Shown here: positions 1 to 50,058 of the stretch, piece after piece
Layout of the letters: each line of letters begins with the position of its first letter
Position numbering within the stretch: the stretch's first letter is position 1
IMG/VR virus record: IMGVR_UViG_3300025131_000066
Span: 1-50,058 of that record
Strand: one strand, 5' to 3'
DNA length: 50,058 nucleotides
DNA from: a virus
Program-made: the position numbers and the translations under genes
Notes under the pieces: model-generated
What the model was told of the DNA's origin: nothing
Database searches by the model: none
The model's input: the letters and a program-made list of their open reading frames with translations, nothing else

Positions 1-2
1 AT

Positions 3-563
3 TTAATAAATAATCGTACAAATCCCATAGATCCTAGTAGTGGTGTTACTGCATTTCAAGGAACAGATCTTAGTGGTATGATACGTAATCCTTACGAAAA
101 CTTACGAGTGGCTAGTAAGGCCGCTGAAATACAAATGGAGCAAACAGATATAGCTTTAGCTAACACCTTAGATACTTTAAGAGTTAGTGGTATGGGGGCT
201 GGAGGAGCTACTGCATTAGCACAAGCTGCTGCTCAAGGCAAGTCAGGTATTGCTGCAAGTATAGAACAGCAAGAGGTTGCAAATGAAAAAATGCGGGCGC
301 AAGGAGAATCTCAAATGCAACAAATGAAAATGCAAGAACAACAAAGATTACAAAATATTTCCCAACAAGAAGGCGCTAGAGTTCAAGGAATGCAAATGCA
401 AGGAGCTCAATTCCAAGCTGCAATGATTGAAGATAGATTAAATGCAGATTTAGATAGAGCGCAAGCTATGTTAGATAATGAAAAAGCAAATCAGCAAAAC
501 ATGCAAAACCAAGCATTTGCGGCATTTGGAGATGCTGCCGGATCATTTGCTTCGATGGGGTAA
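3..563 (+). CDS. Small virion-associated protein A1 (5' end outside window)
   Basis: The frame is open from the first complete codon at base 3, and the ATG at 78 is probably internal. Residues encoded before that ATG (N-R-T-N-P-I-D-P-S-S) line up with N-R-Q-P-V-I-D-Q-S in the 246-residue protein at 31454-32194, so the true start lies left of the window. The two proteins also share NPYxNLxVAxKA, an EQTDxALANTLD stretch, GAGGATALA and a Q/A/M-rich helical second half. The paralogue has a membrane helix near its N-terminus, and this copy may have one in the missing part. It heads a plus-strand set with A2 and the giant A3, mirrored by the minus-strand set. The role is inferred: a small internal virion or ejection protein. 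No enzymatic motif is visible. It ends in TAA, 20 bases before A2. Confidence 0.7.
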   Translation, partial: LINNRTNPIDPSSGVTAFQGTDLSGMIRNPYENLRVASKAAEIQMEQTDIALANTLDTLRVSGMGAGGATALAQAAAQGKSGIAASIEQQEVANEKMRAQGESQMQQMKMQEQQRLQNISQQEGARVQGMQMQGAQFQAAMIEDRLNADLDRAQAMLDNEKANQQNMQNQAFAAFGDAAGSFASMG

Positions 564-583
564 TAAAATTAATATATATATAA

Positions 584-2584
584 ATGGGAACATATAGACA
601 ACCAAGCCAAATATTAGACGAGCGATTTAGTTCTTTCCGTAAAGGATTTCAAGAGACAACTGCTGCTCACGACGCTAGAACTAAATTAAAAGATCAGAAA
701 GAACTTAAGTTAAAAAAAGAACAAGCTGCTGCTGCCTTAAAGAAAAGAAAGCAATATGGAGATCTGTATAGACAAAGGGAGGAAATGAAGTCTGAAATTG
801 GAGCATTTTATGATGGTCAAGGTGCTGGTGTTGTAGGATATGATTTAGTTTATACTGAAGATGGTAAAAGTGAATTAGTTAAAGTTAGTGATGCTCAAAT
901 AGAATTATTAAAAAAGAAATATGCATCTAAAAAAGGAGATTATGATAATGATCCTAGTACTCCAGATAATTATAGAACTAGCTATGAGCTAAGTGAAAAG
1001 GAAAAAGAATTAATTAATGATCAAAAATATTCTGCTAGGAGATTAGTATATGATAAAGATAAAAATACATATCAAACTGTAGATACTGAATTAGGAGAAT
1101 TTTATCAAGGAGAATTAGAAGCAGGAAATGCTAATCCATTTGGTATAGGTATTAAAGGAAGTATAGAAAATCAAATTAGAAGAAATTATCAAGTTATGGG
1201 TATGTATGCTGAGGATCCGGATAATCCTATATATATAACAGCACAACAAAATATTGAAACAGGTATTGAACAATATAATAATTTTGTAGCAGTTATGCAA
1301 CAAAATTCTACAAATTTAAAAGGAATATTAGATTCTGATGGAAATTTAAATTCTTTAGATAGAGAGGGTGCTGTTTTAATGCAGCAAACCCCACAATTTA
1401 TGTTAAATCTAAATGCTTCTATTGATTACATGACAGGTCATAATAAACAGAGATTTAATGCAGTTTTAAGAGATGGGCAAATGACTGTTGGTTATAGAAA
1501 TCCTAGTATTTCCGATGTTAATTTAGAAATTCCTTATAATGGTTTAATTGGTAATGTTAAAAAGAAAGGATTTGGATTAGTAAAAACTACTTCACAAAAA
1601 CCAGTTGATTTAATGTATGATTATCTTAAAGCTGGGGTAAAAACATTTTATCAAGCTCAAATAAGTAAAGAAAAAAATACATATTATAAAGATGGTAAAA
1701 AAATATCAGAAACACAAGTGTTTAAAATATGGGATGAGGCTAATGATAAGATGAGAGAATTTGTTGAAGATTATTTTCGTGGTTCAGATAAGGGTGGTGA
1801 AGGGAAATTTACTAAAGGTCCTAATGCTCAAAATAATTGGCAAATGTTAGGAGGAGCTAATAAAACTGGGCATATCTTTTGGGGTGAAAGTAATTTAAGT
1901 GAAGAGCAAGTAAAAGAACAACAAGACTATATGATAGAAAAAGTTATTAATCATATGCAAACTGAATATGGAGCAGATATGGGAAGTAATAAGGGGAATG
2001 TAGCTTCTACTTGGACACAGGTTTCTCAATTAGCACCTAAATCTTCTAAACCACCAAGTAGAATAGATAGAAAAGTAGATTATTATCGTAATGAAAATAT
2101 TGAAATTTCTGGATTTGAAGATCAAGGATTTAAGCGTGCAAGTGGAAAATATACTTTTCCAGAAATAAAACAGAATCATGCTAGACTTGCAAAATCCCCT
2201 AAAAAATATGCTGAATTTTTAAATTATCTAGGCGAACAAAACACAGGTTCAAAGAAAAAGATAACATACTATAGTGGAGCAGAAATAAATAAAGAGCACG
2301 CTGCGTGGAACAAAACTAATAAAAAAGCTATTGATGATGGAGATGAATATGCAAAAGATACTGATTTCAACACTAAAGATGTATGGGCTCAAGGACCTAC
2401 AGGTGATCCTTATGTAGTAGGTAAAAACTGGATACAACTAAGTAAAGAGTTGAAAAAAATATTGGAGATTAATAATTCAGTTTGGGATGAATTACAGATG
2501 GAGTCAGAATCTATAGATAGTACAGACGAGTTAACTAAACAAGCAAGCGCTGAAGATTTATACAATATGTTAACAACAGCATAA
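584..2584 (+). CDS. Virion-associated protein A2 (paralogue of B2)
   Basis: A 666-residue soluble, charged protein of unknown fold. The N-terminus (Y-R-x-P-x-Q-x-x-D-x-R-[FY]) matches that of the 492-residue minus-strand protein at 29879-31357, and both continue into a Lys/Glu/Ala-rich helix likely to be a coiled coil (about residues 20-70 here). The middle is acidic and Tyr/Asn-rich. There is no signal peptide or membrane span. It is about 170 residues longer than its paralogue, so the two have diverged strongly. It lies between A1 and the giant A3 with spacers of 20 and 10 bases, so co-transcription is likely. By position I infer an internal cargo or ejection protein. The start ATG follows an A/T-only leader without a Shine-Dalgarno site, as is usual in Bacteroidetes. 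Confidence 0.75.
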   Translation: MGTYRQPSQILDERFSSFRKGFQETTAAHDARTKLKDQKELKLKKEQAAAALKKRKQYGDLYRQREEMKSEIGAFYDGQGAGVVGYDLVYTEDGKSELVKVSDAQIELLKKKYASKKGDYDNDPSTPDNYRTSYELSEKEKELINDQKYSARRLVYDKDKNTYQTVDTELGEFYQGELEAGNANPFGIGIKGSIENQIRRNYQVMGMYAEDPDNPIYITAQQNIETGIEQYNNFVAVMQQNSTNLKGILDSDGNLNSLDREGAVLMQQTPQFMLNLNASIDYMTGHNKQRFNAVLRDGQMTVGYRNPSISDVNLEIPYNGLIGNVKKKGFGLVKTTSQKPVDLMYDYLKAGVKTFYQAQISKEKNTYYKDGKKISETQVFKIWDEANDKMREFVEDYFRGSDKGGEGKFTKGPNAQNNWQMLGGANKTGHIFWGESNLSEEQVKEQQDYMIEKVINHMQTEYGADMGSNKGNVASTWTQVSQLAPKSSKPPSRIDRKVDYYRNENIEISGFEDQGFKRASGKYTFPEIKQNHARLAKSPKKYAEFLNYLGEQNTGSKKKITYYSGAEINKEHAAWNKTNKKAIDDGDEYAKDTDFNTKDVWAQGPTGDPYVVGKNWIQLSKELKKILEINNSVWDELQMESESIDSTDELTKQASAEDLYNMLTTA

Positions 2585-2594
2585 AATTATATAC

Positions 2595-5500
2595 ATGACA
2601 AGAATAGAATATGCTCAAACCTTAATAAACGAAGGTTTACCGAAAGAAGAATTTATCTCTTTAATGGATAAATATGACAAAGAAGATACTGATGTATTAG
2701 TGGAAGATAATAACGTGGAAAAGCCCACAGGTGTTGCGGAAGTGACTGCGAACGAAACACCTCAAGAAGAAGCAGACAATACGGAATTATACTTGGAAAA
2801 TATTTCTTTGGAATCACAATCCAACCAAGAAGAACTTGAAGAATCTCTTAATCCAGAAAACTTATTAGATATAAAAGCAACAGATGGAGATCCTGAAAAA
2901 GATGGAGATCCTGAAAAAGCTACAATATATATATCTCCGACCACTTTAAGTGCTGCAGAAGCTAGAAAAAGTTATGGTGAAGATTTATGGAATAGTATAA
3001 CACAAGAAATTAACACAGCTTCCGGAGAAACTGTAAACACTTACGGACTTTATAGTGGGTTAGATTCTATTCCGTGGAAGGATTCAGAAAATGCAGTAGA
3101 AGTAAATATCTTAGAAACAATTGATGTTGAGGATTTAGAGTTTTTAAATTTAGAAGAAGAGAAAAGTCTTAATGTTCCTTACTCAGCTAGAAATAAAGAT
3201 GGATCTAGTGATTGGAAACTTAAATATCTTAAAAAAACAGATAAAACAAGAGCATTAAAAGAAGGAGAACAATTTGTTGATAAACAAGTAATACACTTTG
3301 ATGATCCAGAAAAAAGTGGAATGGGAGCAGTTCCAGCGAAAAGTAGTGATGAATATTATTATATTCCTGTATATGAAAAACAAGGTGAAGGAGAATTTGC
3401 TGAAGTAGAAACTTTTGAAGGTTTAGCTAGACCTATTGATGCAGATGTAATTAATACTTGGAAACTAGGACCAGATCCAATAACAGAACCAGATAGCTAT
3501 GCTCCAGGAAAAGGGGGCGAACTAGAGCAGTTTGAATACTCGTCTCTTGATGTTCATGAAACGTATGCAAATCCTTTATACCAGCAAGAAAAATTAAAAG
3601 AACTTACTACGACGTTTAATGAAGCGAGAGAGGAATTAAGGCGTGATCCAAGTAACCCAGACCTAAAAGCACAGGTAACTGAGTTAAATAAAGAAGTAAA
3701 TATTCAACAAGGTCTGTTTAAAACATCACTTGCTAATAAACTACTATCTGATGCTATTGAATTTAATGTTCCTGCTGAATTTGGAAACTTACATATAAGT
3801 AAGTATTTTACAGAAGATAACGAAGGTAATGTAGAATTTAAACCCGCTCCTGAATATGCTTCATGGAATATAAAAAGAGAAGATTTTGATACTGAAGAAG
3901 AATACATAGAAGAAAGAAAAAATAGAAACGTTCATGCTTTTGAAAAAACTATAAATCCAAGGGAATTGGTTGGTGATATAAATAAAAATTTTGGATATCA
4001 TGGTTTAGTGGCAGATTGGGATGAAGGTTATAATTATATTAGCGTATATAAAAATGGTGTATATGACTCTGAAGGAACTACATCTGGTTTAATTAATCTA
4101 GAAAAAACAGCTGAAGCTAATGGATTGAAACCTAGTGACTTTGGAGTAGATGAATGGTATCAACTGGGCGATGGTCTTAATTTTCATGCAACACAATCAC
4201 AAACGGCTAAAGATATAATAAAAACAAAACTAGAAGAATTAGGCTTTTCTAAAACTGCTTTATTAAAAGAGACAGTGGCTGAAGGAGATCTGCCATTCTT
4301 TATGACTTGGGCTAAAAAAGGGGAGTATGAAAACGTAGGGAAGGGTTTAGAAAATTTATTCAATTGGATGAATGATAATAAAGGAGAACAAGCTCTAAAT
4401 AGACAAACGTTTTCTATATATGAAAAAAATCCAAACAAGGAATCTGACAAATTCCAAAAGGAGTTAAAAAAGCTACAAGATAAAGCAAGTAAAAGTGTTA
4501 ATACAAATGGGGCTATTGAAAAAAAATATCTTAACTCTTCTAAAAAATATATCGAAATTTATGATGAGAGGAAAGTAGCTGCTGCTGAAATTGGTCTAGA
4601 ACATAATAAAACTAAAGCTAGTCTAGAAGAAATTGCCCAAGAACGCCATAATGTAAATGTAGATATCGAAAATCTTAATTCAATGCATGAAACTAAGAAG
4701 AATGAAATCATGCGTCAAGTTGAGATGTTGGAACCAGGAATAAATTATGAAAGTGAAAAAGAAATATTAATAAAGAAATTTTTTGATTGGGAAGAAACAA
4801 ATTATAAACCTCAATATGAGAATTTAAAAACTACTTGGGATAATTTAGAAATTAAAAAAGATGAAATATTTGCTTCTTACGAAAGTTCTTTTGAAGAATA
4901 TCAAAAACATGATGCAAAATTATTAGAAAAATCCCAAAAACAACAGTCACGTAGCACAAAATTTTACAATCAAATAGTAAATAATTTAGAAAGTGCTAAC
5001 TTATATCATAACACTTTAAGTATATATAAATTTACAGATAGGAATATAGATAAAAAACTTATTCTAGCATTAAGTGAAACTGAAGGTAGAGGTAATGTTT
5101 TTACTCCTTTGTGGAATGCTTTTACAAAGAAAATTACGGAGGCAGCGGGAGGTGAAGGAATTGTATTAGCAGATTTAGGATCTTTAGTAAATGATTTATC
5201 TTGGCAAATGGGGTGGATAAGTGATAAGAAACACCAGTCAAATGATTATATGTATAATTCTGTACAAAGTACTATGTCAGGCCAAGCTGGTGCCGCAGCC
5301 AGTGTTATGAAAGATGATGCTATTGATGATACCTATGCTAAAGCATATGGGGAAAGTACTTTAGGTGGAATGTTAATATGTATTTCAGAAATGGCAGGAG
5401 CATATGTAGGTGGAGGATTTGGAATGCCAGGAGCTATTGGTTTAGGAACTGGATTTTTCTTTTCTAGTTTAACTAATTCTCAAGAAAAAATACACAAGCA

Positions 5501-8500
5501 AAAAGCGTCATTTATAGAAAACTATAAAAAGGCAAATGAAGGCGCTAGCACAAAACAAGCTTTAGGCGCTTTTGAAGAAGCTTTTCCTAAAAGTATGCAA
5601 ACAATGTATTCTTATACTCAAGCTGCCGTAGAAGGAGTATTAAGTTATGTAGGAGGAAGAATAATGGGTGGTTCTATTAGAATAACTCCAAGAATAGCAG
5701 ATGCAGTAACAAATAAAGTTTTAAGTGTATTAACTAAAAGAGGAGGTACAATAACAACTGCAGATATTAGTTTAGCTGTTAATGAAGTAATAGGTAAAAG
5801 AATGACTAAAGTTTTTAGCACCGGGAAAAGAGCGTTTGGTACTGGTATGGATGAAACTTTAGAAGAATTATCTCAAGAATTTGCAGCTATAGGAATAGAT
5901 AAAGTATTTCAAGATTTAGTTGATGGACAAGTAGACTTTCAACTTCCAGACATGGAGAGTCAAGAGTGGAGAGATCAAATGGTTCATTTAGTAAAAGTAA
6001 GTTTTGGAGTAGGAGCATTAGGTGGAATATATCAAGCTTCAATAAAAACTGATAAAGTTATAAATGAAAGTAAATATGATAAACTTGATGATAGCCAAAA
6101 AGCAGAGTTAGAACTTCTTATGAATATGCGGAATAATAATTTGAGAAGTGACCGTCATTTAAATAATGCCTTAGATCAAATTAATTCAGATCTTGAAAGT
6201 GGTAAAATTAATGAAGAGGAAGCTCAAGCAAGAATAAGAAAAGCCGAAGAATTACACAAAGTACATAATGAAATAGATAATAATCTAACTGGATATTCGC
6301 AATATAAAATAGCTCAATTACTGTTGCAAAGAAATAAATTAAATATGCTATTAGATAATTTAGATCCTAAGGCAGCTAAAGGTATAGTAAATACCATAGA
6401 TGAAATAAATTCTCAAATAGAGTCTATTTCAGGAGATAAAGCTAATATTAGAACTGAAATTGAAAGTACTGAAGAAGGAGTTCAAATGCAGCGAAAGTTA
6501 GGTGAAAAAATAATGGAGAGTAGAGGCGGAGGTACAATAACTTTTGCAGAAGATCAACAGCAATTCCAACAAGCTATGGAAGAGCAAAATGTAGGATTAA
6601 CTGCAATTGATTTAGATGGTAATGTAGTAGATCAATCTAGTGCTGATGCAATGTATTTACGAGATGGCACCGGAAATATAATAGTTAACTTAGAAAAAAT
6701 GACTGAGTTATCTTCTATTTCCGCAGTCACACATGAGGTATTACATGATATTACAGCAGATCAACTTGCTAACATGTCTCCTGAACAAAAAACAAAGTTA
6801 ATTGAAGATTTTAAAACGTTTTTAAACCCTAAAGAATTAGCAGCAGTTCAAGCTAGATTAGATAAAGATTATAAAGGTGCTGGAGCTACAACAGAAGAAT
6901 GGTTTAATGCTTTTCATGATGAAATAGTTGCAGGAAGAATCAAGTATGATGAAGATGTTTTTCAACGAATGGGGAAATGGATTGTAGATAATATTCTAAG
7001 ACCAATTTTTCCTGGTAAATTTAAAAAAGATTTATCTTTTGAAAGTGCAGAAGGGGTTTATAATTTTATAAAAGATTATTCATTACAAACAAAAAGTATT
7101 TTAGAAGGAAAGCAAGCAGATTTTACTGGAGAAATTAAAGAAAAAGTTTATAATAGAACAAATCCACTGGCTACAGATGAAAGTATAACTACTGTAAAAG
7201 AAGAAACTATTACATTAGATGAAAATGGAGATGTTACTTTACCTACTGATGTAGCTACATCTATGAATTTAAGTATTTTAGATGAAACTTCTCAAAATAA
7301 AAGTAAACGTCAAAATAAAAGAAATGAAACTATAGATAATTTTTATAATAGTTTTGGAAGAGATAGAAGTAGAGAAGAGTGGACAAAGTTTTTGCAAACT
7401 CCAGAAGGTATAGATATCAGAAATAAAATGATAACTGAATACATGCCTGATATGATTGCTATTGCTAATCAAAAAGGATTTGATAGTCCTTTGGATGTAG
7501 CGTTTGAAGGAATTGTACCGTTAGTTAAACATATAGAAGCGTTTAATCCTAAAGCTAATAATGATTTAGCTGGTTATATAGGTGGATATTTAGGGTTAAA
7601 AGTAGGGACAGGAGCTAGAAATATACAAAAGAAAGAAGATACTAAAAGTATTGAAGAATTAAAAGAACAAGGTAAACAAATAGTTGATACAGAAACTACT
7701 AGTACTACTAAAGAAAAACCTGAACCTAGCAAAGCTTTATTAAAAGACAAATTAGATAGTAAAGCTGATGAACATTATACTTCATTATTAAGTGAAGCAG
7801 CTAAATTAAAAAAATCAGAATTACCTACAAGTTATAAAAGTACTCCTAAATTAAATCCACAAGGAACAGTGGAAATGTTTTTAGAAGACCCAAAAGCGAT
7901 TTATACTAAAGGTAAAAGTAAAGGTAAAAATATAGCAGAATCTATAACTGATAAATGGTTAAATAATAAAGATCTTAATAAACAAGATATAGAAGCATTA
8001 CAACCTTTTATAAATAAGCATAAAGATGCAATTATGTCTGGTGCTATTTCTGAAGGACATGATCCATCAGGTAAATCTACCGGAGTACAAAACATATTAT
8101 TAAAAAGTTTATTTGACAAAGGTGCGAGTGCTAAGTTTGCTAAAACAGGTAGTAGACAAGGATTAGATTTACAAAGTAAACGTAATATAACTCCAGAGTT
8201 TGAATCTAAATTTTTAGATTTAATGGGTTTAACTGCTGCTGGTACTCCTAATATTAGAAATAAAAATAAATCTAGTCAAGCTATTAAAGCTGTTATTGAT
8301 CAAGTGAATAAGATCATGAGCAATCAAGCTATTAGAGAAGTAAACCCTGAAGCTAAGAAAAGTGGGGAAGGTAAATCTAAAGTAATGCTAAGTAATAATG
8401 CTCAAGTTGTAGATAACATGCGCAGAGGTGATCTTACTCAACAGGTTGCTGAACAATTAGGGGTAGAACTAGGCGTTGTTCCAAAAGTTACGGTTACTAA

Positions 8501-11500
8501 AGAAGGATATTTTGCAAATGAAGATGGAAAGCAAGTATGGAGAGAAGGAATGAAGAAAGGTAAAAAAGGAGAAACTAAAACTTATAGAGTAAGAGATTGG
8601 GATGCAAAAATGCCTGGAACAGATCAAACTTATGGAGAAAGAAGAGATGAAATATTAAATGAGATTTTAGAGAAAATGCATCCAGATGCTAGAGAAATGT
8701 TTAGACAAAGTATTGGACAGCAATCTAAAGATTCTATGTACGGTAATACTGCTGCATTTGATAAGCAAATACCAAAAGAAAAAGGAAGAGGAGATACTGA
8801 ACAATCTGTGCCTCCTGTAAGAAACAAATATAAAGATAAAGGTAAGCTTAAACCTACTTTCACTATAAAAGGCAAAGATGGTAAAAATAAAAAAGTTTCA
8901 TTTGAAGAATTTATAAATAGTCCTGAATTTAAAAATAATGAAGCAGCAAAACTTCCTTATTTAAAACATATATTTGAAGTTATACAAGCAGATCTAAAAG
9001 ATAATCCTCAAAATATTTGGTTTTGGGAGGAAGTAATTGATGATGCTCAAAACAATCAAGATCATTTTTTAAGATTTTTAGCTCCAATAGGATTTTATCC
9101 AGTTGATGGTAAAGGAAATCCTATTTTCGATCAAAAAATAGTAGAAGAACATACTCAACCTCAAAATAGAGTAGCAAAATTATTATTACAAGCTGCCGTA
9201 AATGGAAAGGTAAATGAAATATTTCCTTTAATTGAAAACACTTACATGCAAGGAGCATTATTAGATGTGGATGATAAGATGACTAAAGGAGAAGGATATA
9301 ATTACATGAATAAAATGAATGAAGAGTTTTATGATATAGCTGAAGCTTTTCTAAAAGGTGATGCTACTAGTAAACAGATTCATAAAAACGCTCAAAAATT
9401 ATTTGCTTTAACTAGATATATAAATGACAGGGTTAAAATAGATTTAAATAAATATAAATTCATTCCTACTGGTAAAACATTTACTGAACAAATGGGAGTA
9501 GATAGTGATATTTTAACTCCTAATATATTAGAAGCGCAACGTCAATTGATGGAAGGTTTATTAGCCGGGAAAATTTCTTTAAAAATGGCTAAGGGTTTAA
9601 TAAATCAATTTATAAAATTAGCTCCAGCACAACAGAAAGCTAAATTAGAAACAGAGAAAATGCTGGAAACTACTGCTGTTTTATCTATAAATGAAGGATT
9701 AACTACTCAAGAAGTTTTAGATAAAGCTGCTAAAATAGATGAAGCTTTGAAAAAAGCTAATTCATTAAATCAACCTGTTAAAAAAATTAGAGTCTTTGAT
9801 TTTGATGATACATTAGCTACAACTAATAGTAATGTTATATATAACAAACCTAATACAACTGGTAAACCATCTTCAGACTTAAAGGCAATAGTAATGGCAG
9901 GTGGACCTGGAAGTGGTAAAAGTAGCGTTGTAAAGAAACTAGGACTACAAAAACAAGGGTATAAAGTGGTTAATCAAGATATATCTTTAGAATGGGCAAA
10001 AGAATTGGTGGGATTAGACCCTAAAGAGGCGGAATACGATGCTGTTCAACGTTCTGTTAGAGGTGAATTAGGAGCATTGGCTAGAAAAATTGCAGATAAA
10101 AAACTGAATCAATATACTTCAGAGGGGAAAGGTGTTATACTAGATGGAACAGGAGCATCTATTAAGGCTACTGAAGCAAAAGTTAAAGCTTTAAAAGACA
10201 AAGGTTATGAAGTTTCTATGATATATGTAGAAACATCGAAAGAAACAGCTTTAGATAGAAATAGAAATAGAAAAGAAAGATCATTAAAAGATAAAATTGT
10301 AGAAACTACTTGGGATTCAGTTAATGCTAATAAACAGGTTTATAAAGACAAGTTTGGAGAATCGTTCTTTGAAATTGATGCTAATGAATCAGTTAAACAA
10401 CTACCTACTGACGTTATCGATAATATTGATTCAAAGCTAAACGAAACAGTAAGAGGTAAAATAAGTCCTGCAGAATTTGCTGAACGAGGTGGTGAAATGG
10501 AAACTGAAGGTGCTACGTGGGATTTCTCTGAATTCTCAGAAGTAGTTGATGGTAAGAAAGGACCATTATTTAGTGTTGCTGAAAAAATTCAAGCAGCTAG
10601 AGGAACTGAAGACGTATTTGTTTTAACTGCTAGACCTCAAGAAGCTGCTGGACCTATACAACAATTCTTAAAAAGCATAGGATTAAGTATACCTATAGAT
10701 AATATAACTGGATTAGCCGATAGTTCTCCACTTGCTAAATCTAATTGGATTGTAGACAAAGCAGCTGAAGGTTATAATGATTTCTATTTTGCAGATGACC
10801 ATACTGGTAATGTAAAAGCTGTTAAGGATGTATTAGATGTTATAGATGTAAAGGGTAAAGTACAACAAGCTAAAGTATCTTTAAGTAATTCTGCAGATGT
10901 AAATAATCAATTCAATAAATACATAGAAGCTGCAAGTGGTGTTGATTGGTATAAAACCTATTCAGAAGCTAAGGGGAAAGTTGTAGGAAAGAAAAAAGGA
11001 AGATTTGGAATACTTTTACCTCCATCAGCTGAAGACTTCTTAGGATTATTATATTCTACTTTAGCACCAGGAAAAATAGGTGAAGGGCAATTGAAATTTT
11101 ATGAAGAGTTATTATTAAAACCATATGCTGCAGCTATAGCAAATTTAACTTCAGATAGAGTTCAGTTAATGCAAGATTTTAAGGAATTAAAAAAGAAATT
11201 AAATATTCCAAAAAATTTAAGAAAAACAAATAAAAGTGGATTTACAAATGAACAAGCGGTTAGAGTTTATTTATGGAATAAAACTGGTGAAGGAGTAAAT
11301 AATTTATCTAAAAAAGATTTAAAAGAATTACTTGATCTAGTAGAAAATGATCCACAATTAAAAGCATTTGCAGATGGATTATTAACTATTACTAAAGGAG
11401 ATGGTTATTCAAAGCCAGGGAAAAATTGGTTAAGTGGAACTATAACTACAGATTTAATAGACATTCTTAACACTACTAAAAGAAGTAAGTATTTAGAGGT

Positions 11501-12947
11501 TTGGAAAGAAAATGCAGATACAATTTTTTCTAAAGAAAATTTATATAAACTAGAAGCAATTCATGGTTCAAAGTATAGAGAAGCTTTAGAAGATATGCTT
11601 AGAAGAATGAAAAGTGGTAAAAATAGACCTGCAAGTAATAATAAACTTACCAATCAAGTAATGGATTGGATTAATGGATCTGTAGGAACTATAATGTTCT
11701 TTAATATGCGATCTGCTTTATTGCAATCTATTTCTGCTTCTAACTTTGCAAACTGGACTTTTAATAATCCCTTGAAAATGGGGGCAGCTTTTGCTAATCA
11801 AAAACAATTTTGGAGTGATTTTGTTTTTATAATGAATTCTGACTATTTGGTTGATAGAAGAAAAGGATTGAAATTAAATATAAATGAAAATGAAATTGCA
11901 GATGCGGCAAAAAGTTCTAGAAATAAATCCAAAGCAGTTATTAATTATATATTAGAAAAGGGATATTTACCTACTAAATTTATGGATAGTTTTGCTATAG
12001 CTTCAGGAGGTTCTATGTTCTATAGAAATAGAATAAAGGACTTAATGAAAAATGAAGGTAAATCTCAGGAAGAAGCTGAAAAGCAAGCTATGGAAGAATT
12101 TAAAGAAAAATCTGAAGCTTCTCAGCAATCATCTGATCCAAGTAAAATCTCATCACAACAATCTAGTTTAATGGGTAGATTATTACTTCAATTTGTAAAC
12201 ACTCCAATGCAATATGCTAGATTACAAAAACGCGCTTTACAAGATTTAATAAACGGTAGAGGTTCTAAGAAAGAACATATAGGTAAAATTATGTATTATG
12301 GTGTGATTCAAAACCTATGGTTTAATGCAATGCAACAAGGTTTATTTTTATTAGGGTTTGAAGATGATGATGACGAAGAAAGAAAAAATAAAAAGACTTT
12401 TAATACTATAAATGGAATGATGGATAGTATTTTAAGAGGTACAGGATTTGGAGGAATGGTAATATCTGTTTTAAAAAATCTTGGAATAGATATATATGAG
12501 AGATCTCAAAAAAGTAGACCCGAATATTCGGCTGCATGGCAAGAATTACTTAATTTTTCTCCTGCTATTAGGAAAAAATTAATGAATTTAAAAAGTGCAG
12601 GATGGGAGTTTGATTCTAAAAAGCGAAGGAAAAATATTGCTAAAAAAGGTTTTGCTATAGATAATCCTGCCTGGGAGGCATTAGCTAAAGTTATAAGTAC
12701 CACTACTAATATTCCAGTAGATAGATTATTTGTAAAAGCTGAAAATATACAAGCTGCATTAGCAGAAGATACAGAAACTTACGAAAGTATATTTATGCTA
12801 TTAGGTTGGCCATCTTGGGATGTTAAACCAGAATCAAAAGACAAAGGCAAAAAGAAAAAAGTAAAACCACCATTCAAAATTAAGAAAAAGATTGAAATAG
12901 GAAAAAATAAACCTTTTAAATTAAGAAAGAAAATAACAATAAAATAA
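2595..12947 (+). CDS. Giant multidomain polyvalent virion protein A3 with zincin and HAD/kinase
   Basis: A 3450-residue protein. Visible segments in order: short helical N-terminus and acidic linker (1-120); long coiled coil (about 640-820); Gly-rich hydrophobic stretch (about 930-965) that could contact membranes; zincin-type metallopeptidase, HEVLH at 1380-1384 with a possible third ligand Glu1434/1435; a segment resembling sigma-factor region 2 (about 1560-1680, weak); EHTQP at 2185-2189 in a domain shared with B3; HAD phosphatase motif I DFDDT at 2402-2406, motif II Thr2678, Lys2715 and DDH 2734-2736, interrupted by a zeta-toxin/polynucleotide-kinase-like P-loop domain (Walker A 2436-2443); then a conserved C-terminal block (about 2790-3400) with NTPMQY near 3200 and hydrophobic helices. 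The tail is basic and repeated. Size, context and domain mix fit the polyvalent proteins that phages carry in the virion and inject. Activities are inferred from motifs only. Confidence 0.85.
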   Translation: MTRIEYAQTLINEGLPKEEFISLMDKYDKEDTDVLVEDNNVEKPTGVAEVTANETPQEEADNTELYLENISLESQSNQEELEESLNPENLLDIKATDGDPEKDGDPEKATIYISPTTLSAAEARKSYGEDLWNSITQEINTASGETVNTYGLYSGLDSIPWKDSENAVEVNILETIDVEDLEFLNLEEEKSLNVPYSARNKDGSSDWKLKYLKKTDKTRALKEGEQFVDKQVIHFDDPEKSGMGAVPAKSSDEYYYIPVYEKQGEGEFAEVETFEGLARPIDADVINTWKLGPDPITEPDSYAPGKGGELEQFEYSSLDVHETYANPLYQQEKLKELTTTFNEAREELRRDPSNPDLKAQVTELNKEVNIQQGLFKTSLANKLLSDAIEFNVPAEFGNLHISKYFTEDNEGNVEFKPAPEYASWNIKREDFDTEEEYIEERKNRNVHAFEKTINPRELVGDINKNFGYHGLVADWDEGYNYISVYKNGVYDSEGTTSGLINLEKTAEANGLKPSDFGVDEWYQLGDGLNFHATQSQTAKDIIKTKLEELGFSKTALLKETVAEGDLPFFMTWAKKGEYENVGKGLENLFNWMNDNKGEQALNRQTFSIYEKNPNKESDKFQKELKKLQDKASKSVNTNGAIEKKYLNSSKKYIEIYDERKVAAAEIGLEHNKTKASLEEIAQERHNVNVDIENLNSMHETKKNEIMRQVEMLEPGINYESEKEILIKKFFDWEETNYKPQYENLKTTWDNLEIKKDEIFASYESSFEEYQKHDAKLLEKSQKQQSRSTKFYNQIVNNLESANLYHNTLSIYKFTDRNIDKKLILALSETEGRGNVFTPLWNAFTKKITEAAGGEGIVLADLGSLVNDLSWQMGWISDKKHQSNDYMYNSVQSTMSGQAGAAASVMKDDAIDDTYAKAYGESTLGGMLICISEMAGAYVGGGFGMPGAIGLGTGFFFSSLTNSQEKIHKQKASFIENYKKANEGASTKQALGAFEEAFPKSMQTMYSYTQAAVEGVLSYVGGRIMGGSIRITPRIADAVTNKVLSVLTKRGGTITTADISLAVNEVIGKRMTKVFSTGKRAFGTGMDETLEELSQEFAAIGIDKVFQDLVDGQVDFQLPDMESQEWRDQMVHLVKVSFGVGALGGIYQASIKTDKVINESKYDKLDDSQKAELELLMNMRNNNLRSDRHLNNALDQINSDLESGKINEEEAQARIRKAEELHKVHNEIDNNLTGYSQYKIAQLLLQRNKLNMLLDNLDPKAAKGIVNTIDEINSQIESISGDKANIRTEIESTEEGVQMQRKLGEKIMESRGGGTITFAEDQQQFQQAMEEQNVGLTAIDLDGNVVDQSSADAMYLRDGTGNIIVNLEKMTELSSISAVTHEVLHDITADQLANMSPEQKTKLIEDFKTFLNPKELAAVQARLDKDYKGAGATTEEWFNAFHDEIVAGRIKYDEDVFQRMGKWIVDNILRPIFPGKFKKDLSFESAEGVYNFIKDYSLQTKSILEGKQADFTGEIKEKVYNRTNPLATDESITTVKEETITLDENGDVTLPTDVATSMNLSILDETSQNKSKRQNKRNETIDNFYNSFGRDRSREEWTKFLQTPEGIDIRNKMITEYMPDMIAIANQKGFDSPLDVAFEGIVPLVKHIEAFNPKANNDLAGYIGGYLGLKVGTGARNIQKKEDTKSIEELKEQGKQIVDTETTSTTKEKPEPSKALLKDKLDSKADEHYTSLLSEAAKLKKSELPTSYKSTPKLNPQGTVEMFLEDPKAIYTKGKSKGKNIAESITDKWLNNKDLNKQDIEALQPFINKHKDAIMSGAISEGHDPSGKSTGVQNILLKSLFDKGASAKFAKTGSRQGLDLQSKRNITPEFESKFLDLMGLTAAGTPNIRNKNKSSQAIKAVIDQVNKIMSNQAIREVNPEAKKSGEGKSKVMLSNNAQVVDNMRRGDLTQQVAEQLGVELGVVPKVTVTKEGYFANEDGKQVWREGMKKGKKGETKTYRVRDWDAKMPGTDQTYGERRDEILNEILEKMHPDAREMFRQSIGQQSKDSMYGNTAAFDKQIPKEKGRGDTEQSVPPVRNKYKDKGKLKPTFTIKGKDGKNKKVSFEEFINSPEFKNNEAAKLPYLKHIFEVIQADLKDNPQNIWFWEEVIDDAQNNQDHFLRFLAPIGFYPVDGKGNPIFDQKIVEEHTQPQNRVAKLLLQAAVNGKVNEIFPLIENTYMQGALLDVDDKMTKGEGYNYMNKMNEEFYDIAEAFLKGDATSKQIHKNAQKLFALTRYINDRVKIDLNKYKFIPTGKTFTEQMGVDSDILTPNILEAQRQLMEGLLAGKISLKMAKGLINQFIKLAPAQQKAKLETEKMLETTAVLSINEGLTTQEVLDKAAKIDEALKKANSLNQPVKKIRVFDFDDTLATTNSNVIYNKPNTTGKPSSDLKAIVMAGGPGSGKSSVVKKLGLQKQGYKVVNQDISLEWAKELVGLDPKEAEYDAVQRSVRGELGALARKIADKKLNQYTSEGKGVILDGTGASIKATEAKVKALKDKGYEVSMIYVETSKETALDRNRNRKERSLKDKIVETTWDSVNANKQVYKDKFGESFFEIDANESVKQLPTDVIDNIDSKLNETVRGKISPAEFAERGGEMETEGATWDFSEFSEVVDGKKGPLFSVAEKIQAARGTEDVFVLTARPQEAAGPIQQFLKSIGLSIPIDNITGLADSSPLAKSNWIVDKAAEGYNDFYFADDHTGNVKAVKDVLDVIDVKGKVQQAKVSLSNSADVNNQFNKYIEAASGVDWYKTYSEAKGKVVGKKKGRFGILLPPSAEDFLGLLYSTLAPGKIGEGQLKFYEELLLKPYAAAIANLTSDRVQLMQDFKELKKKLNIPKNLRKTNKSGFTNEQAVRVYLWNKTGEGVNNLSKKDLKELLDLVENDPQLKAFADGLLTITKGDGYSKPGKNWLSGTITTDLIDILNTTKRSKYLEVWKENADTIFSKENLYKLEAIHGSKYREALEDMLRRMKSGKNRPASNNKLTNQVMDWINGSVGTIMFFNMRSALLQSISASNFANWTFNNPLKMGAAFANQKQFWSDFVFIMNSDYLVDRRKGLKLNINENEIADAAKSSRNKSKAVINYILEKGYLPTKFMDSFAIASGGSMFYRNRIKDLMKNEGKSQEEAEKQAMEEFKEKSEASQQSSDPSKISSQQSSLMGRLLLQFVNTPMQYARLQKRALQDLINGRGSKKEHIGKIMYYGVIQNLWFNAMQQGLFLLGFEDDDDEERKNKKTFNTINGMMDSILRGTGFGGMVISVLKNLGIDIYERSQKSRPEYSAAWQELLNFSPAIRKKLMNLKSAGWEFDSKKRRKNIAKKGFAIDNPAWEALAKVISTTTNIPVDRLFVKAENIQAALAEDTETYESIFMLLGWPSWDVKPESKDKGKKKKVKPPFKIKKKIEIGKNKPFKLRKKITIK
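2883..2918 (+). repeat. Perfect tandem 18-base repeat inside A3
   Basis: Two adjacent identical 18-base units (2883-2900 and 2901-2918) encode DGDPEK twice in the acidic N-terminal linker of the giant protein. It looks like a replication-slippage duplication in a disordered region. Confidence 0.9.
9774..10872 (+). repeat. HAD-kinase segment, near-identical inverted copy of 22309-23407
   Basis: This segment of A3 encodes the HAD phosphatase with its nested kinase. The reverse complement of 22309-23407 in B3 matches it without any length change between HAD motifs I and II (276 residues in both). In the two 60-base stretches that I compared by eye, 2 and 5 bases differ, mostly at third codon positions. 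The rest of the two giant genes is much less alike. Confidence 0.85.
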
Positions 12948-12957
12948 ACCAATCAAA

Positions 12958-13332
12958 ATGAATATAAAAAAGAGTCCCTTAAGACAAGTAAATTTACATT
13001 TATCTAAAAATTCAAAAAATAAAGATGAAAATAAAATCACCGCTGGAGGTTTTAGTGAATTACAAAAAAGAGAAGGAAATATTGGTGCTGGAGGAGCTTT
13101 AAAATTTAACTATCCAAAAGGATCTACACAATTTGGAATTGGTGGTTTTAAACCTATTACCAAAGATCCTTATTCTGATTTTAAAGGAGCTGGAGGATTA
13201 AATGTTGAACAAAGTTTTAAGTTGGGTGATAAATGGAAAGGTAGTATTAAAGGGGGGCTTAATAAAGGAATTGGGAAAAATTTTGATCTGAAAGATTTTC
13301 AATTTGGAGTTTCATTTACTAAAAAATTTTAA
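12958..13332 (+). CDS. Small glycine-rich beta protein of unknown function
   Basis: A 124-residue protein that I do not recognise. It starts 10 bases after giant A3 and is probably in the same transcript. The sequence alternates polar and hydrophobic residues with glycine turns (GAGGALKFNYPKGS, GAGGLNVEQSFKLG, SIKGGLNKGIG) and ends in an aromatic residue (VSFTKKF), which resembles strands of a small beta-barrel or beta-sheet protein. There is no signal peptide, so it is not a normally exported outer-membrane protein. The N-terminus is basic. No counterpart is visible beside giant B3, where a 247-residue fibre-like protein sits instead. It could be a virion component delivered with the giant protein. 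That is an inference from position only. Confidence 0.6.
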   Translation: MNIKKSPLRQVNLHLSKNSKNKDENKITAGGFSELQKREGNIGAGGALKFNYPKGSTQFGIGGFKPITKDPYSDFKGAGGLNVEQSFKLGDKWKGSIKGGLNKGIGKNFDLKDFQFGVSFTKKF

Positions 13333-13363
13333 AAATAAATAATATAAACTAAAAAAAACAAAT

Positions 13364-16300
13364 ATGATGAAAACTTTACTAAAAACAATTTTAATATCCT
13401 TATTTATAGGATTAGGAATTATTTCAACCACCGCTCAATGCGATAATGGAAATAATATATATCCATCAACTCCATATACTCCTACGCCTAATGCTTGGAG
13501 TACTGCCTCAGGAAATAGCTGGGCAGGTGAAATAATACCAATAAACGTAAGAGCGGGTTATGAATATCAATTCTCAACTTGTGGAACTTATGGAGGTATG
13601 ACTGCACGTTATGATACTCAACTATCTCTTTATGATGATAATGGAACTAATATAGCTTATAATGATGATTATTCAGGTTGTTCACTTCAAAGTTATATAG
13701 CTTGGACTGCAACATATGATGGTGTTGCTTATTTACACCTGAATGAATATAGTTGTCAATCAAATCAAACCGCTACAGAGGTAATGATATACTCTACCCC
13801 CGCAGCTGCACCAGTAGCTTGTGCTACTTTAGATTATAGAGAAGATTTTGAATCTGGCTCTAGTGATATAGCAATTACTTCCGGTATTGGTGGATCAGGT
13901 GTTATAGATGCTACTTCTGGAAATAGTAGTTTAAATGGTTTACATTTACAAGGGAACACTAGTTCTTATTGGTACACTCCATATAATACAGGTGCTGATG
14001 CTTTTAATAGCTCTCCACATCACATTGTCACTGCTTCAAGAGATATATGTGCTTCAACAGATCCTAATATAAAACTTACATTTGACAAAATGCAAACTTA
14101 TACTTGGAACGTTAATTATTGTTGGTTTAGATTAACAGTTAATGGAACTCCAATTTCTGATGTAAATGGTAATATATATTTTAATGGCTCTAATAACACG
14201 TGGGCTCCAATGGAATATGATCTTTCAGCTTATGCTAATGTTGATTTTACCGTAGCGTGGGAATCATGTAATAAATATTACACAGGATATACGTCTACTG
14301 GAATGGGTGGAGATGCTGTTTATATTGATAATATAACTATAAGACAATCTGTAGGAGTTAGTCCTCCAACAACACCTGGTGTTATAGTAGGTGATGATCA
14401 ACCAAACGAAGCAACTCAAAATCTTACTTACACGGTAGCAATAGATAATAATGTAGTATCTTATACTTGGACAGTTCCTACTAATTGGACTATTATGTCT
14501 GGTCAAGGAACTAATACGATAACTGCAGCAGCGGGAAACTACGATGGTAATATATCTGTAGTAGCTACTAATAGTGCTGGGAGTTCTTCTCCAAGAACAA
14601 TGGCTGTAGACGTAGCTTTGATTGAGAGAAATTTTCCATATTCAGAAGGTTTCGATAATGAAACTCTTGATGGAACATCTGCTTCTTTAACTGGTTTTAC
14701 TTTCGATGCTAATGGTTGGAGAAATATATCGGGTGATAATGCAGATTGGAGAACTTATTCAGGGACTACACCTAGTAGTTATACTGGTACAAGCGGAATA
14801 GATCATAGTATAGGAACTTCTTTAGGAAGATACTTGTATATGGAATCTTCATCTCCAATGTATCCTAATAAAACATTTGATTTATTATCCCCTGCATTTG
14901 ATTTAAGATCAACTACGACTCCTATCCTAACCTTTTGGTTTAACATGGAAACTGATAATACAAACTCTGAATTAGCTTTAACATATAGTTTAGATAACGG
15001 TGATACATGGAGCAATGATGTTGCTTTTATGGATCATTCAGTTAGTGGTTCACCAAATGTAGTAGGAGATATGGGGAGTAATTGGAGACAAGGATTAGTT
15101 GATTTAACTTTCTTACAAGCAGAGAGAAGTGTTATGTTTAAAATAACAGGGACTACAGGCAGTACATATTCCTCTGATTTATGTTTAGACGATGTTAAAT
15201 TAGTTGATGCAGTAACTACGTCAGTTGATGTTGGAGAAAACTTAACTATCAGTGCTAACTACAGCGGAGCTACTGGGTTTGTTTTAAATGGAACAGATGC
15301 TCAAGTTGTAACATCTAATAATTCTTCAATTCCAGATTTAACTATTAATAATGGTAATGGAGTTACGATTAATGGAGACTTAACTGTTGCAGCCTTAACG
15401 TTGACAAATGGACACGTTACGATTGGTTCTGGAGATGTTTTAACGACTGATGCGATTGCAGGGACATTCAGTACTAACAATCATATAATAGGGTCTGTAA
15501 GACGCACATCTAATAATACTGGAGTTAAAGTATTTCCAGTTGGTGATGGTATAAAATATAGACCTGTCTCATTAGTGCCTCAAACGAGTTCTACTAGTGA
15601 CTATACAGTTATATATAATAATACGGCTCACAGTTCAGTTGACTTTTCTACATATCCTAATGGAACTCCAACAGGTAGTAATTTACATTCTATAGCTAAC
15701 GGATATTTCTGGGATATAGAAAAAGGTGTAGGATCTACTCCAGCTAGAATCGGTATAGGTTGGGATGCTACAATGAATGTTACAGTGGCTAACGATATAG
15801 TTGTTGCTCATTACAATTCATCAACAAGTCAATGGGAAAATATCATGGGTGGTAACGTAGCTACTGGAACTGCTTCAAGTGGTTTAGCTCTATCAGATTA
15901 TACCTCAGATTTTAGCCCATTTGGATTTGGAGATCTAAGTGGTGGTAATGTTTTACCTATAGAACTATTATCTTTTACTGGTACAGAACATCATGGAGAA
16001 GTAACTCTTAATTGGAATGTGGCTTCACAGATTAACAATGATATGTTTCAAATACATAAATCAATAGATGCTAAACAATGGGAGTTTGTAGGTGCTGTTA
16101 GAGGTAACGGTAATACTAATGCTGAATTTAGCTATTATTTAATTGATGACAAGCCTTATACGGGAAGATCATACTACAGACTAAAACAAGTGGATTACGA
16201 TGGTAGAGAGGAAACATTTAAACCTATAACTATTAATGTAGAATCTACAGTTGAAGTAAACGTAAGCCCTAATCCTGCAGAAGGAGCTATATCTCTTAGA

Positions 16301-16492
16301 AGCAATGAGATGTTATATGGTATAACAACTGTTACAATTGTAAATGCTATAGGTAAGATAATGTACGAAGAAACTTTTGATAATAAATTCAACACACTAA
16401 AGATAGATCTTGAAAATTATGCAAAAGGATTTTATTTGTTAAACTTAAAAAATAATCAAAAAAACGAAACACTTAGATTTATAAAGAAATAA
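13364..16492 (+). CDS. Secreted multidomain surface protein with T9SS sorting domain
   Basis: A 1042-residue protein of the kind made by Bacteroidetes cells. Residues 1-25 form a signal peptide (MMKT start, hydrophobic core, TTAQC). Then come a pre-peptidase-C-terminal-like beta domain (about 30-145), two MAM/jelly-roll-like domains starting EDFES and EGFDNE, with a PKD-like domain between them (about 335-420), a repetitive beta segment (about 625-860), a Bacteroidetes-typical module LPIELLSFTG...YYRLKQVDYDG (864-962), and a type A Por/type IX secretion sorting domain at 963-1042 (VSPNP start, GFYLLNL, ending RFIKK). It should be exported by Sec and then moved across the outer membrane by the host T9SS. 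A second ATG follows directly at 13367. Its role in a phage is unknown: surface modification, adhesion, or superinfection exclusion are possible. No catalytic motif was seen. Confidence 0.85.
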   Translation: MMKTLLKTILISLFIGLGIISTTAQCDNGNNIYPSTPYTPTPNAWSTASGNSWAGEIIPINVRAGYEYQFSTCGTYGGMTARYDTQLSLYDDNGTNIAYNDDYSGCSLQSYIAWTATYDGVAYLHLNEYSCQSNQTATEVMIYSTPAAAPVACATLDYREDFESGSSDIAITSGIGGSGVIDATSGNSSLNGLHLQGNTSSYWYTPYNTGADAFNSSPHHIVTASRDICASTDPNIKLTFDKMQTYTWNVNYCWFRLTVNGTPISDVNGNIYFNGSNNTWAPMEYDLSAYANVDFTVAWESCNKYYTGYTSTGMGGDAVYIDNITIRQSVGVSPPTTPGVIVGDDQPNEATQNLTYTVAIDNNVVSYTWTVPTNWTIMSGQGTNTITAAAGNYDGNISVVATNSAGSSSPRTMAVDVALIERNFPYSEGFDNETLDGTSASLTGFTFDANGWRNISGDNADWRTYSGTTPSSYTGTSGIDHSIGTSLGRYLYMESSSPMYPNKTFDLLSPAFDLRSTTTPILTFWFNMETDNTNSELALTYSLDNGDTWSNDVAFMDHSVSGSPNVVGDMGSNWRQGLVDLTFLQAERSVMFKITGTTGSTYSSDLCLDDVKLVDAVTTSVDVGENLTISANYSGATGFVLNGTDAQVVTSNNSSIPDLTINNGNGVTINGDLTVAALTLTNGHVTIGSGDVLTTDAIAGTFSTNNHIIGSVRRTSNNTGVKVFPVGDGIKYRPVSLVPQTSSTSDYTVIYNNTAHSSVDFSTYPNGTPTGSNLHSIANGYFWDIEKGVGSTPARIGIGWDATMNVTVANDIVVAHYNSSTSQWENIMGGNVATGTASSGLALSDYTSDFSPFGFGDLSGGNVLPIELLSFTGTEHHGEVTLNWNVASQINNDMFQIHKSIDAKQWEFVGAVRGNGNTNAEFSYYLIDDKPYTGRSYYRLKQVDYDGREETFKPITINVESTVEVNVSPNPAEGAISLRSNEMLYGITTVTIVNAIGKIMYEETFDNKFNTLKIDLENYAKGFYLLNLKNNQKNETLRFIKK

Positions 16493-16529
16493 TCAAGAAA
16501 AAATAAATAATATATAATATATAATATAG

Positions 16530-18389
16530 ATGGAATTATCAAATAATATCTTGTCGAATATAACCGTGTACATGAAATATGCTAAGTATATACCAGAGTT
16601 AAACAGAAGAGAATCATGGGAGGAACTAGTAACTCGTAATAAAAACATGCACATAAAACGGTATCCAGAGTTGAAAGATAATATTGAAGAAAGCTATAAA
16701 TTTGTATATGATAAAAAGATTCTACCGTCTATGCGTAGTTTACAGTTCGGTGGTAAACCTATTGAGATTTCTCCTAATAGAGTTTATAACTGTGCGTATC
16801 TACCCATAGACAGCGTGGATTCTTTTAGTGAGGTTATGTTCTTATTACTTGGTGGAACTGGTGTTGGTTACTCAGTACAACAACATCATATTAAACAACT
16901 ACCATTAGTAAATAAACCTTACTTAAAAAGAAAAAGAAGATATTTAATTGGAGATTCTATTGAAGGGTGGGCTGATGCTATTAAGGTTCTTATGAAGTCT
17001 TATTTGAATGGAAAAAGTTCTAGAATAGAATTTGATTTCTCAGATATAAGACCTAAAGGAGCTCAATTAGTTACATCAGGTGGTAAAGCCCCTGGTCCTC
17101 AACCTCTAAAAGAATGTATCCTTAAAGTCACTGGTATCTTAGATCATAAAGAAGATGGAGAAAAATTGTCTTCATTGGAAGTTCATGATATTGTTTGTTA
17201 TATAGCAGATGCTGTATTAGCGGGTGGTATTCGTAGAGCAGCTTTAATATCTTTATTCTCTGCAGATGACCATGAAATGATATCTTGTAAAACTGGTAAT
17301 TGGTGGGAAAATAACCCTCAACGAGGAAGATCTAATAATTCAGCATGTTTAATGAGACATAAAATTACTAAAGAGTTTTTTATGGAATTGTGGAAACGTG
17401 TAGAGCTAAGTAAGAGTGGTGAACCTGGAATATATCTAAATAACGATAAAGATTGGGGAACTAATCCATGTTGTGAGATTGCTCTAAGACCTTATCAATT
17501 CTGTAATCTGTGCGAAGTTAATGCTTCAGATATAGAATCTCAAGAGGATTTAAATGCAAGAGTTAAGGCAGCAGCATTCATAGGAACGTTGCAAGCAGGT
17601 TATACAGATTTTCATTACTTAAGAGAGATATGGAAAGAGACTACAGAGAAAGATGCTTTGATAGGAATATCAATGACAGGTATAGGTAGTGGAAGAGTTT
17701 TAGGTTATGATATGGAGAAAGCTGCAGACGTAGTTAAAAGAGAGAATTCTAGAGTAGCTAAGCTAATTGGGATTAACAAAGCTGCACGCTGCACGACCGT
17801 GAAGCCAGCTGGGACGACATCTCTGGCATTAGGGACATCATCTGGTATACATGCATGGCATAACAAATATTATGTCCGTAGGGTGAGAGTTGGAAAAAAC
17901 GAAAGTATATACAAATACTTAAAAGAAAACCATCCTTCACTGTTAGAAGATGATTATTTTAGAGCTCATGATACTGCTGTAATATCTATCCCACAAAAAG
18001 CTCCTGCTGGTTCAATTCTAAGAACTGAATCTCCATTTGCTTTGCTAGAACGTATAAAACAAATAGCTAAAAACTGGATAGCACCGGGTCATAGAAAAGG
18101 TAGTAACACTCACAATGTGTCTGCTACGATTTCCTTGAAAGATAATGAGTGGAAGGATGCTGGAGAATGGATGTGGAATAATAGAGAATACTATAATGGA
18201 TTATCTGTTCTACCTTATGATGGTGGTAGTTATATCCAAGCTCCATTTGAAGACATATCAGCGGCTCAATATAGTGAGATGTTAAAAACCTTAGAAGAGA
18301 TAGATTTAACTAATATAATAGAAACAGACGATGAAACAGATTTAGCAGGTGAATTAGCTTGTGCTGGTGGATCGTGTGAAATAAAATAA
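16530..18389 (+). CDS. nrdJ: Class II (adenosylcobalamin-dependent) ribonucleotide reductase, short form
   Basis: A 619-residue reductase converting ribonucleotides to deoxyribonucleotides for phage DNA synthesis. It resembles the monomeric RTPR type of Lactobacillus leichmannii. Residues that match by position: Cys88 in RVYNCAYLP (equivalent to Cys119), the finger loop NPCCEI with the presumed thiyl radical at Cys314 and acid Glu316 (Cys408/Glu410), Cys325 exactly 11 residues on (Cys419), the phosphate-binding PAGTTS motif, and the C-terminal shuttle pair Cys611/Cys616 in ACAGGSCEIK. No partner small subunit is present, as expected for class II. The distance Cys88-Cys314 is about 60 residues shorter than in RTPR, which suggests a reduced allosteric insertion. 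It is the last plus-strand gene, 37 bases after the T9SS gene and before a terminator. The A/T-only leader (TATAATATA repeats) has no Shine-Dalgarno site. Confidence 0.88.
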   Translation: MELSNNILSNITVYMKYAKYIPELNRRESWEELVTRNKNMHIKRYPELKDNIEESYKFVYDKKILPSMRSLQFGGKPIEISPNRVYNCAYLPIDSVDSFSEVMFLLLGGTGVGYSVQQHHIKQLPLVNKPYLKRKRRYLIGDSIEGWADAIKVLMKSYLNGKSSRIEFDFSDIRPKGAQLVTSGGKAPGPQPLKECILKVTGILDHKEDGEKLSSLEVHDIVCYIADAVLAGGIRRAALISLFSADDHEMISCKTGNWWENNPQRGRSNNSACLMRHKITKEFFMELWKRVELSKSGEPGIYLNNDKDWGTNPCCEIALRPYQFCNLCEVNASDIESQEDLNARVKAAAFIGTLQAGYTDFHYLREIWKETTEKDALIGISMTGIGSGRVLGYDMEKAADVVKRENSRVAKLIGINKAARCTTVKPAGTTSLALGTSSGIHAWHNKYYVRRVRVGKNESIYKYLKENHPSLLEDDYFRAHDTAVISIPQKAPAGSILRTESPFALLERIKQIAKNWIAPGHRKGSNTHNVSATISLKDNEWKDAGEWMWNNREYYNGLSVLPYDGGSYIQAPFEDISAAQYSEMLKTLEEIDLTNIIETDDETDLAGELACAGGSCEIK

Positions 18390-18407
18390 ACTTAATATAA
18401 CTAAAAA

Positions 18408-18442
18408 TAAAAAGGGGACCTCGTAATGAGATCCCCTTTTTT
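18408..18442. terminator. Bidirectional intrinsic terminator at the convergence point
   Basis: A hairpin with arms GGGGACCTC (18414-18422) and GAGATCCCC (18428-18436), one C/A mismatch and a 5-base loop, is flanked by an A-run on the left and T6 on the right (18437-18442). It lies between the stop of the reductase (plus) and the stop of the 247-residue gene (minus) and can serve both. Confidence 0.85.
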
Positions 18443-18448
18443 GGTTAC

Positions 18449-18486
18449 AGGAACTTTGGGTATGGTGCCCATTTTTCTTAGTTCCT
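18449..18486. repeat. Nested inverted repeat between convergent genes
   Basis: Outer arms AGGAACT (18449-18455) and AGTTCCT (18480-18486) enclose inner arms TGGG (18457-18460) and CCCA (18468-18471). It sits just past the stop of the minus-strand 247-residue gene. It lacks a T-run for a classic terminator. It could protect or shape a 3' RNA end. Confidence 0.55.
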
Positions 18487-18492
18487 AAATTA

Positions 18493-19236
18493 TTAAACTG
18501 TTACTTCATGTATAGTACATGCAAATCTGTTTGGAGAAGCTTGCCATCCTTCTGCCTCAAGCTCAGGATACACATCTGGAAACGCTACAAGTCCTCCACT
18601 ACTTTCTACTCCAAAAACCCAACCTTCAAAAGCTGAATCGTGACCTACCGTTTCCCAAGTACCTGACTTTAAGCGCATTCCAACCATTATACTCTCACCC
18701 TTCAAAACGTCTAGACTTTGACCTGGTTCAGCTACAAAAGTTAATGTATTAGGCCCATGATCACATAAATTAAGTGGATCTGTTACTGCTAGTCCTAGAA
18801 GATCATTTCCAGGGTCACCAGGGCCAACATATTTATATACAGCGCATTCAACATCTCCGTCATTCTCACCATCATTTGCTCCCCAAAATGTAATATATTT
18901 CATCTCCATATCAGCTTCAGCTATAGTTAAATATATTATATTCTGAAAAGAACTTATATCTAAGTTTATTGTGGAGGCTGCTACATTAAACGGTGAAAAT
19001 GCTCCACCATCTCCATCACCACCACCTGATATAACTAATTTTGCTTCTCCTCCTCCTGCATCTGTAATACTCACGCCGGCACCACTAAAATTTAGTGTGC
19101 TGCATGGGTCCACTACTGGAACGTCACTTTGTTGTACTTCAATACTACCGCCGCCGCCTGCAGCTATTGCTTTTGTATTTGCGTTAATTTTCGATTGCAT
19201 AGATAGCATCGCGTTTGGTCCTGTTATTCCACTCAT
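18493..19236 (-). CDS. Fibre-like or minor structural protein
   Basis: A 247-residue protein, last gene of the leftward late operon, 49 bases after giant B3. The N-terminus is helical (about 1-25), followed by a glycine hinge (AAGGGG) and a beta segment of the type LNFSGAGVSITDAGGGEAKLVISGG, a pattern common in phage tail-fibre and appendage proteins. After a second Gly/Asp-rich hinge, residues about 80-247 look like a single beta-sandwich (jelly-roll) domain, rich in aromatic and acidic residues, that could bind sugars or another surface ligand. No chaperone or enzyme motif is seen. The architecture (short helix, hinge, beta stem, globular C-terminus) suggests a trimeric appendage. That is inferred from pattern, not from recognised homology. 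Confidence 0.6.
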   Translation of the reverse strand: MSGITGPNAMLSMQSKINANTKAIAAGGGGSIEVQQSDVPVVDPCSTLNFSGAGVSITDAGGGEAKLVISGGGDGDGGAFSPFNVAASTINLDISSFQNIIYLTIAEADMEMKYITFWGANDGENDGDVECAVYKYVGPGDPGNDLLGLAVTDPLNLCDHGPNTLTFVAEPGQSLDVLKGESIMVGMRLKSGTWETVGHDSAFEGWVFGVESSGGLVAFPDVYPELEAEGWQASPNRFACTIHEVTV

Positions 19237-19285
19237 TGTTTTTTGTTTTTTATTGGTTATTAATTGTTTGTTATTTTGTTATTAA

Positions 19286-22200
19286 TTATTTGTTTTTTTC
19301 TTTATATAATCTTTCTATCTCTCTAACTCTATCTTCCTCATATCTCAATGCTTTTATTTGCGCATCAGATAAACCTAAACTAATTAAAGTATCAACTTGA
19401 TCAGCTTTTCTTAATTTATATAATCTAGCTTGAGTAGTTGTTCTATCTTCTTTTAGTATCTTTTTCCTTTCTTTTTTCTCTTCCTTCTTCTTTTCTTCTT
19501 CTTTCTTTTTCTCTTCTTTTTTCTTCACCTTTTCTTCTTCCTTGATTGCGGCTGAAGTAATGTTACGATTTTTCTCTAAGATTTTTGTAACTTTCTTTTC
19601 ATCTTTCTCATATTCTTCAAGTATTCTATTAACCCTATCTTCTTCATATTTAAGATCTTTAATCTCCTCTTTAGATAAACCTATTTCAGTGAGTATATTT
19701 ACTTGTTGATCTTTCTTTAAAGCTTTAATTTCATCACCATCTATTACCTCCCACTTCTGCAAGTTCTTATGGTCTTTTTTCTCTTGTTTTCTTAATTGCT
19801 TATAATCCTCTTGCTCTTTAGCGCTTCTTAATTGCCATTCTGGCCAGCCAAGAATAGCTGCTACTCTCTTCCATGTTTCCTCGTCACTATCTAATGCAAA
19901 TTTAACATTATTCATTTTTAAGATAAGTCTATCTAATGGAACATTTAGTGTAGAAGATAATACATATCCTAAAGACAACCAGGCGGGATTATCAATAGCA
20001 AATCCTTTTGATTCTATTAAATCTTTATTATACTCATAATTATTAGCAGCTTGCCTTAACTTACTTACTTTTATATCTATAGGTGGAGAAACATCTAGTT
20101 CTCTATAAGCAGCATCGGCATACTCAGGTCTTTTTCTACCTGATCTATCCCAAACTTCTAAACTTAAGTTCTTCACAACTGATAATATTCCTCCAGCAAT
20201 ACCTGTTCCTCTTAATATAGAATCTAACATACCATTAGCAATACTATACATTTTTTCTTTCTTAGCTTCGTCTAATTCTTCATCATCATCTCCCCAAGCC
20301 ATAGCGAATATAGCTTGTTGTAAAGCATTGAATATAACATTTTGAATAGCAGCATAATACACTATTTTAGAAACATTACTTTTCCAATCACCTCTACCAT
20401 TCATTAAATCTAAACTTGCTTTCTTGATTAATCTAGTATACTGCATAGGTGTATTTGCAAACGCTAATACAATTCTTCCAAGTCCACTAGCTTGTTGTTG
20501 AGAAATTCTATCAGGTCTAGAAGATTGTTGTGATTCTTCTGCGATTTCTCTGAAGTCATTAAAAGCTTTAGCTTCTGCTTCTTTTTGACTCATTCCTTCC
20601 TTCTTGTACCTATTAACTTTGTTTCTATAGAACGACGCTCCACCGGACGCAATAGCGAAACTATCAGCAAACTGTGTAGGTAAGAAACCTTTTTTCAATA
20701 TATATGCTATAACTCCTTTAGCTTTATTTTTACTAGTAGCTGCAGCATCTGCAATCTCTGATTCACTAACATTAATTTTTAATCCATTTCTTCGATCAAC
20801 TAAGAAGTCTGAATTCATCAAATGCATAAAATCTTTCCAATATTGTTTTTGATTAGCAAAAGCTTTACCTGCTGCAATAATATTATTATCACCCCAATTA
20901 ATAAAGTTAACTGAAGATATTAACTGTAACACAGCAGATCTCATGTTAAAGAACATCACTGTTCCAACAGAGTTATTTACATAATCTAAGAATCTATTAG
21001 CTAGTCTATCACTTCCTCTAGTAGTTTTATTGTTACCAGATTTCATTCTAGTTATCATGTTCTCTAATGCCTCTCTATAATTAGATCCAAATGCAGCTTC
21101 TAGTTTATTTAAATTTTTATCTGAGAATATTAAATCAATATTATCTTGCCACTGCTTAAGATGTGTTTTTCTTTTGTTATCATTTAATACACTTATTAAA
21201 TCTGTAGTTATAGTACCACTTAACCAGCTATCAGTAGGTATTGAATATCCACCACCTTTAGTTATATCAATTAATTGATCAGCAAAAACCTGTATCTCAG
21301 GATTCTTTGCTACGAATGCTTCTACTTTAGCTAAATCCGTTTTAGATAAACCAGGTATATTACTACCTTGTTTATTCCATGCATATATTCTAGCAACATT
21401 CTCGTAAGTATAACCATCAAATGCTTCTTTCCTTAAGTTCTTAGGTATATTTTTTAAAGTCTTTTTTAAAGCTTTAAAATCACCCATCATTTGAACTCTG
21501 TCTCTAGTAATATCAGCCATAGCTCTAGCATAAGGATCGAGTAAATGCTCTTTAAACCAAGCCATTTGAGCATCACCTTTTTTACCCTTACCTAATACGC
21601 GATATAATAATCCTACAAAATCCTCTGCTGATGGAGGAACAAAGAATTTAAATCTACCTTTGCTTTTACCTCTTAACTTAGCCTGTGCTGGAGAGAATTC
21701 TTTAAATGCTTTTATATTAGTCTTGTCTTCTATAATTTCGTTAAACTTTTGATCGATACTTTTACTAAATTTAATTTTAGCTTGTTGAACTTTACCTTTG
21801 ACATCGATAACATCTAATACTTTTTTAACTGGACCTTTGCTAAATTTAAGTTTAGATACCGGTGGAACATGAGTTGCGAATGAAGTTTTTGTTTTTGATA
21901 TTACAAATGAAGCAGCTTGCTTGCTATCAGATTCTATTTCGTGCTTCCAACCTAATTTATTTGCCCATAATTTAGTTAAAGTAGTATACAATCTAGTTCT
22001 GCTACCTTCGAACGAAGTAAAGTTAATACTATTTACTTTGTTTTTCTTTACAAAATCAACAACACCATTGGATATTATACTTAATACCTCTGCAGCATTG
22101 CCAGTACCTGTGACGAAATGATCTTTTTTTAGAAAACCATCTTTGTCTTTACGGTCTAAACCAAACGACAGCGTGTAATCTTTACTATCTACGTGTCTAG

Positions 22201-25200
22201 CTAAGTCTATTGTATATGTTTTACCTTCTACTTCAAAATTACTTATAAATCTAAAATCATGTTTCCTCCATTTCAGATCCCGTTTAGTATTCATGCTGAA
22301 CTTAACCTTAGCTTGTTGTGTTTTACCTTTAACAGGTAGCGCATCTAAAGCATCTTGCACCGCTTCTACATTAGCACCATGATCATCTGCAAAATAGAAA
22401 TCATTATAACCTTCGGCTGCTTTATCTACAATCCACCCTGATTTAGCAAGTGGAGAACTATCACCTAATCCAGTTATATTATTTATAGGTATATTTAATC
22501 CTAAACTACTTAGAAATTCACTAATAGGCCCAGCAGCTTCTTGAGTTCTAGCAGTTAAAACAAATACATCTTCAGTTCCTCTAGCTGCTTGAATTTTTTT
22601 AGCAACTTCAAATAAAGGTCCTTTTTCACCATCAACAACTTTATTAAACTCAGAAAAATCCCATGTAACGCCATCAGCTTCCATCTGAGTACCTTTACTA
22701 GCAAACTCCGCAGGACTTATTTTACCTCTTATCGTTTCGTTTAGCTTTGAATTAACTTTGTTAATAATTTCAGAAGGTAATTTTTTAATTGATTCATTAG
22801 CATCGACTTCAAAAAATGATTCTCCAAATTTACTCTTGTAAGCTTGTTTATTAGCGTTAACAGAATTCCAAGCAGTTTCTACAATTTTATCTTTTAATGA
22901 TCTTTCTTTTCTATTTCTATTTCTCTCTAAAGCTGTTTCTTTCGATGTTTCTACGTATATCATAGAAACTTCGTAACCTTTATCTTTTAAAGCTTTAACT
23001 TTAGCTTCAGTAGCTTTAATAGAAGCACCTGTTCCATCTAATATAACACCCTTTCCCTCTGAAGTATATTGATTTAATTTTTTATCTGCAATTTTTATAG
23101 CTAATGCTCCTAATTCACCTCTAACAGAGCGTTGAACAGCATCATATCCCGCTTCTTTAGCATCTAATCCAACTAACTTTTTAGCCCATTCTAAGGATAT
23201 ATCTTGATTAACTACTTTATATCCTTGATTTTGTAATCCTAATTTCTTTATAACAGTACTTTTACCACTTCCAGGTCCACCTGCCATTACAATTGCTTTT
23301 AAGTCTGAAGATGGTTTACCAGTTGTATTAGGTTTGTTATAAATAACATTACTTTTAGTTTTAGCTAATGTATCATCAAAATCAAATACTCTAATCTTTT
23401 TAACAGGAGCATTAGGATCTCTAGCAATTTCTAAAGCTTTATCTAGTATACCAAGTTCTCTTATAGTTTCAGCATTAGTGGAGGATTTAGAAAATTTAGT
23501 TACTTTACTTTCCTTTACTACAATTTCGTTTTTATGAGTAGCTTTAGTTTTTTCTACTAACATAGGTAAAGTAGAATCAATTAACTTTTTAGAATCACTT
23601 TTAGAAAAATTAGTTGTTTCCTGTTTATTAATTACTTCGCCTTGAAACTCTATAATATCTGGAGAAATTTTAACGCCTTTAACATCAACATTAAATACGT
23701 CTGCAATACTAATATTTCCAGCTAATATTATATTATTTGGATTAATACCACCATTATTAGTAGCTACATTTTCATTAAAATATCTAGCCCAAATATTATC
23801 AGTAATTTTCCATCCCTCAGGAGTTTGTTCTTTATAATCAAACTTTTCTCCATTAGGTTTAATACCTACTAATTTATCATCACTTTTATTTAGCAAAGCT
23901 CCTTGAAAATAATTATTCTTTATATTATCAAAGTTTTTGTTTACTGTACCCGCAAATGCTTGACCAAATAAATATTTACCAACAATAGAAGCAGGTAAAG
24001 TATGTTCTTGAGTATAATTTCCAAAAGCATAACCTTTTTCATAAAATTTCCAGGGAGCAGCTTTTCTAATAAAATGATTTTGAGTATAACTAATTGAAGA
24101 TAAAGTAGCACCTACGAAAGCAATTCCTTCTGGAGTTTTCATTATTTCCTCGAACATTTCAAATACTTTCTCTAGACCTTTTATAGAGTTTTCTTGACGT
24201 TTAATAAATGCAGGATCATTTAAAGCTTTTTCTAAAGGTAGTTTTTTGCTTAGAGGATTTTCTTTCTTTAACATGTCGTTAAAGATTTCAGATTCTTTTG
24301 CAAATTCCCCTCCTTCTTTTTCTACATTATTTATCCAAGCGTCAGCTTCAACTACATTTCTAAAAGGTAAGTTACCTTTGTACCCTCTTAATGATTCTTC
24401 AGAATAAACTTCAAATCCTTCTGCTTTAATTTTCTTTAATAAAATTTTATCAGCTTTATTTAAAATAATATTTTCTGAAGTTCCCTGTAATGATCTCCAA
24501 AAACTTTTAGGTAACTTGTTAATAAGTCCACTATCAACAGCGAATTTTAAGAATCTTTTACGACCTTCGGGAGTTCTCATATCTATACGCTCTATACCAC
24601 TCTTTTCTAATGCTTTATCTATAATCTCGTTCCAATTATTGTTTTCATTTGCAAAGTCTCCAGGTAATATTTCTCCACTAAAATTTTGTTCTTTTATAAA
24701 TTCATTTAATTTAACTTTAGCATTTGCTGATTTACTAAACTTAACACCTCCTGGTCTAGCTATTATATCTTTTACTTTAGGTTTACCTATTTTAGATTCT
24801 TTTTCTGTAATACTTTCTGATAAATCAATTGTCTCTTCTTTTTTAATTTTACCTTCTGGAGTGTAAACAGGTTGTACAGGATTATCTACTATCTCATTAA
24901 ATTCATTTTTACCTAATACTTCTGCAAAAAACTTTGGTAGTTTTCTTTTTAAAACATCTTGTCTTATATTCATTAAATAATCCGTCACTTGAGCTGGTGT
25001 AGGATTTAGTGTTTTCCATAATGTATTACCTGCAGTTAAAGATGTTGATTCAGGGATTCTTCCTTCATCAATAGCTTTTTGTGTTTGTGTAGGATTCATT
25101 TGCTCTATTTCCATTTCATAGAAAATATCCCAATTAGATCTTCTCATTACAGCAGGATCTACTTTGTTTAAAGCTATTAAATCTTCAGCAAATTTTCCAA

Positions 25201-28200
25201 CAAAAGTTTTCATACCTTTTTTATTAGGCATTATATCATAAATCCTTGCCGCAGTAGTGGCAGACATGTGATCTACAAATCCTTTAAAGAATTTTTTAGG
25301 ATTATCCATTGATGCTCTTTTAGGACTTCTTAAGTAATTTATTATATCTCTTTTAACTAAATTTTCTTGAGCTGTAGTTAATCCTAATTTCTTAGCAATT
25401 TTAGAAGTTTGAGGTTTTATCTTTTTTAATCTAGCCTTCATTAAAGCTACATCAGTAGCATCTTCTGGACTCATTTCTTGAGAAACTAATCTTTCACCTA
25501 CGGTGACTTTACTATCTTCGCCACCTACTTTACGTTCAATAGGAGTTGTTTTAGGTTTTTTCTTGTTTATATTCTGTATATCTCCAGCAGCAAAATTAAC
25601 TATAGCTTTTTTACCAAGTAACCACCCAAATAAACTATTTTTAGAAGCATCATATTCTGATTGATATTTGTCACTTATTTTTCTTTTAACATCTCCAATA
25701 AATTTTGGATTCATATCTAAGTAAGCAGAGCTTACAGTTTTACCTATTGAACCATCTAATGTATTGGCTTGTTCTATTTCCATCAATCCATCCCAAAATT
25801 CTGGTGCAGGATCTATAATGTATTTTCCTGTCTTTTCAAAATCTGGTGCTTTTTTACCACTAAATTCTTCTTTAGTATTGAATTTTAGATTTTCAGCAGG
25901 TCCAGTAATTTCATCAAAAATTTCTTTAAGTTCAGTTTTTGAATATTTAGCTTTAGATTTTCTAGTTGTTTTCTTATCTTTAACTTTAGCTTTAGCTTTA
26001 GGTTTTTTTACTTTATACTTTTGTGGTCCTCCTAGAAAAGATTTATTATAGTTCTTTAAAAATTCAAATGCTCCCTCTGGAGTGTTTAACAGCTCGGCAT
26101 TTATTTCTTCCTTGGACAATCCTAATTTATATTTAAAGAAGTCACTTAGCATGTCAGCTATTTTCTGCCAAAACGGTCTATTTTGTCTTTCGTATTTTAA
26201 ATCATTATCATTAATAGCATCACTAATAGTAGTAAAAACTTCTTGATTATAATCGGCTTCAGTATAAGCTCCACTTTCTACATCTTTTCTATAACTAGCT
26301 AATCTTTGTTTTATATTAGCCCAAGTTCCAGAGGATATAGCTCCACCTGTATCTTTCAAGCTTTCAGCTTCCATATATGTTTCTAAAGATCTAGCTATTT
26401 CTGCAACTTGTCCTTCCTCTAAAACATTGTCTAAAATAAAATGAAGAGTTTCGTGCCTAAAACCTTTTTGACCAGTGAGATTTTTATTATTTCTATCTTC
26501 GACCATTTGCTCCATAATATTTTTTCCAGAATATAGAGTAAACTGTTTACCAAGATCTTTAGAAGTAATAGCATGAGTTGCCCCACCCATTAAATCTGCT
26601 GCGTAGCTTTCTACATTTTCATAAGTAGGAGCTGCTTCTACACTTATTCCCTCTGCTTTACTTCTTTTGATGATATCTTTGTTTTCATCTTCCATCATCT
26701 TTGTAAGAATTTTTTTAGCCTCAGGATGATTTTCTAGCTCCTCTATATTATCTATGTTAATACTTTGTAAATTATCAATACCAAGTGATTCTAATACTTT
26801 ATTTACAGCATTCATTTCTTGACCTATGGTTTTCTTATAATCACTCGTTAAAGTGATGGGAGATTTAGGTAAAGAACCTTTAGTTAATATTGCATCAATT
26901 TCATTCGCGATTTCTATACCAAAATTTTTATCTCTAATAACACCATCATCAATTAATTTTTGCTCACTTAACAAATTAGCTAAACGTTGTTTGATTTTAT
27001 CGTTTCCAAATATTTTGTTTTTAATACGACCGGTAACCCCTGTGCTATTTTTTATTTTATTATTAACAGCATTGTTAATTATAGCATTTTCTATAATTTT
27101 ATTACCTTCTTCTTGTGTAATTCCTTTGTTTGGATCTTTTTTATTTTCTTTTACTAATTGATTAACAAACTTTGTAACTCTATTTACACTATGATTTTCT
27201 TTAACCATAGTATTTAAATCAGTCAATCCTATCGCAGTTTTTTGTGCATTATCAAAAAGTGCCTTATTTATAACTTTAACAGCAATACTACTGTGATTCC
27301 CAAACTGACCACCAATCATTTCGTTAACAACTTCAGTCATTTGAATACCTTCTCCAGACACAACTTGGGCTGATAATTCACCTAAACCTTCAAAAACTGG
27401 ATCAATAACTGTTTTGGCGGCTATATGCGTCGCTACTTGCCTTAAAGGACTAGCTAATGGATTAACAAATCCTCCTGCAACTTTACCAGAAACCACATTC
27501 ATAAGACCAATAGGAACACCTCTATATATTCCCAATGTAAATGCTTCTTGTAGCATATCTTTACTTTTCTGTGTTTTACCACTTAAAACTTCTGCTATTT
27601 CATCTGCATTAGTCATATCAACACCTTCACGATTCATTACTGTTGAATAAGCACCTCCTGCTTCCATAGCATATCCTGTAGTTGCAGACCAAATGTTCAT
27701 CCCCATTTGAGCACCTTTAATAAATCCTGGAATTGCTCCAACACCCGCTCCAGTAGCACCTATACCAGCACCAACAGCTCCACTTCCAACAACTGTAGGG
27801 ATAAGAGTTTTTCGTCCAGTGCTAGCAAATTGAGTCATTGAACTTAACCATAAAGTAGAAAATATTTCTATAGGATTTTGCTTTAACAATTCCATTTGTT
27901 CACCCACTGTTTTGGCATTAATGTATTTTTCATATACTCTCGTGCTTAAAATTCCTTGTGAATAAGCGTTTTCTAATGCAATTTTTTTAGAAACTCTAGC
28001 TAGTTCTTCAGGATCAGACATGTCATTAATTCCAAATGCGATTTTAACAAATTCTTCATTAACAACTCCTTGTGACCAACCTTTTTTAGCATCGTTTAAA
28101 AGTCCATAAACAGCACCTTCTACATATTCGCCTCTAACTCTCTCAACGTCTCCAAAGTTCATTATTAAGCTCAGATTATTAGCTTTTTCATTCAAATATG

Positions 28201-29848
28201 CTTGCTTAGTAGATAAAGTTTGTAATTTTGATAATTCAGCATTTATAGGTGCTGCTTTTGTATTATACAATTCTTGTGATTCTGCTATTAAAGCATTAAT
28301 TTGATTAACTTCTTCTTCCGATTCTACTTTATATCCACTTAATTTATCAAATCCAATTCCATTAGTAATATTCTTTAATCTATCATCTATATCTTTTTGA
28401 GCTAAATCATATTCTTGCATATACTCTTCCAACTCTACACCACCGGTTTTTGTTGAAATATCTTTTTTTATTATTACAGCTTCATCTGTTATTGCTTTAT
28501 TTTCTTTTACTATTTCTTCTTGAGATTCTAATGCAGCTTCTTTAATAACTTCATTAGACTTAGCTTCAACTTTAGCTGCACGATTTTCTTCACCTTGTAA
28601 AAGTTTACTATATTGAGCTCGTTTTTCAGATAACTTTTCTTTATATGCATCAAAATATTTTACTTTTAACTTTCCATTTTCATCAAAAAGATGTGGGTGG
28701 GTTTTTTTAGCCGCTTCTACGAACGGCTCAAGTTCTTCATATGACGCTCTGCCTCCTAAATCTTCACCCATAAAAGGTATATCCCATGGATTTTCATTGA
28801 ACTTTTTGCCTGTATCTTCTAATACACCTCCAACAAATTTTGCCACTGATTCAGGTAGCCAAGGTAAATTCGCTGCTATTGCGCCTTCTGCTACTTTACC
28901 AACCATTGCAGCTTCTACATTACCAATAGTACCTTGTACCATATTAATAAATCGCATTTCGTCATTAATATATTCAGCTTGTTTTTGTATTTTTTTAAAT
29001 TCCTTATAATCTAATCCTTCACTGGCAAATACTGTTGTTTTAAAATTTTCTAAAAGTGGATTTTCATCTGCTTCTTTTTGAATCTCTTCAGCGGTCAATT
29101 CAGATATATTTTTAACCTTACTTGTAGACATGTTTCTAAGCACCTCTTTAAGATCTAAATCTGTGTCACCTAAATATTCTATAACTTCATCTTTCTTATT
29201 TTCTTGTATCCAAGCTTTCATCTCATTTAGACCTTCACTATCTACAGATCCAAAATTACCTACACTAAATTCCTTTTCTTTAATTTTACTTGGATCAGAT
29301 GATACTGTTCTTACAGTTATATAATCACCCATTCCAGATTGCTCAAAAGTAAATCCATATTTACTAAATCTTTCACTAAGAGATTTTTCAAATATTTCTT
29401 CTAATTGAAGAGCTTGATTTCCTGGAAGTAAACGAGGTATTTCTTCCGCTTCTTTATCTAATTGAGCAAAATCAGTTTCTAATTTATCTTCTGGATCATC
29501 AATAAGAAATTTATCAACATCAACTTCTTCTACTTCTTCTACTTCTTCTTCTTTTACAACTTCTTTTCCTCCTTTTAATGTTAAATCATTAGCAGCTAGT
29601 AAATCATCCAAAGAAACATTGTTATCTTCAGCAGTACTTGTTAATTCCTCAACTGACCATTCTTCTCCCTTTGAATTAATGTATAATTCTTCAGTTTCTA
29701 TATCTTCAGCTTCTTTTAGTATTAAATCATTTGCTTCAATAAGCGCTTCTAATGTAACATTATTAGCTTCAGCTTCGCTTAATAGTTCACTCTCCAACCA
29801 TTCTTCCCCGTTACTAGTTATATATATACTTTCTTCTAATACAGCCAT
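19286..29848 (-). CDS. Giant multidomain polyvalent virion protein B3 with zincin and HAD/kinase
   Basis: A 3520-residue paralogue of A3. Segments in order: two tandem 42-residue N-terminal repeats (about 6-90); acidic linker; coiled coils; Gly/Ala-rich hydrophobic region (about 670-850) likely to interact with membranes; zincin HETLH at 1132-1136 with possible third ligand Glu1203; EHTLP with His1949; HAD motif I at 2156-2160, nested P-loop kinase (Walker A from 2190), HAD motif II Thr2432 and DDH near 2488; a GNAT-like insert (about 2520-2665) absent from A3; the shared C-terminal block with NTPMQY near 3130; then a Lys/Glu-rich tail with a second pair of tandem repeats. The spacing from the EH motif to the HAD motif is nearly that of A3 (207 versus 216 residues). 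It follows B2 in the late operon. A role as injected cargo with protease and end-healing or nucleotide activities is inferred. Confidence 0.85.
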   Translation of the reverse strand: MAVLEESIYITSNGEEWLESELLSEAEANNVTLEALIEANDLILKEAEDIETEELYINSKGEEWSVEELTSTAEDNNVSLDDLLAANDLTLKGGKEVVKEEEVEEVEEVDVDKFLIDDPEDKLETDFAQLDKEAEEIPRLLPGNQALQLEEIFEKSLSERFSKYGFTFEQSGMGDYITVRTVSSDPSKIKEKEFSVGNFGSVDSEGLNEMKAWIQENKKDEVIEYLGDTDLDLKEVLRNMSTSKVKNISELTAEEIQKEADENPLLENFKTTVFASEGLDYKEFKKIQKQAEYINDEMRFINMVQGTIGNVEAAMVGKVAEGAIAANLPWLPESVAKFVGGVLEDTGKKFNENPWDIPFMGEDLGGRASYEELEPFVEAAKKTHPHLFDENGKLKVKYFDAYKEKLSEKRAQYSKLLQGEENRAAKVEAKSNEVIKEAALESQEEIVKENKAITDEAVIIKKDISTKTGGVELEEYMQEYDLAQKDIDDRLKNITNGIGFDKLSGYKVESEEEVNQINALIAESQELYNTKAAPINAELSKLQTLSTKQAYLNEKANNLSLIMNFGDVERVRGEYVEGAVYGLLNDAKKGWSQGVVNEEFVKIAFGINDMSDPEELARVSKKIALENAYSQGILSTRVYEKYINAKTVGEQMELLKQNPIEIFSTLWLSSMTQFASTGRKTLIPTVVGSGAVGAGIGATGAGVGAIPGFIKGAQMGMNIWSATTGYAMEAGGAYSTVMNREGVDMTNADEIAEVLSGKTQKSKDMLQEAFTLGIYRGVPIGLMNVVSGKVAGGFVNPLASPLRQVATHIAAKTVIDPVFEGLGELSAQVVSGEGIQMTEVVNEMIGGQFGNHSSIAVKVINKALFDNAQKTAIGLTDLNTMVKENHSVNRVTKFVNQLVKENKKDPNKGITQEEGNKIIENAIINNAVNNKIKNSTGVTGRIKNKIFGNDKIKQRLANLLSEQKLIDDGVIRDKNFGIEIANEIDAILTKGSLPKSPITLTSDYKKTIGQEMNAVNKVLESLGIDNLQSINIDNIEELENHPEAKKILTKMMEDENKDIIKRSKAEGISVEAAPTYENVESYAADLMGGATHAITSKDLGKQFTLYSGKNIMEQMVEDRNNKNLTGQKGFRHETLHFILDNVLEEGQVAEIARSLETYMEAESLKDTGGAISSGTWANIKQRLASYRKDVESGAYTEADYNQEVFTTISDAINDNDLKYERQNRPFWQKIADMLSDFFKYKLGLSKEEINAELLNTPEGAFEFLKNYNKSFLGGPQKYKVKKPKAKAKVKDKKTTRKSKAKYSKTELKEIFDEITGPAENLKFNTKEEFSGKKAPDFEKTGKYIIDPAPEFWDGLMEIEQANTLDGSIGKTVSSAYLDMNPKFIGDVKRKISDKYQSEYDASKNSLFGWLLGKKAIVNFAAGDIQNINKKKPKTTPIERKVGGEDSKVTVGERLVSQEMSPEDATDVALMKARLKKIKPQTSKIAKKLGLTTAQENLVKRDIINYLRSPKRASMDNPKKFFKGFVDHMSATTAARIYDIMPNKKGMKTFVGKFAEDLIALNKVDPAVMRRSNWDIFYEMEIEQMNPTQTQKAIDEGRIPESTSLTAGNTLWKTLNPTPAQVTDYLMNIRQDVLKRKLPKFFAEVLGKNEFNEIVDNPVQPVYTPEGKIKKEETIDLSESITEKESKIGKPKVKDIIARPGGVKFSKSANAKVKLNEFIKEQNFSGEILPGDFANENNNWNEIIDKALEKSGIERIDMRTPEGRKRFLKFAVDSGLINKLPKSFWRSLQGTSENIILNKADKILLKKIKAEGFEVYSEESLRGYKGNLPFRNVVEADAWINNVEKEGGEFAKESEIFNDMLKKENPLSKKLPLEKALNDPAFIKRQENSIKGLEKVFEMFEEIMKTPEGIAFVGATLSSISYTQNHFIRKAAPWKFYEKGYAFGNYTQEHTLPASIVGKYLFGQAFAGTVNKNFDNIKNNYFQGALLNKSDDKLVGIKPNGEKFDYKEQTPEGWKITDNIWARYFNENVATNNGGINPNNIILAGNISIADVFNVDVKGVKISPDIIEFQGEVINKQETTNFSKSDSKKLIDSTLPMLVEKTKATHKNEIVVKESKVTKFSKSSTNAETIRELGILDKALEIARDPNAPVKKIRVFDFDDTLAKTKSNVIYNKPNTTGKPSSDLKAIVMAGGPGSGKSTVIKKLGLQNQGYKVVNQDISLEWAKKLVGLDAKEAGYDAVQRSVRGELGALAIKIADKKLNQYTSEGKGVILDGTGASIKATEAKVKALKDKGYEVSMIYVETSKETALERNRNRKERSLKDKIVETAWNSVNANKQAYKSKFGESFFEVDANESIKKLPSEIINKVNSKLNETIRGKISPAEFASKGTQMEADGVTWDFSEFNKVVDGEKGPLFEVAKKIQAARGTEDVFVLTARTQEAAGPISEFLSSLGLNIPINNITGLGDSSPLAKSGWIVDKAAEGYNDFYFADDHGANVEAVQDALDALPVKGKTQQAKVKFSMNTKRDLKWRKHDFRFISNFEVEGKTYTIDLARHVDSKDYTLSFGLDRKDKDGFLKKDHFVTGTGNAAEVLSIISNGVVDFVKKNKVNSINFTSFEGSRTRLYTTLTKLWANKLGWKHEIESDSKQAASFVISKTKTSFATHVPPVSKLKFSKGPVKKVLDVIDVKGKVQQAKIKFSKSIDQKFNEIIEDKTNIKAFKEFSPAQAKLRGKSKGRFKFFVPPSAEDFVGLLYRVLGKGKKGDAQMAWFKEHLLDPYARAMADITRDRVQMMGDFKALKKTLKNIPKNLRKEAFDGYTYENVARIYAWNKQGSNIPGLSKTDLAKVEAFVAKNPEIQVFADQLIDITKGGGYSIPTDSWLSGTITTDLISVLNDNKRKTHLKQWQDNIDLIFSDKNLNKLEAAFGSNYREALENMITRMKSGNNKTTRGSDRLANRFLDYVNNSVGTVMFFNMRSAVLQLISSVNFINWGDNNIIAAGKAFANQKQYWKDFMHLMNSDFLVDRRNGLKINVSESEIADAAATSKNKAKGVIAYILKKGFLPTQFADSFAIASGGASFYRNKVNRYKKEGMSQKEAEAKAFNDFREIAEESQQSSRPDRISQQQASGLGRIVLAFANTPMQYTRLIKKASLDLMNGRGDWKSNVSKIVYYAAIQNVIFNALQQAIFAMAWGDDDEELDEAKKEKMYSIANGMLDSILRGTGIAGGILSVVKNLSLEVWDRSGRKRPEYADAAYRELDVSPPIDIKVSKLRQAANNYEYNKDLIESKGFAIDNPAWLSLGYVLSSTLNVPLDRLILKMNNVKFALDSDEETWKRVAAILGWPEWQLRSAKEQEDYKQLRKQEKKDHKNLQKWEVIDGDEIKALKKDQQVNILTEIGLSKEEIKDLKYEEDRVNRILEEYEKDEKKVTKILEKNRNITSAAIKEEEKVKKKEEKKKEEEKKKEEKKERKKILKEDRTTTQARLYKLRKADQVDTLISLGLSDAQIKALRYEEDRVREIERLYKEKNK
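21768..21833 (-). repeat. Right-hand direct repeat flanking the GNAT-like insert (coding sense)
   Basis: Encodes VLDVIDVKGKVQQAKIKFS. It is the second copy of a segment also present at 22295-22366 and resembles the single copy in A3 (VLDVIDVKGKVQQAKVSLS) more closely than the first B3 copy does. Confidence 0.75.
22295..22366 (-). repeat. Left-hand direct repeat flanking the GNAT-like insert (coding sense)
   Basis: Encodes ALDALPVKGKTQQAKVKFS, the diverged first copy of the 21768-21833 segment. Between the copies lie about 460 bases that have no counterpart in A3. Confidence 0.75.
22309..23407 (-). repeat. HAD-kinase segment, near-identical inverted copy of 9774-10872
   Basis: This is the partner of the A3 segment in inverted orientation, with no indel between the shared HAD motifs and most differences at third codon positions in the stretches examined. 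Confidence 0.85.
29523..29552 (-). repeat. Short low-complexity tandem repeat in B3
   Basis: Nine-base units encode V-E-E repeated three times in the acidic N-terminal linker of the giant protein. Confidence 0.7.
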
Positions 29849-29878
29849 TATTTTAATTTCTTAGATTTAACTTTCATT

Positions 29879-31357
29879 TTACCACCACTCTTTCATTAGA
29901 AATGCCATAATTGGATAACCAACAGCCATATCAATTTGATGTAAAGCTTTTCCTCCGGTTCCTTCGTAAACTTTTGTTGTCCAATCCTTGTCTTTAGAAT
30001 TTTTTAATTTATCTAATTCTGCTTTCTTTTCTTTTGTAAGTTTTGAAATTTCTTCTTTTCCTAGATTTACTATTTGATCTTTAGTCATGTTTTTGGTTTT
30101 CTTGACTATTTTATCTTGATCTTCTTTCGTAAAGTAATTTCCTGTAGTGGTTGGTTTATTAGCTGGTTGTCTATCCTTATAGCTGGGTTTATCTCTTGTA
30201 TCAATGCCAGTTGAGCCCGTAGGAAGAACATCTGTATCCTTACCTTTTGGTATATTAAGCTTTGTGCGAGTGTCGTCTGATGCTTTTACTTTACCACCTT
30301 TAGTTGAAGATGCTTTACCTTTTTTCTGCTTATGACTATAGCTACTATCCCATGTATTGTCAAATATTTGTGCCAAGTAATCATCATCTGTATATTGTCT
30401 AGATACGTCTTCAGATGGGTAAAGAGAAGCCCATTTACTTACCCCACCGTCGGCTAAGAAACTATCCATGTAATTTCTACCAAGCTCATCGTTTAACAAA
30501 TAATCTCTTGCTAAATCTCTATCTAATTGACCATTTACTAATAAAGCTTCATTTTCTTCCAACTTTCCAAACATATCTTCCACTTCTTTATAATCCTCTT
30601 GATCAAACTGTTCATTAGTTATAAAATATTTTCCATCAGGACTTTCTGCGTGATTAGTTGCCCACGCTGTTAAATCTGTAGAACTTTGAGCGTCAAACTT
30701 ACCATCAGTAATAGTACCTAAAGACATTCTAGTATTTCCACCTGGATCTATAGTTATATATAAATTATCTAAATTATCATCTGTCATAGCATCTAACATA
30801 GCTATTATTTCTGGATTTCTCTGCATCTCTGGGTCTTCTAATAAAGTACCAACTGAATTAGCTCCGCCTTCGATTCCAGCTTGTTTTGCTTTTTGATATT
30901 CTACACGTGCAGCTTCCCAATTAGCAATATCTGTAGTAAATTTATCTACTTTTTGGATATAAGAATTAGTAAGTTCAGTTATCTCTGATTCATCACCTCC
31001 TTCAGCTTGTATTTGAGATATTTGATTATTTAACTCTGTGCCCCAAGTGTTAAATATACCATTTATTTGATCATCAAATTTAACACCTTCTTCAGCTCCT
31101 CCTTCTTTAGTTCTACCGTATACTCCTTCTCTAAACTTATCTGTTGTTTTTTTAGCGGCCATATATGCTGCATCAGATCTTCCTTTGTTAACTCTTTTAG
31201 ATTTATCTATAACCTTTTTATAAGCAGCTTTTTCTTTTTGCTTTTGTGCTGTAAAAGTATCTAATCTATTAGTAACATCTCCCATCCATTTAGCAATTCC
31301 TTGAGAAATGATAGCGTATCTATTATCTATAACTTGTTGTGGATTTCTATAACTCAT
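29879..31357 (-). CDS. Virion-associated protein B2 (paralogue of A2)
   Basis: A 492-residue protein. The N-terminus (SYRNPQQVIDNRYAIISQG) corresponds to that of the 666-residue A2, followed by a basic coiled coil (about 40-80) and an acidic, Asp/Glu/Thr-rich middle. A Lys/Thr/Gly-rich linker (about 345-400) precedes a helical region and a short hydrophobic C-terminus (GYPIMAFLMKEWW) that could insert into a membrane or pack against the giant protein. It lies between B1 and B3, with 30 bases to B3. Position and paralogy suggest an internal or ejection protein. No enzyme motif is visible. Confidence 0.75.
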   Translation of the reverse strand: MSYRNPQQVIDNRYAIISQGIAKWMGDVTNRLDTFTAQKQKEKAAYKKVIDKSKRVNKGRSDAAYMAAKKTTDKFREGVYGRTKEGGAEEGVKFDDQINGIFNTWGTELNNQISQIQAEGGDESEITELTNSYIQKVDKFTTDIANWEAARVEYQKAKQAGIEGGANSVGTLLEDPEMQRNPEIIAMLDAMTDDNLDNLYITIDPGGNTRMSLGTITDGKFDAQSSTDLTAWATNHAESPDGKYFITNEQFDQEDYKEVEDMFGKLEENEALLVNGQLDRDLARDYLLNDELGRNYMDSFLADGGVSKWASLYPSEDVSRQYTDDDYLAQIFDNTWDSSYSHKQKKGKASSTKGGKVKASDDTRTKLNIPKGKDTDVLPTGSTGIDTRDKPSYKDRQPANKPTTTGNYFTKEDQDKIVKKTKNMTKDQIVNLGKEEISKLTKEKKAELDKLKNSKDKDWTTKVYEGTGGKALHQIDMAVGYPIMAFLMKEWW

Positions 31358-31373
31358 ATTTTTATTTATTTAT

Positions 31374-31463
31374 CTAATTAAATTGGGCCATTAATGCGGC
31401 CGCATCTGATACTGACCCTGTGAAATCTGAAGGATTTTTAGGAGTCTGACCTCCTACCCCTTT
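31374..31463 (-). other. Candidate -1 ribosomal frameshift site and extension of B1
   Basis: The heptamer A_AAG_GGG (31457-31463, minus strand) matches the X_XXY_YYZ form in the B1 reading frame and directly precedes the TAG. A -1 shift gives 27 added residues (VGGQTPKNPSDF...ALMAQFN) ending at a TAG at 31374-31376, 16 bases before B2. In the -1 frame a TGA at 31467-31469 closes the other side, so the usable overlap is only about 14 bases and contains the heptamer. A 6-bp hairpin (TAGGAG/CTCCTA) begins right after it, closer than in typical sites. Confidence 0.5.
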
Positions 31464-32194
31464 ACCTCAGCATGCCCGGCTATTCCAGAACTTACCGAAC
31501 TAGTGGCACTAGTTACACCACTCATCATAGCTTGTGTAGCTTGTGCTCCATATGCAGCGGCTTGTGCTTGAGCATTTTGTTGCTGTCCAGATAATCTATC
31601 CAATTGTACCTTATCTCTACTTTCTTGTCTGCCCCAAGCTCCAGTTTCTTCTGCTATTGCAGCTTGTTCTAAATTCATTTTTTGTTGGGCTGCACTTGCT
31701 TCACCTTCAGCTTTAAGTTTTTGATTTTGTACTTCTTGATTTTCTAATGATGCTCCAACTTGAGCTTTAGATGCAGCAGCCATTCTAGCTAATGCGGTTG
31801 CTCCTCCAGCTCCACTACCACTCTGATTTATTTGATCTAGTGTATTAGCTAACGCTTGATCTGTTTGCTCTATTTTTAAGTCTGAAGCTTTATTAGCTAC
31901 AGCTAAATTAGCATAAGGATTAAACACTTGATCTTTCATTGCTCTAATCTTTCCAGATTGATCAATAACTGGTTGTCTGTTTTTTTCTAAAGCTTCTAGT
32001 TTCTTTTTAGCAGCGCGCTCTTTAGCTAGTTGTTTTTTTTCTTTATTTTTAGCTTCAATAGCTGTATATGCTGCTGATCCAAGAGCTATTACTCCACTAA
32101 CTATACCTGTTACTAATCCAGTGGCTAGTTTTGGTCCATGTGGTTCTATTAGTTCTGCAAGTGGACTATGCATTATTTCAATTATATCTATCAT
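31454..32194 (-). CDS. Small membrane-anchored virion-associated protein B1
   Basis: A 246-residue protein with a probable transmembrane helix at about 24-45 (LATGLVTGIVSGVIALGSAA) followed by a basic helix, the NPYANLAVANKA block shared with A1, a GAGGATALA turn and a Q/A-rich helical half. The start ATG overlaps the stop of the upstream cupin gene as ATGA, indicating translational coupling. In the zero frame it ends at a TAG (31454-31456). The -1 frame stays open for 27 further codons to 31374, and a slippery heptamer lies directly before the TAG, so a longer product ending ALMAQFN may be made. By analogy with small ejection proteins of podoviruses it may help form a channel across the cell envelope. 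That is inferred. Confidence 0.75.
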   Translation of the reverse strand: MIDIIEIMHSPLAELIEPHGPKLATGLVTGIVSGVIALGSAAYTAIEAKNKEKKQLAKERAAKKKLEALEKNRQPVIDQSGKIRAMKDQVFNPYANLAVANKASDLKIEQTDQALANTLDQINQSGSGAGGATALARMAAASKAQVGASLENQEVQNQKLKAEGEASAAQQKMNLEQAAIAEETGAWGRQESRDKVQLDRLSGQQQNAQAQAAAYGAQATQAMMSGVTSATSSVSSGIAGHAEVKG

Positions 32195-32664
32195 AATTCT
32201 TTATTATTAATATATTCTTCATATTCTTCTAAAGTCAAAGAACATATATATGACTCTATTTCTTCTAAGTCTCTAGTATTTGTTGGATTTTTATGAACAT
32301 TTATAAATACAGAATCTTCGTGAGCTTGTATAACTCTTCGCGCTCCAGGTAACGATTTAACATAACAAGGAGCAATATAATCTTGTACTCCATACTTGTC
32401 TGCTATAGTGATACTACCTTCTAAAAGAAAACAAAAGTGCTCATGTTTCCATATAGCTCCAATAACCATAGCATCAGCATGTATGTCCATTCTACGCATA
32501 TATATACTATCTGTAAATTCATGAGTTATTTTAGCAAACTCTGCATCTGTAACAAGATGTTTACCATCTCCTACAATATCTTTACCATCAGCCATACTAA
32601 GTAAACCGTTACATAATTCTGTTATTTTCTTTTGTCTATCTATTACTAAAGCTGTTTCTTCCAT
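32191..32664 (-). CDS. Cupin-fold phage protein
   Basis: A 157-residue protein with a single-domain cupin-like beta-barrel pattern: MDIHADAMVIGAIWKHEHFC, then LLEGSITI, a proline/glycine turn (APCYVKSLPGARRVI), and a second histidine motif (VFINVHKNP). The several histidines and acids could bind a metal. The family resembles small cupin-like proteins found near tail and internal-protein genes in marine podovirus-type phages. Whether it is a virion component or an enzyme cannot be told. It starts 10 bases after the 579-residue tail gene, and its stop overlaps the start of B1 as ATGA. The C-terminal 25 residues are acidic and helical. Confidence 0.6.
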   Translation of the reverse strand: MEETALVIDRQKKITELCNGLLSMADGKDIVGDGKHLVTDAEFAKITHEFTDSIYMRRMDIHADAMVIGAIWKHEHFCFLLEGSITIADKYGVQDYIAPCYVKSLPGARRVIQAHEDSVFINVHKNPTNTRDLEEIESYICSLTLEEYEEYINNKEL

Positions 32665-32674
32665 TATATTTAAT

Positions 32675-34414
32675 TTAATAAGATGACATTACGTAGTTAG
32701 ATGATACTGAGAATAATTCTTTAGCACCACCAACATCTGTTGTATCATCAATTTTGAATTTAACTGTAGTAAAATATCCTTTAACTCCACTCATACTTGT
32801 ACCAGATATTACTTCACCAGGTCTAACTGCGCTATTATTAACAATATTAGCTACATATCTATTTTCTTTCCTATTAAACCCTGCGTGCTTACTAATACCA
32901 TCCCAATCTGTATAAATTCCTTCCTCGTAACTTAAGATTGGATCAGCGTTGTCTTGGTATGAAACCTGTGAGCCTATGGTTGTATACTTTTGAGAACTGG
33001 ATGTTATTGATTCTACCTCCCAACCATTATCACCCTCGTAAGCTATAGTATTAAAATTCTTTTTGACAGATGGACTAGGATTAAATATAAATTCAATATT
33101 AGACTCTCCGGGTATTGTTTCACCATAAAACTTACCGTGATGATTAGCACCTATAGCTGCATAATGCTCATATATTTTATTATCAATAAAACTATAAAAC
33201 TTATTTTTTAAACTACCTAAAAATATAGGTTGATAACTATAAAAACTTGTCCACCCCTGTATGTTTTCATCAAAACTTAAAGTCTTGAAAGTTTCTTCTC
33301 TTTCCTTTTTATCTTCAATTAATTCTGAAACTGATCTTGGAGACGTTTGTAAAGATGTAGTATAATTTCTCCCATGAATATCCCATCCACTATATATCTT
33401 ATCTCTTTTATATGTTATAAAATTAAATCCAGTAATGTTTCCTAAAGTAGCATCAACCACATAATCTGGTTCTATAGAAACTGAAGTTGCACTAACTATA
33501 TTTGTTACTGTAGATCCAGTAGCATGAACACCAGTGTCATATACGGCTTCTATTTGAGAACCTACATCAATACCGCTAGTATCTGATATAATTAAAGTGG
33601 AATAAGTTCCTACTGGTATTGAAGAAGTTGGTTTAATTTTTCTAGCTCTTAAGTTATCAGAGATGGTTGCTAGTTTGTCTCTAAAATAATCTCTCATACC
33701 ATAAGATGATATTTCTGTTATACCGTCTCTAGACAGCCTTAAAACAGCAGATCGATCCTTATCTACAAAGTATTTTCTATACCCAAACATTCCAAAGGAT
33801 TCTGGATTTCTACTAATTCCATATTCTCCTAAATAAGGCACTAATTGCCCTATAACACTAGATATTCCAGCAGCTTCTTGAGCACCTTGTTCTCCAGAAT
33901 ATATAGTATTTTTATTTATTAAGGCTTTATGAACTTTGTTTTCTTGAAATACTATTAAATTAGTATCTTCTGCAAAAAGTTTTTGGATACTACCATGAAC
34001 AGGATCAGCATCTTTAATTATATTTTCACTTATAGAAAATACATTAGTATTATTTATACCGGTTCTATCGTTAATTACTCCAGAAAATATTAAACTATTA
34101 GTTCTATCTGTTTTTTTAGGATTTTTATCAACTGCATAAGCCCTAACCCCAAGCTCCATAATAGCATTATTGAAACCACCTTTAATTCTAGATTCTTCTA
34201 AATACCAATTAACATATTCTTCTAAACTAGGATCTCCACCACCCCATGGAAAGGCTGGATAATTTACTATGTCGCCAGTATCTGTTATAACTGTAGGGGT
34301 CCATGGTAAACCAGGCCAACCCCCTTCTTGACTTGGAGTTGTTGTTGTTGATTTTTCTACAATCTTCCTTAAAACAAAAGAGTTAAAATATTTTACTTCT
34401 ATACGTGCGCCCAT
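32675..34414 (-). CDS. Tail/muzzle-region structural protein, crAss-like
   Basis: A 579-residue beta-rich protein. Segments such as FSGVINDRTGINNTNVFS, GSIQKLFAEDTNLIVFQ and VLRLSRDGITEISSYGM match my memory of a protein family that follows the large stabilisation protein in crAss-like phages. The N-terminal 90 residues contain a Pro/Trp/Gly-rich stretch. The NxDxxxxVFQENKVHKAL segment and RDGI repeat units suggest beta-propeller-like blades, but this is uncertain. No signal peptide or enzyme motif is seen. It lies 34 bases downstream of the 1467-residue tail gene in the same late operon. The likely role is a component of the short-tail assembly. Confidence 0.6.
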   Translation of the reverse strand: MGARIEVKYFNSFVLRKIVEKSTTTTPSQEGGWPGLPWTPTVITDTGDIVNYPAFPWGGGDPSLEEYVNWYLEESRIKGGFNNAIMELGVRAYAVDKNPKKTDRTNSLIFSGVINDRTGINNTNVFSISENIIKDADPVHGSIQKLFAEDTNLIVFQENKVHKALINKNTIYSGEQGAQEAAGISSVIGQLVPYLGEYGISRNPESFGMFGYRKYFVDKDRSAVLRLSRDGITEISSYGMRDYFRDKLATISDNLRARKIKPTSSIPVGTYSTLIISDTSGIDVGSQIEAVYDTGVHATGSTVTNIVSATSVSIEPDYVVDATLGNITGFNFITYKRDKIYSGWDIHGRNYTTSLQTSPRSVSELIEDKKEREETFKTLSFDENIQGWTSFYSYQPIFLGSLKNKFYSFIDNKIYEHYAAIGANHHGKFYGETIPGESNIEFIFNPSPSVKKNFNTIAYEGDNGWEVESITSSSQKYTTIGSQVSYQDNADPILSYEEGIYTDWDGISKHAGFNRKENRYVANIVNNSAVRPGEVISGTSMSGVKGYFTTVKFKIDDTTDVGGAKELFSVSSNYVMSSY

Positions 34415-34448
34415 AACTAATATTATTACTTATTTAATGATTGTTTTA

Positions 34449-37400
34449 CTATGTTAAAATAACAACAAAGTCTAAATCTGTAGATAGTCCATTTCCTGAG
34501 GCATCAGTAGCTATGATTTTAAGATCATATGCTTTCCCAACCGTGCCGCCAGAGTTTTTAGAAAATTCCACATCACCATTAGATAAATTATTCAAATAAA
34601 ATAAACCATTATAATCATTATCTAAAGCAAAAGTTAAACCTTCAGTTTTTAAACCATTTGCAGGAGTATCGTAAGAACCATTTATAGCGCTGAAAACGTG
34701 TATTAAACTAGCTCCAGTTGTGGCTGTTAAACTACTAGCGGTTACTGAAAAAATCGATGCAGGAACAACTATTCTAGCACTCCCGTTTTGTTCATAAAAA
34801 TTTTCACTAGTATTGAAAAAAGCTTTACCATAAGCTAATTTACCATAGTCTGCATTACCCATCATCGCACCTATAATTCCTATTTCTAATTGCTCTCCAG
34901 CTACAAGAGACAAATTGTTAATACTAAGTTTATAATTAGCCCCATCTGGTCTAGCGATACCACTAACCCAACTCCATCCTTTAGTATATCCTTGAATATT
35001 TCCATAAGTATTCCAACGGACTCCTGTTGTTCCGCGGTGATAACCGTTTGTATGGATTCTATCATGATATGATAAAGCAATCTGCTCTTGAGCAAGATTA
35101 GCACCACCTGATTTTTTTATATAAAGTTGTCCAAGGATGTTGCTGCAAGCCTGTAATCCAGGGCTATAGTACCAAGATCCAGACCACACCTGCCATTCTC
35201 CGTGGATTGTAGTATTTAAACTTACATCATATATACCAGTTTGGACACATGTATAAAGCCCGGTGGTAGTGTTATATGCATTGTTGTGATCAAATACTTT
35301 GTTAGTATGTTTAAAATATCCAGAAGTGTAAGGCGGGGAGACTGTACTCCAATTTGGGAGCACAAAATAATCCGCCCACGCGGAGGTAGGTGACGGATCG
35401 TCCGCTATAAATCCATCTAACATAGTTGTTGTAAATGCAGGTGGTATATTTTCAAGTGTGTAAGGACCTAATGGTAAATCTCTACTTATATAAACACCAT
35501 CTATAGGAAATGTTGGTCCAGGAACTTGGATATTAATATTAAAAGTAAATTCACCTTTAGTATTATTATCAACGTCACACATAAAATAAGAGTTGGTTTC
35601 AATTGAGAATGACTGATTAGAGTGATTTACGATAGTAAATTCACCCGTTCTATCTACTCCTGTTGGTGTCGTGCCATCAATAACAGAGAGTAAAGTAGCA
35701 TAATTTGGCCCATTTATTGCAGATCCATCAGGTGCGCGAGGTATTATTGCGGTTGGGGTTATATCAGTCCCTATATCCATGTTTTCGTTATGATCCCATA
35801 TAATTACTGGTTGTGTATATCCCATAAACCCTTCAGGTGTTGTAGTATCTCCCTCTATAATGGCAGCATTTAATTCATCTATTAATCCATTGGTAGAAGT
35901 CTCCCAATAAATATCTAATTTACTTTTTAGTGGTTGAGTTTCATATACAGCTAGTGAAGGCGCCATTTTTCCATCTGATAAATTATTTGTTACAGTTAAA
36001 TCAAATTCATATAATCCATCACCAGCACCAGAAATTAAACAATCAGGAATGGTAATTCCGATAGCAGGAAGTACACTAGGCCAACCTATACCAATATTAG
36101 CTATAGACAAGTTACCGGTGCCGAGATTCAAATCACCGTTAATATCAATAGTAAAGCCAGATACTGTAAAACCTACAGATGGAATAGTGCATGGTACGTT
36201 TTTACTTCCATCCTTGTAACCGCTCCCTGGTCCCCCAGTGTCACCAATAGCAACAAACTTAAAAACCCCAGATTGTGGATGTGGCCCTGTTATTCCTGTT
36301 TGTATTTCAGTCCCAGAAGTAACAGGAGCTGATACATTTACCTTTGCCACATATGGATTGTTTTTATATCCATAAAAAACGTTTGCTGAATTAAAAGGTA
36401 TTATAGCCGAAGGATCCCATAATCCCAATTCAGATCCTGTTCCTACAGTAGTAACAACATCTAAATTAGTTCCTGGATATGCTTGATGAGTTGTAGTATC
36501 GGTGTTTAATAATGGAGCACCTCCGCTCGTATCTGGAACAGCGTTGTTTAATCTTAATGATAATTTAACACTAGCATTAGTTATTTGACTACCTGAATCT
36601 AAATCTCTCTTTCTGTCTCTTTCTTTTAATAATCTCTCACCTTCTTTTGAGAATGGATCGATAGTAAAATCTAATCCACTACTATCTACGAATTGATAAT
36701 AACTTGGGTCCTCTTGAGCACTAGGTCTACCTGTTCTAAATGTTGTTTGATTTGGACCAACTAAAGATAAATCTCTAGGGACTTTGTTTATGTTATCACC
36801 AGCCAATACAAAGTGGCATATAGGTTCTTCTTCTGAAGCTCCGGTTGACTTAGCCTCACCATCAATGTAACCGTTTAATATTCCTGGAAAATATATATTA
36901 TAATAATCTTGTTCCTCTTGTTTAACTACTATTTTATAAGTATACCAACCAAGGGGGTTTGTTACAGAATCATATAAGCCAGGTTCGCCGGTACCACTAT
37001 TTTTTGTAGAAGAAATTGTATCCCAAAATTGTAATTCTAAAGCATCTCCATCCCATACGTCATTACTACCAGTTACTGGGTCAGGTCCATATAAACTACC
37101 TGTAGGATAAGTTGAAAAAGGATCTTTTTTATAATTATGAAATATAGTTGAGCCTTTCATTAACTGTGCAAATTGACTATCATCTATAGAAGATAATACA
37201 GTACTTGATTGCCTACCGTACCTGTCAGATAATACAATACCTACTTGATAAGTTCTATTTTGTTTTAAATTTTGATTTTGATATTCTATTTGCGTATTAA
37301 CTTCTTTTTCATCAACACTTAAAGAGTATGATATCGAAGTTGGTGGAGTAGGTTTATCAATGTAATTGCCATATACTATTCTATTACCAACTAATTCTTG

Positions 37401-38852
37401 AGATAAAGCTCTAACTGGAACTTGATCATGAACTCTTAATATTTCTTTATCTGGTAAAGTTTTCCAAGGTTTAGTAGAAGCGTAACTATAAGTTAAATAA
37501 GTGGATTCAATTAAACTAAGCTGATCCTGGGTTATAGTATCAACCACTTTTATAGTATTTTGACCAGATTCTTTATATAATATGTCAATTTCTGTAATTT
37601 TCATATCATCAGGTATATTTTTCCAAAAACCTGAATGTCCTAAATTTTCCTGAGGTGATTTTATTATCAATAAAATGTCATTTATTTTATTCTGCATGAT
37701 ATCTACTTCAGTACTTTTATAAGATTTAGTATCGTCATTTTCTAGAAAATAACCATCTTGCTTAGGCACAAAACATGTTTGTGTAAACGGAGCTATTAAA
37801 GAGTATTCGCCGTCGTCAAATTTAAATCTATAACTAAACCTAACGAATTTGTCTTTTAAATATTCTGGATTACCTCTCCATGAAATATCTCCAAAAGGTC
37901 CTAATGGATTACTAACGTAGGGTTGTCTATAAGGGTTTGTTGTAGTTCCATTTGGTAAGAAATCACTAACAACGTCTTGCATCATACTTTGAACTTGTGT
38001 TCTAAGCATTAAAAATGCCCCACCTACGGGAACTAATCCCGGGATTAACTGAATAACAACTTGATCTAGATCTTGATAACCAAATCCTGGGTTGTTTATA
38101 TTAAATGCAGTTATTTGCCCAGTACCATCTACAGCCGTTACATCGATGGTTAACCCAGTTCCATTATCACTACCAGACGTGTTAGACGTGGGTAAATTCA
38201 TAGCCGGAAGAGTAAGACCACCATACGCTGTGCCACCAGTCGAAACAAATGTAGCACCAGTAACTCTTTCAGCTACTAAATCTATAGTTTTATGTGGGTA
38301 ATATTTAGATACTGAAATTGTATCTTCTGTTGTATAATAAGAATTGTTAGCTAATGCACTTGCTATATTAATCTTTCTAGGTTGATTTCTATTATCTGTC
38401 CAAAACAATAAATCATCTATCATATTAACCCCATATACTTCATGAGTTTTAGAAAAATTTAAAAATCTTCCAGAAACAACAATGGAACTTACTGAGTTTA
38501 GCACATCATAAACACCGATATAGTGTTCAGCTCCAGTAGGGGAGAAGTTAGATAAAGCATCACTAGAGGTATCTGTGTAATTAGTCATGAAAACTATTAT
38601 ACGATCGTTCTTAACATCCATAAAATGACCAATTATCTCAACATTAGGCATGTCAATAGGTCGGTCTAAAGTAGTTAGGAAATTACTAATTAAATTATTA
38701 CCTAAAATATTTTCAAGAGCACCAACATCTTGACCTTCAGACTTAGCAACCGCTATATTTTGAGCATGTCTGTATTCTCCTGCAGGTACTAATCTATCGT
38801 CTAAGTCTTTATTCATCTTAGACTTTATAAAGTTATTTTTTGCTTCTGCCAT
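34449..38852 (-). CDS. Large tail stabilisation protein with cadherin-like C-terminus
   Basis: A 1467-residue protein. The N-terminus FIKSKMNKDLDDRLVPAGEY followed by ENILGNN is a motif that I recognise from the large tail 'stabilisation' proteins of crAss-like phages. Residues 60-900 are mixed beta and include ILLIIKSPQENLG, DILYKESGQNT and VGIVLSDRYGRQS. The later third is Gly/Thr/Ser/Trp-rich and resembles host-contacting modules. The last roughly 90 residues (FALDNDYNGLFYLNNLSNGD...KIIATDASG) have a cadherin/dystroglycan-like pattern. The start is 6 bases after the TAG of the ring-protein gene. It probably forms the distal tail, with the C-terminal domains exposed. The N-terminal assignment is firmer than the C-terminal one. 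Confidence 0.72.
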   Translation of the reverse strand: MAEAKNNFIKSKMNKDLDDRLVPAGEYRHAQNIAVAKSEGQDVGALENILGNNLISNFLTTLDRPIDMPNVEIIGHFMDVKNDRIIVFMTNYTDTSSDALSNFSPTGAEHYIGVYDVLNSVSSIVVSGRFLNFSKTHEVYGVNMIDDLLFWTDNRNQPRKINIASALANNSYYTTEDTISVSKYYPHKTIDLVAERVTGATFVSTGGTAYGGLTLPAMNLPTSNTSGSDNGTGLTIDVTAVDGTGQITAFNINNPGFGYQDLDQVVIQLIPGLVPVGGAFLMLRTQVQSMMQDVVSDFLPNGTTTNPYRQPYVSNPLGPFGDISWRGNPEYLKDKFVRFSYRFKFDDGEYSLIAPFTQTCFVPKQDGYFLENDDTKSYKSTEVDIMQNKINDILLIIKSPQENLGHSGFWKNIPDDMKITEIDILYKESGQNTIKVVDTITQDQLSLIESTYLTYSYASTKPWKTLPDKEILRVHDQVPVRALSQELVGNRIVYGNYIDKPTPPTSISYSLSVDEKEVNTQIEYQNQNLKQNRTYQVGIVLSDRYGRQSSTVLSSIDDSQFAQLMKGSTIFHNYKKDPFSTYPTGSLYGPDPVTGSNDVWDGDALELQFWDTISSTKNSGTGEPGLYDSVTNPLGWYTYKIVVKQEEQDYYNIYFPGILNGYIDGEAKSTGASEEEPICHFVLAGDNINKVPRDLSLVGPNQTTFRTGRPSAQEDPSYYQFVDSSGLDFTIDPFSKEGERLLKERDRKRDLDSGSQITNASVKLSLRLNNAVPDTSGGAPLLNTDTTTHQAYPGTNLDVVTTVGTGSELGLWDPSAIIPFNSANVFYGYKNNPYVAKVNVSAPVTSGTEIQTGITGPHPQSGVFKFVAIGDTGGPGSGYKDGSKNVPCTIPSVGFTVSGFTIDINGDLNLGTGNLSIANIGIGWPSVLPAIGITIPDCLISGAGDGLYEFDLTVTNNLSDGKMAPSLAVYETQPLKSKLDIYWETSTNGLIDELNAAIIEGDTTTPEGFMGYTQPVIIWDHNENMDIGTDITPTAIIPRAPDGSAINGPNYATLLSVIDGTTPTGVDRTGEFTIVNHSNQSFSIETNSYFMCDVDNNTKGEFTFNINIQVPGPTFPIDGVYISRDLPLGPYTLENIPPAFTTTMLDGFIADDPSPTSAWADYFVLPNWSTVSPPYTSGYFKHTNKVFDHNNAYNTTTGLYTCVQTGIYDVSLNTTIHGEWQVWSGSWYYSPGLQACSNILGQLYIKKSGGANLAQEQIALSYHDRIHTNGYHRGTTGVRWNTYGNIQGYTKGWSWVSGIARPDGANYKLSINNLSLVAGEQLEIGIIGAMMGNADYGKLAYGKAFFNTSENFYEQNGSARIVVPASIFSVTASSLTATTGASLIHVFSAINGSYDTPANGLKTEGLTFALDNDYNGLFYLNNLSNGDVEFSKNSGGTVGKAYDLKIIATDASGNGLSTDLDFVVILT

Positions 38853-38858
38853 TGAACT

Positions 38859-39983
38859 CTAGTTTTTAATTATTTTAGATTTCCCCCTCATTATTTGAGT
38901 AATTTCTTCTAATTTAATATTTGATAATCTAATCTTTGCATTTCTAAGAGCTGCTCTTCTATCTATTTTAAATCTTCTAACTATGTATTCTTGAACACCA
39001 GATCTACCAGCTAATATAGAATAAGCAATATGCATATACATAGCTTCTTCTGCCATTTTAGGCACCTTAGTATCTAAATCGTTAGATAAACCATCAGATA
39101 TATATTCCAGTATAATTAACTGCCCTGCTAGGTTACTGCTGAAAGAAAACTTACCTTCTCTTTCGTCTATAGTAAACCAACCATTTGATTGAGCAACTTC
39201 AGGACTTAGTCCGTACCTTTGACCATAACTAAAATTATACCACCTACCATTGTCATAAAACAAACTGTTTTGAGTATTAACCCCGGTTGTTGATGTATTA
39301 TTATTTTCCCACCTGTCATTTGTTTGAGAAGTTCCTTCGTCATTAATACCTAAATGATCTTGTGTAGGTACACCATCGTGATCTTGAAGTGGAACCGTGT
39401 ACGGGTTACTAGTTAATGTTGTTGGGTATATTATATGTTTAACGCCCACATTATCGATGTACGATAGTTTTACATAGTTAACATAGTCTTGAGGAATTAT
39501 TAAAGACAAACTAGGAGGTATAGTTAACTCTTGAGATTTAATACTCTTCAAAGTATCATAACTAAATTCTTGTAAACCTCTTTTTGCATGAAATATAACA
39601 TCAGTTCTTTTAGCGCTAGGTATTAATTTACCATCACCAACATATGCTACTAAAAAGTTGTTTACTATTTCTTCTATAGTTACATAAGAATATCCACCGT
39701 AATTAGTCCATTTAGCGTCATCTAATAAATATATAACAACCACAGCACCTAACACTGGTGCAACGGTAAATTGCACATTATTAGTAGCCGATAAAGTATA
39801 ATCTACTCCCTCTGTTAATATTACATTATTCAATTGTACTTGAAAGTTAGCGTCTGAAACGCTTATTACTGTAGCCACTAAACTCGTGTCTCCTGTCCAA
39901 GTAAAATTTATATTTACATTATCACCTATAAAAGCTTGTTGACCCGCGTAATATTGTTCGTTAGTTTCTGTTAATAATCCCAT
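38859..39983 (-). CDS. P22 gp4-like ring (head-tail connector) protein
   Basis: A 374-residue protein. The central region (IVNNFLVAYVGDGKLIPSAK, RTDVIFHAKRGLQEFSYDTL, IIPQDYVNYVKLSYID, then IIYPTTLTSNPY) matches the crAss-like ring-protein family related to the P22 gp4 tail accessory factor. The first 100 residues form an extra beta domain (VQLNNVILTEGVDYTLS), like those that decorate connector rings. The C-terminal 80 residues are helical and basic (RRFKIDRRAALRNAKIRLSN), suitable for packing against the portal. It ends in TAG and lies 6 bases before the next gene. It should stack below the portal and close the neck after DNA packaging. Confidence 0.78.
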   Translation of the reverse strand: MGLLTETNEQYYAGQQAFIGDNVNINFTWTGDTSLVATVISVSDANFQVQLNNVILTEGVDYTLSATNNVQFTVAPVLGAVVVIYLLDDAKWTNYGGYSYVTIEEIVNNFLVAYVGDGKLIPSAKRTDVIFHAKRGLQEFSYDTLKSIKSQELTIPPSLSLIIPQDYVNYVKLSYIDNVGVKHIIYPTTLTSNPYTVPLQDHDGVPTQDHLGINDEGTSQTNDRWENNNTSTTGVNTQNSLFYDNGRWYNFSYGQRYGLSPEVAQSNGWFTIDEREGKFSFSSNLAGQLIILEYISDGLSNDLDTKVPKMAEEAMYMHIAYSILAGRSGVQEYIVRRFKIDRRAALRNAKIRLSNIKLEEITQIMRGKSKIIKN

Positions 39984-39989
39984 ATCTTA

Positions 39990-40700
39990 TTATTGTTTTT
40001 CTAATGCTTCATCTTGTTGTACCATTCTCACTGCAGTCTGTACTACTTGTGGATCTCTTATTACAATACCAGAATACATTAATATATTTAAAATAATATT
40101 AACTTGTTCCGAAGGATGCAACTCGAATTGAGTTGACGTACTTGTATCGTATATATAAGCCCTTGAAGGTGAAGCTACTGTGTATCCCCAAACTGGAGGA
40201 GTTGGTGCTTTAATGTAGTAAGCATCTATTCCAGAAGTTATCGTCATAGGATATACATAAATTTGACTAGGAGCTGCAGAAGGACTACCTGTACCCTCTA
40301 ATATATATAATGGATTTGATTCAGTTGGTTTAACTAAAGGAGATTTATTTATTAAGAAATATTCATTTCTATTTACTCCTTGAATTTCTTTTTCGTTATA
40401 GATTAATGTACCTAATCGATGTAAATCTGGTGGGAATGTAAAATGAGGACCTACATACGTGGTAGTTCCAAATGTTTTAAATATATCTATTTTTTCCTCT
40501 AGATTTTTTACACGGTTAGCATATTCACTATCAGTTTGAGGTATACGTAATTGTTGATTCAACTCTTCAAAATATTGTTCAAATATTTCAAGTTGAACTT
40601 GCGTCCCCAACCTGTTAAATTCATCTGGTGTTATATAACCTCTTTGTTCTTTGTTCAAGATATATAAGACCGTTTTATAAACAGTATCTACATTAACCAT
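39990..40700 (-). CDS. Second ring/connector protein, crAss-like
   Basis: A 236-residue protein. The N-terminus (YKTVLYILNKEQRGYITPDE, FNRLGTQVQLEIFEQYFEEL, RIPQTDSEYANR) is a pattern that I recognise from connector-region proteins of crAss-like phages. A beta-rich middle (TYVGPHFTFPPDLHRLGTLI, IYVYPMTITSG) is followed by a helical C-terminus (ELHPSEQVNIILNILMYSGI). It sits 6 bases upstream of the gp4-like ring gene. The likely role is a head-tail joining ring stacked on the portal. Its start codon is 10 bases after a strong intrinsic terminator, so its transcription depends on read-through or on a promoter that I cannot see. Confidence 0.7.
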   Translation of the reverse strand: MVNVDTVYKTVLYILNKEQRGYITPDEFNRLGTQVQLEIFEQYFEELNQQLRIPQTDSEYANRVKNLEEKIDIFKTFGTTTYVGPHFTFPPDLHRLGTLIYNEKEIQGVNRNEYFLINKSPLVKPTESNPLYILEGTGSPSAAPSQIYVYPMTITSGIDAYYIKAPTPPVWGYTVASPSRAYIYDTSTSTQFELHPSEQVNIILNILMYSGIVIRDPQVVQTAVRMVQQDEALEKQ

Positions 40701-40710
40701 ATTAATATTT

Positions 40711-40740
40711 TTTAAAAAAAAAGGTGGCGACTAGGCCACC
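40711..40740 (-). terminator. Intrinsic terminator after the 258-residue gene
   Basis: On the minus strand a perfect 6-bp stem GGTGGC/GCCACC (40740-40735 and 40728-40723) with a 6-base loop is followed by a run of nine T. Only 10 bases separate the end of the T-run from the next start codon. Confidence 0.88.
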
Positions 40741-40770
40741 CTTATTATAATTACACGTTTAGTGTTATTT

Positions 40771-41547
40771 TTAAGATAAACGTTTTTCTATTGATCTATA
40801 AACTTCTAATCCCTCATCAGTCTTAAACCAAGCGGCTAAAGCTGAGTAAGCATTTTCATCAAAAGGTATAGTCATTAATTTTCTACCGTTAGTACCCCAC
40901 TTGAAAGTTCTTTGATCATCTGCTAGCTTAATTATTCCTAATTCAGTAGCTCTTATACCAAAGTTCCTTAATGTTACGTTTTCATCGCTAGCTAATTCTA
41001 AGAATAAAATTGGATTCTTTTTAGCAAATAGCATTAAGTCTCTTTTGATCTCTTTAGAACTCATGCTAGCCACTCTAGAACCAACCTCTACTCTTAATAT
41101 AGCCTCTGCTTGATCAATATCCATTTGATTAGCTGCATTTAAAGCATCTATTTCATATTCTATATAAGCTAATTCATCTACAGCATCTGCTTGATGATCT
41201 AACTCTTTAAATAAGACATTGTTGAAAGGATGAACTGCTAAAAATTCCTGTAAACTTCTTTTATTTTTCGGAACAAATAAGTCTCCATTTTCAAAAACTA
41301 TATGTTGTAATGTAGCACTTCCTTTTTGCTCATCAACAAATATGCTTTTTTGATTAGTAGCATACCTCAACTCTCTCTCATAACCTTTTTCCTCATCAAA
41401 CCATACTAAAGGATATCTTCGAGTATGTCTAGAAGGAATTGTATATGTCAGTGGAGATTTATTACCTATTAAGTAATAGTGTCTATCTTTATACTCCCAA
41501 GTATTTTTTACTTCAAGAGTTTCGTTTTGTTTTTGTTTTGTTTTCAT
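40771..41547 (-). CDS. Conserved head-region protein of unknown function
   Basis: A 258-residue protein. The N-terminal 110 residues are basic and beta-rich (YYLIGNKSPLTYTIPSRHTR). A long Glu/Asp/Ala helix follows (about 115-165), and the C-terminus contains LRNFGIRATELGIIKLADDQ and TFKWGTNGRKLMTIPFDENA. I believe that this family occurs next to capsid genes in Bacteroidetes phages, but I cannot name its function. It is the only gene in the operon with an intrinsic terminator immediately before and after it, which points to its own dosage. The leader is TATATTATATTATATC, directly before the ATG. Confidence 0.6.
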   Translation of the reverse strand: MKTKQKQNETLEVKNTWEYKDRHYYLIGNKSPLTYTIPSRHTRRYPLVWFDEEKGYERELRYATNQKSIFVDEQKGSATLQHIVFENGDLFVPKNKRSLQEFLAVHPFNNVLFKELDHQADAVDELAYIEYEIDALNAANQMDIDQAEAILRVEVGSRVASMSSKEIKRDLMLFAKKNPILFLELASDENVTLRNFGIRATELGIIKLADDQRTFKWGTNGRKLMTIPFDENAYSALAAWFKTDEGLEVYRSIEKRLS

Positions 41548-41570
41548 GATATAATATAATATAATTGTTT

Positions 41571-41599
41571 AAAAAAAGACCCCACCGAAGTGGGATCTT
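41571..41599 (-). terminator. Intrinsic terminator with UUCG loop after the 117-residue gene
   Basis: On the minus strand AGATCCCAC-TTCG-GTGGGGTCT forms a stem of 8-9 bp with one G/U pair, capped by the stable UUCG tetraloop and followed by seven T. It lies 12 bases after the stop of the 117-residue gene and 23 bases before the next start codon. Confidence 0.9.
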
Positions 41600-41611
41600 A
41601 TTATTTATGAT

Positions 41612-41965
41612 CTATGATATTCTAATACCAGTGATCGTATAAAGCGCATCACCTATAACATTTACAGTTTTAAATTTAGGAAAATGATGTGGATCTGCTA
41701 CGCCAGCTTCTAAAGTTGCGTTTAAAGCATCAATAGCAGCTTGAGGAAGCGTAGCTCCCATATCACCATCAAATTGAATTTGTAAAGTAGTAAGTGAACC
41801 ACCAGCAGGATCTTGAATAGCAAGATCAAAGGATGATAACGAATTACTATTAGAATAACCGGAAAGAGCTATAGGGACATTAACGTCCGCTATGATATTA
41901 CCAGTTTGCACAGTACCAGATAACTCTGATGTACTTGTGTTTGGGTTTATGATTTTTACGTTCAT
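41612..41965 (-). CDS. Small beta-rich head protein, possible decoration protein
   Basis: A 117-residue protein directly after the major capsid gene (25-base spacer) and before a strong terminator, so it is likely to be made in amounts similar to the capsid. The sequence is beta-rich and Thr/Ser/Gly-rich (TSTSELSGTVQTGNIIADVN, VPIALSGYSNSNS) with a short helix (LPQAAIDALNATLEAG). It has no cysteine, signal peptide or membrane span. Size, position and composition fit a capsid decoration or auxiliary protein. I do not recognise the family. Confidence 0.55.
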   Translation of the reverse strand: MNVKIINPNTSTSELSGTVQTGNIIADVNVPIALSGYSNSNSLSSFDLAIQDPAGGSLTTLQIQFDGDMGATLPQAAIDALNATLEAGVADPHHFPKFKTVNVIGDALYTITGIRIS

Positions 41966-41990
41966 AATTTCTATTTTTAAAGATTAATAA

Positions 41991-43460
41991 TTATACTGAC
42001 TGAAATAACACGAAGTTATTAGCAGCTTGTGTACAAAGACATCTTTCTGATAGAAAGTGTACATTCATAGCATCAATTCCACTTGTAGCAGCTCCACCAA
42101 CCGAACCAGTGATCCAGTTTTTGTATCTTCTATCTTCAGTTTCAGAAGCTCTATATCTTACGTGTAAGAAAGGTCTTCTAATATTAACACCTAACATTTG
42201 ATCATATACTGTTGAAGTTCCAGCAGGAATTAAAACACCATCGATGTTTTCTGTTAATCCTCTAGTAGAAGCATCATTTAGATATTTCCAGTCAGTTTTA
42301 TAGAAGTCATAAGAACCTCTTCTAAATCCTGAAAATCCAAAGTTTAACGCCATTTCTTCTTCATTATCAAATAATCCATAAGAAGCAGCAGCAGTAGAAG
42401 CATAACCTCCACCAGCCATAGCACCGATCATATCATCAAAATCTAAAGCAGTTTCTCTACTTAAGAACAACATGTTTTCTTCTATAGCACCTTGTTTATC
42501 TAGTTGCTTAAGAATAGCGTCAAAATCAGCCATTGCTCCAGCACCAGGTCCAGCAGCACCAGCAAAACCGTTATAAACGTTTCCTCTAGTTTGGATAGCA
42601 GAGAATAAACCTTCTGTACCTTTTAAGTTAGCAGTCCATCCAGTTGGAACAGCTGTGTGTCCAGCTAATTCACCTTCAACCATTGCCATTTCTAAGTAAT
42701 CATTAAATCTTAATCTAGTTTCAGATTCAGCTTTTAAATACCAAAGGTATCCAGAAGTCCCATCTTCAGTAGCAACTTCAACCCAACCAATCTGAGCAGC
42801 ATCAGATCCATCGATACTGAATTTATCTCTAATTATTATAGGTGAATTACTATACTGTTGAAATTCTGGAGATATTGATTGTAAAGCTAAATCATCAGAT
42901 CCTTTTTCCCATTCTGCGCCATAAACAAATACATTCATGTCTCCAGCAGTCGTTAAACCTGAGAATGAAGCATTAATTGTAGCAGCTGGATAAGGTAAAA
43001 CAGTTACAGTAACAATATTAGCAGCTGGTGCAGATACACTAATAACTAAAGCTTTTTCTACTATTAATCCTGTAGCTGAATCAGCATACGCTATAGTCTG
43101 ATTATTTTTAATAGCGCAAGAAGTACTAGCGCCTCCACTTGGACCTGTAGTACTTAAATCTACTAAAATAGTAGTTCCTGATCCGTAATAAGCAGTGTTA
43201 TATGAAACATGCAATCTATTTTGTTCAGACCAAATTACTTGATCAGATGTCATTGGGATCTCAGCCCCAACCATTTGTAAAAATCCTGATAACGTCCTGT
43301 TACCATATCTCTCTACCTCTTGCTCATAAAGCTCTGGTAGGTATTGTTGTGACCAATCATTAGTCCCGTCTGTAAAATTCAGATAGTTGCTATTTGTAGC
43401 ACTCTGAATCGGGCTTGGCACGAGTGATGCAGGAAAACTCCCGCCTGTTTGAAAACTCAT
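41991..43460 (-). CDS. Major capsid protein (HK97-fold, crAss-like)
   Basis: A 489-residue protein. The N-terminal region YLPELYEQEVERYGNRTLSG, FLQMVGAEIPMTSDQ and VIWSEQNRLHVSYNTA is characteristic of crAss-like major capsid proteins. An inserted beta domain (about 85-190, Ser/Thr/Ala-rich) precedes the HK97-like core, including AGHTAVPTGW, a Gly/Ala-rich segment FAGAAGPGAGAMADFD and MLFLSRETALDFDDMIGAM. It lies between the scaffold gene (13-base spacer) and a small beta protein. The long acidic N-terminal delta domain of some capsid proteins is absent, consistent with a separate scaffold. Codons look evenly A/T-ending but with more ordered use than in the giant genes, as expected for a highly expressed gene. 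Confidence 0.9.
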   Translation of the reverse strand: MSFQTGGSFPASLVPSPIQSATNSNYLNFTDGTNDWSQQYLPELYEQEVERYGNRTLSGFLQMVGAEIPMTSDQVIWSEQNRLHVSYNTAYYGSGTTILVDLSTTGPSGGASTSCAIKNNQTIAYADSATGLIVEKALVISVSAPAANIVTVTVLPYPAATINASFSGLTTAGDMNVFVYGAEWEKGSDDLALQSISPEFQQYSNSPIIIRDKFSIDGSDAAQIGWVEVATEDGTSGYLWYLKAESETRLRFNDYLEMAMVEGELAGHTAVPTGWTANLKGTEGLFSAIQTRGNVYNGFAGAAGPGAGAMADFDAILKQLDKQGAIEENMLFLSRETALDFDDMIGAMAGGGYASTAAASYGLFDNEEEMALNFGFSGFRRGSYDFYKTDWKYLNDASTRGLTENIDGVLIPAGTSTVYDQMLGVNIRRPFLHVRYRASETEDRRYKNWITGSVGGAATSGIDAMNVHFLSERCLCTQAANNFVLFQSV

Positions 43461-43473
43461 AATTTATGTTTTT

Positions 43474-44655
43474 TTATTTACGTTTAAATTTTAACTTAGA
43501 ACTATTTGCACCTGATATAGCTTTCACTTTAAAACCGTTTATAAATACATCCCCTGGAGCATTATCTCTAGGTTCATTACTTATATTTTTAGATTTAGCA
43601 GTAATGTCTTTTATAGCATCTGCCTTACCTTGGTCATAAAAATGTTTTGCTATTGTATCAGAATTTCGCGCAGCATAGATAGCTTTATGATAGCCTTTAT
43701 AATCTGATATATTCCCCTTTTCATCTAAGAACTTCTTAACAAAATCGTTCAAATCAGATTGATTAGCCGCAACGTCGTTAGGATTATTAACACCATATCT
43801 AAATTTCTTTTCACCAAGATTGAAATCAAAACCTTTGAAATCATTAGTGAAATAATCTTTAGTAGTGCTTTTAAACTGTTCGTGACGTTGTTTAACTACC
43901 TCTTGTTCTTCGTTATATCTATTGAAGAAGTCAGTGGCTTTTTTCTGGTCGTTAGTAACTGAAGGTCTTAACTTAAGCTCTTCATAGTATTTACTTTTTA
44001 AACCTTCCAAATAACCCTTGGCTTCGGCAACTTCTTCCTTGAGTGCGAGTTTTTTCTTTTTAATATCTCGGTCCTCGTCGTACTCTTCGTCCCACTTAAA
44101 TTTATCGTCCATGATGAATTTAATTTCTTCATAATCTAGATGTGGTTTCGTTTGAGCATAATATTCTTCTAATAACACGTCATTATCTACAGTAGAATAA
44201 TCCGCATTTAATCTCATGTAATCTGTCATGTTACCACCAGTCTCTTTCATAAAAGCCACAAGCTTTTCTACATTTTCTGGTAATTCCATTTGTGGAACTG
44301 ACATAGGTTTTTCTACAACTGGCTCATTAACTGGAGTAGTTTCGCCTATTGGTTCAAATTCCTCTTCTTTAATTTCTTTAATAACTGGAGTTTCAGTTTG
44401 TTTTTCTTCAACCCTTGTAACTGCTTCTTCAACCTTTTCAATTGCTTTGTCTTCAACTTTAGCAATTTTCTCCTCTTTAACTTCAACAATCTCCTTCTTA
44501 ACATCTTCAACTTTTATAGGTTCTTCAACCTTGTTTTTGTTTTTAGATAAATCAACCTTTATAGGCCCGTCTTTTTTGTTTAGTTTTTTCATAGAAGGTT
44601 TCTTTTTTATCTTAAAAGAGCCTTCTTCTTTTACTTCGTTTTCTTCTTTTTTCAT
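43474..44655 (-). CDS. Scaffold-type capsid assembly protein
   Basis: A 393-residue, highly charged protein. The first 110 residues consist of Lys/Glu/Val repeats (KVEDKAIEKVEEAVTRVEEK), predicted disordered or coiled. Residues about 130-260 are helical (DNDVLLEEYYAQTKPHLDYE, LALKEEVAEAKGYLEGLKSK). The C-terminus is basic (SGANSSKLKFKRK). A charged coiled-coil protein between portal and capsid genes is the usual place and form of a scaffold, whose basic C-terminus binds the coat protein. The C-terminal Lys/Arg cluster fits this. It starts after a leader of TATAATATCATATC and is 28 bases from the portal gene. Confidence 0.72.
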   Translation of the reverse strand: MKKEENEVKEEGSFKIKKKPSMKKLNKKDGPIKVDLSKNKNKVEEPIKVEDVKKEIVEVKEEKIAKVEDKAIEKVEEAVTRVEEKQTETPVIKEIKEEEFEPIGETTPVNEPVVEKPMSVPQMELPENVEKLVAFMKETGGNMTDYMRLNADYSTVDNDVLLEEYYAQTKPHLDYEEIKFIMDDKFKWDEEYDEDRDIKKKKLALKEEVAEAKGYLEGLKSKYYEELKLRPSVTNDQKKATDFFNRYNEEQEVVKQRHEQFKSTTKDYFTNDFKGFDFNLGEKKFRYGVNNPNDVAANQSDLNDFVKKFLDEKGNISDYKGYHKAIYAARNSDTIAKHFYDQGKADAIKDITAKSKNISNEPRDNAPGDVFINGFKVKAISGANSSKLKFKRK

Positions 44656-44683
44656 GATATGATATTATATAATTAAATAGAAC

Positions 44684-47095
44684 TTATCTAGGAGTAAATT
44701 GCTCTAATCCAAAACCACCTAAATTATCAAATCCTTTAGATTCAAAATCAGTAGGTAGTAAATCATTTTGTCGTTGATTTATAAGTTCACTTTGTTGCGT
44801 TGCTTGTATTTTAGTTCTTTGATCCTTTCTGTCTTCTTTCTGAGTTTCAGCAGATCTCTTACCCTCTGACTCAATTTTAGCTAATTGCATGTTAAATTGA
44901 AACTCTAACTGCATTAGTTGTTTCTTTAACTCTGCTTCTTGTTGTAATTTTTGAATAGCAAACTGTGATTTCCCTTGCTCTATTTGTAAAGTATTTTCTG
45001 TTAAAACTTGCTGTTTTTGAGCTTCTGCTAAAACCGCTCTCTCTGCTGCTTCTGCATTTGCTTGAGCTTGAGCTTGTATGTTAGCTTGTTGAGCGGCTTG
45101 TTCTGCTTTGGCTTTTAATTTACGCCTTTTCTTAAGCATTTCATTAGCCAGTTTTAAGTTATTAATATTCCTTATATCTATAGCATCTTCTAGATCAATA
45201 CCTCCATGTTGTAATGCCACTTGAATATTTTGCTCTAACATAGCTTTTTCTTCATCATCAGGTTCTAGTTCTAGAAATATTCCAAAATCATGAAGACTAG
45301 CGGTAGCTACTTCATCTAGCGTTGCTACGTTATGTACAGATATACTATCTTCTAAAGCCATTCTAGTTAGCGGGAACATCAAAGCATCACCAACTCTTAG
45401 AGTAATATTCTCACATGTTTTCAATGTTAGATATAATCCAGCTTGCAAAATATGTCTTGTCGCTGTATTTGAATTAGCAGCAGCTAATTTCTGTAATCCA
45501 ACTAAAGCGTTTTTATCTGGAGTACTAGCATCTCTAGCCTCGTTAAGACCGGTGACATCTCTTATCATTTGTAAATAGTACTGATAAGTTTGTATTAACG
45601 ATTGTATTTTTGCGCCACCACTAGAAGATTGTAATTCTTGAATAGGTACTTTTCCTCGATTCATTTCACCATCTTGAGTTAATGATCTACCAACAATACT
45701 ACCTGTTTGGAAATACATGTTTAAAGCTTCAGCAGGATTATAATTAGTACCATTACCTAAATCAACTTCGGCTAAACCATCCATATCTAAATAAACACCA
45801 TCTGGAACTACTCTAGATAATACTTGTTGCAGTTTTAAATGCGCTAATTGAATCATATCAGCAAACCCAGTTATTCTACTAACTAAAGATTCTATCCTAC
45901 CCTTATACATTCTAGGAGCAGCAATATTATAGTTCATGTTAACTTTAGAAGTATTAGCTAAAGGTCTTGTCATATTTTGAGCTAGTTTCCATTCTAACAT
46001 TTTTTTATGACCTAATATTTTAGCTCCAGTATATAATACTTCAATAGATCTTGACACTCTTTTAAATGTATCTGCTTCTGGAGGATTAAATGTATCTTGT
46101 TTTTCTAATGCTTTTTCTAAACCTGCTGCTGTTTCTTTTATTTTAAATACTTGATTAGTATAAGTTTTATATTCAAAAAACAAAACTTGAACAGTTTGAT
46201 TATCTCTTTTACCATTCCAGTTTCTAGTATAACTAGTGTTTCCAGGGTATTTCTGAATCTCCTTCATATCTTCTGGAGACAAGTTTGGAAAACGTTTTTT
46301 TAGTTCAGGTATACTAATACTTTTAACTTCACCAACATAATACAAATCGTCAAAGTTTGGATCTTCTGTATAAGAATAAACTAAATTTACAGGATCTACA
46401 TAATCTACACTTATACCACCAGCTTTACTAAAACTAGTTTTTACAGCACCTATACCTAGAATTGTTAAATCTTGATTTAGTCTTTTTCTAGTTAAGTGGT
46501 ATTTATTTTTATCTAGTATTTGATTTATTAACTCTTCTTCAGCGAGTTCAATAGACTGTTTATAGTCTAATTGCATATGGGTGGCTAACTCTTCTATATT
46601 ACTCGGCATATCAGCACCAGTTACTGACTGTGACATATCTTTTCCCCAAGTTTGTTTAATTGCCTCGTTGAATCTTTTTAGTTGAAGATCTCTAATTATG
46701 CGCTCAGCATATCTAGTTCTTTTTTGAGTTGATTCAGGATCTTGAGCATAAGCTTTTACTTCATAACTTCTTTGTGAAATACCATTAACAACTATATCTA
46801 CAAACTTTGGTATAATTGGTACAGGTTTCCAATCTAAGTTTAAATATGATAAATCACCATTAATAGATAGCTCATCTTTATATTTTTGAATATTTTGTTC
46901 ACCCCTAGCATATAATCTTAGGTTATGGAAATTATTGTAATTAGTAGCAAATCTATATCCACCACCATTGTAGTTATCAAACCATTCGCCTTCAATAGCT
47001 CTACCCACGGATAATCCGTACTCCCATGTAGCTTTCTCAGCATCAGGTACTACCTGGTCAGGAAATGAGCTGCTAGTATTTGTCTTAATCTGCAT
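44684..47095 (-). CDS. Portal protein
   Basis: An 803-residue protein. The N-terminal part (NLRLYARGEQNIQKYKDELS, LDWKPVPIIPKFVDIVVNGI, EVKAYAQDPES) matches portal proteins of crAss-like phages. The core includes SLVSRITGFADMIQLAHLKL and a wing/stem region with MIRDVTGLNEARDASTPDKN. From about residue 660 it carries a long Gln/Ala/Glu-rich coiled coil (KQQVLTENTLQIEQGKSQFA) that would form a barrel projecting into the capsid, ending in a short Gly/Phe tail. The ATG directly follows the stop of the terminase gene with no spacer. It should form the dodecameric channel through which the terminase pumps DNA. Confidence 0.88.
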   Translation of the reverse strand: MQIKTNTSSSFPDQVVPDAEKATWEYGLSVGRAIEGEWFDNYNGGGYRFATNYNNFHNLRLYARGEQNIQKYKDELSINGDLSYLNLDWKPVPIIPKFVDIVVNGISQRSYEVKAYAQDPESTQKRTRYAERIIRDLQLKRFNEAIKQTWGKDMSQSVTGADMPSNIEELATHMQLDYKQSIELAEEELINQILDKNKYHLTRKRLNQDLTILGIGAVKTSFSKAGGISVDYVDPVNLVYSYTEDPNFDDLYYVGEVKSISIPELKKRFPNLSPEDMKEIQKYPGNTSYTRNWNGKRDNQTVQVLFFEYKTYTNQVFKIKETAAGLEKALEKQDTFNPPEADTFKRVSRSIEVLYTGAKILGHKKMLEWKLAQNMTRPLANTSKVNMNYNIAAPRMYKGRIESLVSRITGFADMIQLAHLKLQQVLSRVVPDGVYLDMDGLAEVDLGNGTNYNPAEALNMYFQTGSIVGRSLTQDGEMNRGKVPIQELQSSSGGAKIQSLIQTYQYYLQMIRDVTGLNEARDASTPDKNALVGLQKLAAANSNTATRHILQAGLYLTLKTCENITLRVGDALMFPLTRMALEDSISVHNVATLDEVATASLHDFGIFLELEPDDEEKAMLEQNIQVALQHGGIDLEDAIDIRNINNLKLANEMLKKRRKLKAKAEQAAQQANIQAQAQANAEAAERAVLAEAQKQQVLTENTLQIEQGKSQFAIQKLQQEAELKKQLMQLEFQFNMQLAKIESEGKRSAETQKEDRKDQRTKIQATQQSELINQRQNDLLPTDFESKGFDNLGGFGLEQFTPR

Positions 47096-49321
47096 TTATT
47101 CTATTATTTTTGAAGTATATCCTTTGTTATCATATTTTCTAAAACCTAATGATATAGGATCTATGTTTTTAACTGCTGATGGTCTATATCGATTTTTATT
47201 ACAAGCCATTATCGCTAAACCAGAGCTTATTGAAGCATCATGTTTAGTTCTTTTATTAATATCAAATCTTGCCCAATCTTCCAAGGTGCTTTGAAAATAC
47301 ATATCACCATATGAATCATTTATTAAACCAATGTAGGTTTCTATATATGATTCAATAGCTGCCGCGTGAGCTTGTTTAATATCTTCACTTGAATTAGGTA
47401 TTCCACCAATTTCTCTCTCTGTCACGGATAATTTATTCCACAGTTTATCTGGTCTATTCATTGAAAACCCTCTATAACCTCTTCTTTTAAAATGATAAAG
47501 TAATCTAGGTTTATTATTTTCACAAAGTATTGGCATTCCATAAAACACACAAGCCATTAGAACATCTTCAAAAAATATCTCAGCCGTTTGCGGTCTTGAT
47601 ATATATTCTAAGAAAAATTGATTTGGTGGAGCGTCTTCCATGCTGAACTTAGTAAGTCCGTGTAAAGCTCCATTAGAACCTCTTCCGTCTACAGTTCCTG
47701 ATATATCGTAACTATCACAACCAAAAGCTCCTATGTGTTCATTTCTAGGATATCTTACTCCACTCTTTATAATCACTTGATTTTGAAGGTTTTTAGGTGG
47801 AACCCAAGACACTTTAAATCTACCGTCTCTATTGGGGACGAAAATAACACTTGTATCTCTAATACCATTGTACCACTGAAATGACCCCTTAGTGATATTA
47901 GCAGCATTATTTATACCATCATTATAATCTATTTGTTGATAAATTTTCACTAAGTTAAATAAACTACCTTTTGTTTCATCTCTAAAAGCGTGAGCTTCTG
48001 TTCTAGGAAACTGACGATAAAACTCATTTAAACCATCTTGATCGTCTTTTAGTCCATCTGCTTCATTGTCCCAGTATTCTATAACACCTATTTTTATAGA
48101 TATACCATCAATACCTATTGTAGGTTTTTTTGGAGTATCAAACACTGGATAACCATGCATATCTATATAACCCTCATAATTCCATTCCATAGGAATAAAT
48201 AACGAATATAATCCAGATTTCGTTTGACCATTTCTATTTCTAACGGTAACATCTGAATTATTGTAAATATCTTTAAAATTTTGCCCACCTTTATCAAGTG
48301 CATTAGAAGTCGACCCCATCATACACTTACCAATAATTCTTCTACCTAATCTTAAACATGTCTTAGTTACCTTCCAGTTATTTTTAATGTTATCTGGTCT
48401 CTCCCATTTACCGCTTTCATCATGAGCTAATAGTTTTAGTTTTTCACCATCATAGCTATTATCTCCAGTATTTTTCCAATCTATAGTAGTATCTAATCCA
48501 TCTAATTCTTCTAATTTCTCTCTAGAATCTAATTTTCTTCTAGTTAATTTAGAAGCTGGGATTCTATATGCCAATTCGGTTTTAGGACGATCCATACCAT
48601 CTTGGATGGGTTTGAAAAAGAATGGATAGTTAACCGAGATGGGTACAACTTTATCCGTGAACATTTTCTTAGCATCTGCACCTGTTTTGGATAATACCCC
48701 AAATCTTGAATCGCTTGACATTGTGGCTTGATTAACAAGTTCTGCTGAAGCCATAAATGAAAATCCTGATCGTCTGTTTTTAAGGTAACACATTCCGTAA
48801 CATCTAGTATCGGCTTTACAAGCTTCCCAGAAGTAAAAGAATAATTTGTTTGATTCTCTATAATCTGCTGATCCAACATCGATTTTTGACCACTGTAAAT
48901 ATGTGTAATGAGTACCAGTAATATAGTTAGGAACACCATTGTTATAGTACCAATATCCTTCTTCTCTTCTATTAAATTCTTCTTCGATATAATCAAACCA
49001 TTGTTCTTTAAATTCTAATGGATACTCATCCCATTCAAAAGTACTTTTTATTCTATTTAGTTCTTTTGGGTATGGTTGTTTTTCCCAATATTGCTCTTCT
49101 TTTTTCTCACTTCTTTTAAACGCTTTGTTAACTGCTGGTAAAGCAATTCTGAGATTTTGAATTTCAATGATTTCTCCAATTTGTCCTGTTTTACTTATAA
49201 CAATAAAGTCATAGTCAGGATTATAACCATACTCCCATTTCTTAAACCTATTGTTCTTTTTTAAGATCTTGGGATTAACTACGTCTTTGACTATTTTAAA
49301 TAATGTTTGTTCATAACTCAT
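47096..49321 (-). CDS. terL: Terminase large subunit
   Basis: A 741-residue DNA-packaging motor with ATPase and nuclease parts. Visible motifs: an adenine-side region around YITGTHYTYLQWSKID (133-148), Walker A variant KNRRSGFS at 181-188, Walker B with catalytic acid LKLLAHDE at 295-302, coupling motif GSTSN at 336-340, the packaging-family motif FPRTEAHAFR at 438-447, and a RuvC-like nuclease beginning at Asp536/Asp539 (GAFGCDSYD). The Walker A lacks the usual GKT, as in many terminases. The start ATG overlaps the preceding stop as TAATG. The C-terminus (about 680-741) is basic. The length is a little above the usual 500-700 owing to a 160-residue N-terminal region shared with Bacteroidetes phage terminases. 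Confidence 0.9.
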   Translation of the reverse strand: MSYEQTLFKIVKDVVNPKILKKNNRFKKWEYGYNPDYDFIVISKTGQIGEIIEIQNLRIALPAVNKAFKRSEKKEEQYWEKQPYPKELNRIKSTFEWDEYPLEFKEQWFDYIEEEFNRREEGYWYYNNGVPNYITGTHYTYLQWSKIDVGSADYRESNKLFFYFWEACKADTRCYGMCYLKNRRSGFSFMASAELVNQATMSSDSRFGVLSKTGADAKKMFTDKVVPISVNYPFFFKPIQDGMDRPKTELAYRIPASKLTRRKLDSREKLEELDGLDTTIDWKNTGDNSYDGEKLKLLAHDESGKWERPDNIKNNWKVTKTCLRLGRRIIGKCMMGSTSNALDKGGQNFKDIYNNSDVTVRNRNGQTKSGLYSLFIPMEWNYEGYIDMHGYPVFDTPKKPTIGIDGISIKIGVIEYWDNEADGLKDDQDGLNEFYRQFPRTEAHAFRDETKGSLFNLVKIYQQIDYNDGINNAANITKGSFQWYNGIRDTSVIFVPNRDGRFKVSWVPPKNLQNQVIIKSGVRYPRNEHIGAFGCDSYDISGTVDGRGSNGALHGLTKFSMEDAPPNQFFLEYISRPQTAEIFFEDVLMACVFYGMPILCENNKPRLLYHFKRRGYRGFSMNRPDKLWNKLSVTEREIGGIPNSSEDIKQAHAAAIESYIETYIGLINDSYGDMYFQSTLEDWARFDINKRTKHDASISSGLAIMACNKNRYRPSAVKNIDPISLGFRKYDNKGYTSKIIE

Positions 49322-49599
49322 TATTTAGAACGTTTTTCTGGTGAAATAGAATAAGATTTTTTTGGCTTAATATCTTTTTTAGATTTGTCTTCCAAAATTT
49401 TCTCTTCTTCCTCCATTCTGTTTAATATCTCAAAAGCATCAAATATAGCTAGTTTCTTTGTTGCTGCTGCATTCTTTAACCTATCAGCAGACACATCGTC
49501 TCCAGAGTCAACTATTGGCTCTTTAGCAACCTTTATTAATTCGTTAACTGCAACTTGCCCAGCTTGGATTATATTCTTTTTCGTTTCCTTCGTATTCAT
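49321..49599 (-). CDS. Small helical protein before terL, possible small terminase subunit
   Basis: A 92-residue, all-helical, charged protein directly upstream of the terminase gene and overlapping it by one base (TAATG). The core LKNAAATKKLAIFDAFEILN is followed by an acidic helix and a basic tail (KKSYSISPEKRSK). Position and size suit a small terminase subunit or a packaging accessory factor, but no helix-turn-helix is obvious and I cannot name the family. Its start lies 56 bases inside the upstream gene. It has only one other Met (NRMEEE), which is far too late, so the overlap seems real. Confidence 0.55.
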   Translation of the reverse strand: MNTKETKKNIIQAGQVAVNELIKVAKEPIVDSGDDVSADRLKNAAATKKLAIFDAFEILNRMEEEEKILEDKSKKDIKPKKSYSISPEKRSK

Positions 49600-50058
49600 G
49601 CTTTACTACAATATTACTTGATTTCATACAATATAAACGCTGATTGTCTACTATAAATTCAAACTCTGAATGAGGTTTGAAAGTTACTAGCATCTCGTTT
49701 TTAATACCTATATTGTTTAGCTTTTTATTATCATACTTAATTATCCCTATATTAGGTTCTTCTAAATTTATATCAAACTTATTAGTGTTACATATAGGTT
49801 TAACAAAACACCTGTCTCCAAAAGTAATCCAATCTCCAGACTGTTTTTTATAAAGATATATTTGATCTAAAGAGCATAAATACATATCTTCGTTTAAATA
49901 TGATCTACTATTCTTTTCTTTACCTCTCATATCATAAAACCTTCTGAAGACGTTGTGATGAATCATTATTTGATCACCAATACTAATATCTGTTTTAAAC
50001 GCCTTAGGGAGCGCTAAAACAATCCCTATATTGTTAACTGACTTGAAACTTTCTACAC
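49544..50058 (-). CDS. GroES-like co-chaperonin, N-terminus outside window
   Basis: The frame stays open from the ATG at 49966 to the right edge and encodes VNNIGIVLALPKAFKTDISI followed by GDQIMIHHNVFRRFYD. This is the beta-barrel pattern of GroES-type proteins (conserved GxVxxxP and GDxVxxxxN), so the ATG at 49966 is internal and the gene is cut by the edge. A second similar half (GDRCFVKPI, then EEPNIGIIKYDNKKLNNIGI and VTFKPHSEFEFIVDNQRLYC) suggests two tandem barrels. Phage GroES-like proteins such as T4 gp31 let host GroEL fold the capsid protein, and the position ahead of the head genes fits that. Its 3' end overlaps the 92-residue gene by 56 bases. The assignment is from pattern only. 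Confidence 0.5.
   Translation of the reverse strand, partial: VESFKSVNNIGIVLALPKAFKTDISIGDQIMIHHNVFRRFYDMRGKEKNSRSYLNEDMYLCSLDQIYLYKKQSGDWITFGDRCFVKPICNTNKFDINLEEPNIGIIKYDNKKLNNIGIKNEMLVTFKPHSEFEFIVDNQRLYCMKSSNIVVKHEYEGNEKEYNPSWASCS

Follow-up and report, generated by a model that had tools for sequence, protein, structure and literature searches.

Introduction

The phage crAss001 carries the cargo proteins gp45 and gp46 together with the RNA polymerase-related proteins gp47, gp49 and gp50; gp45 has an N-terminal TM helix, and the cargo lies within the virion module (PMC10172136). Giant proteins of the N4 type carry an HExxH zincin (PMC12633501, PMC5512222), and for polyvalent proteins suspected cassette recombination at two loci has been described (PMC5512222). 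One precedent for a phage-encoded T9SS cargo has been described, in Cryophage (PMC7468147). Here we analyse a window comprising the whole of the 50,058-base linear IMG/VR record IMGVR_UViG_3300025131_000066, which contains no N bases and in which an earlier note had described two three-gene virion cassettes, A and B, on opposite strands.

Results

Portal, terminase, major capsid protein and muzzle-like tail proteins placed the window with the Cellulophaga/Flavobacterium (Elemovirus) podophages and MW202828, and the window phage is a crAss-like podophage of Bacteroidota. The nearest contig in the head genes matched at 86% in portal. The tail module is Crassvirales-like, with crAss_MUZ detected in g1467 and crAss_MUZ_C in g579, both above cutoffs. 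Of the related contigs, L280, L281 and L286 were binned in the Aliivibrio MAG JAAGZR01, an assignment that looks like a binning error, and G128 in a Flavobacteriaceae MAG. One MAG held three giants on three contigs.

The late operon of relatives ends with tail genes followed by genes for a small protein, a middle protein and a giant, and then at least one small gene; these are often followed by a T9SS-like gene, a terminator and, on the opposite strand, a ribonucleotide reductase (RNR) gene. The T9SS-like gene combines a conserved secreted N-terminal domain (QCDNGTNYYPS) with a T9SS-type C-terminus. In 41 relatives, as for cassette B in the window, this operon lay beside the head and tail genes; the relatives encoded a small TM/coiled-coil protein, a middle protein and a giant of 2,400–3,600 aa, the genes for the small protein and the giant being separated by exactly one ORF in every case (41/41). 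RNR was convergent to the giant in 39/39 contigs that held both, and the tag AGTTCCTGTAACC preceded the terminator between them in 33 of these 39. The same tag occurs once in the window, at the end of the B operon. Since the window's sole tag ends the B operon and the B giant is convergent to RNR, as in relatives, cassette B is canonical. The features on this side of the window are as follows.

32675..38852, minus strand: muzzle-like tail genes g579 and g1467, lying before cassette B (Pfam crAss_MUZ_C, crAss_MUZ)
31454..32194, minus strand: B1, small protein with an N-terminal TM segment and an NPYANL motif
29879..31357, minus strand: B2, middle protein, assigned by its slot and N-terminal motif
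19286..29848, minus strand: B3, giant polyvalent protein of 3520 aa
22305..23407, minus strand: HAD-kinase block of B3, assigned by DNA identity to A3
19826..21829, minus strand: conserved C-terminal domain of B3 (BLASTP)
18493..19236, minus strand: g247, glycine-rich protein of 247 aa, last gene of the B late operon
18409..18455, minus strand: bidirectional terminator hairpin with the conserved late-side tag AGTTCCTGTAACCAAAAA
16530..18389, plus strand: ribonucleotide reductase, cobalamin-type like (phrog_367, E 7e-130; TIGR02505 below its cutoff)

No family match was found for g247. The membrane segment of B1 spans aa 24-45, and 33/41 relatives were hydrophobic near the N-terminus of the small protein; the N-terminus of A1 lies off the contig.

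The coordinates and ORFs given previously for both cassettes proved correct. Cassette A, reported as three genes, consists of five, with A1 cut by the left end of the contig.

3..563, plus strand: A1, small TM/coiled-coil protein of the NPYxNL family, truncated at its 5' end by the contig edge
584..2584, plus strand: A2, middle coiled-coil protein (81% to L288, 50% to G003)
2595..12947, plus strand: A3, giant polyvalent protein of 3450 aa, assigned by BLASTP to B3
6732..6746, plus strand: HExxH zincin-like motif of A3 (aa 1380; motif call)
9774..10876, plus strand: HAD phosphatase-like domain of A3 with inserted P-loop kinase, a block in common with B3
10821..12827, plus strand: conserved all-helical C-terminal domain of A3 (BLASTP; AlphaFold)
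12958..13332, plus strand: g124, small gene occupying the slot that follows the giant, assigned by position
13364..16492, plus strand: g1042, protein of 1042 aa with a signal peptide and, at its C-terminus, a T9SS sorting domain (PF18962 in Pfam and TIGR04183, both above cutoff)
16493..16529, no strand: unusual junction, with RNR immediately preceded on its own strand by a late-type gene

In the 93%-identical relative L288, the start of A1 lies 133 nt further left, placing about 44 codons outside the window. No homologue of g124 was found. The g1042 protein also has PKD and MAM domains, and alignment showed that its N-terminal domain is that of the gene ending the late operon in relatives; from these domains g1042 is predicted to be a phage gene whose product is a surface protein exported by the host. 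Our first idea, a tail spike, was replaced by a T9SS cargo after the Pfam match. Scanning viral contigs with g1042 alone returned no match, but an alignment of the N-terminal domain did find relatives. Copies of this domain were present in 21 viral contigs, among them other, larger phages (76–115 kb). The five genes A1-A2-A3-g124-g1042 mirror the way in which the late operon of relatives closes (giant, then one or more small genes, then the T9SS-like gene) and lie upstream of RNR, on its strand and without a terminator of their own; they are a second 3' end of a late operon.

The gene-by-gene pairing proposed for the cassettes held for two of the three pairs. A1/B1 (56% over 88 aa, E=2e-23 by BLASTP) and A3/B3 are homologous and lie in the same order on opposite strands. 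A3 and B3 aligned over ~1,350 C-terminal residues in two blocks (58% over 676 aa and 54% over 673 aa, E=0), and at 54–58% identity over more than 1,300 residues this likeness is not due to chance. Their N-terminal ~2,000 residues showed 14–36% identity with saturated codon positions, and the membrane-proximal N-terminal regions of the two giants showed no homology. A2 and B2, by contrast, occupy the same slot and share only a motif of 20–26 residues (BLASTP, 20 residues, E 0.009; profile-profile comparison, 26 residues, probability 7.5%), and their pairing is based on the N-terminal motif [ST]YRxPxx[IV]xDxR and on position.

Across the family, HExxH was present in 63/66 giants and the HAD motif in 54/66. 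The C-terminal ~670 residues were 42–80% conserved in the main alignment; AlphaFold modelled this domain as all-helical with low confidence (pLDDT 62), a fold search on this weak model was empty, and the conserved C-terminal domain of A3 was not detected in any phage record. Among the relatives searched, the N-terminal thousand residues of A3 matched only G003, and those of B3 gave no match. Pfam and motif searches identified HAD and kinase domains, which together with HExxH, a motif call for zincin as opposed to a profile match, assign the giants to the polyvalent proteins. Pfam, PHROGs and NCBIfam detected no RNA polymerase domain in A3 or B3. By analogy with what has been proposed for polyvalent proteins (PMC5512222), the giants would consist of a conserved chassis and a variable payload processed by the zincin.

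One internal part of the giants departs from this pattern of divergence. A 1,103-bp stretch (9774-10876 on the plus strand, 22305-23407 on the minus strand) is 87% identical at the DNA level, with third positions outside it near saturation. Its product is a HAD phosphatase-like domain interrupted, immediately after HAD motif I, by a P-loop kinase (in A3, HAD motif at aa 2402 and Walker A at 2436). The insert matched Pfam AAA_33 and zeta-toxin and, weakly, PezT and adenylate kinases in the PDB; its best outside match was about 73%, and it was found in only 8 loci versus about 93 with the HAD part, G003 being without it. In T4 Pnk the kinase precedes the phosphatase, unlike the A3/B3 block, where the kinase is nested within HAD after motif I. 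In a tree of the HAD part, A3 and B3 were sisters (98). These comparisons show that the block was exchanged by recombination between giants of the A and B types, an event that need not have happened inside a single genome. The divergence of the block (13%) versus that of the A–L288 split (7%) makes the exchange look at least as old as the split, and the exchange alone is therefore no sign of co-residence. The block had been considered as proof of co-residence and was dropped as such, as A-like and B-like segments occur together in the single-giant G003 too, and A and L288 differ by only 7%.

Trees of the remaining parts separated the two cassettes. A3 grouped with G003 in the C-terminal domain tree (SH-aLRT 100), with B3 beside G025 in another clade (99), and A1 grouped with G003 in the small-protein tree (SH-aLRT 100; family alignment of 24 sequences); in neither tree were A and B mutually closest. 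The DNA of A1-A2 was 92.8% identical to L288, where these genes follow g374, muzzle and g579 in a late operon of the ordinary kind, and the portal of L288 is only 68% identical to that of the window. Taken together, the trees and the identity of A1-A2 to a phage with so different a portal establish A as a xenologue: what had been read as a paralogous duplication is a pair of cassettes from two phage lineages, with an internal block swapped later. For the C-terminal domain of A3 versus G003, dN was 0.14 and dS 1.3 (dN/dS about 0.10), and on these substitution rates A3 is under purifying selection.

An artefactual join at about 18.4 kb had been suggested as a possible source of the arrangement. 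That site is the conserved convergent giant/RNR terminator, with the tag in 33/39 relatives, and there is thus no abnormal junction there; the abnormal junction lies between A3 and RNR, at 12.9–16.5 kb. The sequence AAAAATAAATAATATA is common to the interval 16493..16529 and the leader of g1042 (13331). In relatives, the gap between giant and RNR ranged from 187 to >4,000 nt. A T9SS-like gene on the RNR strand was located upstream of RNR in G071 and downstream in G006, and the T9SS-like gene changes sides around the convergent terminator. Given this variable gap and a T9SS-like gene on either side of RNR, the RNR neighbourhood is a natural exchange site. At L183 (9117-11860) and L259 (2-1846), a T9SS-like gene on the RNR strand was upstream in one phage and downstream in another.

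That phages normally keep one set was borne out: 94/94 related viral contigs with the giant (10 + 47 + 10 + 27, of which 29 were at least 55 kb) carried a single copy of its C-terminal domain. Extra short matches in G067 and G124 were pieces of one frame-broken copy. The two-cassette arrangement was seen in 0/94 other contigs and in 0/39 contigs with RNR; many of the 94 are fragments in which absence is weak evidence, and the long contigs weigh most.

Discussion

We favour the acquisition of A as a recent second cassette over an assembly artefact, and hold the arrangement to be real with a probability somewhat above even. In this reading, B1-B2-B3 would be the resident cassette, comprising a small membrane protein, a middle channel or adaptor and a giant polyvalent protein, made late, packaged and probably injected before the DNA. 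A1-A2-A3 would be a recent acquisition from a different lineage within the same group of phages, now located upstream of RNR on the opposite strand. The C-terminal ~670 residues of both giants would serve as a packaging and ejection chassis, with the N-terminal half a lineage-specific payload around the conserved zincin motif, and the zincin may cut the polyprotein after delivery; the 1.1-kb HAD-kinase block would have recombined between A- and B-type giants. A merodiploid phage of this kind would either load two payloads or be in transit between cassettes. For the account as a whole, with resident B, acquired A and a phage that is most likely merodiploid, we put the chances at about level.

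The main competitor, a substantial possibility that we rate below even, is an assembly chimera in which the 3' end of an A-type late operon was fused to a B-type phage during in silico assembly, at A3/g124/g1042/RNR. This would explain why the arrangement is unique among the contigs examined and why the A block corresponds exactly to the 3' end of a late operon, with A1-A2 present at 93% DNA identity in a normal canonical operon elsewhere. The contig begins within A1, leaving A's left boundary off the contig, and T9SS-like genes common to A-type and B-type phages could have seeded a false join. A chimera fits less well with a sequence of 0 Ns in which all ORFs are intact and the junction falls at clean gene boundaries with a proper leader, g1042 and RNR sharing the leader motif. 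At the junction, nothing is left over from the A phage's terminator or its RNR, nor from the gene that normally lies upstream of RNR in the B phage, and the longest exact A3/B3 match (51 bp) is in the wrong orientation for simple repeat collapse. Codon usage did not discriminate between a shared genome and two.

Two further explanations accept both sets as real. If a single ancestral cassette had been duplicated within the genome and its copies had then diverged as true paralogues, the same order and the homologous ends would be accounted for, but the separate affinities of A3, A1 and B3 with G003 and G025, and of A1-A2 with another phage, argue against this; origin by duplication from one ancestor was ruled out by the trees, and we consider it scarcely credible. 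Alternatively, A may be no virion set, being expressed early or in the middle phase from the RNR strand, with A3 acting as an intracellular effector. No strong plus-strand terminator was found from A1 to 18.4 kb, and A and RNR resemble one transcription unit; however, no early role is evident for A1 or A2, whose families are always in the late operon of relatives, and we regard this reading as improbable. Acquisition of A by a phage with resident B remains our preferred reading. A stronger form of it, in which two exchangeable ejection cassettes of distinct lineages are stably maintained by the phage on opposite strands, the shared C-terminal chassis loads or switches payloads and the enzymatic blocks of the giants are reshuffled, is speculative and in our estimate rather unlikely. 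If real, the arrangement is a natural merodiploid for a DNA-ejection machine. It would show swapping of fast-evolving injected giants, with a whole late-operon end moving as a unit to the convergent RNR boundary, and would allow a direct question: can one virion assemble with two ejection sets?

Gene order, protein sizes and the TM segment of the small protein make the proposed identity as ejection proteins plausible, although homology to the ejection proteins of T7, P22 or N4 was not found, and PDB sequences gave no match to a profile of either the small protein or the giant C-domain. By analogy, both cassettes may be ejection/cargo sets packaged in the virion. They share with T7 gp14-gp15-gp16 and P22 gp7-gp20-gp16 (PMC8954989) the small/middle/large order, the TM in the small protein and a mosaic large protein, but the window giants are nearly three times larger and have no detectable homology to these. 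Closer in size is N4 gp50-gp51-gp52 (Schitoviridae), three ejection proteins from one operon (a giant of ~3,500 aa, 644 aa and 150 aa; PMC12633501, PMC5512222), and the zincin is a further point of resemblance; N4 differs in having one set, and A3/B3 differ in lacking a detected RNA polymerase domain and any sequence match to it. The available text of PMC5512222 (Iyer et al. 2017) does not name a HAD with nested kinase in an ejection giant among polyvalent proteins, but the giants resemble these as large multidomain injected proteins with zincin and variable domains. In crAss001, the muzzle-type tail genes are homologous and the slot of the cassette is that of the cargo genes, whereas the cargo proteins were not homologous in searches and form one set. 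The trios of Elemovirus (Flavobacterium phage elemo, gp20-gp19-gp18) and MW202828 also differ in being one set only, and otherwise correspond in their post-tail slot and in their sizes of about 200, 450 and 3,694 aa; elemo gp18 and gp20 are annotated as structural, and B3 residues 497-981 are 26% identical to the MW202828 giant.
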